Below, piece after piece: positions 1 to 50,862 of a DNA stretch of 50,862 bases. How positions within the stretch are numbered: position 1 is the stretch's first letter; the number at the start of each line of letters is the position of its first letter. This DNA is from Phycisphaerae bacterium (lineage in GTDB: Bacteria > Planctomycetota > Phycisphaerae > Phycisphaerales > SM1A02). Under the pieces are notes generated by a model. The model ran no database searches and was not told where the DNA came from. It was given only the letters and a program-made list of their open reading frames with translations. The stretch covers positions 1 to 50,862 of the forward strand of contig PAFA01000028.1 of assembly GCA_002700845.1 (NCBI GenBank), read 5' to 3'. The position numbers and the translations under genes were made by a program.

Positions 1-512
1 GCCACAAGGTTGATATCCACGCCCAGTTGCTTCGCGATGCCACGTACGGCAGGAGTGGCAAGGGCTCGGACTCTTTCATTGGACTCAACCGACGCTTCGG
101 TGCGACGACGTGTCAAAGCAGAAGGCGCGGCGCCATCGTTGTTCACGCTGCCCACGACGGTTCCGGCATCTTCACGTTCTTCACTGGTACTGTCGGCCGG
201 ATCTGCGGCCGGAGCGGCCGTAGCGGCTGGAGCAGGCGTTGCAGCGCCGTCAGACGTTCCATAGCGAACCAACACGGAACCGACATTGATGATCTCGCCT
301 TCTTCACCGCAAAGTTCGGCAACCACGCCAGCCCACGGACTTGGTACTTCGACCAAGGCTTTGTCGGTTTCCATTTCGGCAAGCGTTTGGTGTTCGGCAA
401 CTTGATCACCAGCTGAGACTCGCCATTTGATGAGTTCAGCTTCGTGAACACCTTCTCCGAGGTCCGGAAGGATGAAATGTGATTTGTCGGCGGGTTGTTT
501 GACCTGGGCCAT
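1..512 (-). CDS. Dihydrolipoamide acyltransferase (E2) of a 2-oxoacid dehydrogenase complex, partial (C-terminus lies beyond the left edge)
   Basis: Not in the ORF track because it has no stop inside the window. Manual minus-strand translation from ATG at 512: MAQVKQPADKSHFILPDLGEGVHEAELIKWRVSAGDQVAEHQTLAEMETDKALVEVPSPWAGVVAELCGEEGEIINVGSVLVRYG (lipoyl domain, METDKA), then ERVRALATPAVRGIAKQLGVDINLV (peripheral subunit-binding domain). Confidence 0.93.
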   Translation of the reverse strand, partial: MAQVKQPADKSHFILPDLGEGVHEAELIKWRVSAGDQVAEHQTLAEMETDKALVEVPSPWAGVVAELCGEEGEIINVGSVLVRYGTSDGAATPAPAATAAPAADPADSTSEEREDAGTVVGSVNNDGAAPSALTRRRTEASVESNERVRALATPAVRGIAKQLGVDINLV

Positions 513-526
513 GGGGAAGGGTTCCG

Positions 527-1510
527 TCAGTATCGAAGTGTTTCATCGATGGCGGCACCAATCCGGTCCGTGCCGGGGAGGTATTCCATCTCAAGTTTGT
601 AATAGGGCATGATGGTGTCAAAGCCAGCAACCCGTTGGACAGGTGCCTCGAGATGCAAGAAGCACCTTTCGGTCACCAGTGCGGAGATTTCCGAGGCCAA
701 GCCAAGGGTGAGTGGTGCTTCCTGGCACACCACACAGCGGCCAGTTTTCTCAACCGACGCCAAAATGGTGTCTTCATCGAGCGGACTGATGGTCCGAAGA
801 TCGATCAGTTCGACTGAAGCATCACTTTGCTCGGCCGCCTTGGCGGCCTCCACAACCATTGCGCCCCAAGCCACGACCGTCAGGTCGGTGCCTTCAGTAA
901 CCACTCGGGCCTTTCCAATCGGCAGCGTGTAGGACTGGTTGGGGACTGGTTCCCGGAACGCCCGGTAGATCCTTTTTGGTTCAAAGAAGATGACGGGGTC
1001 TGGGTCCCGAATAGAAGCAATTAAGAGGCCTTTGGCGTCGTATGGGGTTGCCGGCATCACCACTTTCAGTCCAGGCTGATGAGAATAGATGGCTTCCGGA
1101 GCATCCGAGTGCAATTCTGGAGCATGAATGCCACCACCATGTGGTACCCGAACTGTCATGGGTACGGTGAACCGTCCACGTGTACGCGTTCGGAAGCGAG
1201 CGGCGTGCGAACACAATTGGTCATACGCCGGGCCCATGAAGCCTTCGAATTGGATTTCTGGAATGGGACGCAGTCCGTTCATGGCCAATCCGATCGCACT
1301 GCCAATGATGCCAGATTCAGCCAGGGGTGAATCGACCACTCGGTCTGCTCCGAACTCGGCTTGCAATCCCTCGGTGGCCCTGAAGACCCCGCCATTGAGG
1401 CCAACATCTTCTCCCAAAATGATCACACGATCGTCTTGCCGCATCTCGCACGCCAACGCATCTGTGATCGCTTGGACGAGGGTCATTTCGGTTTCATTCT
1501 CGGTGGTCAT
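527..1510 (-). CDS. 2-oxoacid (pyruvate/branched-chain) dehydrogenase E1 component subunit beta
   Basis: 327 aa; MTLVQAITDALACEMRQDDRVIILGEDVGLNGGVFRATEGLQAEFGADRVVDSPLAESGIIGSAIGLAMNGLRPIPEIQF is typical of E1-beta. Confidence 0.95.
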   Translation of the reverse strand: MTTENETEMTLVQAITDALACEMRQDDRVIILGEDVGLNGGVFRATEGLQAEFGADRVVDSPLAESGIIGSAIGLAMNGLRPIPEIQFEGFMGPAYDQLCSHAARFRTRTRGRFTVPMTVRVPHGGGIHAPELHSDAPEAIYSHQPGLKVVMPATPYDAKGLLIASIRDPDPVIFFEPKRIYRAFREPVPNQSYTLPIGKARVVTEGTDLTVVAWGAMVVEAAKAAEQSDASVELIDLRTISPLDEDTILASVEKTGRCVVCQEAPLTLGLASEISALVTERCFLHLEAPVQRVAGFDTIMPYYKLEMEYLPGTDRIGAAIDETLRY

Positions 1511-2604
1511 ACGAGGTCCTCCGGGAATTGACCCAAACTGGTGGTTCGTTTGGTGTCACGTTGTCGGATGAGTGAAGCAGGTAATTCGGCGTACATGTGA
1601 TCAAAGAATTCAGTGCGATCGGGTGGGCTGATGTCTTCGGCATTGCTGATGATTTCTGCCACTCGTGCTTCACCGGCCTTGGTTACTTTTTCGTGTTGAG
1701 TCGCATCCCAAAGACCTTTTTCTTCCATCCAACGCTTCAGGCGGGGCAGTGGGTCCCGGGCTTCCCATGTTGCCAATTCTGCATCATCGCGGTAACGGCG
1801 AGCATCGTCCGCAGTGGTGTGGTCACGCAATCGATAGGTCACGGCCTCAATAAAAGTTGGGCCATCGCCAGACCGAGCTCGGGCAACTGCGTCTTTCATC
1901 ACCTTGGTCATGGCAAACAGGTCGTTGCCATCGGCTCGCACACACGGCATCCCATAGGACAGGCCGCGTTGGGCAAAGGTCTCGCCAGCAGACTGCACGC
2001 TTGAGGGCACCGAAATGGCCCATCCATTGTTTTGGCAGCAGAAGACAACCGGAAGCTTCAGGCTGGCGGCAAAGTTTGCCGCTTCGTGGAAATCGCCTTC
2101 ACTTGTCGCCCCATCACCAAAGAAGGTGACTGCAATCGCGCCCGTTTTCTTGACTTTCTCGGCCCAAGCCAATCCGGCGGCGTGCAGCATTTGGGTTCCG
2201 ATGGGGATGGCAATAGGTGTGGCGTTCACACCAGCGGGAATATGGTTGCCGCGTTCATCACCCATCCAGTGCAGAAGGATGCACTCTGGCGGAAGGCCAT
2301 GCCAGAACAGGCCAGTGTTTTCGCGATAGCACGTCACCAACCAGTCGGCCTTCTCCATGGCGAGTGCGGCGGCCAAAGAAGGCATTTCCTGACCGGTGTT
2401 CTGAGGGTAGGTGCCCATGCGTCCAGAACGTTGAAGTTTGAAAGCGGTCTCATCAAGCAGACGGCAAAACACCAAGTGCTCCATGATGGCGGGCAGCTGA
2501 TCGTTGGGAATCAGTCCTTCACCAAGTTCCCGGTCAAAGGCACCGTGCTCATCAAGGATTGAAACATGATCAATCTTGGTTTCATAGGCAGTCGTAATGG
2601 GCAT
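1507..2604 (-). CDS. 2-oxoacid dehydrogenase E1 component subunit alpha
   Basis: 365 aa; TPP-binding region FFGDGATSEGDFHEAANFAASLKLPVVFCCQNNGWAIS; overlaps the E1-beta start by 4 nt. Confidence 0.95.
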   Translation of the reverse strand: MPITTAYETKIDHVSILDEHGAFDRELGEGLIPNDQLPAIMEHLVFCRLLDETAFKLQRSGRMGTYPQNTGQEMPSLAAALAMEKADWLVTCYRENTGLFWHGLPPECILLHWMGDERGNHIPAGVNATPIAIPIGTQMLHAAGLAWAEKVKKTGAIAVTFFGDGATSEGDFHEAANFAASLKLPVVFCCQNNGWAISVPSSVQSAGETFAQRGLSYGMPCVRADGNDLFAMTKVMKDAVARARSGDGPTFIEAVTYRLRDHTTADDARRYRDDAELATWEARDPLPRLKRWMEEKGLWDATQHEKVTKAGEARVAEIISNAEDISPPDRTEFFDHMYAELPASLIRQRDTKRTTSLGQFPEDLV

Positions 2605-2628
2605 TTGTGTTGATCCTAACTTCGCTGC

Positions 2629-4584
2629 TTATGTATCGGAGGTGAGCTTCTGGACAGGCTCACCGGTGTATTGGCTTCCATCGCCAAATTGTGTGATGCC
2701 GTCTTGCTTGAGAGGGCGACCTTTTCCAAATGCATCAGGGTCTGGCGTGGATTCTGGCATGGCGTATTCGCCTTGCGGCCGCCGGCTTGATTCTTCCAAG
2801 GCCACTTTGGCACACTCGCGCATTGCGTCATCGCTGTTGCGGTACATCCCAGCAAACTGGGCGTCGATGGCCTCAAAGGCCAAGGAGCAGAAGTAACGCG
2901 CCACGGTGGCTTCTTCCTGAACGCGTTGGCTGTCCTTACTGGTCTCCATTGTTTGTTGCAAACGAGACAAGGTGCAGAACACGGCGTGCATCCATATGAC
3001 GGCCCAGGAGAAGCGACGTTGCACCATCTGGTTCGAAACCATGCCCTCTTTGTGCTCCCAGCTCATTTGCACCAATTGGTGTGACAATTCTTGGACCCGA
3101 GCTTCCGCTCGGCCAGCGATGTCTCGGAGTTCAGGCTTGACCATGCTCATGCGTGGTTTCCCTCGGCGAATGCCGCCAAAGAGTTCGGCAGCCAAACGAA
3201 GGCCTGAGAGAGGGAATGCCCAAGGCTTTTCCTTCATGGCCAACAGTCTTTCGGAGAACTGCTTTGCGCCGTAGGCAAATACAAACGAGTGCATGACTTC
3301 GTTCGCACCTTCCACCACTGTGTTGATACGGCTGTCACGCCAGACTCGCTCGAGTTCATTTTCGGTCATGAAACCTTCACCCCCCATGACTTGCATGGCG
3401 GCGTCTGGTCCTTCAAACCCGAAGTGGGAACAGAAGACTTTGCATATGGCGGTTTCCAGCATGATGTCTTCGTCACCACGGTCCACCATTCCAGTGGTGT
3501 AGGTCAGCATGGATTCCATTGCATAGACCCATGCCCGTTGTTTGGCGATGTTGTTTTGAACCAAGTCAAATTCGCCAATTGAACGATCAAACTGGTGCCG
3601 GTGCTGCGCCCACTTTGAACTTTGTGCGAGCGCTGAACGCGCGGCACCCACCATCCCCGCAGAAAGTGTGCAGCGACCGTAGTTCAGGCATGTCAGCGCC
3701 ACATTCAAGCCACGCCCTTCGTGGTGAAGCAGATGAGCTTTGGGCACTTTGACATCTTTGAAATCAAGCCGTGCTTGCCATGTGCCTCGAATGCAGCTCT
3801 TGGATCGGTTGCACGAAGTGATTTCGATACCTTCCATATCCGGAGTGCAGATGAGGGCGGTGATTTTGTCTTTTTCTTTACCGGTTTTTGGATCGACAAT
3901 TTTTTGTTTGCCCATCACGGTGAAGATGCCTGACAACGCGGCGCTGGTGGCCCACTTTTTGCGGCCAGAACGAATGATGAAGTCACCGTTCTCGTCCTTC
4001 TCAATCCGCGTCTCTTGTCCACCGGCATCGCAACCAACGTTGGGCTCAGACAGACAGAAGGCTGAAAGTGTGTCCTTACAGATTCGCGGCAGGAAAGTCT
4101 TCTTTTGCAACTCGGTGCCGAAAAGCATGATGGCTCCACAGCCAATGGACTGGTGGGCGGACACCACAACTGCGGTCGAGCCGCAGGTCTCTCCTAGCCG
4201 GGCCAGAACCCGGTTGTATGAGGTGATCCCAAACCCACCCCCTCCGTACTCCTGTGGAGCAATCATGCCCATCACGCCCATCTCAAAAAGGCGAGTGATG
4301 ACCCAGTCGGGGATGTGTTGGTTTTGATCGATTTCGACCGTTGGGTGTTCATTGCGAAGGTAGAGATCAAGATGTTGGAGCAGTTCGTCACACCGTGCTC
4401 GTTCTTCGTCACTCTCCACTGGCATCGGAAAGACCAGTTCTTCCCGGATTCGGCCCCAGAAAAGGTTTTTGATAAAGCCCATGGTTGAAGGATCCGGGCC
4501 AAGCATTTCTTGAGCTTGCTCGATTTGTTTGCGGTCTTTCGCGGAGACGTTCTTGAGGCTCTTTGCCAGATCAGGTTGTGACAT
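2629..4584 (-). CDS. Acyl-CoA dehydrogenase family protein
   Basis: ACAD motifs CLSEPNVGCDAGGQET, MGGEGFMTENELERVWRDSRINTVVEGANEVM. Start chosen at MSQPDLAK (4584) because GAAGGAG lies just upstream; the ORF stays open to 4644. Confidence 0.9.
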   Translation of the reverse strand: MSQPDLAKSLKNVSAKDRKQIEQAQEMLGPDPSTMGFIKNLFWGRIREELVFPMPVESDEERARCDELLQHLDLYLRNEHPTVEIDQNQHIPDWVITRLFEMGVMGMIAPQEYGGGGFGITSYNRVLARLGETCGSTAVVVSAHQSIGCGAIMLFGTELQKKTFLPRICKDTLSAFCLSEPNVGCDAGGQETRIEKDENGDFIIRSGRKKWATSAALSGIFTVMGKQKIVDPKTGKEKDKITALICTPDMEGIEITSCNRSKSCIRGTWQARLDFKDVKVPKAHLLHHEGRGLNVALTCLNYGRCTLSAGMVGAARSALAQSSKWAQHRHQFDRSIGEFDLVQNNIAKQRAWVYAMESMLTYTTGMVDRGDEDIMLETAICKVFCSHFGFEGPDAAMQVMGGEGFMTENELERVWRDSRINTVVEGANEVMHSFVFAYGAKQFSERLLAMKEKPWAFPLSGLRLAAELFGGIRRGKPRMSMVKPELRDIAGRAEARVQELSHQLVQMSWEHKEGMVSNQMVQRRFSWAVIWMHAVFCTLSRLQQTMETSKDSQRVQEEATVARYFCSLAFEAIDAQFAGMYRNSDDAMRECAKVALEESSRRPQGEYAMPESTPDPDAFGKGRPLKQDGITQFGDGSQYTGEPVQKLTSDT

Positions 4585-4665
4585 CGGTAGACTCCTTCGG
4601 GTGAACCATCCTATGTCGCAAATCACCGCCTGACACTGACGCAATACGAGAAAGCCCCCCCCTCA

Positions 4666-5196
4666 ATGAGTCGAAGACTGATCTTAATTGCTGCTTATGC
4701 CCAAAACAGAGTGATTGGTCAGGCTGGAAATATGCCTTGGCATTTGCCAAATGATCTGAAGCATTTTATGCGAGCCACGTTGGGGGGCGTGGTGATCATG
4801 GGAAGAAAGACCTTTGAGAGCTTGAATGGCCCATTGTCTCGTCGCCGGAACATTGTCATCACCCGCAACTCGAATTGGCGTCATGAGGGGGTCGACCGAG
4901 CGGCATCTCTAGAAGAGGCTTTGTTGGCCGCAGGTGCCGGAGATGTGCACATCGCCGGTGGCGGTGAGATCTACCGGCAGGCGTTGCCTTTGGCGAGTCA
5001 TCTTGATCTCACAGAGATTCAGGCGACACCTGAAGGGGACACTTTTTTCCCTGAGTTCAGCCTGGCCGAGTGGCGTGAAGTGTCTTCCGAGCATCATCCT
5101 GTGGATGATCGGCATGCCCACGCGTTCACTTTCCGCATGTATGAGCGGGTGTCAGCGTCAGTCTCGGATGGTGACAACGGCTCTCCACAGAATTGA
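4666..5196 (+). CDS. folA: Dihydrofolate reductase
   Basis: MSRRLILIAAYAQNRVIGQAGNMPWHLPNDLKHFMRATLGGVVIMGRKTFESL. Confidence 0.97.
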   Translation: MSRRLILIAAYAQNRVIGQAGNMPWHLPNDLKHFMRATLGGVVIMGRKTFESLNGPLSRRRNIVITRNSNWRHEGVDRAASLEEALLAAGAGDVHIAGGGEIYRQALPLASHLDLTEIQATPEGDTFFPEFSLAEWREVSSEHHPVDDRHAHAFTFRMYERVSASVSDGDNGSPQN

Positions 5197-5547
5197 ATCG
5201 GACTCGATGAGGCCACTGACAACTTGGGTAACTCGGTCCGCACGCCAGAAATCATCTGGAACTGGTCGCTCCCCAAATTGATCGCGGAAAGCGCGAAGTT
5301 CAAATCGCTTGCGTTGGTTGGCTTCAAGTGGACCAACACTGAGCACAAACCGCTCATTCAGCCAGATTGCGTCGCCTTCATCCAAAGGTCGGTCACTTTG
5401 CACCATCAGGTCCGCACCATCGATCGTGATGGTGCTCTTGCTCGCTGCTTTGGGCAATTCCGGAAATGCGCGAGTGGCGTACGCCGGCACCATTCTTGGA
5501 CTCTGGCACGCAAGAAGCAGCAACGAAGACAACATGGTGATTCGCAC
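5158..5547 (-). CDS. Small exported lipoprotein-like protein of unknown function
   Basis: C-terminal part of the 384-aa ORF. Lipobox-like MLSSLLLLACQSP (ATG 5535), with an in-frame GTG at 5547 preceded by TACGCT. The 3' end overlaps folA by 39 bp. Confidence 0.6.
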   Translation of the reverse strand: MRITMLSSLLLLACQSPRMVPAYATRAFPELPKAASKSTITIDGADLMVQSDRPLDEGDAIWLNERFVLSVGPLEANQRKRFELRAFRDQFGERPVPDDFWRADRVTQVVSGLIESDSILWRAVVTIRD

Positions 5548-5574
5548 GCGTCCGAGCGTAGCATGGTGGGTCAG

Positions 5575-6732
5575 ATGACGAGTGTTGACGAGCCTGATGG
5601 TCCATTGCCAGACCGTGTGTTGTCCCGGCCCATTGCCGATATCGCCCGCGAGACCACGATCGATCCCCGCGTGCCCGCGTTGGTTCCCGGATTTGACGCG
5701 CCGTTTTTTCAGGCTGGTTTGGCCGGATACTCCGATGCGCCAATGCGATTGATGGCCCGCCGCCATGGCTGCCCATTTTGTGTCACCGAAGCTCTCCTGG
5801 ATCGCACTTTGATTTCTGGGGGAAAGGGTCGTACCCGTGAAGATCCAGATCTTCTTGCTGAACAGTGCGGAACTGGTGATTTGGAAGAGAACCGAGCCGC
5901 TGGTCTTGAAGATCATCCGATCGCAGGCCAACTCATGGGTACCCATCCTGAAGAAATGGCGCGTGGTGCAGAGATCTTGCTTCAGTTTGGATACGAAGTG
6001 GTGGATCTCAACTTTGCTTGCCCAGTCAAAAAAGTGAAGCGGCGTAATCGTGGGGGCCATTTTCTGGCCCATCCCGACGAAGCGATCTCCGTGTTTCAGG
6101 CGGTTCGAGAAGTGGTCCCGGACGAGGTTCCAATCACCGTGAAGCTTCGGAGGGCTTGGGATGACACCGATGCCATGACCGACGCTTTCCATCGTGTCTT
6201 TGACGCTATCTATGACTTGGGGGCAGCGTGGGCCACCGTGCACTGCCGGACTGTGGAACAGCGTTACAAAGGTCCGGGCCGCTGGTCTTTTCTTACGGAA
6301 ATTCGTGAGCAATACCCAGATCGACTTTTCTTCGGTTCAGGAGATATTTGGACCGCAGAGGATGTGTTTGCCATGCTCGAAGTGACCGGGGTGACTGGTG
6401 TTTCGGTTGCTCGCGGTTGTATTGGCAATCCTTGGATCTTTCGTCAGTGTCGGCAAATGATGGCGGGGGAGCCCCCTATGGATCCAACGTTGGCGGAGCA
6501 GCGTGACGTCTTACTAGAGCACCTACGCCTGTCAACCGAACTTCACGGTGAGCGGGGCGCCTCCAAAATGATGCGGAAGTTTGGTATTCGTTTTGCCAAG
6601 CACCATCCAGAAGGTCACCGAGTCAAGTCTGATTTTATTGCTTGTGATTCACGGGCGGCTTGGCACCGGGTGCTTGAAGAACACTATCCATCTGATTCAT
6701 CATCGGCCGCCAAATCACCGGCGGCTTCATGA
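5575..6732 (+). CDS. dus: tRNA-dihydrouridine synthase family protein
   Basis: FFQAGLAGYSDAPMRLMARRHGCPFCVTEALLD, DLNFACPVKKV, VHCRTVEQRYKGP. The start is trimmed from the 502-aa ORF (ATG 5563 or 5575). Confidence 0.9.
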   Translation: MTSVDEPDGPLPDRVLSRPIADIARETTIDPRVPALVPGFDAPFFQAGLAGYSDAPMRLMARRHGCPFCVTEALLDRTLISGGKGRTREDPDLLAEQCGTGDLEENRAAGLEDHPIAGQLMGTHPEEMARGAEILLQFGYEVVDLNFACPVKKVKRRNRGGHFLAHPDEAISVFQAVREVVPDEVPITVKLRRAWDDTDAMTDAFHRVFDAIYDLGAAWATVHCRTVEQRYKGPGRWSFLTEIREQYPDRLFFGSGDIWTAEDVFAMLEVTGVTGVSVARGCIGNPWIFRQCRQMMAGEPPMDPTLAEQRDVLLEHLRLSTELHGERGASKMMRKFGIRFAKHHPEGHRVKSDFIACDSRAAWHRVLEEHYPSDSSSAAKSPAAS

Positions 6733-6765
6733 TTCATCGGAAGATTCCCGCGTAGAATTCTTCCC

Positions 6766-7500
6766 ATGACTACCCAAGATTTTGAATACCAGTGTGCAGG
6801 AACAACTGCCCGGGGACTGTTGTCCTTGCCCGAAGTTGGCCAAGGTGAAAATGATCGGTACCCAGGGGTGGTGATCTGCCACGCTTGGAAGGGCCCAGGT
6901 TCATTTGAACGCGAGCGCGCGGAGGAATTGGCGGAAATGGGTTTTGCGGTTTTGGTGGCAGATGTCTATGGCGGCCAACGAGGCAACAACAACGATGAAG
7001 CCACGGCATTGATGACCCCATTGGTTGAAGACCGCGGAGGAGTTTTAAAAGATCGACTGCATGCTTCAGTGGAAGCACTTCAAAATCACGCCCAAGTTGA
7101 TGCTTCACGTTGTGCTGCAATTGGTTATTGCTTTGGGGGCTTGTGTGCGTTGGACTTGGCTCGATCTGGCGCTGATCTTCGCGCGGTTGTGTCATTCCAT
7201 GGTCTGCTTGGCGGACATGAGTTTGGCCCCGATGCAAAACCTCTGGCATCGATTTTGGCCTGCCATGGCTGGGACGACCCGATGGCCACTCCGGAAGCCG
7301 TGGTTGAGTTCGGGGCCGAGATGACGAAGATGGGTGCGGATTGGCAACTGCACGGATATGGAAATGCCATGCATGCATTTACCAACCCAGCCGCAAATGA
7401 TCCATCATTCGGCACTGTTTATGACGCGACTGCCGATGCCAGGTCGTTCCGCTCTATGGTTGATTTCCTATTCGAACATCTGGAAGTAGACGACGAATAA
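6766..7500 (+). CDS. Dienelactone hydrolase family protein
   Basis: 244 aa alpha/beta hydrolase: PGVVICHAWKG, nucleophile region AAIGYCFGGLCALDLARSGADLRAVVSFHG, HGYGNAMHAFTNP. Confidence 0.93.
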   Translation: MTTQDFEYQCAGTTARGLLSLPEVGQGENDRYPGVVICHAWKGPGSFERERAEELAEMGFAVLVADVYGGQRGNNNDEATALMTPLVEDRGGVLKDRLHASVEALQNHAQVDASRCAAIGYCFGGLCALDLARSGADLRAVVSFHGLLGGHEFGPDAKPLASILACHGWDDPMATPEAVVEFGAEMTKMGADWQLHGYGNAMHAFTNPAANDPSFGTVYDATADARSFRSMVDFLFEHLEVDDE

Positions 7501-7510
7501 AGGCACCAAG

Positions 7511-10500
7511 TTATCGATCTTGTGGTGCCGCTCCACTGCCAGAGCGGTCGGGCGACTTTGGCCTTTGGGGGGCCTTAGGTGGGTCCGAACGCAATGCGTC
7601 CACCATGGCTTTGATTCCTGCTTCAAGCTGAAGATCTTGGCCACGCCAAAGTGCGATTGGATCATCAATCACCTCTAGGTCTGGGGACACCCCGTGTCCC
7701 TCAACGGCCCAAGTCCCATCGGCTTCATAAATACCGAAGGTTGGGACCGCAACCGCCGCCCCATCGAGAAGTGCGGGTCCGCCTGTGATGCCGACCAGGC
7801 CGCCCCAGGTTCGTGTGCCGATCAGCGGGCCAAGTCCCGCTCGCCGAAACAGCCAAGGGAACATGTCACCGCCGGAACCAGCCAGACCATTGATCAACAT
7901 GCATTTGGGTCCGAAGTGGCCATCAGAGGGTGATCGCCAGTCATCGCCATGCCGTCGGGCCCACCAGGACACGGGTTGTCGGTTCAGCAACTCGATGAAG
8001 CGTGTCGGAATTTGCCCACCACCATTCCAGCGTTCATCAATGATCAGTGCGTCACGGTGCATCTCGGCAAAGAATTGCGAAACCAGATCGGTTTGCCCTT
8101 CGATCCCTGTGTCTCGCACATAGATGTAGCCCACACGGCCGTCGGTGGCCTCGTGCACCAGTCTCCGATTGGCGTCGATCCACGCATCGTGTCTGAGCTC
8201 AGATTCGCTCTCGATCGGTGTGACCAAGATTTCGAAGGTGTTGCCGTTACGTTCAAAGGTTGTCCCAACGCCCCGACCAACGGTTCCTACCAAGGCCGCC
8301 CAAGGGCTTCGGTATTTGTCGAGTGGTCGACCATCTACCGCCAGAAGTCGGTCCCCAACTTGGACTCTGGTCTCCGCATCCTCAAGGGGATGGTGGTACG
8401 CCCGGAATCCTGGTTCTGGTTGCACCATCTTCTCGACGGTCCAGTACCCATCCTCATAGATCCAGTCGACCCCAAGGAAGCCCATCGCGTCACGGGCTGG
8501 TTCTTGCTCCCCGCCGCCGAACATGCTCCAGCCGCCCGACAGGTAGTACGCGTGGCCGACATTGAGTTCGGCGATCATCTCTCGGATCACACGTGCAACA
8601 TCTTCACGATCACCACAGTCTTCCAGCATGAGCAGAGCCTCATCGAGCGCGGCATCCCAGTCCACCGCATGCATATTCTCCACATAGAACGTGTCTCGGA
8701 ACAGACGCCAAGCATCAATGATCATCTGCCGCCAAGCCTCGCGGGGCTTAAGGTCCAGGAACAACCCCTCAACGAAGACTGGTTCACTTTCCATGCTCAT
8801 GGCATCAAACAGATCCCATCCCTCAGGGGTTGTGCGCAGCAGACCAGACCTGTCCGCCAAGGGATCAAGGAGCAACGCCGGACCGTAAAAAGTGGGTTCG
8901 GCGTCGATGTCGTACGGGTCGATGGTCACGTGCAGTGGTGGTTGTTCGGGATCAACAGCCGTCGACCACACCAAGTGGATGTGATTCCCAGCTTCGACGA
9001 GCATGCTGATATTCCCCGCTGGCAGATTGAGATCCCGAGCGCGACTCAGAGCGCCTTCGAGATCCAACCCCATCTCTTCAGATTTGACCACAGCATCTTC
9101 ATCTTCCATGGGTTCCAGCTCAAATCCATCATCATTGGATTGGGGCGGCCGGCTTCCAAAGAATTGGCCTTCGGCGACCTCGGGAATAATCCAGATCCCT
9201 TCGGCTTCATCGCCAAAGAGATTTGCTTGAAGTTGAAATTTCATCCCGGGTGCCATAACGATGCCCTCGAGAATGCCGTCCTCGTATCGCAACTCCTCGA
9301 CTTGGGCTTCCTGACCCATGGCCATGAATGATGCGTCTAGGTTGCCTTCTTCGTTGGTTACTTCGAGGGCAATTGGCGCTTCGTCGGTGGGAAATCCCAT
9401 CGCGCTCAACCCTTGGAGGGTGAGGTTCCAAACGCCGGCTGCCGGATGTCGGTCTTGAGCATTGTCAGACGGTTCTTGTCCAATGGTGGACCAGCGACCA
9501 CCGATCCCCATGCCAGTGACCTCCCATGCGCCAGAGAGTTGACCTTTGGCCAACTGCCCTTGCACCACAATTTCAATATCACGGAATTCGTATGAAGTTC
9601 GCATCTGACCAGTTGCCGGATCGAACTCCACTTTCGGCAGGGCGACGGTTTGCATTGGGTTGCGCATGGTCCCTCTGAGGATGCCATTCTCATCACGCCA
9701 AAGCTGCAACTCCAGTGGCCCCTCGTCTTCAGACAATCCAGCTCCGAGTAATCCGGTGAGGGTGCCTTCCCAGATCCCGGTTGGATCCAGTTCGCCTGCA
9801 TTGGCTTGCCAAGGCTCGCGATCAACCTCCGGTGCGGTCAAGGGAGGACGGTCTTTCGTGAGCGTGGTCAACATTAGGATTTCTCGATCGGGATAGATCC
9901 AAGTGCCGTCGGAGATCCCCCCGGCATAGACCGGAGCAAAAGCATGACTGGCCACGAACGCCAGTTGCCATCCCTGATCAACGAAGCAAGGGGCGTGTTC
10001 ATCCCGGTCACCAAAAGTCAAAGGTTGGGTCAGGCCGGTATTCAAATCATGCAATGCGATCGCGCGGCGTAGTCGATCCGGTTGGAAGCAAGACCACGCC
10101 AAGTGCTGACCGTTGGGGGAGAAGGTGACCTCCGGGGTGTTGGCTTGAGCATCGGTGGCCAGCAGGGTTGAGGTTCCATCTTCGATGTCAAACAGAATCA
10201 ACTCACCCACGTGGTTGGCTGCGGCAAGATGGGTGCTGTCAGGATGCCACCAAATTCCCGTCCACCATCCAAAAGAACCTTGGCTGAGTCGCCGACTCTC
10301 CGAGCCGTCAGGCCGAATCAATTCCAGTTCGTACTCACCACTCTGATCGCTGGCGTGAGCAATCCAGGCGCCGTTGGGGCTCCAGGCTCCACTTCGCTCT
10401 GCGGCATGGCTGCTGTTGGTGAGATTTCGGGGGACGCCATCGCCCAGCGGAACGGTGAACAAATCGCCGTAGGCTTCCGCCACGACTTCCAGGCCGGTTG

Positions 10501-11407
10501 GCCCCGGCCGAACTTGAACCAGGTACGGCGTGGCATCGAGCCGCCGCGGTGCGAGTGCTGGTCGAGCGCCGGTCAATGCGATCTCAACGGTTTCAATTTC
10601 ATCGTTGTCATTCAGGATTTTGAGCTTTGATCCTTCGCGGAAAATGATCCCCCCCGGACCTGCGGAAGGTTCTCGAAGGTCATACAAATCTGAGGCGTAC
10701 CGGAGCGTTTGTTCTTCATCGTCCAATCGAAACAAGCCAAGTCGGTGGTTGGCCGTGTTGTCCGAGAGAAAGTGCACCGCGCCGTCGTGCCACATGGGAG
10801 CGGTGTCGGTACCACTGAATGTGGTGAGGCGGGATGCCGTTGCGCCATCACTGAGCCACAAGTCGGTGGCCATCCCTCCTCGGTAGCGTTTCCAGCTTCG
10901 GTGATCTCGGGTCCATGGTGTATAAATGAGCTGGCCCAAATTATTGATGTCGGCCCAAGTGCCATAAGGGACCGGGAACTGATGCAATGGCCCGCCCTCA
11001 CGACCGACCGTAAACAGTTGGGAACCCTTGGGGTGACCCTTGATGCCGCGGGCAAAAAACAACACATCGCCTTCAGGGGTCCAGCCGCACAAGGTTTCCC
11101 GAGTGGGATGGTCTGTTAAACGGGTGGGTATGCCTCCGCCGGTTGGCATGGTCCATAGATCGTGCCCGTCGCCGAAATCGGCTTCAAACGCGAGAATCTG
11201 ACCGTCGGGGGAAAATCGAGGACGGTTGGCGCCTCCTACAGCTTGCACCAATGGTGTGGCGGCTCCACCAGTTCGAGGTGCTGACCAAATTCCGCCGGCA
11301 TGGGCGAACGCAATCTTGGATTCGGAGAAATCAGGCCAGGCCAGCAGCCCGGCATGGGCAGGATCTTGACCAAAGGCAGCGGATAACACCAGAAGGAAAA
11401 TGCTCAT
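7511..11407 (-). CDS. Tricorn-type S41 family peptidase (beta-propellers, inserted duplicated domain, PDZ, S41 protease core)
   Basis: WD40/TolB-like propeller repeats ([34 protein letters not shown]); PDZ region [17 protein letters not shown]; catalytic region [30 protein letters not shown]. Start placed at the signal peptide [13 protein letters not shown] (11407) rather than 11863. Confidence 0.9.
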   Translation of the reverse strand: [1298 protein letters not shown]

Positions 11408-11503
11408 GCGATCAATGTAGGCCGTCAGCTCCCCTTTTCGTGACCCCGAACACAAAGTTCTGCCCGTTCCGAGCGGGAGCGGCTCGATGTAGAATTTGGA
11501 TTC

Positions 11504-12580
11504 ATGGCTTCTCGTGGATTGACATATGCCGATGCCGGGGTGGATATCGAAGCTGGTGATGCCGCCGTCGAGCGGTTTGCCAAAGCGGTTCGTGCCACCC
11601 ACGGACCGAGGGTTATTGGTGCTTATGGCGCTTTTGCAGGCATGTTCCGCCTCGATTTCAACGAGCGTTTGTTCCGGCGCAACTATCGGGACCCAGTCTT
11701 GGTCGCATGCACTGATGGGGTTGGTACCAAGGTGCGATTGGCCATTGATCTTGGTGTCCACCACACCGTTGGCATCGACTGCGTGGCGATGAATGTCAAC
11801 GACATGATTTGCCAAGGCGCTGAGCCCTTGTTCTTTCTGGATTATCTGGGACTGCATCGTCAAGATCCCGATCGCACCGCTGAGTTGGTTGCGGGCGTGG
11901 CAGAGGGATGCCGACTGGCCGATTGTGCCTTGCTGGGCGGCGAATGTGCAGAGATGCCAGACATCTATCGCAAAGGTGATTACGACATTGCGGGCTTTGC
12001 CGTTGGCGTGGCAGAATTATCGCGCGTGGTTGATGCCGAACGGGTCCGACCCGGTGATGTCATTCTCGGCCTGAGTTCTAGTGGTATCCATTCGAATGGC
12101 TACACGCTGGTTCGAAAAATTGTCGAGAAGGCAAAGATCGATCTTGATGTCGAGCACCCGAGAGCAGGCGGAGAAGGCCGAACATTTGGAGAGCAGTTGC
12201 TCGAACCCACTCGGATTTATGTCCGATCGATCATTTCAATGCTTCGTTCCTACAAGGTCAAACGACCAGTGAGTGGGATGGCCCATATTACGGGCGGGGG
12301 GCTCCCGGGCAATCTGGTGCGTGCGCTGCCGAAGGGATGTCGCGCGGTGGTCTCTAAACCTGCGTGCGAAGTGCCTCCGCTTTTCCGGGTCCTGCAAAGA
12401 GCGGGACGCATTTCTGAAGCGGAAATGTGGAAGGTCTTCAACATGGGAATTGGGTACTGCGTCATTGTTCGTCCCAACTTTGCCGACAGTGTGATGGCCA
12501 AACTTGAAGCTTCGGGTGAGTCCGTACGCAAGATCGGTATGGTTCGCAAAGGCCGATCTGGCGTTGAGCTGACCGCATAA
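11504..12580 (+). CDS. purM: Phosphoribosylformylglycinamidine cyclo-ligase
   Basis: LTYADAGVDIEAGDAAVERF, DGVGTKVRLAIDLGVHHTVGIDCVAMNVNDMICQGAEPLFFLDYL, LLGGECAEMPDIY, ITGGGLPGNLVRALP. Confidence 0.97.
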   Translation: MASRGLTYADAGVDIEAGDAAVERFAKAVRATHGPRVIGAYGAFAGMFRLDFNERLFRRNYRDPVLVACTDGVGTKVRLAIDLGVHHTVGIDCVAMNVNDMICQGAEPLFFLDYLGLHRQDPDRTAELVAGVAEGCRLADCALLGGECAEMPDIYRKGDYDIAGFAVGVAELSRVVDAERVRPGDVILGLSSSGIHSNGYTLVRKIVEKAKIDLDVEHPRAGGEGRTFGEQLLEPTRIYVRSIISMLRSYKVKRPVSGMAHITGGGLPGNLVRALPKGCRAVVSKPACEVPPLFRVLQRAGRISEAEMWKVFNMGIGYCVIVRPNFADSVMAKLEASGESVRKIGMVRKGRSGVELTA

Positions 12581-12602
12581 AGCTCGAGCAATCCCTCGGG
12601 GC

Positions 12603-13037
12603 TTAAGAATCAAAATCTCGCTCGCCGCGTTGCCTCTTGGTCGCGCCACGGTACTTTTTGTCCGAGAGCCTTTTTCGTACCGAAGCCCGAGTGGGACTGG
12701 TTGGTTTTCGTTCGGCGGGGGGTGATGCGGCAGCATGCACCAAGTCGGCAAATCGGCGTATTGCCGCTCGACGGTTGGTCAATGGGGATCGTGAGGCGCC
12801 GGCACGAAGCATGGCAACGCCATCTTTTTCCCGACGTCCTAACAACGTCACAAGCCGCGCTCTGGCTTCAGGATGAAGTCCTTTGACATGCTCAAGCACA
12901 ACCCGCATGCGAACCGCAGTCGCGACCTTGTTGACATGCTGTCCTCCCGGACCAGAAGCGCGAATGGCTTCAAAGCTGATCGCATGCTTCGGGACCCACC
13001 GGCCATGGCCAAGTTCAATTCGATCGGGCGACTTCAT
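12603..13037 (-). CDS. arfB: Peptidyl-tRNA hydrolase ArfB/YaeJ-like (class I RF domain)
   Basis: 144 aa; GGQ motif ASGPGGQHVNKVATAVRMRVVLEH, basic C-terminus SDKKYRGATKRQRGERDF. Confidence 0.88.
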   Translation of the reverse strand: MKSPDRIELGHGRWVPKHAISFEAIRASGPGGQHVNKVATAVRMRVVLEHVKGLHPEARARLVTLLGRREKDGVAMLRAGASRSPLTNRRAAIRRFADLVHAAASPPAERKPTSPTRASVRKRLSDKKYRGATKRQRGERDFDS

Positions 13038-13921
13038 GGGGAACCTGTGCGTTCCGCATGCTGCACGCCGGAGATATTCATATCAATAGCGCCTGCTCGC
13101 AAGTGCATGCACTCGGGGTCATGCACCCCGGCCGCATTGGCTTCCGTGGCGAGGAATTCACGGTATTCCTGTTGCGGATTATTGGCTTGGTGGATGCATT
13201 GGTATTGCCTTTTGAGCGAGTTACTCAGCCGATTCAGGTGACCTTGAGGATCGTGGCATGCGCCAAAGTGTGCGACCAGCAAGACATCGGCATTGAGATC
13301 AGCCATGGCGTCGATGCTGGAGAGCCAACTCGTCAGATCAAGATCTGGTGGAGGCATTTGGGCGGGTGCGAATTCTGGGGCCTCGGGAACGAAACCTCCC
13401 GCAGCATCTCCAGTGGCCAGGAGTTTGGTCCCATCGCAGTCAAATGAGAAAACAACGTGGTGTTTGGCGTGCCCAATTGTTTCGTGCACTCCGAAAGAGG
13501 TATTTCCAATGGTGAGTTGTCCGCCCAGTTCAACGTTGTGAAGCATCGACGGCGGCACCAATTTCATATCACCAAAAAGTTGAGGAAGCCGATCACCATA
13601 AATCTTGGTGGCCGAGGCCATCAGTCTTGAAGGATCTGCCAAGTGTCGATACCCAACTGGGTGAACATGGATTGGAACGCCCTCGGCGGCAAGATCTCCC
13701 ACGGCGGCAGCGTGGTCCAAATGAATATGAGTGAGAAGAACCCCCGCCAAATCCTCCACTTGCCACCCTAGAGCGGCCAAGCCGATTCGTAGGGTCGGCA
13801 GGGTTGAGGCGGGGCCGGGGTCAATCAGCACCGGGCCGGCCTCCGTTGGCACCAGCCAAGATGAGATCGCGCCCGGCCGATCAAGCCAGAGCAGGTCAAT
13901 GGGGTGGACGCCCAGCGTCAT
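13034..13921 (-). CDS. MBL-fold metallo-hydrolase
   Basis: 295 aa; LLTHIHLDHAAAVGDLAAEGVPIHVHPVG. Confidence 0.9.
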   Translation of the reverse strand: MTLGVHPIDLLWLDRPGAISSWLVPTEAGPVLIDPGPASTLPTLRIGLAALGWQVEDLAGVLLTHIHLDHAAAVGDLAAEGVPIHVHPVGYRHLADPSRLMASATKIYGDRLPQLFGDMKLVPPSMLHNVELGGQLTIGNTSFGVHETIGHAKHHVVFSFDCDGTKLLATGDAAGGFVPEAPEFAPAQMPPPDLDLTSWLSSIDAMADLNADVLLVAHFGACHDPQGHLNRLSNSLKRQYQCIHQANNPQQEYREFLATEANAAGVHDPECMHLRAGAIDMNISGVQHAERTGSP

Positions 13922-13930
13922 AAAAGTCCG

Positions 13931-15949
13931 TTACGAACGGACGGCAACGCCGACCATCGAGCCGGCCTTCTTGGCAATGCTCGCGGCATCCAAGCCGCAC
14001 TGGGCCAGGACGTCGTCTTCACTTCGGCTGCTTTTAGGGATCTTACGAACGTGCATTTGTTCGATGGTGAATGGATCACCTGATGCAGTGCAGGCGTCAG
14101 CGACGGCAGAGCCAATGGCGGCACCAAAGTTGTCTTCCACCACCAAAATATTGCCACCGTTGGCATTGGCCAGATCGAGCAAGGCTTCTTCGTCGAACGG
14201 GATCGAGTAGAGATCAACAAGGGTGGCGTCAATGCCTGCTTTGTCCAAGAGGTCAATGGCCCGGTTGCACTCGTGCACCATGTAACCCGCCGACACGATG
14301 AGAAGATCGCGCCCTTGGGTCAATACTTCAAAGAGTCCCAGGTTGAACACTGTTTTGTCGTCGTAGAGGTGCTCAACATCGGGGCGATGGGTACGCAAGA
14401 GGCAGGGCCCGTTGTGTTCGGCCATGGCCATGGTGAGGCCATAGGCCGCGTATGCGTCTGACGGTTGCAGCACCCAGCACAGTGGTTCGCCATCTTCGGT
14501 TTTGGCCGTCGTAAAGCTGCGGAACCATGCCATGTCGGGAAGTGACATTTGACTTGGACCGTCGGCAGCCAGGGAAATTCCAGAGTGGGATCCGACAATT
14601 TTAATGTTGGCCCGAGAAATAATGGCCATCTCGATTTGGTCATAGGCCCGTGTGAGGAACTTTGAAAATGACGCACAGAACGGCACTTTCTCGGCCGCGG
14701 CCAGACCCGCCGCAACTGAGATCATGTTTTGCTCGGCAATTTTGCACTCGGCGAAGCGGTCGGCTGCTTCAGGTTCGGCCAAGAAGTCCTGCGTGAAAGT
14801 TGAATTGCGGGTGTCTGCATCCAAAGCCCAGACGCGGTTGTCGCTGCGGGCCAGCATTCGAAGTGCCATACCGAACGCCTTTCGCGTCGCAAGTTTACCG
14901 CTCTTGAGGACCAGGCCCTTATCAATGCTGTTCATTGCTTCGGTGAGTGTTGGCAAATTCTCGGGGCCGAACTGCTCTTCGGGGCTGCAGGAAGGGGGCT
15001 CAATACGGAGAACCGCATCCCCTGAAATGGCACTGGTCAGTTTCATGGAAGTCAGCCCAAGCTCTTCTCGCACTTGCTTCAGTTGGCTTCCGCTCGCAAC
15101 CTTGCCATGCCATCCGTGACCCTGGAGACACGGGGCGCCCCATCCTTTGATGGTTCGGGCCACAATCGCCATGGGTTGTTCGGGTCCTGCTTTGAAGGCG
15201 TCAATTGCTTCAACAATGGCCGAAGGGTCGTGCCCATCGATATCAAGGACTGTGAAGCCGAAGGCTTGCAGCTTGGCGACCATGCGTTCAGGTGATTGCT
15301 GATCGCTGGTGGCATCTGCTTGGCCGTAGCCGTTGCAGTTGAAAATTGGCAGCACGTTGCGGATGTCGTGGTCGATGATGAAGTCCAAGGCTTCGCCTAC
15401 TTGGCCTTCGCGGGCTTCGCCATCACCCAGGATGCAGTACACCTTGCGGTCATGCTCATCTTTTTGTGCCGCCAGTGCAATACCGGCAGCGACTGAGAGT
15501 CCTTGCCCCAGCGAGCCAGTGGCGGCATCAAAGAATGGCATGCCTTCGGCTGGATTTGGATGTCCATCGAGCACAGAGTCGGTATCTCGCAAAGTAAGCA
15601 AGTGTTCGCGAGTCAGAGGAAATTCCTTGCCCTCTTTGCCGACCATCGCGCCAAGATCGGCGAGTGCGGCGTACACCGCAGGCACGGCATGACCTTCAGA
15701 CAAGACAAGTCGGTCTGAGCCAGGATGCCAAGGTTCGGATGGAATCCAACGCATGGCGTGGTGGGTCAACACGGCCGTGATATGGGAGATGCTCATCGCC
15801 GTGCTGGGGTGACCACTGCCGGCAGCAGCGCACATTTCAACGGCATCGCCGCAAAACTGAATGGCTTTGTCGTGAATCGCGGCTTCGAGGGTCATGAAGA
15901 GCTCCGGGGTTGGGGGGAATGAGGGTGGAGTATCCCCGCTCGGTTGCAT
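13931..15949 (-). CDS. tkt: Transketolase
   Basis: CAAAGSGHPSTAMSISHITAVL, ILGDGEAREGQVGEALDFI, FAECKIAEQNMISVAAGLAAAEKVPFCASFSKFLTRAYDQIEMA. The start may instead be MTLEAAIHD at 15895. Confidence 0.93.
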   Translation of the reverse strand: MQPSGDTPPSFPPTPELFMTLEAAIHDKAIQFCGDAVEMCAAAGSGHPSTAMSISHITAVLTHHAMRWIPSEPWHPGSDRLVLSEGHAVPAVYAALADLGAMVGKEGKEFPLTREHLLTLRDTDSVLDGHPNPAEGMPFFDAATGSLGQGLSVAAGIALAAQKDEHDRKVYCILGDGEAREGQVGEALDFIIDHDIRNVLPIFNCNGYGQADATSDQQSPERMVAKLQAFGFTVLDIDGHDPSAIVEAIDAFKAGPEQPMAIVARTIKGWGAPCLQGHGWHGKVASGSQLKQVREELGLTSMKLTSAISGDAVLRIEPPSCSPEEQFGPENLPTLTEAMNSIDKGLVLKSGKLATRKAFGMALRMLARSDNRVWALDADTRNSTFTQDFLAEPEAADRFAECKIAEQNMISVAAGLAAAEKVPFCASFSKFLTRAYDQIEMAIISRANIKIVGSHSGISLAADGPSQMSLPDMAWFRSFTTAKTEDGEPLCWVLQPSDAYAAYGLTMAMAEHNGPCLLRTHRPDVEHLYDDKTVFNLGLFEVLTQGRDLLIVSAGYMVHECNRAIDLLDKAGIDATLVDLYSIPFDEEALLDLANANGGNILVVEDNFGAAIGSAVADACTASGDPFTIEQMHVRKIPKSSRSEDDVLAQCGLDAASIAKKAGSMVGVAVRS

Positions 15950-16010
15950 TCCAGCAACCGAGGAACCACCTGTGGAGGAGCCGGGCTCGTTGGCTTGGAT
16001 TTGGGTGGGG

Positions 16011-17150
16011 TCAGTCGAGTGAGACCGGCATCACCACGTAGACGAACTCCCCGTCAGCTTTCAAGACACCAGGCTTCTGGGGGCCTTTGAGGCTGAGCGT
16101 AATGTCTGGAGAGTCAATAATTTTGAGGGCATCGGTGAGGTATCCAGGGTTGAACCCGATGCCCAACTCAACACCGTCGTAGTTGCAATCCACTCGAATC
16201 TCGGCCTCTCCAGTGTCTGGGGCACGCGATGTGATCACCAGGCTTCCAGAAGAGAAGGTCAATTTGACGCCACGAGACTCTTGGCTGGTCAGCAAGGCGG
16301 CCCGACGGACCGCACCGGCCAGCGAACTGGTATCCATGGTGATGTGGATGTCATTGTCTTTGGGAACGACGTCTGACCAGGGAGGGAACGAGCCCTCCAC
16401 CAGTGTGGAGGTGATGGTGGCACTCCGTGAGCCGTGGCCGATACCAAAGCGTGCTTTTCCGTCTCGAACCGAGACTCGGACCTCACCTTGTGATCGAGAA
16501 TCAAGCAATTTGCCCAGCAGTTGAAGGGCTTTGGAGGGCACGATGGTATTTCCGTCCTCATCCGTGGTTTTCTCGCACGAACAAGTCGACAACGCCAAAC
16601 GTCGGCCATCTGTCGCCACACAACGCAAGGTCTGTCCGCTTCGCTCAAACAAAACGCCGTTGATGGCGTATCGAGATTGTTCGTTCGCGGCGGCAAAGAG
16701 TGTGCGTTGGATTTGTTTGCGAAGAATGACGCCAGGCACCTCGTAATCAGCGGTGATGTTCTCGTCGAAATCTTCTACTTCTGGCGCTTCGGAGACGGGG
16801 AAGCCATGCAGTGACCAGTTGGAGCCTTGACCGCGAATACGAAGACGATCCCCATTGGCTTCGAGCGTCAGGGTGGGGTCATCGCTTGCTTTCACAATTT
16901 GAGACAATTTGTCCGCAGGGACCAAAACTTCGCCTTCATGCTGCACGTCCACTTCATCAATGGATTGAGCAATGCCGATCTCCAGGTCGGTCGCCGAGAG
17001 GCGAAGCTGGCCATTTCCGGCGGTGAGCCGAAGGCACTGAAGGACAGGTGAAGGGCTTCGGGACGCGACAACACCCGAGACCAACGACACAGCGTCGGCA
17101 AGAGCGGTTCGGTCACAGACAATTTTCATCGCAGTAGCAGTAGTTGGCAT
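16011..17150 (-). CDS. dnaN: DNA polymerase III subunit beta (sliding clamp)
   Basis: MKIVCDRTALADAVSLVSGVVASRSPSPVLQCLRLTAG ... C-terminal ADGEFVYVVMPVSLD. The start may be the internal MKIVCD at 17129. Confidence 0.96.
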   Translation of the reverse strand: MPTTATAMKIVCDRTALADAVSLVSGVVASRSPSPVLQCLRLTAGNGQLRLSATDLEIGIAQSIDEVDVQHEGEVLVPADKLSQIVKASDDPTLTLEANGDRLRIRGQGSNWSLHGFPVSEAPEVEDFDENITADYEVPGVILRKQIQRTLFAAANEQSRYAINGVLFERSGQTLRCVATDGRRLALSTCSCEKTTDEDGNTIVPSKALQLLGKLLDSRSQGEVRVSVRDGKARFGIGHGSRSATITSTLVEGSFPPWSDVVPKDNDIHITMDTSSLAGAVRRAALLTSQESRGVKLTFSSGSLVITSRAPDTGEAEIRVDCNYDGVELGIGFNPGYLTDALKIIDSPDITLSLKGPQKPGVLKADGEFVYVVMPVSLD

Positions 17151-17291
17151 GATTGATTCCCAAGGGCAAAATCGGGCTATTCATTGTACCCCTTGTGGTT
17201 GGGTGCCCAGAAAACATCGAAATCTTGTGGTTTCCTTGAAAGCTTGGATCTTGTCCACCAACTATCCACGTCCCACGGCGCTTAGAAGTGG

Positions 17292-17630
17292 TTATCGGTC
17301 CTCTTTGAGGATCGGTGCACCGGGGATTTCCAGATCCTTGGCCAATGTTCTGGCAAGGGGGACCATGATGGCAAAGCCAACAAACAGCAATGCCGAAATC
17401 AAGACATCCCTTTGCGGGGCATCCCAGAGCATGAGTAAAAAAGTGCCGAAGGCCAGAATGCTTCCGCAGAGGAGAATTGCTCGGCGAAGTCGTCGAAAGA
17501 ACACTCGTTCTAAACGCGCGGCGGCGGCGTCGGCTTCGCTGGGAAGTCCGCACTCAGGACAGCGGACACCCGATGGTCTTGGTTGCCCACAATCGGGGCA
17601 TGGGATATCAGTACTCAACTTGGACTCCAA
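17292..17630 (-). CDS. Small membrane protein with N-terminal zinc ribbon, unknown function
   Basis: 112 aa; IPCPDCGQPRPSGVRCPECGLPSEAD (CxxC...CxxC), then two hydrophobic helices; TTG start. Confidence 0.55.
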   Translation of the reverse strand: MESKLSTDIPCPDCGQPRPSGVRCPECGLPSEADAAAARLERVFFRRLRRAILLCGSILAFGTFLLMLWDAPQRDVLISALLFVGFAIMVPLARTLAKDLEIPGAPILKEDR

Positions 17631-17691
17631 AAAACAACCTTGCCACTCTAGGAGGCACTTGGTTCAAGGAGTCCAAGGTTCAATATTGTTT

Positions 17692-18843
17692 TTAGTCGTT
17701 CCAGTTGGACAACTCAGGGCCAACGTACTCCGCAAGCGGGCGAATGATTCGGTTGTTTGCGTGTTGCTCCATGATGTGGGCACACCAGCCAGTGATTCGA
17801 CTCGCCACGAAGATTGGGGTGTACTGCGGCACGGGGATCCCCATGGAGAAATAAGTCATGCCACACGGGAAGTCAACATTCGGATGAATGCTCTTCTCTC
17901 GCAGCATGATTGCTTGCACGGCATCTCCAAGATCAAAAAGTGGCATCGCGGTAGGCTTTTCTGCTTCAGCAAATTTCCGCCCCCATTCACGCAAAATCCC
18001 TGCGCGGTGGTCGCCGTTTTTATAAACGCGGTGGCCAAATCCCATCAACTTCCGCTTCTCTTCAAATGCGCGCTGCATCCATGAATCCACATCAATTGAG
18101 CCGTCTTGGGTATCAGCCATGATCTCATTCAGCATGTCCATGGCAGCTTCATTCGCCCCACCGTGCAAGTTCCCTTTGAGAGCGCCAATTGCGGCACAGA
18201 CTGAAGAGTGAAGGTCTGAGTTGGTCGATGCGACCACGCGGCTGGTGAATGTTGAGGCGTTAAAGTCATGTTCGGCATAAAGCACCAGTGAAATATCCAT
18301 GACTTTGGTGGCCAGTTCCCCTGGTTTTTCTCCGGTCATGCACCAAAGCAGATTGCCGGCGTGGCTGAGATCTGGATTTGGCTGCACCAGATCGTTGCCG
18401 TCAAGCGCGGTTTGGTGGGCCCCGATTAGGGCAGGGATCATTGCGGTAAGTCGAATGGACTTGGCCAATTCTGCTTTTGCCCCGTTGTCTTCACATTGCG
18501 CGTCAAGATGTCCCGCCATCGAAACCGCTGTTCGCAGGGCAGACATGGGATGTGTTTCCGGTGCGGACTGAGCAATTTGTCGAATCAGTTCCGTGGCTGC
18601 TGCTGGTGGAGTTCGTGCGGCTTTGAGATCGTGGTCAAAGCCCTTAAGCTCTTCGGCCGTTGGTTTGTGTCCCACCAGCAACAAGAAGGCAACTTCTTCA
18701 AATGAGGCATTCGCGGCGAGGTCTGCAATTTCATATCCGCGGTAGATCAACTGGGTTTGGTTCACTGAGCAGATTGAAGTTTCGCCAGCGGTTAATCCAG
18801 CGAGGCCACGATTGTCGGAAGGTTTTTTTGCAGATTGGGTCAT
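17692..18843 (-). CDS. Citrate synthase / 2-methylcitrate synthase family
   Basis: 383 aa; LAGLTAGETSICSVNQTQLIYRGYEIADLAANASFEEVAFLLL, MGFGHRVYKNGDHRAGILREWG, SRITGWCAHIMEQHANNRIIRPLAEYVGP. Confidence 0.94.
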   Translation of the reverse strand: MTQSAKKPSDNRGLAGLTAGETSICSVNQTQLIYRGYEIADLAANASFEEVAFLLLVGHKPTAEELKGFDHDLKAARTPPAAATELIRQIAQSAPETHPMSALRTAVSMAGHLDAQCEDNGAKAELAKSIRLTAMIPALIGAHQTALDGNDLVQPNPDLSHAGNLLWCMTGEKPGELATKVMDISLVLYAEHDFNASTFTSRVVASTNSDLHSSVCAAIGALKGNLHGGANEAAMDMLNEIMADTQDGSIDVDSWMQRAFEEKRKLMGFGHRVYKNGDHRAGILREWGRKFAEAEKPTAMPLFDLGDAVQAIMLREKSIHPNVDFPCGMTYFSMGIPVPQYTPIFVASRITGWCAHIMEQHANNRIIRPLAEYVGPELSNWND

Positions 18844-18849
18844 GTTGGC

Positions 18850-18855
18850 AGTGTA
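18850..18855 (-). promoter_or_regulatory. Putative -10 element (TACACT) of a leaderless promoter for the citrate synthase gene
   Basis: Minus strand reads TACACT-GCCAAC-ATG; only 6 nt separate the hexamer from the start codon. Confidence 0.45.
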
Positions 18856-18860
18856 AGGCC

Positions 18861-18890
18861 AAAAAAAAGCCCCCCGGTATTCCGGGGGGC
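18861..18890 (-). terminator. Rho-independent terminator of the dockerin-protein gene 18918..20345
   Basis: Minus strand GCCCCCCGG-AATA-CCGGGGGGC followed by TTTTTTTT (9-bp stem, 4-nt loop). Confidence 0.92.
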
Positions 18891-18917
18891 GGTGGGGTCT
18901 TAGGTTGTCGATGGCCC

Positions 18918-20345
18918 TTAGCAGTCGCCGTAAGCGGAGAGCAGAATCAACAAGTCGTTGAATTCAACTGTACCGCTGCCGTCCAGATCCGCATCACTGT
19001 TTCCGCTTTCCCAAGCTGAAAGCAGGGAAAGCAAGTCTTCAAAATCGACCACGCCGTTGCCGTCGATATCGCCGGTACATGCTTCGGGGACATCAGGAAC
19101 ATCAGCCAGCGCGGTGGGGTTTGCCACTGCTGTGTCTTTGAAGAAATCAAGTTCGATTTGACCGTTCACTGGAGGGTACGGAGATGTGAACCGGAAGTTG
19201 TAGGTGGTGCCCCATCGAATTGCATTTGCATTTGGATTGTCATCAAATGACTCGGTCGCAAAGGTCACGCCGTTGTCATCCGCGGTGGGGTCCCAAGGAG
19301 TAGATGGGAAGGGCTCGCCAGAGTGGTACTCGGGGCAGGCAAATCCAAAGTTGCTTGCCATGGGGTTGCCAGCCGTGGAGATAAATACTCGGCCTACCGA
19401 TGCATCGACATTTTGATTGTAGATGGCGTACTCGTAGTCCCAGGTGCCATCACCATTGTCGTACGCGCGTGAGGCTGTAACGAACTGTCCCAAGCCAGGG
19501 ACGCCAACCCGACGGTATTTCACGGCGGTGTCGGCAGCCTTCCAAGCAGAAAGTGCCGGCAGGGAACGTTGTGTTTCGGTGGTAAAGCCAACAATGTTGC
19601 CGCCGCTATTCATGTCCACGCCACGGAAGGACATGTTGTTGTTGCCATTCCCACCGGTTGTTGGGTTGTCATCCGGGCACACGTACTGGCCTTCCACGAA
19701 GAATGTCGATCCTGAAGGAACATTGGTAACCATGCTTTGTGGAACCCGCAAGCGACGAGCGGTGGAACCGCTGTAGATTGGGCTGTCGGGTGGATACGGA
19801 TACTCACCAGTGGTTGCGTTCACTTCGTATTTGGGGCCGAGCGTACTTTGCGAGCCGTTTCGGCTTGCGGTGTACGGGTCCGAGCAATCCACACCGAGAG
19901 TTGAGCATGAGGTGGCTTGGCATGGGCCACATTCACTTTGGCTTAACGCACAAAATCCATGCTTGAGCCAAGACTGACCAATCATTTCCATACGGGGGTG
20001 CCCGTTTGGACCAGCGGCCAGCCGGTACATCGATTGACCAATGACCGGGTGTTGGTTGTTGTTGGAGATCCACAGCAGCGGCTCATCACCAACATTGCAG
20101 CTCACCGTGCCAACGCTGTAAGCGTCGTATCCGTCCGAAGCGGAGTAGTTGGAGTAGCTCTGCAAATCCCAGACCACAACATCAGGGCCGTTGCCCCCAA
20201 GAGGTTCAGCCGTCAGTCCAGAGCTGTCGGTAAATGTTGGAATAGTGGGCGAGGAAAGTTCAACATCGGCCGCGTTGGTGATCGACCCGAGAAGGATCAA
20301 GCCGGCAGAAAGTGCTGAGACGCTGTAGATAAGTGTGTTTTTCAT
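18918..20345 (-). CDS. Secreted dockerin-type (EF-hand) protein, unknown function
   Basis: Signal peptide MKNTLIYSVSALSAGLILLGSITNAA; C-terminal tandem Ca-binding repeats GDIDGNGVVDFEDLLSLLSAW / ADLDGSGTVEFNDLLILLSAYGDC; Cys-rich HGFCALSQSECGPCQATSCSTLGVDCSDPYTASRNGSQSTLGPK. Confidence 0.85.
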   Translation of the reverse strand: MKNTLIYSVSALSAGLILLGSITNAADVELSSPTIPTFTDSSGLTAEPLGGNGPDVVVWDLQSYSNYSASDGYDAYSVGTVSCNVGDEPLLWISNNNQHPVIGQSMYRLAAGPNGHPRMEMIGQSWLKHGFCALSQSECGPCQATSCSTLGVDCSDPYTASRNGSQSTLGPKYEVNATTGEYPYPPDSPIYSGSTARRLRVPQSMVTNVPSGSTFFVEGQYVCPDDNPTTGGNGNNNMSFRGVDMNSGGNIVGFTTETQRSLPALSAWKAADTAVKYRRVGVPGLGQFVTASRAYDNGDGTWDYEYAIYNQNVDASVGRVFISTAGNPMASNFGFACPEYHSGEPFPSTPWDPTADDNGVTFATESFDDNPNANAIRWGTTYNFRFTSPYPPVNGQIELDFFKDTAVANPTALADVPDVPEACTGDIDGNGVVDFEDLLSLLSAWESGNSDADLDGSGTVEFNDLLILLSAYGDC

Positions 20346-20464
20346 TGGTAATCAACGAAAAGCATATGACCCCGAAGGGGTCTATTCGATCACTTTTTGT
20401 GGTTTCCAAAGCATTTCTCGGACTTGGGCGGGGACTTTGCTTTTTTCGGACCTTTCAAGGTGGA

Positions 20465-22189
20465 TCAATCGTTCACGGCGGCTCGGGCGGGGATGGGCTC
20501 GAGAGCGCAGTGCAGCCCTCCATCACGTTCGAGGATTGCTCGGGCTGGCTGTCCCGTGACATGCCGACCGAGCCCTTCATATACCGATGCGGCTTCGAGT
20601 TCAGCGGGACTGGTGCCCGCACCAAACTGCGGCCAGTACACATGACTTGTGGTAACCAGCGCGTTGGCTGGTCCCCACAGGCGGCCAATGGATACAAAGC
20701 TCGGTACCCGCCGTACGTCATAGCCACCGTCCTGCAAAGTTTGCACGATGGCTGTTCTCCGCTCCGCCATGCGCACCAATGCGGCGAAAGCTGATCGAAC
20801 CTCGGGTGCCATGCCTTTTGATTCGTTGGCGAGCAGTGATTCGGCGAGAAGCAGATCACAGGCATGCTGCAAACGAGCGCTCGTTGGGTTGGGGGGGTTG
20901 CGGTCGATCACGCTTCGATACTGGGTGATTTGTTCAGCATTGTCCGCAGGTGCTCCAAAAGCGTTCTCTAAAAGCAGTCGGGCGGCGGCGATGGGATCGG
21001 CGACAAAAAAAACGGGACCATCGGGAGTTTGGACCACTGAAATTTCAATATCCAGGTGAAAACCAGATGGTGTCAACACGGTGACTTGATCAGCACCAAA
21101 AGTATTTTTCAACGCCTGCGCGGCTTCGTCTTGCTTGAGACCAAGACGTTGGTTTCTGGCCAAAGTTGTCGTTGAAATCAAAAGATGTGAGGTGCCGTCG
21201 TGTTCTCGGAACAACATGACGTTGCCGCCTTGCCAAAGCAAACCGGTATCCCGCGAGACGGCGTGACCAGCCCGGACGTAGCTCTCGGCTGCCAGTTCCG
21301 CCGCAGGCCACCAAGCCGTTCCGTCATCACCACGGGAACTCCAACGTGGCCGCAAGAGATAAGAAGTTTGACCATCGGTGGCCAGCCGACCATTGTCGCG
21401 AGCCCATTGATCTGGACGTCCAATCGTTCTGACTCCTCTGAGGCCGGGCAACGTGCGATCCTCAGCCACGGCAATGACATTCGAAAATCGGGGAAGGAGA
21501 TCCGCAGCACTTCCGTCGTTGGGGCCATCGACATGGCGAAGGTCGGGGAGGTGCGCTCGCCAGCCACTTGATGGGTCGCTGCCATCATCATGGCAGAAGG
21601 AAAGCGTGGTTTTGGGCACGCGAAGCTGGAGTTGTTGTGGCAATGGTTCTTTGGCCTGAGCGGCCGAGAGCACCCGTTCTAGCGCGGGACTGCCGCTGGG
21701 ATCCGTGAGAAGGCTGGCGAGATCAACGGGAACGCCAATGGACATCAACTTTGATGGGTCCCGTGTTGCATGGGCTTGCTCATAGATCGTCGCGGCCAGC
21801 CCTTTGGTGGACAGCTGTTGGGCCACCAGAGCTTGCGTAGTGGTGCCGCTTTTCGGCGGTGCTTTGCCAAAAAAATTGGCGTTGGCTGGCCGAATGGCAC
21901 TGTTCCAGTTCCGTCGAGAGAGACGTTCTTCTGGGAGCCATGGATCTACCAATGGGACGGTTCGATCGGGAACAACGCCAATTGATATTCGGGGTGGATG
22001 CTGAGTAGACGCTCGCCAACTTTGCCCAATGACCCGATCGACCAGCGCGTCCAGAACTTCATCTGGCCAGCATAGATCAGCCATCGTGCCCTGCCCGACG
22101 GGGAGGGATTCAACTCGAGCCTTGACCTCAGACTCAACAGGTCCCGGAGGTGCAATGGAACAACACAGGGTGCAGGCCCAAAGGATCAA
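20465..22189 (-). CDS. Pentein-superfamily protein resembling agmatine deiminase/PAD (PF04371-like), probably exported lipoprotein
   Basis: RPDQWARDNGR (cf. D-x-W-x-RD-x-GP), WQGGNVMLF (cf. EGGN), SGFHLDIEISVV (cf. H-x-D), GGLHCALEPIPA (cf. GGIHC-x-T-QQ-x-P). Start set at TTG 22189 (LILWACTLCCSIAPPGP, lipobox-like); the ORF is open to 22273. Confidence 0.7.
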   Translation of the reverse strand: MILWACTLCCSIAPPGPVESEVKARVESLPVGQGTMADLCWPDEVLDALVDRVIGQSWRASTQHPPRISIGVVPDRTVPLVDPWLPEERLSRRNWNSAIRPANANFFGKAPPKSGTTTQALVAQQLSTKGLAATIYEQAHATRDPSKLMSIGVPVDLASLLTDPSGSPALERVLSAAQAKEPLPQQLQLRVPKTTLSFCHDDGSDPSSGWRAHLPDLRHVDGPNDGSAADLLPRFSNVIAVAEDRTLPGLRGVRTIGRPDQWARDNGRLATDGQTSYLLRPRWSSRGDDGTAWWPAAELAAESYVRAGHAVSRDTGLLWQGGNVMLFREHDGTSHLLISTTTLARNQRLGLKQDEAAQALKNTFGADQVTVLTPSGFHLDIEISVVQTPDGPVFFVADPIAAARLLLENAFGAPADNAEQITQYRSVIDRNPPNPTSARLQHACDLLLAESLLANESKGMAPEVRSAFAALVRMAERRTAIVQTLQDGGYDVRRVPSFVSIGRLWGPANALVTTSHVYWPQFGAGTSPAELEAASVYEGLGRHVTGQPARAILERDGGLHCALEPIPARAAVND

Positions 22190-24360
22190 GCGTGGGCTCC
22201 ACGGATGACGCCCAATGCTTCTGTTCCAGACTTGGCGTCCATCAATGCCTTTCGGATTGAAGCGTCCAGGCAAGTGCGACCGATTTCAGCAAGGGTTGCC
22301 AAGTGCGCTTCTGGATCGCCAGTCGGCGAGATGAGCAAGAACACCAACCGCACTTGGTGAGGGCCGTAGGTTGTTCCCTCGGGCGCAATGCCTAAAACGC
22401 AAACACGTTCATCCAGCCCACGGGCGTGCGTGTGAGGAATGCACACCCCATCGCCCACAAAGGTTGGATTCAGTTGCTCACGCGAAAGCAAGTCGGCCAA
22501 AATTTCTTCGCGGTTGAGTTCCGGTCTTGCTTGAACCAGTCGGTTGACCAGTTCGTTCAGGATGTCTTCGATGCCTCTAGAGTCCAGAGCGCCAAATCCG
22601 TCCGGAAGGAACGACTGACGAAAGTAATCGGCCTCTCGAATCAAATGCAGGCCGAGCAGAGATCCTTCCTCTGGTATCGAAAGGTCCATCGCTTCATCAA
22701 GCACCGAGGCAATGCGGTACATCCCCGCTCCATGCTCATCGGGGTCCACCACAAACTTGGCATCGCCGCGCTCTAATTCGGCTGAGACAAGTCCCGGTCG
22801 TGGCAGCCGTCCGGCGAAACGCGTTCCCCCATCAGACTTCTCGCCACCCCAGCGCCAGACATTGGCTTGGCCAAGCATGTCGGTCCAAATATCACAAAGT
22901 CGGACATTGAGATCTTCGTTGTCGGTGAGTGCCAGCAAGTTGCCATAACGGGCAAAGTCGGCCCGCTCGGCAAGCTCCGGTCTCCGAGCATCTTGTTCAA
23001 TGGCAATCAAACCTTCTGCCCTGGCTTCTCGGATGGCACGCTTGTTCTGATCGATTAGCAACACAGGGACTTTTGCTTGCGTCGTCGCGAATTGAGCAAT
23101 GCGGCGTCCCAAGCTGTGGGCGCCAACGATGATCCACCCTTTCGGATGCTTGCGCCGAAGACCAAGCAAACCGGCCAAAGGTCCAGCCGTAGTTGCTTGC
23201 AAAAGAATCGTGGCCAAAATCACCGACCAGGTGAAAGTCTCCACAAATCCACCACCATCTGGGTTGGATCGCTCCAAGGCCAGGGCGAACAATGAAGCCA
23301 TCGAAGCGGCCACGATGCCTCTTGGCGCTACCCAAGCAAGAAAGGCTCGTTCATTCATGCCCAGATCACTGCCCCAGGTGCAAAAGAGGATCGAGAGGGG
23401 GCGGGCGATAAAAATCATGGCCAATACAGCCAGCAAACCACCGAATCCGAAAGATTCGAAGCGTTCAAAATCAAGCCGGCCGGCGAGTAAAATGAACAAG
23501 GCGCCGATGAGAAGGAACACAATTTCTTCTTTGAATGCACGAAGATGCCGCAGCCGCTCGGGGCGTTGGAAACCAAGCGTGTAGCCGGCCACGGTTGCGG
23601 CCAAGACGCCAGCTTCGCTTTGGATAGCTTCCGCAACAGTGAAAACTCCTACCGCGACCGAAAGAGTGAAAACATTGGTGAGATCTGGAGGGACGAGATC
23701 TCGCCGATGCAGCCACAGCAAAATCCGGCCGCCGATGATGCCAATGATGGATCCCCCAAGCACTCGAACCACCAGATCAACAATCGCGGTCCAGCCACCT
23801 GCTTGATCAGAGATGGCAATTTCAAAACACAGCAGCGCAACAAAGACACCAATCGGGTCGATGACGACCCCTTCCCAGTGCAGAATGCCATGCAGGCGTT
23901 CATTCAATCGAACCCTTTTGAGCAGGGGGCCTATGACGGTTGGTCCGGTGACGACCACCAAGGAAGCTCCAAGCAGCGCTTCGCGCCAAGGCCGGTCGGC
24001 AAGAAAAACCAAGGCCAAAGTCCCCACCAGAAGTGTGACGAACACGCCAACCGTGAGCAGACGCGTGATGACAACTGGCGCTTCACGAAGGACACCTCGG
24101 TCGAGGGTCAGCCCGCCTTCAAAAAGGATGAGCCCCACGGCCAGAGCCACCAGCACCTCCAGCCCTCGCCCCAGATCTGCTGGGTCCACGAGTGCGGCAT
24201 CACCCCAAACGCCAGGACCAATCAACACGCCTGCAGCGGTAAGCAGCAGAATGGGAGGCAATCCGATTCGGCGAGCGATTGTGACCAACGGAATCCCGGC
24301 GGCAAAGGCCAGGCCAACGCTAACCAGCATTTCATGAACATGGGAATCTGGTTGTGCCAC
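22186..24360 (-). CDS. CPA-family cation:proton antiporter with RCK/TrkA-N domain and C-terminal PTS EIIA-like domain
   Basis: N-terminal antiporter helices (LLTAAGVLIGPGVWGDAALV, LILFEGGLTLDRGVL); TrkA-N-like KGWIIVGAHSLGRRIAQFATTQAKVPVLLIDQNKRAIREARAEGL; C-terminal EIIA-type-2-like NPTFVGDGVCIPHTHARGLDERVCVLGIAPEG. Confidence 0.88.
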   Translation of the reverse strand: MAQPDSHVHEMLVSVGLAFAAGIPLVTIARRIGLPPILLLTAAGVLIGPGVWGDAALVDPADLGRGLEVLVALAVGLILFEGGLTLDRGVLREAPVVITRLLTVGVFVTLLVGTLALVFLADRPWREALLGASLVVVTGPTVIGPLLKRVRLNERLHGILHWEGVVIDPIGVFVALLCFEIAISDQAGGWTAIVDLVVRVLGGSIIGIIGGRILLWLHRRDLVPPDLTNVFTLSVAVGVFTVAEAIQSEAGVLAATVAGYTLGFQRPERLRHLRAFKEEIVFLLIGALFILLAGRLDFERFESFGFGGLLAVLAMIFIARPLSILFCTWGSDLGMNERAFLAWVAPRGIVAASMASLFALALERSNPDGGGFVETFTWSVILATILLQATTAGPLAGLLGLRRKHPKGWIIVGAHSLGRRIAQFATTQAKVPVLLIDQNKRAIREARAEGLIAIEQDARRPELAERADFARYGNLLALTDNEDLNVRLCDIWTDMLGQANVWRWGGEKSDGGTRFAGRLPRPGLVSAELERGDAKFVVDPDEHGAGMYRIASVLDEAMDLSIPEEGSLLGLHLIREADYFRQSFLPDGFGALDSRGIEDILNELVNRLVQARPELNREEILADLLSREQLNPTFVGDGVCIPHTHARGLDERVCVLGIAPEGTTYGPHQVRLVFLLISPTGDPEAHLATLAEIGRTCLDASIRKALMDAKSGTEALGVIRGAHA

Positions 24361-24366
24361 GACGAG

Positions 24367-24372
24367 AGTCTA
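24367..24372 (-). promoter_or_regulatory. Putative -10 (TAGACT) of a leaderless promoter for the antiporter gene
   Basis: Minus strand TAGACT-CTCGTC-GTG (start 24360). Confidence 0.4.
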
Positions 24373-24383
24373 TGCGTCCGTCC

Positions 24384-24389
24384 TATGAT
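24384..24389 (+). promoter_or_regulatory. Putative -10 (TATGAT) of a leaderless promoter for the asparaginase-type gene
   Basis: TATGAT, 7 nt, ATG at 24397. Confidence 0.5.
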
Positions 24390-24396
24390 TCTGTGA

Positions 24397-25323
24397 ATGT
24401 CACTTTTGCTAAGCACTTGGTCTTTCTCTCGTCCAGAACACGAATCTGCATTCGCGTCTTTGGCCCCGGGTGCCGACCCCCTTGATGCGGCGATGCACAT
24501 TGCAAATGCGGTTGAGGCGGATCCAGACGTTGATTCTGTTGGTTACGGGGGCCTCCCTGATGCCAATGGAGGAATTTCGCTCGACGCCCTGGTGATGCGG
24601 TCTCCCGCTGAGCATGGCAGCGCAATAGCACTGACCAAAGTTCGTCAGGCTGCTGCTGCAGCCCGGTTGGTCATGGAAAAAAGCCCACATCGAATCATCG
24701 CTGGTCCTGGTGCCGATGACTTCGCCATGCAAAACGGCATCCCCGAGGAGGATTTGCTGGCTCCAGCCGCTCGAGAGCGGTGGGAAGCATGGCGACATAA
24801 CCCTACCCAGGAGCCAGGGAAACGACCTTGGGATGCTGGCTTAGGTCGCTTGTATCGCACCGAAGGAGGGCACGACACTGTTTGTGTGCTCGCCCAAAAC
24901 AATCAAGGTTTGGCTGGTGTTTGCACCACCAGTGGGATGCCTTGGAAAACACCCGGACGTGTTGGTGATTCACCGATTCCTGGAGCTGGGTTGTACGTAC
25001 ATCCCCGTTACGGAGCGGCAACGATCACCGGAACGGGAGAGTTGGTGATTGGGAACTGTGCATCTTTCTCGGTGGTTGAATCCATGCGGCAAGGGGCTGA
25101 TCCTTCGCGAGCAATCGCACACTTGCTTGAATTGGTTCTCGCGGAACAGCCCGTGAAGGAAGAAGATCAATTGGGGGTCATCGCCGTCACACCTGAAGGG
25201 CACTGGGCAGCCGGTTCGCTTCGTCCCGGGTTCAAGTATGTGGTGACGGACTCAGAAGGGACCCGCGTGGAAGTCCCAGAATTGGTCATCATTGATGAAC
25301 CTGTTCCTGAGACTGCTTCTTGA
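24397..25323 (+). CDS. N4-(beta-N-acetylglucosaminyl)-L-asparaginase / isoaspartyl peptidase family (Ntn hydrolase)
   Basis: Autoprocessing motif GGHDTVCVLAQNNQGLAGVCTTSGMPWKTPGRVGDSPIPGAGLY; GTGELVIGNCASFSVVESMRQG. Confidence 0.92.
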   Translation: MSLLLSTWSFSRPEHESAFASLAPGADPLDAAMHIANAVEADPDVDSVGYGGLPDANGGISLDALVMRSPAEHGSAIALTKVRQAAAAARLVMEKSPHRIIAGPGADDFAMQNGIPEEDLLAPAARERWEAWRHNPTQEPGKRPWDAGLGRLYRTEGGHDTVCVLAQNNQGLAGVCTTSGMPWKTPGRVGDSPIPGAGLYVHPRYGAATITGTGELVIGNCASFSVVESMRQGADPSRAIAHLLELVLAEQPVKEEDQLGVIAVTPEGHWAAGSLRPGFKYVVTDSEGTRVEVPELVIIDEPVPETAS

Positions 25324-26114
25324 TGCTGTGCGGTGGTCTGATTTTGTGCCTACTCACGCGCTCTATCGACGAGCCAATGCCCATTGATATCAATCAAGTC
25401 TGCAGCATCAAAAGTACCGTAGTGGCTGGTGCTCCAGCGCTTAGTCGCTCAACTGAGCGCGATTTAACACTGGTTCTGGACATGCGATTGTCCAGTGACT
25501 GGCACACCTACTGGTGGGATGCCGGCTCATGGGGGGCGCCCCCGCGGCTAAGTGTTGCCGCACCCGCAGGATGGGAAATTGGATCAGCGGTCTTGCCGGT
25601 TCCAGAACGGATTGAAACGGAACTCGGACCGGTCTACGGCTACCACGACTCGGTTCGCTTGCAAGTCCCACTGCGTCGGCCAGATTGTTCGGCGGCGGAC
25701 CTGACCTATGAGCTGGAGTGGTTGGTCTGCAAAGAGGCTTGTTTGTTAGGGATGGAGACCAAAACCATCAAAGTCCCTTCTGTTCTGCCCTCTGGCGATC
25801 AAAAATCCCTTCAACAGGATGCCGAACATCTGGCTCCGGGCCGTCGCTTGCGATCACGACTGGTGGGAAATGTTCTGCGAATTGAGCATCCGAAGGGCTG
25901 TTTGGGGCGCCCTGTGGTTGTTTTTCGACCGATTGATGCCGTATCTCGTCTTGGAGATGAGCCGGACATGCAAGACGAGGAGTGGGCTCTTCCCCTGCAA
26001 ATTCGTCGCGAAGACTTCCCGGAGGGCGAGCCGGTCACATTGCACGGTTTGCTTCTTTTTCAGGACGGCGCGTCCGGTGGGACTTATGCTTTTTCCACAT
26101 CTTTAAACAACTAA
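25323..26114 (+). CDS. DsbD N-terminal-domain-like (thiol:disulfide interchange alpha domain) periplasmic protein
   Basis: WHTYWWDAGSWGAPPRLSVAAPAGWEIG, YHDSVRLQVPL, YELEWLVCKEACLLGMETKTIKVP; no transmembrane DsbD core is present. Start TTG 25320 or ATG 25323. Confidence 0.8.
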   Translation: MLCGGLILCLLTRSIDEPMPIDINQVCSIKSTVVAGAPALSRSTERDLTLVLDMRLSSDWHTYWWDAGSWGAPPRLSVAAPAGWEIGSAVLPVPERIETELGPVYGYHDSVRLQVPLRRPDCSAADLTYELEWLVCKEACLLGMETKTIKVPSVLPSGDQKSLQQDAEHLAPGRRLRSRLVGNVLRIEHPKGCLGRPVVVFRPIDAVSRLGDEPDMQDEEWALPLQIRREDFPEGEPVTLHGLLLFQDGASGGTYAFSTSLNN

Positions 26115-26139
26115 CTTTCATCAAAACGGAGAATCTGTT

Positions 26140-26820
26140 GTGTTTGCAATAACCACCCTGTGCACTGCCTGTGCTCTTACTTTTATGGCCGTCCCACCCA
26201 AAGGTGGAGAATCTTCAAACGAAGGTGGGAAATGCCCCATTACTGGCCTTTTTGCATCTTCAAAATCAAAGGATGCCGAACCTGCGATCCCGGCGGAAGT
26301 CGGCAAGATGGCGCCCCCTTTCGAGCTGATGGATGCTTCAGGGAAAGCCCACAAACTTTCGGATTTTAAGGGGAAGACCGTCGTCCTTGAATGGTTCTGT
26401 GCTCGGTGTCCCTATTCAGGAAAATCATCAGGCCGTTCAGTCCACTCCACCGGCAAGGTAAAGAAGCTGATTGAGGACTTGAAAGCAGCCGACGAGAACG
26501 TTGTGTACCTGTTGATCGATTCCTCCTCCAAATGGTCCAAAGAAGACGTGATCAAAGAGGCCAAGGCCTGTGCTGAATCAATGGACATCAAAGCCCCGAT
26601 GCTTATCGATCACGGTGGCGAGGTTGGAAAAGCCTACGGTGCTCGCACCACGCCTCATATGTTCGTGATCGATGCCGAGGGCAAACTTCGTTACGACGGT
26701 GCGTTTTCCGAACAAGCTGGGCGAGAAAATTTCGTACTCAATGCGGTCAAGGCGATAAAAAAGGGTGAGGACCCCAAGCCTTCGAAGACTCGCTCTTGGG
26801 GCTGCGGAGTGAAGTACTAA
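26140..26820 (+). CDS. Redoxin/AhpC-TSA thioredoxin-fold family protein, exported
   Basis: KMAPPFELMDASGKAHKLSDFKGKTVVLEWFCARCPYSG, YGARTTPHMFVIDAEGKLRYDGAF, C-terminal GCGVKY; GTG start. Confidence 0.88.
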   Translation: MFAITTLCTACALTFMAVPPKGGESSNEGGKCPITGLFASSKSKDAEPAIPAEVGKMAPPFELMDASGKAHKLSDFKGKTVVLEWFCARCPYSGKSSGRSVHSTGKVKKLIEDLKAADENVVYLLIDSSSKWSKEDVIKEAKACAESMDIKAPMLIDHGGEVGKAYGARTTPHMFVIDAEGKLRYDGAFSEQAGRENFVLNAVKAIKKGEDPKPSKTRSWGCGVKY

Positions 26821-26846
26821 ACGGCCGCCCTACGCTCACAACGAAT

Positions 26847-27290
26847 TCATGATTTGGGGTCGCCTTCTGGCGACCCCTTTTTTGTTTCTTGCATGAGTCG
26901 CAACAGAACACCTTCGAGGATCGTTCGCTCCGCAGCATCCAGACCATTGGGTGCGTACAGCACCCGAAAGGCCGGCCCACTGTTTGTCTCCCGAACACCA
27001 ATCCAAGCTGGTGGTCCCATTGGCACCGTGCCAACGGAGAGGGTTCGGGGGGCATTTGATGTCTCATCAACATGAATTTCCAAAGCAGTTGGCGGTTGAT
27101 CTTGGGTCGCGCCGAGCAATCCCAGCCGGTCGCTTAGAACCCGCACTGTTTTATTGGCTTCAAAGATGGAAAAAGTGCGTGGGAGGAGGATTGGTTGGTT
27201 TTGGTGGGGCCTAAAACCTTCGACCGGTTGGGTCGATTCTGGGGTGCCAGTACACCCCACCAGGACCAAAAGCAATGCAATGCGTCTCAC
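26847..27290 (-). CDS. Small lipoprotein of unknown function
   Basis: Lipobox RIALLLVLVGCTGTPES; start placed at GTG 27290 (TAGGTT-GACCAGC-GTG). The ORF track opens at 27329. Confidence 0.6.
   Translation of the reverse strand: MRRIALLLVLVGCTGTPESTQPVEGFRPHQNQPILLPRTFSIFEANKTVRVLSDRLGLLGATQDQPPTALEIHVDETSNAPRTLSVGTVPMGPPAWIGVRETNSGPAFRVLYAPNGLDAAERTILEGVLLRLMQETKKGSPEGDPKS
26856..26883 (+). terminator. Rho-independent terminator after the redoxin gene
   Basis: ggggtcgcc-ttct-ggcgacccc followed by tttttt. Confidence 0.9.
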
Positions 27291-27350
27291 GCTGGTCAAC
27301 CTACAATTGACGAGAATTCTCCGCTTCAATTTTCAAGAGGAATCCCCAAC

Positions 27351-28214
27351 ATGAATCAATCAAATTCAATCGTTGTTGTTGGCGCTGGGACGATGGGTGC
27401 TGGAATCGCGTTGGTGGGCGCAACGAGTGGTATGCGGGCGGTTCAAATCGATGTCAGTGAAGACGCATTGGCCAAGGCTCAATCGTTGCATGCCAAGACA
27501 TTGGCAAGAAATGTTCAAAAGGGTCGGATGACTCAAGACGAGTCGGACGCCGCTGCCTCAAGGATTGAGTATGCCGCAACCCTCGATGCCGCGGCCGGAG
27601 CAGATTTTGCAATTGAAGCTGCCAGCGAGCGGGCTGAATTAAAGAAATCGATCTTTGCAGATTTACAATCTCGGGTCACTGAAGACGCCATCTTGGCGAC
27701 AAACACGTCAAGCATCTCCATCACAGATATTGCCACCGCTGTCCCAGGGGCCGAGGATCGCGTGATAGGCATGCACTTTTTTAACCCGGTTCCGATCATG
27801 AAACTTGTTGAGGTGATTCGTGGTTTGGCGACCAGTGATGCCACGTTGAACGCCACACTTCGGTTGGCCGAATCGATGGGTAAAACCCCGATTCCGGCGA
27901 ATGATCGAGCGGGATTCGTGTCGAATCGTGTCTTAATGCCGCTTATCAACGAAGCTTTTTTCGCTTGGATGGAAGGTGTGGCAGAGCCAGAACACATCGA
28001 CGAAATCATGAAACTTGGTTGTGCTCATCCAATGGGGCCTTTGCGTTTGGCCGATTTCATCGGCCTAGATGTCTGTCACGACATCATGATGGTTCTGTAT
28101 CGCGAATTGGGCGATTCCAAATTCTTCCCCTGTCCGCTGCTTCGTCAACTGGTCACCGCCGGACGACTTGGAGACAAAACCGGTCAAGGTGTATACGACC
28201 ACAGTGTGGCCTAA
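27351..28214 (+). CDS. 3-hydroxyacyl-CoA (3-hydroxybutyryl-CoA) dehydrogenase
   Basis: MNQSNSIVVVGAGTMGAGIALVGATSG, ATNTSSISITDIA, GMHFFNPVPIMKLVEVIRG, CAHPMGPLRLADFIGLDVCHDIM; start trimmed from 27195. Confidence 0.95.
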   Translation: MNQSNSIVVVGAGTMGAGIALVGATSGMRAVQIDVSEDALAKAQSLHAKTLARNVQKGRMTQDESDAAASRIEYAATLDAAAGADFAIEAASERAELKKSIFADLQSRVTEDAILATNTSSISITDIATAVPGAEDRVIGMHFFNPVPIMKLVEVIRGLATSDATLNATLRLAESMGKTPIPANDRAGFVSNRVLMPLINEAFFAWMEGVAEPEHIDEIMKLGCAHPMGPLRLADFIGLDVCHDIMMVLYRELGDSKFFPCPLLRQLVTAGRLGDKTGQGVYDHSVA

Positions 28215-28241
28215 TTTTCGGCCTACAGTCATGATCAAGGA

Positions 28242-30518
28242 ATGACTTTGATTCGACCATTAATCAATCTCTTCTCTTCTGTACGTTTGGGCATCAGCCT
28301 GATGGTGCTTATCTTTTTGTACAGCGCGGTTGGTTCAGCTGGCTTGCCAGTGCATTGGAACCTGTTGCGTCCCGACGCCTGGATGCCACTTCGCGAGGCT
28401 TTTGACTTGTCGGAGTTTCGTTGGTTCAATTGGTGGCCATTCGGTCTCCTGATCGGCTTGTTCTGTTTGAATTTGTCAGTGACCACCATCCGGAAGATTC
28501 CGTTGAACCGAATCAATCTTGGTGTGTGGATGATCCATTCTGGATTAATCACCCTTTCCCTCGGAAGCGTCTGGTACTTCGGCGTAAAGGTCGAAGGAGA
28601 CACTCTGGTCCACCGTCGATCCCTCGAAGTGTCCTGGGCTGGAGATACTCAGGCCATCGCGGCGGTACCAGGCAAACGAGTTACTTTGCAAAGCTCCGAT
28701 GGCCGCCGAGCTGATGTCAGAGTGGCAGCGATTGATCCCGAAGCTTCTACGGAAGATGGCACCCGGTCGGTAAAGGTCACATTGGTGGCCCGAGTTGACG
28801 GTCAAGACTTCCTGCGAGAGTTGCAAGCGGGCTATCCGGAATACACGAAAGATTTTGTGCCCAGCAATGATGCCGCTGGTTGGACTCCGGTAGATGGTCT
28901 TGCCCTCGAAGGGTTTGATACGGCACTGAACTTTTCCCCCGAACCATTTTTCTATCTCATGGAATCTCGTGCGCTTTATTTGCGTGAGGTCCAATCGGAT
29001 GGCACGCGTGGGCCATGGGTCGAACGCCCGATTGATGATCTGCCGCTGTTTACCGATCGCTTAAATGACCGAACTCGGGTTTGGCCCGAGGGCGGAGCAA
29101 ACGCCAGTGCAAAAAGGGACATGTCCTCGATTAGCCTTCCTGCAATTCATGACAATGATCCACTTCCAGACGTTCGATTGCAGGTCACAGACACCTTGCG
29201 ATATGCCTTACCCGAGGTCAGAAGAACCGATGGTGGACCAGCTATTGATCCGACGGCCACAGTGGAACTGTCACGTTCGGACGACTCGGAAACCCGATCC
29301 TTTGACCTTCGGGCACTTGATCCAGCCGCGAGATCCGCGTTGGATGGTGCCTTGGAAATGCGATGGGTTCTTGATGAAAGCGAATTCGCGTCGCTTCGGG
29401 AAGTTCGTTCTGGCGGGCTGATCGTCGATGGGATGTCTTATCCCTTGACCCCCGGTACCCAGACGCCATTTGGTTCCGGTCAGTTAACCCTGCAGTCGGT
29501 CTCCGATGATTTGGTCGTGGGTGGAGAGCGTCTTTCGGTCGCTGTTGTGAACATTGAGCAAGGTGAAGAGACATGGGTGCGTTGGATTTTTGATGATCCA
29601 GATTTGACTCGAGACCTTGATGCCCAAGGCCAGCCAATTGAAGGCGGTCTACGTCAGGCGGATGTCACGACCGAATATCGCCCCGGATCTGGCTCTTCAG
29701 TTCGTTTGGTGGTTGGTCCTGGTGAGCAAGACCTCCGAGTTTTGGTTCCTGGTGAAGATGGGGGCGTCGTTCAAGATGTTCGCCGCGGCAATTGGGTTGA
29801 TCTTGGAGCAGGATTGCAACTCCGGGTTGTCAGGTTTGCCCTTCGCAGTCGGGCCGAACGACGGCCGCTGGTTATCCCGCAGGATCAGCGTGATCGGGAT
29901 GTCGGGTTCCTCGCCTCGACGGTCCGGGTTGCCTGTGAGGATGGCGTCGTGCGTCGTCGTGGGCTTTCAGATTCCTGGCTTCTTTATCACCTCTACGCCT
30001 TCGACGGTGAAGCTGATCTGCCACGCCGTTTTCGATTTGAGCCGAGCGAGTTGATCATGAATGATGGTCGTCGCTTCGAACTTTTGTACAGCCGTCGCCG
30101 GATGCCTATGCCTGAAGCTGTAGTGCTTGATGATTTTGAAGTGCGTAGTCGTATTGGTGGGTTTACCGGCGAGACCACCAGCATTCGTGATTGGACAAGT
30201 CACTTGAGATTTGTGAAGTCAGAAGGTGGTGTTTCTGAGGCGTACAAAGTGCACATGAACAATCCTGCCGAGCATGAGGGATTGTGGTACTTCCAGTCGC
30301 AGTGGGATCCACCCGATCCAGCCCGGCGTGAAGATGAAGTAGACAGCCTTGGCCTGAACCACACCGTGCTGGGGGTCGCCAATCGAAGAGGTGTCTATGT
30401 TCAGCTTCTTGGAACCATCATGACAGTTGTAGGATTGATATACGCGTTTTACGTGAAGCCCGTTATCAAGCGTCGTCGGTTGGAAGCAGCCAAAGCATCT
30501 GCGGGAGCGCAGGCATGA
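28242..30518 (+). CDS. resB: Cytochrome c biogenesis protein ResB-like (Ccs1)
   Basis: 758 aa; N-terminal LINLFSSVRLGISLMVLIFLYSAVGSAG and WWPFGLLIGLFCLNLSVTTIRKIPLN, large soluble domain, C-terminal NNPAEHEGLWYFQSQWDP...; directly precedes ccsA. Confidence 0.85.
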   Translation: MTLIRPLINLFSSVRLGISLMVLIFLYSAVGSAGLPVHWNLLRPDAWMPLREAFDLSEFRWFNWWPFGLLIGLFCLNLSVTTIRKIPLNRINLGVWMIHSGLITLSLGSVWYFGVKVEGDTLVHRRSLEVSWAGDTQAIAAVPGKRVTLQSSDGRRADVRVAAIDPEASTEDGTRSVKVTLVARVDGQDFLRELQAGYPEYTKDFVPSNDAAGWTPVDGLALEGFDTALNFSPEPFFYLMESRALYLREVQSDGTRGPWVERPIDDLPLFTDRLNDRTRVWPEGGANASAKRDMSSISLPAIHDNDPLPDVRLQVTDTLRYALPEVRRTDGGPAIDPTATVELSRSDDSETRSFDLRALDPAARSALDGALEMRWVLDESEFASLREVRSGGLIVDGMSYPLTPGTQTPFGSGQLTLQSVSDDLVVGGERLSVAVVNIEQGEETWVRWIFDDPDLTRDLDAQGQPIEGGLRQADVTTEYRPGSGSSVRLVVGPGEQDLRVLVPGEDGGVVQDVRRGNWVDLGAGLQLRVVRFALRSRAERRPLVIPQDQRDRDVGFLASTVRVACEDGVVRRRGLSDSWLLYHLYAFDGEADLPRRFRFEPSELIMNDGRRFELLYSRRRMPMPEAVVLDDFEVRSRIGGFTGETTSIRDWTSHLRFVKSEGGVSEAYKVHMNNPAEHEGLWYFQSQWDPPDPARREDEVDSLGLNHTVLGVANRRGVYVQLLGTIMTVVGLIYAFYVKPVIKRRRLEAAKASAGAQA

Positions 30519-32185
30519 TTCGATCGTTCCTTTTCTTCATCCTGTTGTTGTGCAGTGCCCCGACCTTTGGGAATGATTTGTTCCTGAACCAGCTTGATTT
30601 GAACAAGCTGGGAACAGTTGCCTCATTTGATCAGGGTCGAGTCAAGAGTCTTGACTCTTTGGCCGCTTCGGTTATGAAGCGCATCACTGGTGCACGAACA
30701 CCCACTGGAACATCGAACTTGGCCGAAATGTTGGATCTGGCCTTTCGCTCCGAGGCTTGGTCTGATCGCCCCACCATCTATGTAAAGAACAAACTGGTCC
30801 GTGCAGAGCTCGCTTCGGCGATGGCAGGCTCCAATGCGTCTTCGCAAGCCCAAGTGACGCTGATCGAAACCGGACTGGTTGCTCGCCGGCACCTGGAGAC
30901 CACCCAGGCTTCCGCAATTTTGGACCGTCTTTCTCGTGATCTGATGCGGACTGCTCGGCCGGTAGAAGAAATTCGCGGCGCCCTTTCTTGGTCCCGCCCC
31001 AAAGTCTTGCGGTCTTTGTTCACGGTGGTGGCCCCACCCAATGGAGGGTTTGAAGCCCGGTGGTTCACTCTTGACGACCTCACAATGGGTGGCATGACTG
31101 CTCCGATCTTCGCGGGTATCGACAGCGAAGTACGCCGCAAGAGCATTGGACACTGGGAAGCATTCACCTCGGCGTGGTCTGCGGGTGACGCCGCAACTGT
31201 CAATGCATCTGCCGAAGCTCTTTCAGCATTGCTTCCACAAGTCAATCCCGATCCTGAGATATATCCCTCGTTGGCACGGTTGTCTTGGGAAAGCTGGTAT
31301 TTCCGCAACGGTAATCTCACCTTGTTCTGGCTTGCTTATGGCTTTGCTCTGGCCCCGCTGTTGATGGCCGTCGTTTTCCGGTGGCGGGGTGTCATGCGTC
31401 TGGGACTTGCCATGTTCACCCTGGCGGTGCTGTTGCATACCTTTTCGGTAGGACTGCGTTGGTGGGTGAGTGGGCGATGGCCCAATTCCAACATGTTCGA
31501 GGCGGTTACCACTGCAGCATGGTTTGGCGCCTTCTTTGCCTTGCTCTTTGAGATGTTCTTGCCCCGATCGCCGGTTCGCGGAATCGTGGCCCTTGGTGGT
31601 GCGGGTACTGGGATGGTGGCTTTGATGTGTGCACACTTCATGCCACTTTCATTGGACCCCACGATCTCCAACATGATGCCAGTGCTCCATGATGTTTGGC
31701 TCTACATCCACACCAACGTCATCATCTTCAGTTACGCACTGATATTTATGGCCTCCGTCACTGCGGGTATTTATTTGCTTTGGCGAGTTGCGATTCGAGT
31801 GCGTGGTCAAACAAAGGGTGCGGTTCTTCACGCGGGTGGGGGAGGCACCAGCATGATGCTCGCTGGCCGATCAAGGTCTCTGGGTGAAGTCATGGACGGT
31901 GCCACCATGATTCTGGTGGAACTCTCCTTCATTCTCCTTTGGGCGGGCATCGTGATGGGCGCCATTTGGGCGGATCATTCTTGGGGGCGTCCTTGGGGTT
32001 GGGATCCAAAGGAAGTCTTTGCCCTCAATACATTCTTGGTCTTTGCCGTCTTGGTTCACGTTCGCTGGAGTGTTCGTGACAAAGGACTCTGGACAGCGCT
32101 CTTGGCGGTTGTCGGTTGCGCAGTCATGTTATTCAATTGGGTGGTGATCAATTTCACCATTGCGGGGTTGCATTCGTACGCATGA
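30515..32185 (+). CDS. ccsA: Cytochrome c biogenesis protein CcsA
   Basis: 556 aa; tryptophan-rich WADHSWGRPWGWDPKEVFALNTFLVFAVLVHVRW; HDVWLYIHTNVIIFSYALIFMA. Confidence 0.93.
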   Translation: MIRSFLFFILLLCSAPTFGNDLFLNQLDLNKLGTVASFDQGRVKSLDSLAASVMKRITGARTPTGTSNLAEMLDLAFRSEAWSDRPTIYVKNKLVRAELASAMAGSNASSQAQVTLIETGLVARRHLETTQASAILDRLSRDLMRTARPVEEIRGALSWSRPKVLRSLFTVVAPPNGGFEARWFTLDDLTMGGMTAPIFAGIDSEVRRKSIGHWEAFTSAWSAGDAATVNASAEALSALLPQVNPDPEIYPSLARLSWESWYFRNGNLTLFWLAYGFALAPLLMAVVFRWRGVMRLGLAMFTLAVLLHTFSVGLRWWVSGRWPNSNMFEAVTTAAWFGAFFALLFEMFLPRSPVRGIVALGGAGTGMVALMCAHFMPLSLDPTISNMMPVLHDVWLYIHTNVIIFSYALIFMASVTAGIYLLWRVAIRVRGQTKGAVLHAGGGGTSMMLAGRSRSLGEVMDGATMILVELSFILLWAGIVMGAIWADHSWGRPWGWDPKEVFALNTFLVFAVLVHVRWSVRDKGLWTALLAVVGCAVMLFNWVVINFTIAGLHSYA

Positions 32186-33489
32186 TGGAAGACACCTTTG
32201 ATCAATTTGGAAATGCCCTTCCCCTCGGCGATGGCGACGCTTGGCCAGTGGTCGAGCGTGCCCCAGTCAGTATGGCTGTACCTTGGACTGAGCCTGGACC
32301 TCCAGCGCCAGAAACCATTGCCGACGACATGCGTACCCGTGCGGGGCGCAAAGTAGAACTTCACGGAGCAGAGGTTGGTCCCGAAGATAGCGGGCTGCTG
32401 TGGTCAGCGGTCTTCACGATCGAGGGACTTGCGGCGCCAATTTTTGTCTGGTTGGAAGAAACCGATACTCCGGCGGCTCAGCACGCCGCCGAGGCCGCCG
32501 GAGTTCCAGAACACCAATGGACCATGGTTTGGCAAACTCGCTTGGAAGGTAAAGATGCGGTCATGGAATGGGGCATGGTTCTTCGGACCATTGGCTGGTC
32601 TTGGCCCGGCACACCCGCGGTGCATGATTTGGAACTGTCTCGATGGATCATGCGCGAAGATGTCTTAGAACCCCTGCTTGCTGATCAACAGTTGGAGCCA
32701 GCCATTGAATCACTCTGGTGGGTTTCAGCTTCGCAACGCATGCAAGATGCGCCTGCGTGGTTAAAGACCAATGGCATGAATCGTTTGGGCTTGCCTGAAC
32801 TTGAGTTTCTCGAGGTTCCCGTTTCTCTGGTCCCCACCACGGCCCATCTGCTTGACGAACTTGCGGCCCGCATTGTGGAGGATGGCCCTCCTCCCCCGGG
32901 AACACGGATGGCGATTGGCCCCGAGATGGAACTTCGCGCGGTGCCTCCACGAGAAGTTCTTCATGTTCTTCCTCCAGAGATGCCGGGCCAGCTGGATGAT
33001 CGTGAGCCTGATGCGCCGCCTTCCATTGTGTTCACTGGGCCAGAAAAAATAGGGGCAACCAGGGCGACCTGGCCACCAGCGACAAACATCTTGCAACGTC
33101 TTGCCGAAGAACCTTGCGTGGTCTACCGGTCAACGCGAACGACAAAGCGTCGATCACATTTGGCTCAGCAATCGTGGGATGATTTGGGCATGATCCATGC
33201 CAAACTCAAACGCCTCGGCGTCGAAGCCTTGGTGGCGGTGAAAGCTGTTTTTGGTCCCGAAGCTTCCCGCGAGCATTGTTGGGTTCGCATCAGTACCCTT
33301 CAAGGCAATTCGGTCACTGGTGTCTTGGATGCTGACACTCGAATAGTTCCTGGGTTGAAAGCGGGAGATACCCACCAGGTCAACCGAGAAGAGATCAGTG
33401 ATTGGTGCGTGGTTCTGGATCAAAACAGATTTGACCCTGAATCGTTGCCTGCCCTCTGGCGGGCGGTTGATGCCCTTTCGGCTCCCTAA
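32182..33489 (+). CDS. Protein with C-terminal DUF2314-like domain, unknown function
   Basis: 436 aa; ASREHCWVRISTLQGNSVTGVLDADTRIVPGLKAGDTHQVNREEISDWCVV resembles DUF2314; ATGA overlap with the ccsA stop. Confidence 0.6.
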   Translation: MMEDTFDQFGNALPLGDGDAWPVVERAPVSMAVPWTEPGPPAPETIADDMRTRAGRKVELHGAEVGPEDSGLLWSAVFTIEGLAAPIFVWLEETDTPAAQHAAEAAGVPEHQWTMVWQTRLEGKDAVMEWGMVLRTIGWSWPGTPAVHDLELSRWIMREDVLEPLLADQQLEPAIESLWWVSASQRMQDAPAWLKTNGMNRLGLPELEFLEVPVSLVPTTAHLLDELAARIVEDGPPPPGTRMAIGPEMELRAVPPREVLHVLPPEMPGQLDDREPDAPPSIVFTGPEKIGATRATWPPATNILQRLAEEPCVVYRSTRTTKRRSHLAQQSWDDLGMIHAKLKRLGVEALVAVKAVFGPEASREHCWVRISTLQGNSVTGVLDADTRIVPGLKAGDTHQVNREEISDWCVVLDQNRFDPESLPALWRAVDALSAP

Positions 33490-34505
33490 CCCTCTGGAAC
33501 GAGAGCCTCGCCCAACGCACGGCTGCGCTCTCTGATCCATTCAGCATTGCGTATTCCTGCCTCAACCCAAGCCAGTGTGTCGATTCCAACGACACGACCG
33601 TGAATGGCAATTGGCAAGATGGTTTCACCCGCCACTGCTTCGATCATCAGCCAAGGCAGCATCCCCCATGTCTCAGCCGGAGGTGCTTTCCCAATTCTGG
33701 AACGCCATGCTGTAATGAGGCGTTGTCCCGCTTGGTGTTTGATTCCTGCAGGCCACTTTTTGGCAGGGATTTTGCGAGACCGTCGAAGCGAGACTTGAAG
33801 CACTGCATTGGCCAGCTCGGTGGCAACGGCGTCCACTCGAACCCCATCAAAGTCCAGAATGCCACACACCCGACCTTGCTCATTGAATCGAAGATTTCGG
33901 GGGTGCCAGTCGCCATGAAGAGTTTGCTGCGGATGGTTTGAAATTCCTCGCTCTTCGACCTTTGCTCGGGCCACAGTGGCCAGATTTCCAAGAGACCGGA
34001 GTGTCAGTTCGGCGGTTGGAACATTCTCAATGGCACGTTTGATGAATCGATCGAAATGGTGTCGGTGCGGGCAACTTTTTGGGTTGAAAATCTGCCGTGA
34101 TCGAGTCGCTCTATGAAACATGGCCAGTGCAAGACCAGCCGCGCTGGCGTCTTCATTGCCCCTTCGGCCGCTTCGGCCGCTCATCCACGATTGCAGTTCC
34201 CAGACCAGTCCTTGGTATTCAACATGTCGCAGGCCATTCGCTTGCGGGCGTAAATCCGGGACAGGGAGCTTTGCATCAGCGCAATCTGCCATAACAACCC
34301 GCATAAATTCGAGCTGTTCTGCGGACAGGGCTTTTAGCGGTCGACCCTTCAAGAGGAACCGGCCTTCAGTCGCTTCAACCATATATTTGTTGGAGCCGGA
34401 TGATCCACCCTCATGGGGTCGGATCGAGTTGATTCGCCCCAGCTGCCAGCCGTCGAGGAGATCCCGAAGTTGTACGGGTGGAAAGCTGGGGTTGCTCGCA
34501 CTCAT
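33486..34505 (-). CDS. Aminoglycoside phosphotransferase / homoserine kinase-like family protein
   Basis: 339 aa; TLHGDWHPRNLRFNEQGRVCGILDFDGVRVDAVATELANAV. Confidence 0.88.
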   Translation of the reverse strand: MSASNPSFPPVQLRDLLDGWQLGRINSIRPHEGGSSGSNKYMVEATEGRFLLKGRPLKALSAEQLEFMRVVMADCADAKLPVPDLRPQANGLRHVEYQGLVWELQSWMSGRSGRRGNEDASAAGLALAMFHRATRSRQIFNPKSCPHRHHFDRFIKRAIENVPTAELTLRSLGNLATVARAKVEERGISNHPQQTLHGDWHPRNLRFNEQGRVCGILDFDGVRVDAVATELANAVLQVSLRRSRKIPAKKWPAGIKHQAGQRLITAWRSRIGKAPPAETWGMLPWLMIEAVAGETILPIAIHGRVVGIDTLAWVEAGIRNAEWIRERSRALGEALVPEG

Positions 34506-35380
34506 TCCACGTTCTGAACCTGTTCTTTCAGTCGATCTACGGCGCTCTTGATTTCGACGATGGCCCGAGAAACATCTACCTGTTGCACTTTCGAACCAAT
34601 TGTATTGGTCTCTCTTAGCATTTCTTGCGTCAAGAAATCAAGCGTACGGCCTATCGGTTCTTTGCCGATCAGCAGCTCTCGGAATTGGAGCAAGTGGGCA
34701 TCCATTCTGGTCACTTCTTCAGAGATGTCCGAGCGTTCCGCAAAGAATGCAACTTCGCGGACCAAGTCCTTTGGATCTTCAGCCACATTGAGTGATTCAA
34801 GCATCTCGCGCATGCGTTGCAGCATCCGTTCTTCATGCTGCTTGGTGATGCTGGGGATGGCGGAACGAATGGTCTTTAGCCGCTCTTCGATGACGGCGCA
34901 CTGTGTTGATAAGTCATGCTCGAGGGCTTGTCCTTCATGCTCTCGCATTCGCTGCAGTTGCACGCATGACTCCAACGCCGCTTGCTTCGCCAACGCCCCT
35001 ACGCGGTGAAGCCGCTGCTCTTCATCAAAGACGATGACGCCCGGTAGATTGAGAATCCCAGACAGGTCAATTTTGGTGGCCGAGTGGTCGACCCCTGACA
35101 TCCCCAGGATTTGGTTGAGGTAACTTTGAAAGGCCGTCTTATCAATGCGACCGGCTCGGTCGTCGGAGGTTTCTTGCACTCGGACCGAGATCGTGAGTGA
35201 CCCACGTTGGAAGTGCTCGACGACGATTCGTTCCAAAGGCCCTTCGAGTGCCATGATTTCTTCTGGAAGTCGGACCAGGCATTTTCGGTGCCGATTGTTG
35301 ACGGATCGAATTTCGACGCCAACAGTGAGGCCACCTTCTGTACACGTGGCCGAACCAAAGCCAGTCATCGATCGCAACAC
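34502..35380 (-). CDS. yicC: YicC family protein (endoribonuclease YicC)
   Basis: MLRSMTGFGSATCTEGGLTVGVEIRSVNNRHRKCLVRLPEE; C-terminal GRTLDFLTQEMLRETNTIGSKVQQVDVSRAIVEIKSAVDRLKEQVQNVE. Confidence 0.96.
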   Translation of the reverse strand: MLRSMTGFGSATCTEGGLTVGVEIRSVNNRHRKCLVRLPEEIMALEGPLERIVVEHFQRGSLTISVRVQETSDDRAGRIDKTAFQSYLNQILGMSGVDHSATKIDLSGILNLPGVIVFDEEQRLHRVGALAKQAALESCVQLQRMREHEGQALEHDLSTQCAVIEERLKTIRSAIPSITKQHEERMLQRMREMLESLNVAEDPKDLVREVAFFAERSDISEEVTRMDAHLLQFRELLIGKEPIGRTLDFLTQEMLRETNTIGSKVQQVDVSRAIVEIKSAVDRLKEQVQNVE

Positions 35381-35383
35381 GAT

Positions 35384-35779
35384 TTATCCTTCAGGATCGA
35401 CGCTATCGTCGGAAGTGCTCGGCGCGGTGTCGATCTCCGCCGATGGGATGACAGTGGCCGGAGTGGTATCAGGAGTGGTGGCGTCGACGGCTTCCACGGC
35501 TTCCGCTGGGCCAGCGGACTCGGTGTCACCAGGTCCCGCCGAGATGTTCAATCCGATGGCCAAGCCGAGATACAGCACAAAGGCCACAACCGTGACCCAC
35601 GTCAGGGTGTCCCCAACGCGGCCACCCAGCAGGGAGTCGGCACTGCCAGCACTGGAGCCACCAAATGCGGCGGAGAGGCCGCCACCCTTGGGACGCTGCA
35701 TCAGAATGACCAAGATCATCACTGTGGAAACGACCATAAAGAGGCCGGTCAGGAGGTAAAAGTTGTTGACGTTGTTCAT
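35384..35779 (-). CDS. secG: Preprotein translocase subunit SecG
   Basis: FMVVSTVMILVILMQRPKGGGLSAAFGGSSAGSADSLLGGRVGDTLTWVTVVAFVLYLGLAIGL. Confidence 0.92.
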   Translation of the reverse strand: MNNVNNFYLLTGLFMVVSTVMILVILMQRPKGGGLSAAFGGSSAGSADSLLGGRVGDTLTWVTVVAFVLYLGLAIGLNISAGPGDTESAGPAEAVEAVDATTPDTTPATVIPSAEIDTAPSTSDDSVDPEG

Positions 35780-36558
35780 GCTTGGCTCTCGGCCTTGGCG
35801 GCGGTCACCGCGTTGATGATGGCAAGGAAGTCAGAAGACTTCAGTGAGGCGCCTCCGACAAGGAAACCGTCCACGTCGGGTTTGGCAAACAATTCCGCCG
35901 CATTGGCGGGCTTGACCGAACCTCCGTATTGGATACGGACGGCATCGGCCACGACTTGATCATAGTGTTCTGCGAGCGCTGCTCGAAGATCTGCGTGGAC
36001 CTCTTGGGCGTCTTCTGGTGTAGCCGTCAATCCGGTGCCAATGGCCCAGACCGGCTCGTATGCGATGACCAAGCGGGAGAGTGCTGCGGCGGGTAGCCCT
36101 TCAAGGGCGTGGGCCAATTGGGCTCGGTTCACTTCACGTTGCCGCTGGGCTTCACGCTCTTCTTTCAGCTCACCGGTACACAAGATGGCAGAGAACCCCG
36201 CATTGAGCGTTGCGTGGAGTTTTTCTCGGACCATCTCATTGCTCTCGCCGATCACATGTCGTCGCTCTGAGTGGCCAATCAAGACCCACTCCACGCCGCA
36301 GTCCTCAAGCATGGGCAATGAGACTTCGCCGGTATAGGCGCCGGATGCCTCGTGATGGACATCTTGGGCGCCAAGCATTGGCGGAGCAGATTCCACAACG
36401 TCGGCAACCAGAGCCAAGTAGGGAAAGGCCGGGAACATCACCACTTCAGCCCCCAGGGGGCCTCGAGCAAGGCCTTCAGCGATGGATTCAGCAAGGTCCG
36501 CGCCGTCGCCAGCGTTGAGGTTCATCTTCCAGTTGCCGCCAATAATCGGAGTTCGCAC
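35776..36558 (-). CDS. tpiA: Triose-phosphate isomerase
   Basis: GTG start: VRTPIIGGNWKMNLNAGDGADLAESIAEGL; GVEWVLIGHSERRHVIGESNEMV; AYEPVWAIGTG; IQYGGSVKPANAAELFAKPDVDGFLVGGASL. Confidence 0.97.
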   Translation of the reverse strand: MRTPIIGGNWKMNLNAGDGADLAESIAEGLARGPLGAEVVMFPAFPYLALVADVVESAPPMLGAQDVHHEASGAYTGEVSLPMLEDCGVEWVLIGHSERRHVIGESNEMVREKLHATLNAGFSAILCTGELKEEREAQRQREVNRAQLAHALEGLPAAALSRLVIAYEPVWAIGTGLTATPEDAQEVHADLRAALAEHYDQVVADAVRIQYGGSVKPANAAELFAKPDVDGFLVGGASLKSSDFLAIINAVTAAKAESQA

Positions 36559-36669
36559 AGAGCAGGTCCTTTTCCGGTGGGAAACGACACAGGTTAGCCG
36601 ACGCCCCGGCGTTCCGCACGCAGGAAATTGCCAGGGAATCCGTACAATTGAACCTTCTGGAGTCCAATC

Positions 36670-39456
36670 ATGTCCCCGACCGCGGCCGAAGTACGTCAGC
36701 AGTTTCTCGATTTCTTTTCTCAACGCCACCAGCACACCGTGGTTGATTCGAGCCCCGTGGTGCCGCATGACGACCCCACCCTGCTGTTTACCAATGCTGG
36801 GATGAATCAATTTAAGGATGTTTTTCTGGGCCGAGGTGGCCGAGACTTCGTCCGCGCGGTTGATACGCAGAAGTGCATTCGGGCCGGTGGTAAACACAAC
36901 GACTTGGAAGACGTTGGGCGGGACACCTACCACCACACCTTTTTTGAAATGCTGGGCAATTGGTCGTTCGGGGATTACTTCAAAGGCGAAGCGATTGCTT
37001 GGGCTTGGGAGCTGCTCACGGATGTGTGGGGCTTGCCGCCAGAGCGTTTGCATGTTTCAGTCTTCGCGGGTGATGTGTCAGACGGCCTCCCGCCTGATGA
37101 AGAGGCCGCTGAACTTTGGCGCCAGTTTGTTCCTGACGAGCGGATCTCTCGCTTTGACAAGAAAGACAACTTCTGGGAGATGGGGGCCACAGGCCCGTGT
37201 GGTCCATGTTCAGAAATCCACTTTGATGGCACGCCCGATCTGAGTGGCGCCCACTTGGTCAATGCCGATGATCCAAGAGTGATTGAGATTTGGAACTTGG
37301 TCTTCATGCAATTCAATCGCGGTGAAGATGGGAGTTTGGTGCCGTTGCCAGCGAAGCATGTGGACACCGGTATGGGGTTTGAGCGAATCGTCCGCGTTCT
37401 TCAAAACAAGGACAGCAACTACGACACTGATGTGTTCACTGGGATCTTTGAAGCCATTCGTTCGCGTACAAACGCCCGGCCCTACGGCGCAGATCTTCAT
37501 GATTCATTGGATACGGCGTACCGAATTTTGGCCGACCACCTCCGATGTTTGTCGGTGGCCTTGGCGGATGGGGCAAGACCGGGTTCTGATGGTCGCAATT
37601 ATGTGTTGCGTCGCATTCTCCGCCGAGCGGTGAGACATGCCTCTCAGACCTTTGGCGTGCAACAGCCCTGTTTGTTCGAAATGGTTCCGGCAGTCACCGA
37701 AAGTCTTGGTGCGGTGTTTCCCGAGTTGGTGCGTCAGCAAGAAAAAGTGCAATCGGCAATTCATGACGAAGAGGAATCGTTCCACCGAACATTGGGTAGG
37801 GGTACAGAACTTTTTGCTCAGGCGGCAGCCGAAGCAAATGAAACCAAAGTGATTGACGGGCTTACTGCTTTTCGTTTGCACGACACCTATGGCTTCCCCG
37901 TGGACTTGACCCAGGTCATGGCTGAAGAAGCTGGCCTCGCCGTGGATTTAACAGGGTACGAAGCAGAAATGGAGGCGGCACGGGAACGCAGTCGATCCGG
38001 CGGGAGTGCTGGTGATGAGGCCGATCTTCCGCCAGAGCGTTTGGCTGAATTGGCCCAGCATGTATCAGCAACCGATGACAGCGCTCGCAATGTTCACAAT
38101 CGGCAGTCCGCAAAAGTCGGTGCCCTTCTGATCTTGGGTGATCTGGTCAGCGAAGCCAGTGCTGGTCATACCGTTGCAGTGGTCTTGGACCAGACCAACT
38201 TTTACGCCGAGATGGGGGGGCAAGTTGGTGATACCGGGATTCTTGAATCAGAAGATGTCCGCATTTGCGTTCATGACACAAAGCGCTGTGGGGATTTTGT
38301 ATTGCACCTGGGCAAGGTTGAATCAGGCACGGTGCGTCCAGGTATGACCGTGCAGACCTGCTTGGACACCGATCGCCGAAATGGAATAGAAGCCCATCAC
38401 ACGAGCACCCACTTGTTGAACTTGGGGTTGCGATCGGTGATTGGAGAAGAGGCTGAACAGCGAGGATCCTTGGTGGAGGCTGATCGGTTGCGTTTCGATT
38501 ACGCCACGTCATCCGCGCCAACCCCAGAGGATTTGGCCCGGGTGGAGTCCATAGTTCGAAAGGCAATTCAGGAAGATCTTCCGGTGGCCACAAGCCTCGC
38601 GCCACTTGAAGCGGCGAAATCCATCCAAGGCCTACGAGCGGTCTTTGGCGAACGCTATCCCGATCCAGTCCGGGTCGTGTCAATCGGTCCGACAACTGAT
38701 GAACTTCTGGCCAACCCAGCCGCCGACTGGACCGGATATTCCATTGAATTCTGTGGCGGAACGCATGCTGCGCGTACCGGAACTGCCCAAGATTTTGCCC
38801 TTCTGGGTGAAGGATCATTGTCGGCTGGAGTACGGCGGGTTAATGGTGTGGTGGGTCCGGCAGCGAGGCTTGCCCACGAATTGGCTGGCTCATTGTCCAA
38901 TGACATTGACGTGGTTGCTGCAACGAGTGATCCGGATTTCCCAGAAGCATTCGCAGCGTTACTCAAGACCATTGAGGCTGCGATTATCCCGCTGTCTTCT
39001 CGTTCAGGCATTGAAGCAAAGTTGACCACCCTCCGTGATCGAGCCAAACAGTTGCGAAAGGCGGCGGCCGCGGGAAGTCGTGATCTTGCGATCGATCGGG
39101 CTCGGAAACTGATTCCCGAACCAGCAGGCTTTGTCATTGCACGGGTGGATGAGGCGGCGGATCGGGATGCCTTGATGGCAGCCCTCGATACCGTTCGTGG
39201 CAATCAGCCAGCAGCCCCGGTTCTCTTGCTCGCGGCCGATCTTGATGAAAATAAAGTGGTCATTGTTGCTCGGGTCCCTGATACCGCCATTGCTCAAGGT
39301 TTAAAAGCCGGGGATTGGGCTCGGTGTGCGGCCGAGGCTTGTGGAGGCAAAGGTGGTGGCCGTCCAGATATGGCTCAGGCCGGCGGGAAAGATGCTTCAT
39401 TGGCCGACGCCGCCCTCAACGCCGCACGAAATTTCGCCAATGAACGTCTGGCCTGA
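36670..39456 (+). CDS. alaS: Alanine--tRNA ligase
   Basis: 928 aa; FLDFFSQRHQHTVVDSSPVVPHDDPTLLFTNAGMNQFKDVFLG; HHTSTHLLNLGLRSVIGEEAEQRGSLV; FCGGTHAARTGTAQDFALLGEGSLSAGVRRV. Confidence 0.98.
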   Translation: MSPTAAEVRQQFLDFFSQRHQHTVVDSSPVVPHDDPTLLFTNAGMNQFKDVFLGRGGRDFVRAVDTQKCIRAGGKHNDLEDVGRDTYHHTFFEMLGNWSFGDYFKGEAIAWAWELLTDVWGLPPERLHVSVFAGDVSDGLPPDEEAAELWRQFVPDERISRFDKKDNFWEMGATGPCGPCSEIHFDGTPDLSGAHLVNADDPRVIEIWNLVFMQFNRGEDGSLVPLPAKHVDTGMGFERIVRVLQNKDSNYDTDVFTGIFEAIRSRTNARPYGADLHDSLDTAYRILADHLRCLSVALADGARPGSDGRNYVLRRILRRAVRHASQTFGVQQPCLFEMVPAVTESLGAVFPELVRQQEKVQSAIHDEEESFHRTLGRGTELFAQAAAEANETKVIDGLTAFRLHDTYGFPVDLTQVMAEEAGLAVDLTGYEAEMEAARERSRSGGSAGDEADLPPERLAELAQHVSATDDSARNVHNRQSAKVGALLILGDLVSEASAGHTVAVVLDQTNFYAEMGGQVGDTGILESEDVRICVHDTKRCGDFVLHLGKVESGTVRPGMTVQTCLDTDRRNGIEAHHTSTHLLNLGLRSVIGEEAEQRGSLVEADRLRFDYATSSAPTPEDLARVESIVRKAIQEDLPVATSLAPLEAAKSIQGLRAVFGERYPDPVRVVSIGPTTDELLANPAADWTGYSIEFCGGTHAARTGTAQDFALLGEGSLSAGVRRVNGVVGPAARLAHELAGSLSNDIDVVAATSDPDFPEAFAALLKTIEAAIIPLSSRSGIEAKLTTLRDRAKQLRKAAAAGSRDLAIDRARKLIPEPAGFVIARVDEAADRDALMAALDTVRGNQPAAPVLLLAADLDENKVVIVARVPDTAIAQGLKAGDWARCAAEACGGKGGGRPDMAQAGGKDASLADAALNAARNFANERLA

Positions 39457-39486
39457 TACGCTCGTCAAAGCCGCAAGGAGTCCTTC

Positions 39487-40374
39487 ATGTCCCTGAATCG
39501 CCGCAGCTTTACGGCAGTCGCTGGAGCTACCATGACCGCACCTGTTTTCGGAGCTTTTCGCGCGAAGCCTTCCTTCGAGATTTCCTTAGCCCAGTGGTCC
39601 CTGCACCGGACCATTTATGGCGGGAAGCTGGACAACATGGGCTTTCCGGAATACACCAAGAAAGAATTTGGAATTGAAGCGGTTGAATATGTGAACCAGT
39701 TCTTCAAAGACAAAGCCGAAGACATGGCGTACTTGAAAGAGTTAAAGAGCCGCTGCGATGATTTGGCGGTCAAGAGCGTTTTGATCATGTGCGACGGTGA
39801 GGGCCAACTGGGCGATGCTGATGAAGGTGCGCGGACCAAGGCGGTAGAGAATCACTACCGGTGGATTACCGCGGCTCAATATTTGGGTTGCCATTCCATT
39901 CGGGTGAATGCTTCAAGTTCAGGGAACTGGGCCGAGCAAATGATGCGTGCAGCCGATGGACTCCGAAGACTGTCTGAATTTGGCGAGCAACACGGCATCA
40001 ACGTGTTGGTCGAAAACCATGGCGGGCTTTCTTCCAACGGAATGTGGTTGCACGGAGTGATGCGCACAGTGGATCACCCAAGATGCGGCACCCTGCCTGA
40101 TTTTGGAAACTTCACCGTAAGCGGTTCAGAAACCTACGATCGATACAAGGGCGTTGAAGAATTAATGCCCTATGCCAAGGCGGTGAGCGCGAAGAGCCGA
40201 AAATTTGACCTTGAAGGCAACGAATCTGAGACCAACTTTGTCCGCATGATGGACATTGTCAAGAAGTACGGATACAGCGGCTATGTTGGCATTGAGTGGG
40301 AAGGTAGTGATCCCTCTGAACAAGAAGGCATCATGGCCACGAAGAATCTGTTGGAAAAGATTCGTTCAACGTGA
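39487..40374 (+). CDS. Sugar phosphate isomerase/epimerase (xylose isomerase-like TIM barrel), possible Tat signal
   Basis: [24 protein letters not shown] (RR motif); [38 protein letters not shown]. Confidence 0.85.
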
Positions 40375-41072
40375 GCCTTCCTGCAGAACACATTCCGTGG
40401 TTGTCCGACTTGTCAGGAAAGTTTGTTGTTGTGGAAGGACCTGATGGCTCAGGTAAGTCCACCCAAGCTGCCCGCTTGGCTTCGATTCTGCGTGATGTGA
40501 AATTGGAAGTGGTCGAAGTTCGTGAGCCTGGAGGGACACCTCTTGGTGAACGGCTGCGATCCGTCCTCTTGGACCCGGAGACGGGGGAGATTGATGTCCG
40601 CGCCGAGATGCTCCTTTACATGGCCAGCCGTGCGGAACTCGTAGCTTCCCGTATTCGTCCCGCACTCTTGCGTGGTGCTTGCGTGATTGCCGACCGGTTT
40701 GTCTCCTCCACGTTGGCGTATCAAGGAGCAGCGGGCGGGCTCGATCAATCTGCTATCCGCGACGCGGCTCGCGCTGCTTGCGGGGATGTAAATCCTGATC
40801 TGGTCGCCATTTTTGACGTTGACGAACCGACCGCTGCGGGACGCATGGGGCTTTTGCGAGATCGTATGGAGGCTCGTGGTTCGGCTTACCACGCGGCGGT
40901 GCGTCGTGGATATCACGAACAAGCAGAGACTGAGCCTGAAACGCATGTGCTCATCGACGCTGCTCGAAGTTTTGATCATGTCTTTGCGGATTTCCTAGCC
41001 GTTTTGGCGAGCCGATTTGGCCGCCCGGAAATTCAATCAAATTCGTCTCCCCGGAACGTCGAGGCCAAGTAG
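40371..41072 (+). CDS. tmk: Thymidylate kinase
   Basis: [65 protein letters not shown]. Confidence 0.96.
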
Positions 41073-41767
41073 GCCTGCCGTACAACTGCGTCGTTGATCA
41101 GTTCCTTTGGCGGTCCCTCGGCCAAGTTTCGACCTTCGTGCAAGATGTACGCACGGTCGCAAATGCGTAGTGTTTGTTGCACGTTGTGGTCGGTCACCAA
41201 AATAGCGATGCCACTGCTTGCCAACCGGCGGACCTCAGCTTGAAGTTCTTCAACGGTGTGCGGGTCAACTGCAGCAAAGGGCTCGTCCAGCAGCAGCAAA
41301 CGAGGTTTACACGCCATAGCTCGAGCAATTTCAAGTCTTCGGCGTTCGCCACCTGAGCATGTTTCCGCCAAGTCTTCCGCTTTGTGGCGGAGCCCAAACC
41401 GTTCGATCAATTCCCGAGCTTTGTTTTTCCGACTGTTGGGCGTTGGCTCATGCAGCTCCAGTACTGCGAGCAAATTTTCCAAAACCGTGAGGCCTCGAAA
41501 CACACTTGGTTCTTGTGCGAGGTAGCCCATGCCAAGCCGCGCTCGACGATGCATAGGCTCCTTGGTGATATCTCTGCCGTCAAATTGCACTGAACCCTCG
41601 TCGGGTTCGAGCATGCCAATTGCCATTCTGAAACTTGTGGTTTTGCCAGCGCCATTTCTTCCAAGCAGACCCACAACCTCGCCAGCTTCAATGAAAAAGC
41701 TGGCCCCATCGACCACACGGCGAGCGCCGAACTTTTTGACAAGTTGTTTGGCATCGAGCAGGGGCAC
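41033..41767 (-). CDS. lptB: ABC transporter ATP-binding protein, LptB-like
   Basis: Walker A GLLGRNGAGKTTSF; RARLGMGYLAQEPSVFRGLTVLENLLAVLEL; ETCSGGERRRLEIARAMACKPRLLLLDEPFAAVDP. Confidence 0.92.
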   Translation of the reverse strand: MPLLDAKQLVKKFGARRVVDGASFFIEAGEVVGLLGRNGAGKTTSFRMAIGMLEPDEGSVQFDGRDITKEPMHRRARLGMGYLAQEPSVFRGLTVLENLLAVLELHEPTPNSRKNKARELIERFGLRHKAEDLAETCSGGERRRLEIARAMACKPRLLLLDEPFAAVDPHTVEELQAEVRRLASSGIAILVTDHNVQQTLRICDRAYILHEGRNLAEGPPKELINDAVVRQAYLASTFRGDEFD

Positions 41768-41768
41768 G

Positions 41769-42707
41769 TTATTCCTGTGACGCTTCGTCGCTTGCGGTAT
41801 CGGTTTCGTCCGAAGGTGAATTGTTGCTTACAGCTTTCGCGTGGTCAGTCCATTCGCTGGGACGCAATCGATGGGCAATCTCGCCAATGATCTTGTCGGC
41901 ATCTTGGTGAATGTAATCGTCGATCTTCGCGATCCGTCCATCGGTGTGTATGACTTTCGCCACGCTCTTGCTCATCCAGCGGCTCATGTCGATATCAGTA
42001 ATTTCATTGGCGAGCCATGTGCCTTCGGGATGATGAAACGCACCTTCTTCGTCGACGCTGTATTTTCTTCTTAGACCACCGATGAGTTGGAATGCGGTGA
42101 ACAGCGAGTACGGGCCGCACAGAATGAACAGCCATTGAACCATTCGGTTCCATTTGTTGGGTACGGGGAATTTTTGATAGGCGGTTACGCCCTCAGAGAC
42201 ACCATCAACAAAGTTTGCAAATGCGTCACTGTCTCGTGTCCATTCCCCTTGGTCAACCAAAGCCAGTCCTACGATCATTCGATCCACTTGTAGGGTCCAG
42301 CTCAATCGCTCTCTTGCGACGGTGCCAAGATTCGACCTGAAATTGAAGGTGGCGGAGACCAGGCCTTCCTGTTGGGCCTGTTCCATTTGCTCTTTGAACT
42401 GCGATTGCATTTCGCCGCGAGCTTGTCTGAGCTCTTCAGCTTCAGATTTAGTCATCGAATCGGTCAGTTGTTGTGCGGCGACTTTGATGCCGTCGGCCGC
42501 GGTTTGTAATGCATTCGCTTCGCTATTGGCGTGAGCTTCAAGTCCTGCTTTGACGTTGCTGAACGCGACTTTCTTTTGATAGCCGAGTTCGTCTAGGGGG
42601 ATCTTGACGGAGTAGTCATACCAGCCCCAAACCCCAAAGACCGCGCACAGCACGGTCATAAGACCCATTTGGATCACCCATCGAGTTCTTGGTCGAGTCT
42701 GAATCAT
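41769..42707 (-). CDS. Two-TM membrane protein with central coiled coil, unknown function
   Basis: N-terminal TM MGLMTVLCAVFGVWGWYDY, helical/charged middle KSEAEELRQARGEMQSQFKEQMEQAQQEG, second TM MVQWLFILCGPYSLFTAFQLIGGL, acidic tail. Confidence 0.6.
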   Translation of the reverse strand: MIQTRPRTRWVIQMGLMTVLCAVFGVWGWYDYSVKIPLDELGYQKKVAFSNVKAGLEAHANSEANALQTAADGIKVAAQQLTDSMTKSEAEELRQARGEMQSQFKEQMEQAQQEGLVSATFNFRSNLGTVARERLSWTLQVDRMIVGLALVDQGEWTRDSDAFANFVDGVSEGVTAYQKFPVPNKWNRMVQWLFILCGPYSLFTAFQLIGGLRRKYSVDEEGAFHHPEGTWLANEITDIDMSRWMSKSVAKVIHTDGRIAKIDDYIHQDADKIIGEIAHRLRPSEWTDHAKAVSNNSPSDETDTASDEASQE

Positions 42708-42737
42708 GTGAGGTCTCCGTCACGGGTTGATTGGATG

Positions 42738-43361
42738 TTAATCCGACTTCATCGCCGCCAACTCACGAGCATCATCGATCAAGTTGGTGCACAGACCCGG
42801 AAGTCCATCAAGTCGGTCAAGCATGATTTCAAGCCGACGTTCTGGGGAAGCGGTGGGGTCGTCAGCCCGCTGGGCGGCCTCTACAAGTGCCGTAAATGCG
42901 GTTTTCCACCAATCCAAGCTTGGGTTGTCAATATTGTCTTCAACTGGAACGCGGGTCCTGATGACCACGCCTCGTCCCAAAACAGCAATTGGCCGTTCTC
43001 CGAGTTTCGTCAAGGGTTCTCGAGCGAAGGCCAATACAGGAACACCATGTTCTGAACCTGCTGTCAGCAACCTTCGGGCATCTGCCCCGACTTGGGGTGC
43101 GGTGACAAGGTAAACGCCTGGATCGGGGACAAATTCGTCGTTGTTGGGTACTTCTGTGCACTGAATGCCGTGTTCTTCGGCGTGAGCCAACGCGGCATTC
43201 GCGCGGGCAGTCCATGCATCACGGAGTTTGATCAGGGCTTCGTTGAGGAGTGCTGAATCACGTGGTCCTCGAGCAGCTTCCAATGCACGGCGCGCGTCTT
43301 GTTCAGACTCGCACCAATCGGCATCGGTATGGGAGGATGAGTTTGGGGCCGAAAAGTTCAT
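42738..43361 (-). CDS. Uncharacterised protein
   Basis: 207 aa intact ORF in an operon-like run with its neighbours; no family recognised. Confidence 0.6.
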   Translation of the reverse strand: MNFSAPNSSSHTDADWCESEQDARRALEAARGPRDSALLNEALIKLRDAWTARANAALAHAEEHGIQCTEVPNNDEFVPDPGVYLVTAPQVGADARRLLTAGSEHGVPVLAFAREPLTKLGERPIAVLGRGVVIRTRVPVEDNIDNPSLDWWKTAFTALVEAAQRADDPTASPERRLEIMLDRLDGLPGLCTNLIDDARELAAMKSD

Positions 43362-43373
43362 GCGTTTTATCGA

Positions 43374-43925
43374 TCACGTGTCCAAGAGGTCTGAAACCAA
43401 ATCGGCTCGGACCGGGTCTGCAAAAGTCGCTCGGAATCGATCTGGAGGCGACACTTCTAAAACCATTCGGCTTGATGGAGTGAGCACTTGAAGGGATTGT
43501 TGCTCTCCTTCACCATCTCGGGCCAAAACCTCGACGAGACGGCGCAGAAGGGGGAGATCCGCAGGATTGCACAGCACGGGATCTCTCCCATTTCGGTGGA
43601 CGGTTGCGACGTGGTCAAATTCTTGCCATGCTTCGACTTCAGCCATTCCAAATGCAACGGCATCAAGAATGTCCGACCACCGCCCAGTGGGCACCAGAAG
43701 CATCTGATCCAGCGATAGTCTTCCCAGAATTTCCTCCAGGCGTGCGGCCAATTGCTCTGGTGCGAGCTTCAGTTCATGGCGTGTCAGATCTGGTTCATCA
43801 GCCAAGTCCAGTCGACGAACTTGTTCGCTGACGTCCTTTACTCCGATCCGGAGATCTTGCATGACTTCTTCGACTTCTGTCGACTCAACGAATTCCACGG
43901 AATCCTCCTGTACGGTGACAATCAT
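43374..43925 (-). CDS. Uncharacterised protein
   Basis: 183 aa intact ORF, first of the 43925->41033 run; no family recognised. Confidence 0.6.
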   Translation of the reverse strand: MIVTVQEDSVEFVESTEVEEVMQDLRIGVKDVSEQVRRLDLADEPDLTRHELKLAPEQLAARLEEILGRLSLDQMLLVPTGRWSDILDAVAFGMAEVEAWQEFDHVATVHRNGRDPVLCNPADLPLLRRLVEVLARDGEGEQQSLQVLTPSSRMVLEVSPPDRFRATFADPVRADLVSDLLDT

Positions 43926-43957
43926 ATCGGTTCCGCGAAGGGGGTAGCATTGGAGAG

Positions 43958-44419
43958 ATGTTGCAGCACATCCTGTTCATTTGTACCGGGAACACCTGTC
44001 GGAGCCCCTTGGCGGAGGGGTTGGCCATGGATTGGCTCGATCAACATGGGCTTCTGGGGAAGTGGAGCGTTGGAAGTGCCGGTGTATTTGCCGTGGATGG
44101 CTCGGAGCCTTCTCCAGAAGTTGCCGCATTGCTGGCCTCAAGGGGCATTTCTCAGGTTGGACGTTCGAGCTCATTGACGCTGGGACTGTTGCGTGAGGCT
44201 TCAATTGTCCTTGCCATGACTTCGGCTCACGCCGAGGCCGCGCAACGCCTGTTGGGTGACGCACCCGGCCCACCTATTCAGACACTCGACCCTTCGGGTG
44301 ATATTCCTGACCCCATTGGCCACGGATTTGGTGTTTATGCCGATCTGGCGGATCAATTGGATGCTGTTCTCGATCAAGTTCTTAAGAAAGTAACCCATGC
44401 GAATAACGATCTCGGGTGA
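43958..44419 (+). CDS. Low-molecular-weight protein-tyrosine phosphatase family
   Basis: P-loop ILFICTGNTCRSPLAEGLA; C-terminal IPDPIGHGFGVYADLADQLD. Confidence 0.93.
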   Translation: MLQHILFICTGNTCRSPLAEGLAMDWLDQHGLLGKWSVGSAGVFAVDGSEPSPEVAALLASRGISQVGRSSSLTLGLLREASIVLAMTSAHAEAAQRLLGDAPGPPIQTLDPSGDIPDPIGHGFGVYADLADQLDAVLDQVLKKVTHANNDLG

Positions 44420-44870
44420 TCATCGTGGGCATCAAGCCGTGGATGATGTGATCAAATATCTTCAAAGCCAAAGTCATGAGGTCACGGTTCAAGGCGCGTG
44501 TGATGGTGTGGCGTGTGATTACCCCGTCCGATCGATGGCGGTGGCCAAAGACGTGGCTGAGGGTCAGTCGGAACTTGGGATTTTGATCTGTGGTAGCGGA
44601 ATTGGTGTTTCGATTGCGGCCAACAAGGTTGATGGCGTTCGGGCGGCGTTGGTTATGGATGCCGCGCATGCAAAAGGCTCGCGTGAGCACAACCATGCAA
44701 ATGTCTTGTGCTTCTCGGCCGACCGAACATCAGCTGAAATCATGTGCGAAGCCGTAGATGCATGGGTTGAGGCATCCCCACAGCCAGACCGTCATGCTCG
44801 CCGAGTCGCTCAAATGACAGAGATTGAACGCGGATCAAACCCCATAGATCAGTCATCGAGTTCGGCGTAG
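44397..44870 (+). CDS. rpiB: Ribose-5-phosphate isomerase B
   Basis: MRITISGDHRGHQAVDDVIKYLQ, LGILICGSGIGVSIAANKVDGVRAAL, SREHNHANVLCFS. Confidence 0.95.
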   Translation: MRITISGDHRGHQAVDDVIKYLQSQSHEVTVQGACDGVACDYPVRSMAVAKDVAEGQSELGILICGSGIGVSIAANKVDGVRAALVMDAAHAKGSREHNHANVLCFSADRTSAEIMCEAVDAWVEASPQPDRHARRVAQMTEIERGSNPIDQSSSSA

Positions 44871-46318
44871 CCCGCGGCCAGATCAGCCAGCAAGCGAACT
44901 CCAAACCCGGTCGGACCTTCGCAGAATTGGGCATTCGCTTCGGTGCGAGCCATTCCAGCAATATCCAAATGTGCCCAGGGAATATCCTCCGGAACAAAGT
45001 GAGAAAGGAAGGCTGCGCCTTGAATGGGGTGCCCATCACGCTTTGGCCCGCTGTTCCAGAGATCAGCATGCCGGGCACGCATAAAGTCTCGATGGCAGTC
45101 CCAAACCGGCATTGCCCAGAGCTTTTCTTCGGTTTCATCGGCTGAAATTTCGAGACGATGGCGAAGCGACTCGTCGCCACAGAACATGCCGGCGCACCAT
45201 GAGCCCAGCGCGACAACAATTCCGCCCGTGAGGGTGGCCATGTCAACGATCGCAGTTGGTTCTAATTTGTTGCAGGCGTAGGTCAATGCATCGGCCATGA
45301 TCAGTCGACCTTCAGCATCTGTATTGGTGACTTCGACGGTCGCGCCATTCATCATTGTGATGATGTCATCTGGGCGATATGCACTGGAATCAACCATGTT
45401 TTCTGCACATGGCAGCAAGGCCGTGACTCGGACGGGGAGATCCCTTTGGGCGATCAACAACATCGCTCCCAAGACACCGTAGCCGCCGCAGCCGTCATAT
45501 TTCATACCCAGCATGCTGTTGTTGACCTTGAGGGAATAGCCGCCCGAGTCATAGGTCATCGTCTTGCCCACAAAGACCAAGTGTTCGTCTTCGGGAGCGT
45601 CCTCATGATCGTGCTCCAAAACCACCATGCATGACGGCGTTTCGGACCCTTGCCCCACACCCACCAGACCGCCCATGCCCAAATTTTCAGCTTGGCGTGC
45701 GGTCACCACTTTGACTTTGAGGCCAACCGCCTTGGCCAGACGCTTTGCTTCGCTCGCAAACCAGGCGGGGTTGCATTCGTTGGGGGGACTGGCGGCCAGT
45801 CTGCGTGCTTCGTTGACGCATTCGGCGGCCATCAGCCCGTCATGGAGGCCCTCTCGAAATTCTGCGTCATCGGGATCCAAGCGTAAACCACGTCGGGATG
45901 CTTCTCGGCGGGTCGCCGTACCGTCATGGGCATCGGGTCGCCATGCGGCAAGACCAAGGCCTTCTCCGAAGGATTGACCAGCAGCCTCAGCTTCACCGGC
46001 CCGAAGGACGTGGGCGGTATGGATCCGAATGGCTGTGAGTTGGAGCCCAAAGGCTTTCGCCACCAAAGCAGCTCCGGCGCTGCGGAAGCGTTCGACAGCG
46101 CTCTGATCATCGTTGCCCAATCCAACCAAGACCATACCTTCGGTCCAGACGGTTATTTCGCCCGATTTACCTTGAAAAGCACCTGTTGCCCGGGCTTCTC
46201 TCACCGCGGCGGCCAGGCCACCGGTCAGGCGATCGCCGGAAGCGTCTTCAGTGAGAAGGATGACCTCGCGAGCCTGGCTCGCACGGCTGGTCCGCTGAAT
46301 TTTAAATTGTTCGTACAC
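44849..46318 (-). CDS. pepA: Leucyl aminopeptidase family (M17)
   Basis: NTDAEGRLIMADALTYA; LVFVGKTMTYDSGGYSLKVNNSMLGMKYDGCGG; GTG 46318 preceded by CGGAGG; the ORF opens at 46366. Confidence 0.94.
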   Translation of the reverse strand: MYEQFKIQRTSRASQAREVILLTEDASGDRLTGGLAAAVREARATGAFQGKSGEITVWTEGMVLVGLGNDDQSAVERFRSAGAALVAKAFGLQLTAIRIHTAHVLRAGEAEAAGQSFGEGLGLAAWRPDAHDGTATRREASRRGLRLDPDDAEFREGLHDGLMAAECVNEARRLAASPPNECNPAWFASEAKRLAKAVGLKVKVVTARQAENLGMGGLVGVGQGSETPSCMVVLEHDHEDAPEDEHLVFVGKTMTYDSGGYSLKVNNSMLGMKYDGCGGYGVLGAMLLIAQRDLPVRVTALLPCAENMVDSSAYRPDDIITMMNGATVEVTNTDAEGRLIMADALTYACNKLEPTAIVDMATLTGGIVVALGSWCAGMFCGDESLRHRLEISADETEEKLWAMPVWDCHRDFMRARHADLWNSGPKRDGHPIQGAAFLSHFVPEDIPWAHLDIAGMARTEANAQFCEGPTGFGVRLLADLAAGYAELDD

Positions 46319-46376
46319 ATGGGCCTCCGAGGGTCTACATCGGGCAAGGTGGCAGATTGACACCACCCCGGGGGGC

Positions 46377-46382
46377 TATGCT
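46377..46382 (+). promoter_or_regulatory. Putative -10 (TATGCT), 5 nt before GTG of thiE; TTGACA at 46357-46362
   Basis: TTGACA-14 bp-TATGCT-5 nt-GTG; the spacer is shorter than the usual 16-18 bp. Confidence 0.35.
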
Positions 46383-46387
46383 CCATT

Positions 46388-47425
46388 GTGCGCGCTGAAC
46401 GACTCTTGGATGCCAATGTGAACCGAGCCCGGGAGGGGTTGCGCACTCTCGAGGAAATCGCCCGCTTGTTGCTGGAAGACTCCGAACTCGCGGCTGCACT
46501 CAGGACACGTCGTCGTCGTCTGGGGGCATTGACAGAAGAAATTCTTCCGGATCTTCTTCCGGCGCGAAGTGCAGGCACCGATCCGGGATTTGCTCCAGAG
46601 ATCGCTGCTGGTCCGCGAAAGGACCTTGCCAGCGTTGCCGCCGCTGCTGCCGGTCGCGTGGGTGAATCATTGCGGGTGTTGGAAGAGATTGGATCGACCG
46701 TCAATCCCTCATTCGCCGCAGGGATCCAAAGCATCCGGCACGGCTGGTATGACTTGGATCGAGACCTCAGACTGCGATTGGGCACCCGAAAACCCCTCGC
46801 CCAGCCTCGTTTGTGTGTTTTGCTGACGCGTGATCTTTGCCCGGGTGGTGATTGGATCAGGGTCGTTGATGCGTTGGCAGAATCGCGGGTAGACATGGTG
46901 CAGATCAGAGAGAAAGAACTGGCAGATGGTGTTTTGCTGAATCACGCTGAAGCAGTCCGAGACCGATTGCATTCCACCACTCGGCTGGTCATCAACGACC
47001 GTATTTCCGTTGCTGCCACCTTGGGTCTTGATGTCCACTTGGGCCGGGAGGATCTTCCAATCGCGGCGGCCCGACGGTTGCTTGGTCGAGATGCCCAGAT
47101 TGGACGAAGTACTTCAGGCCTTCCAGAAGCTCATTCGGCGATCGCAGCGGGGGCCGATCTGGTCGGCGTCGGACCAGTATTTGTGAGTGCCACCAAGGAT
47201 AAAAAGCCGGTGGGTCCTGGGGCTGCGGGCAAAGTCGCTGCTGCAGGCATCCCACATTTGGCGATTGGTGGGATTGAGCTCAGCAATCTTGAATCATTGT
47301 GTGAGCATGGTGTGGCAGGGGTCGCGGTGTGCCGTGGTGTCCTCGGGGCTGAGGATGTTGCTGCCACCGTCTCCAAGATCCAGACGCGTATGGACACGGC
47401 CGCTGAGGATGTTTCATGCCCTTAA
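46388..47425 (+). CDS. thiE: Thiamine phosphate synthase with N-terminal ThiD2-like domain
   Basis: N-terminal RLLDANVNRAREGLRTLEEIARLLLED (ThiD2-like); C-terminal ThiE DMVQIREKELADG, VINDRISVAATLGLDVHLGREDLPIAAARRLLG, VGVGPVFVSATK. Confidence 0.93.
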   Translation: MRAERLLDANVNRAREGLRTLEEIARLLLEDSELAAALRTRRRRLGALTEEILPDLLPARSAGTDPGFAPEIAAGPRKDLASVAAAAAGRVGESLRVLEEIGSTVNPSFAAGIQSIRHGWYDLDRDLRLRLGTRKPLAQPRLCVLLTRDLCPGGDWIRVVDALAESRVDMVQIREKELADGVLLNHAEAVRDRLHSTTRLVINDRISVAATLGLDVHLGREDLPIAAARRLLGRDAQIGRSTSGLPEAHSAIAAGADLVGVGPVFVSATKDKKPVGPGAAGKVAAAGIPHLAIGGIELSNLESLCEHGVAGVAVCRGVLGAEDVAATVSKIQTRMDTAAEDVSCP

Positions 47426-48264
47426 GTGATGCTTCAGTGCTTCTTTTGGGAACTGGGACCAGTTCCGGCGTGCCCGTCCTTGGTTGTGATTGTTCGGTAT
47501 GCACCAGCAGTGATCCTCGAGATCAGCGGCTGCGAACTTCAGCTGCACTGAGATTTCAGGATCCCGAGGGTCACTTTCGAGAGATGCTGATCGACTGTGG
47601 CCCCGACCTCCGACAACAAGCGTTGAGCGCTGGTCTTAGCCGATGCGACGGCATTTTTGTGACCCATCACCACGTCGATCACATCTACGGGCTTGATGAA
47701 GTTCGCCGGTTCAACGCACTGATGCAGGAGCCGATTGACCTTTTTGCGGAAGAGCGCACGCTTGATGCCATTCATCGTGTCTACCGACACATCTTCGATG
47801 CGGCCAAAAACCTCAATCCATCGTTTGTGGCCCATGTCCGGACCCATCGGGTGACCACTGATGGATCAGTCTCGAGGATGGGAATTCGGGCGACGCCCAT
47901 TCGGTTGCTCCACGGAAAAATGCCCATTTTGGGATGGCGGTTTGATGCGGTAGATCCGTCGGGTGCGACGTTGACCGATCTTCCGGGCCCATTTCCCTTC
48001 GCGTGGTGCACCGATTGTTCGGCGATCCCGCCTGAATCTTGGCCTCGCCTGGAGGGCCTTCGGCACCTCTTTTTGGACATGTTGCGGCCTCGGAGTCATC
48101 CCACTCATTTTTGTCTGGATGAATCTCTGGCCGTCGCCGAGCAAGTGGCGGCGAAGCAGACCTGGTTCATCCATATGAGCCATGACGTCTCCCATGCCTC
48201 TCTGGAGGCCAATTTGCCATCTGGGATTGCTCCGGCTTACGACGGACTGGTGGTTTCCGACTGA
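47416..48264 (+). CDS. MBL-fold metallo-hydrolase, PhnP/RNase Z-like
   Basis: LLLGTGTSSGVPVLGCDCSVCTSSDPRDQRLRTSAALRF, FVTHHHVDHIYGLDEVRRFN. Confidence 0.9.
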   Translation: MPLSDASVLLLGTGTSSGVPVLGCDCSVCTSSDPRDQRLRTSAALRFQDPEGHFREMLIDCGPDLRQQALSAGLSRCDGIFVTHHHVDHIYGLDEVRRFNALMQEPIDLFAEERTLDAIHRVYRHIFDAAKNLNPSFVAHVRTHRVTTDGSVSRMGIRATPIRLLHGKMPILGWRFDAVDPSGATLTDLPGPFPFAWCTDCSAIPPESWPRLEGLRHLFLDMLRPRSHPTHFCLDESLAVAEQVAAKQTWFIHMSHDVSHASLEANLPSGIAPAYDGLVVSD

Positions 48265-48311
48265 AGCCGGGGTCTGCCTCGCTCGCCGGTCGGATCTATA
48301 CTCTCCATCCC

Positions 48312-49190
48312 ATGGCCCGTACTCGTGAAATCAAGCGTCGGATGACGGCAGTCGGCACGATTGCCCGCATCACCAAGACCATGCAGATGATCGCCACGGC
48401 GAAATTCACTGCAGCACTGCAAAGAGCTTCGGCCACCAAGCCGTACACCGAGACTTTGTCTGACATGGTGGCTGAACTGGCTTCCACGGTATCTCCGGAA
48501 GAATCTGGATCACCATTGCTCAACGCACCCACTCCGGCCCGAAAGCGAGAGCTGTTGTTGGTCGTGAGTTCAGATCGTGGCCTGTGCGGTGCCTACAACG
48601 CCAATGTGCTTCGGGTCGCCGCTCGCCACTTGCGTGAGCAATCGGCCGTGGGTGTCGACACTGTGGTTGAGACCGTTGGTAAGAAGGCCGTTGGATTCTT
48701 CCAATTCCAAGGTTTTGATATTGCCAACCGCTATGAGCTGGGTGATAAGCCTGCGTACGAAGCGGTAGAAGCCATTGCTGCGAGCTACATGGATCGGTTT
48801 GCCGCGGGTGAATTTGATGCCGTCCGGGTGGCATTTATGAGGTTTGTCTCAAACGCTCGGCAAGTTCCTGAAATCATGCAAGTGCTCCCGCTTGAAGCCG
48901 AAGCAGCTGCTGAAGATGCTCCCCGCGCAAATGCCGGCTGTGAATTTTCACCCGAGCCAGCGGTGCTGCTGGCAGACTTGATCCCTTTGGCCGTGAAAAG
49001 CAGACTGTTCCAATGCGTGAACGATGGTGCGGTCTCCGAGCAGATCATGCGGATGATTGCGATGAAAGCCGCGACCGAAAATGCCCGAGATCTGCGCAAG
49101 ACCCTTTCTCGCGACTTCAATCGCGCCCGTCAAGGTCAAATCACAACCGAGCTCACCGAGATCATCTCGGGTGTGGCCGCCCTCGAGTAG
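48312..49190 (+). CDS. atpG: ATP synthase F1 subunit gamma
   Basis: REIKRRMTAVGTIARITKTMQMIATAKF, VVSSDRGLCGAYNANVLR, MIAMKAATENARDLRKTLSRDFNRARQGQITTELTEIISGVAAL. Confidence 0.96.
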   Translation: MARTREIKRRMTAVGTIARITKTMQMIATAKFTAALQRASATKPYTETLSDMVAELASTVSPEESGSPLLNAPTPARKRELLLVVSSDRGLCGAYNANVLRVAARHLREQSAVGVDTVVETVGKKAVGFFQFQGFDIANRYELGDKPAYEAVEAIAASYMDRFAAGEFDAVRVAFMRFVSNARQVPEIMQVLPLEAEAAAEDAPRANAGCEFSPEPAVLLADLIPLAVKSRLFQCVNDGAVSEQIMRMIAMKAATENARDLRKTLSRDFNRARQGQITTELTEIISGVAALE

Positions 49191-49219
49191 GGTCTGCTTC
49201 CCAGCTCAATTGAACCATG

Positions 49220-49250
49220 AACGCCTCCGAAAAGGAGGCGTTCTTTTTTT
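49220..49250 (+). terminator. Rho-independent terminator after atpG
   Basis: aacgcctcc-gaaaa-ggaggcgtt-c-ttttttt. Confidence 0.93.
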
Positions 49251-49276
49251 CGGTTTCTTTTTTTATTGAGGAATTG

Positions 49277-49319
49277 TGGCGGAGTATCGGACGTGTTCTC
49301 GCTGTGTTGAATGAGCCCA
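49277..49319 (+). promoter_or_regulatory. Bipartite upstream motif copy 1: TGGCGGAGTA-N17-GTGTT-N3-TGAGCCCA
   Basis: Same three blocks with identical spacing at 50099-50141. Confidence 0.5.
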
Positions 49320-49369
49320 AACGGAATTTGGCCAACTTACGAAATCAAATCAACACAAGGATTTTCATC

Positions 49370-50032
49370 ATGAACACCACTCAAACCATCGCTCTCGCTA
49401 CCGCTTCTTTCATCACCACCATCTCGGCCGCTTCGACCAGCATCATCACGTGCATTGACTTCGAAGATCTTTCAGCCGGGACGCTGTATACCCCAGTGAG
49501 TAATTTTGTCACGGGCAATATTGATGTCGCGGTCATCCCGCATCCAATGGGCACTGCTTTCCAAGCTGAGGTTGTGACCACAGTTCCTGCACCAATGGGA
49601 AGTGGCAATCGACTTTGGACCAACAATGTTGCCGCAGAGTTTTTCTCGGCCTCATCAGGGTATGGCTTGGCCACAGGGGCAAGCTTTAAGTACGCCTACA
49701 TGGGAGGTGCGAATTACCTTGAGGTGAATGGATTCCCAATCACCCCATCCATGTGGAATAACTTTGGACCTTTGTCTGGCTCGTCCTTCATGACCAGTCT
49801 TGGCCCGGTGACCATCTCGGTTCTTGAAGGGGGCGTTCCTGGCGGATTTGTCGGCCAACTCGAAATCACCGGTGACATTGAGCGCTTCAAGGTGGCCGGT
49901 CAAGAACTTTGGCTTGATGATGTCTGCTTTGAGTACCCCCTGGCTGCAGCAATGGTCGCAGGTGATGCTGACGGCGATGGCAAAGTCAACTTTGCTGACA
50001 TCCTTAGCGTCCTGAACAACTGGGGTCCCTGA
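49370..50032 (+). CDS. Secreted protein with single C-terminal dockerin-like EF-hand repeat (paralog 1)
   Basis: Signal peptide MNTTQTIALATASFITTISAAS; C-terminal AGDADGDGKVNFADILSVLNNWGP; AAGGA 9 nt before ATG 49370; ORF trimmed from 49217. Confidence 0.82.
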   Translation: MNTTQTIALATASFITTISAASTSIITCIDFEDLSAGTLYTPVSNFVTGNIDVAVIPHPMGTAFQAEVVTTVPAPMGSGNRLWTNNVAAEFFSASSGYGLATGASFKYAYMGGANYLEVNGFPITPSMWNNFGPLSGSSFMTSLGPVTISVLEGGVPGGFVGQLEITGDIERFKVAGQELWLDDVCFEYPLAAAMVAGDADGDGKVNFADILSVLNNWGP

Positions 50033-50064
50033 CGCGTTCACGTCTTCACAATCATTCCTCCACG

Positions 50065-50090
50065 GCCTCCCTTCGGGGAGGCTTTTTTTT
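50065..50090 (+). terminator. Rho-independent terminator after paralog 1
   Basis: gcctccc-ttcg-gggaggc-tttttttt. Confidence 0.93.
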
Positions 50091-50098
50091 AATCACTC

Positions 50099-50141
50099 TG
50101 GCGGAGTAGATGGATCTTTTACGCCGTGTTCTCTGAGCCCA
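50099..50141 (+). promoter_or_regulatory. Bipartite upstream motif copy 2: TGGCGGAGTA-N17-GTGTT-N3-TGAGCCCA
   Basis: Identical blocks and spacing to 49277-49319. Confidence 0.5.
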
Positions 50142-50183
50142 TTAGGGGTCATGAACCAACCAGCAACCCAAAGGAAATTCACC

Positions 50184-50843
50184 ATGCAACGCATCACTTC
50201 TTCAGTCCTTACCTTTTCCGTAACCTTGGCGACCGCGGCGACCGCGGGACCGACCGTGTGCTTGGACTTCCAAGATCTTGCCGTCGGGGCCACATACAAC
50301 ATTGGAGACACCTTCTCAACCAATGGCATCAATGCTGAAGTGTTCCCCCACGCGGGTGACGCCCAGGCCAAGATTGAGGTGTACGGCTTGGCCGGTACTG
50401 GTCATGAGATGTATCCAAACAATGTCGCGGTCGAGTTTGACGCAACTTCTTCTGGTCTTGGTCATGCCGTTCGCGCCAAGTTTGATTACTGGGAAGGTGG
50501 CGGCATCAACGTCATGGAGGTCAATGGCAGCGTGATCAGCTTTCCTAACTTCTTTGATTTTGGGCCACTCAACGGAAGCACCTGGCCTTCGGCTCTGGGC
50601 AACGTCACGCTCAATGTCACAGAGTCTCCAACCACTGGCGGGTTTCTAGGCACCGTGGAGATTGTGGGCGACATCAAGAGTCTTCGAGTTGGTGGCCAAG
50701 AGCTGGTGATCGACAATGTCTGCTTTGAGTACCCTGAAACAAACAACGCTCAGTGCTGTGAGGGTGATTCCAACCAGGATGGCCAAGTCAATTTCCAGGA
50801 TTTGATCTCGGTTATCAGCAACTGGGGCAGTCAGTGCCCTTGA
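50184..50843 (+). CDS. Secreted protein with single C-terminal dockerin-like EF-hand repeat (paralog 2)
   Basis: Signal peptide MQRITSSVLTFSVTLATAATAG; C-terminal GDSNQDGQVNFQDLISVISNWGSQCP; clear similarity to paralog 1 throughout; AAAGGA before ATG 50184. Confidence 0.82.
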   Translation: MQRITSSVLTFSVTLATAATAGPTVCLDFQDLAVGATYNIGDTFSTNGINAEVFPHAGDAQAKIEVYGLAGTGHEMYPNNVAVEFDATSSGLGHAVRAKFDYWEGGGINVMEVNGSVISFPNFFDFGPLNGSTWPSALGNVTLNVTESPTTGGFLGTVEIVGDIKSLRVGGQELVIDNVCFEYPETNNAQCCEGDSNQDGQVNFQDLISVISNWGSQCP

Positions 50844-50862
50844 TGGAACCACGGATTCAAAC

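Follow-up and report, generated by a model that had tools for sequence, protein, structure and literature searches.

Leaderless genes preceded by a TA-led promoter element are known from Actinobacteria and Deinococcus-Thermus, and a survey of 953 bacterial genomes detected such genes in 207 (Zheng et al. 2011, PMC3160421). The text of that survey makes no mention of Planctomycetes, and its table holds an unresolved group, "Other Bacteria" (PMC3160421). In Deinococcus, a -10 element adjacent to the reading frame and lacking a -35 has been demonstrated by experiment to drive leaderless mRNA (PMC12340547). A 2017 survey that included one planctomycete reported an upstream bias that could be due to leaderless mRNA or to S1 (PMC5397173). 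PMC9581028 cites a GeneMarkS-2 prediction of leaderless use for 21.6% of bacterial species; these predictions may cover Planctomycetota. The sole paper that our literature search found on both Phycisphaer- and leaderless concerns anti-Shine-Dalgarno sequences (PMC10783764). The search found no transcription start site (TSS) map of any planctomycete and no earlier description of leaderless-gene promoters for this bacterial group.

The sites described here, from the order Phycisphaerales, resemble the TA-led genes of both Actinobacteria and Deinococcus-Thermus in having a Pribnow box of the TANNNT type that lies some 10 bp ahead of the start, mostly without a Shine-Dalgarno (SD) sequence and beside genes that use one (PMC3160421). 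They differ in belonging to another phylum and in the third base of the hexamer, which is C or G in 78% of our cases at a genomic GC content of 55%, whereas TAtaaT is given for medium-GC groups (PMC3160421). As in the promoters adjoining open reading frames of Deinococcus-Thermus, the -10 stands alone a few bases before the reading frame and the -35 is dispensable (PMC12340547). There, about 30% of reading frames are involved; here, reading from sequence alone, we arrive at about 21% of operon-leading genes, and SD genes with short leaders seem to use the same hexamer, unlike the Deinococcus-Thermus case (PMC12340547). In Mycobacterium tuberculosis, leaderless mRNAs likewise arise from a TANNNT -10 beside the start codon, and those were mapped by TSS sequencing (PMC3898074). 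A further difference is that no standalone CarD was found in the sampled Phycisphaerae.

The window, that is, the whole 50,862-nt stretch analysed, is one contig of a metagenome-assembled genome (MAG) of 1.77 Mb in 104 contigs, estimated as 78% complete, whose relatives are marine. In a purM search its nearest named relative is Phycisphaeraceae MED-G178, at 94% protein identity, and the next matches are other Phycisphaerales, which makes the source an uncultured planctomycete of the class Phycisphaerae; genes orthologous to those of the window lie on MED-G178 contig C14. The candidate -10 hexamers of the window, eleven listed by the first-pass annotation and one added at dusB, are as follows.

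5555..5560, minus strand: TACGCT, 7-nt spacer to GTG 5547; identical in MED-G178
5559..5564, plus strand: TAGCAT, 10-nt spacer to ATG 5575 (revised dusB start); conserved in MED-G178
6753..6758, plus strand: TAGAAT, 7-nt spacer to ATG 6766; TAGGAT at equal distance in MED-G178
11414..11419, minus strand: TACATT, 6-nt spacer to ATG 11407; conserved in MED-G178
11490..11495, plus strand: TAGAAT, 8-nt spacer to ATG 11504 (purM); TAGGAT in MED-G178
18850..18855, minus strand: TACACT, 6-nt spacer to ATG 18843 (citrate synthase); conserved
24367..24372, minus strand: TAGACT, 6-nt spacer to GTG 24360 (cation/proton antiporter family); conserved
24384..24389, plus strand: TATGAT, 7-nt spacer to ATG 24397; conserved
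27298..27303, minus strand: TAGGTT, 7-nt spacer to GTG 27290 (lipoprotein-like, VRRIALLLVLVGC); conserved
43945..43950, plus strand: TAGCAT, 7-nt spacer to ATG 43958; conserved
46377..46382, plus strand: TATGCT, 5-nt spacer to GTG 46388; same spacing in MED-G178
48297..48302, plus strand: TATACT, 9-nt spacer to ATG 48312; conserved, one base shorter in MED-G178

All eleven hexamers of the first-pass annotation were found at the positions and with the spacers given there, and their T, A and T are kept in MED-G178 in 11 of 11 cases. Its spacer range of 5-9 nt has to be corrected to 6-10 nt with a mode of 6 nt, the 5-nt spacer being confined to 46388, where the usual TSS would fall one base inside the GTG. 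The gene at 5158-5547 (minus strand) is small and lipoprotein-like; its protein begins VRITMLSSLLLLACQS, with the lipobox right behind the GTG. For dusB, the start is better placed at 5575 than at 5563, since 5563 lies inside the hexamer TAGCAT. The sites of 24360 (minus) and 24397 (plus) diverge within a 36-nt intergenic region. A terminator-like hairpin with a T-run lies directly upstream of the 18850..18855 site (minus strand), and the hexamer at 48297..48302 overlaps a second one, TACTCT, whose spacer to ATG 48312 is 7 nt.

Genome-wide counts cover 1.16 Mb of the 1.77-Mb MAG, sampled as stretches. Genes were called by our own script from coding potential and start-codon type alone, with no use of upstream signals, so that gene starts are automatic calls; the main test set comprises 419 operon-leading genes, and 100 dinucleotide shuffles served as the null for motif counts. 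The positional enrichment check proposed in the first-pass annotation yields a sharp peak: 103 of the 419 leading genes carry TANNNT with its first T (T1) 12-16 nt upstream of the start codon, whereas the shuffles average 12.7 and never exceed 22. By distance from T1 to the start there are 3 sites at 10 nt, 3 at 11, 37 at 12, 23 at 13, 19 at 14, 17 at 15, 7 at 16 and 3 at 17, and every other position up to 45 nt holds 0-6. The lower edge is abrupt, rising from 3 sites at 11 nt to 37 at 12 nt, as expected if an RNA cannot start past its own start codon. Net of chance, about 21% of operon-leading genes, or about one in five, have a promoter core against the start codon.

The signal is concentrated in operon-leading genes (25%, against 12%, or 28/231 with 5.0 expected, for tightly spaced genes with gaps below 25 nt). 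Genes with an upstream gap of 25-60 nt carry TANNNT at 12-16 nt in 19 of 79 cases (2.6 expected), and among the automatically called leading genes of the window alone the count is 4 of 20 (0.5 expected). No peak appears before 13,652 in-frame internal ATG or GTG codons. As a gene-based cross-check we used a second, codon-based caller in place of a longest-ORF caller, which is unsuited to GC-rich genomes; it reproduces the same peak. Free motif expectation-maximization (EM) on upstream regions mixed SD with -10 signals and gave high fractions also on null stretches, and its fractions were discarded for these reasons.

Within the hexamer, T1, A2 and T6 are near-obligatory. One-mismatch versions show no excess (TANNN[not T] occurs 27 times where 29 are expected, [not T]ANNNT 75 times where 82 are expected, and T[not A]NNNT 49 times where 87 are expected), the third base is almost never A, and the flanks are richer in G and C. 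The first-pass annotation had seen no consistent -35, and this is borne out: upstream of the aligned -10 the base composition stays flat, and TTGACA-like elements with 4-of-6 matches number 4-8 per spacer at 15-19 bp, the same as at other spacers (n=158). RpoD is intact in regions 1.1, 1.2, 2, 3 and 4, including the -35-binding region 4; the -35 deficit therefore lies in the DNA and not in the sigma factor.

CarD assists mycobacterial promoters, and a standalone CarD was considered as a helper of -35-less promoters. We rejected this candidate, since the sampled Phycisphaerae have only Mfd-sized proteins: 60 of 61 genomes of the class each had a single match above the cut-off, in a reading frame of Mfd size, with no standalone form among them, and the own genome, at 78% completeness, yielded no CarD match.

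The context of the start codon is distinct as well. A pyrimidine stands at -1 in 82 of 103 motif genes (80%) and in 176 of 316 other leading genes (56%; Fisher p = 1.3e-5); the corresponding counts in MED-G178 are 39/55 and 115/203 (p = 0.06). A pyrimidine before +1 is the usual initiator preference, and with standard sigma-70 geometry the expected +1 after a 6-nt spacer is the initial base of the start codon. For T1 distances of 13 and 14 nt, too, the pyrimidine-purine step falls at the start codon. TTG starts occur in 0/103 motif genes and 13/316 others (p = 0.04), a pattern not repeated in MED-G178. That most of the listed genes lack a usable SD, as had been noted for the window, extends genome-wide: SD 4-mers precede 13% of motif genes, near the local background of 8-9%; they are commoner before other leading genes (34%) and tightly spaced genes (39%). 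The 16S rRNAs of same-order genomes, two of them from the same family (G177, G180), end in a normal anti-SD, GGATCACCTCCTTTCT; the 16S of the MAG itself is absent from the assembly.

Comparison with relatives reveals that position is maintained along with the core. Spacing is identical in MED-G178 at 10 of the 11 listed sites, 48312 differing by one base, and the 27298..27303 hexamer is kept despite a protein identity of 56%. Across 136 orthologue pairs, motif status agrees in 120 (26 both, 94 neither) and 16 have the motif in one only; where both have it, spacing is identical in 23 of 26. Per-position identity is 0.96 for T1, 1.00 for A2 and 0.92 for T6; the flank has 0.72 and the mid-spacer 0.38-0.62. 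Spacer length is kept while spacer letters are not. Upstream of purM, other Phycisphaerales at about 60% protein identity show TACACT, TACAAT, TATCCT and similar hexamers 6-8 nt before the likely start (among the loci with a hexamer are L010, L014-L017, L022-L025 and L027). The count is 0 of 17 at purM loci from Planctomycetota outside this group (L030, L032-L034, L036, L044).

The wider survey counted TASNNT-N6-ATG against spacers changed by +9 and -3, which keep codon phase; whole-codon shifts served as control because a reversed-pattern control is not phase-matched. The own genome gave 141 against 68 and 69. The excess over the larger control was significant after correction in 27 of 79 Planctomycetota genomes, many others having none; it reached up to eight-fold (G130, 82 against 10 and 8) and was present in most Phycisphaerales, with counts over control of 132/61 in MED-G178, 191/45 in L010, 191/33 in L020, 201/56 in L025 and 150/38 in L029. 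The Phycisphaerae CSMAG genomes L030, L032 and L034 had ratios of 0.8-1.1, and 13 genomes of Betaproteobacteria, Firmicutes, Actinobacteria and others had ratios of 0.85-1.22, none significant after correction. In AT-rich genomes the lack of a survey signal may stem from the pattern itself, whose third position must be C or G, and from the high background there. The gene-based check with the codon-based caller gave 24/70 at other Phycisphaerales loci (background 1.7), 10/60 in three pooled GC-rich Planctomycetota (1.6) and 12/169 in other phyla (8.6).

We consider it very probable that these genes are expressed as leaderless or nearly leaderless mRNAs from RpoD-type TANNNT -10 elements and translated without SD. 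The observations beneath this reading are the position and sharpness of the peak, the strict TANNNT, the lack of a -35 and of an SD, the pyrimidine-purine step, the conservation, the RpoD of the genome and the anti-SD of its relatives. The hexamers would act as -10 elements of primary-sigma (RpoD, sigma-70 type) promoters, with RNA polymerase starting at, or within about 4 bases before, the A or G of the start codon. If the mRNAs are leaderless or nearly so, translation must proceed without SD pairing, presumably by 70S ribosomes or by 30S subunits loaded with initiator tRNA on a 5'-terminal AUG or GUG. The remaining genes, notably those inside operons, would use SD, some of them from a TANNNT 22-36 nt upstream that leaves a short SD leader. 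The earlier claim of widespread leaderless transcription gains support from the peak, its edge, the -1 pyrimidine, the strict core, the conservation and the missing SD; "widespread" can now be given a size, with some 21% of leading genes predicted to be of this kind.

How far the transcripts are strictly leaderless bears on the closest alternative, in which the -10s are real and most transcripts carry very short leaders of about 1-10 nt, making translation near-leaderless. T1 distances do spread over 12-16 nt, those of 13-16 nt could yield leaders of 1-4 nt rather than none, and bacterial polymerases generally pick start sites over several bases. However, the mode and the sharp edge at 12 nt correspond to exactly the 6-nt spacer, the pyrimidine-purine step remains at the start codon also at 13 and 14 nt, and distances of 17-26 nt, which would give leaders of 5-14 nt, are nearly empty; we regard this alternative as rather unlikely. 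An AT-rich translation context before non-SD starts, such as an S1-type enhancer, would dispense with a promoter altogether, and AT-rich stretches before non-SD genes have indeed been tied to RPS1 or to leaderless mRNA, the two not being separable in that study (PMC5397173). Three fixed letters whose one-mismatch versions lack any excess, flanks richer in G and C, and a fixed distance across poorly conserved spacer letters make such a context very improbable here.

Automatic start calling leaves room for the hexamers to be ordinary -10s of leadered genes whose true, SD-preceded starts lie downstream, but alignments of orthologous proteins begin at residue 1 and the start is conserved, two listed genes encode lipoprotein signal peptides right after the called GTG, and the second caller finds the same peak while internal ATG and GTG codons find none. 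We give mis-called starts scarcely any credence. Chance matches to a consensus as short and common as TANNNT can be set aside as negligible and are already refuted by the eight-fold excess over shuffles, the confinement of the peak to the leaderless distance and its retention in a second genome.

Leaderless or nearly leaderless expression would stand beside a second class with short SD leaders, for which three window sites are conserved.

4608..4613, minus strand: TAGGAT, 29 nt before ATG 4584; SD AAGGAG at 4592-4597; hexamer and SD conserved in MED-G178
36643..36648, plus strand: TACAAT, 27 nt before alaS ATG 36670; SD CTGGAG at 36657-36662; conserved
39457..39462, plus strand: TACGCT, 30 nt before ATG 39487; SD AAGGAG at 39475-39480; conserved

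Among SD leading genes, TANNNT is rare at 17-26 nt (4 sites, none at 17-21) and found 21 times at 27-36 nt; the counts in MED-G178 are 4 and 13. SD genes tend to carry TANNNT 22-36 nt upstream, in modest counts of which some matches are background. The two initiation modes proposed earlier hold in this form, the hexamers of 2629-4584, alaS and 39487 being conserved at 29, 27 and 30 nt. Because SD genes often have TANNNT at this distance, one promoter type seems to serve both leaderless genes and genes with a short SD leader, as far as modest numbers suggest.

We also note an arrangement in which both divergent -10s rest on one TA step, A-NNN-TA-NNN-T. The window has one such pair, 5547(-)/5575(+): the TA base pairs common to the 5555..5560 (minus) and 5559..5564 (plus) hexamers are T-12/A-11 on both strands, and both hexamers are conserved in MED-G178. 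Elsewhere in the genome, a shared TA occurs in 4 of 6 divergent pairs with gaps of 23-28 nt between called starts.

L102, 21151/21175, divergent: shared-TA pair, called starts
L116, 18270/18294, divergent: shared-TA pair, called starts
L167, 10338/10364, divergent: shared-TA pair, called starts
L120, 6786/6815, divergent: shared-TA pair, called starts; shared TA conserved in MED-G178

With flexible starts, 7 of 31 double-motif divergent pairs have the shared-TA offset. This bias needs caution, because one motif already supplies the TA on the other strand and one further A suffices. In the phylum-wide count the own genome gave 8 against 3; an excess is seen also in AT-rich genomes, and none in G116 and G130, the strongest leaderless genomes. 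For these reasons we report the shared TA as local and not phylum-wide. The bidirectional promoters of Escherichia coli and Salmonella are similar in that one pseudo-symmetric -10 is read on both strands (PMC12825309, PMC10268837). The commonest distance between their start sites is 18 bp, and 10 and 23 bp are frequent too (PMC12825309), whereas the form seen here predicts about 23 bp between starts and two leaderless coding mRNAs as products.

With leaderless transcription already well documented for Actinobacteria and Deinococcota, the planctomycete case is a further instance of a known mode. Its notable details lie at the promoter level: a strict core, no -35 signal, two probable distance classes and, at some divergent pairs, a shared TA. 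A broader proposal, tentative and in our view possible at somewhat less than even chances, is that in Phycisphaerales a strict, -35-less TANNNT is the common core, that distance alone sets leaderless against short-leader SD genes, and that a single TA step can fire divergent leaderless genes, the whole intergenic region being one symmetric -10. The two distance classes amount to a directly testable rule for leader choice, and sites with a near-invariant T-12/A-11/T-7 and seemingly no -35 offer a clean comparative case for -10-only promoters. Gene finders that expect an SD will misplace starts in Phycisphaerales. The lineages with abundant leaderless genes now include a Planctomycetota order that is represented chiefly by metagenomes, and the patchy occurrence of the signal within the phylum allows one to trace how leaderless initiation was gained and lost.

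The genome encodes a primary sigma factor RpoD of 592 aa (stretch L104, positions 4745-6520) whose regions 1.1 to 4 are all complete, yet no -35 was seen at the predicted leaderless promoters, in which a TANNNT -10 hexamer begins 12-16 nt before the start codon. The corresponding spacing signal, TASNNT-N6-ATG against codon-phase-matched control spacers, is far stronger than in this genome in five Planctomycetota genomes of other families (G130, G116, G084, G121 and G114), reaching at most an eight-fold excess; three sampled genomes among these have ~70% GC. In G127, of the same phylum, the imbalance runs the opposite way (N15, 284; N6, 175; N3, 156); repeated sequence, or some other kind of signal upstream of the genes, may account for this N15 excess.

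In some divergent gene pairs, a single TA base-pair step is common to both -10 hexamers (A-NNN-TA-NNN-T, both strands), with 23-28 nt left between the genes:

window 5545-5577, both strands, shared-TA pair
L102 21151-21175, both strands, shared-TA pair
L116 18270-18294, both strands, shared-TA pair
L167 10338-10364, both strands, shared-TA pair
L120 6786-6815, both strands, shared-TA pair

(L-numbers denote other stretches of this genome.) Two small lipoprotein-like genes that an automatic gene caller overlooks keep their leaderless -10 in MED-G178, the nearest named genome:

5158-5547, minus strand, GTG start
26847-27290, minus strand, GTG start

At citrate synthase, a terminator-like hairpin and T-run stops a few bases upstream of the leaderless -10:

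18861-18888, minus strand, CCCCCGG-AATA-CCGGGGG then T8

The same hairpin/-10 layout is found at citrate synthase in MED-G178, with the stem letters altered.
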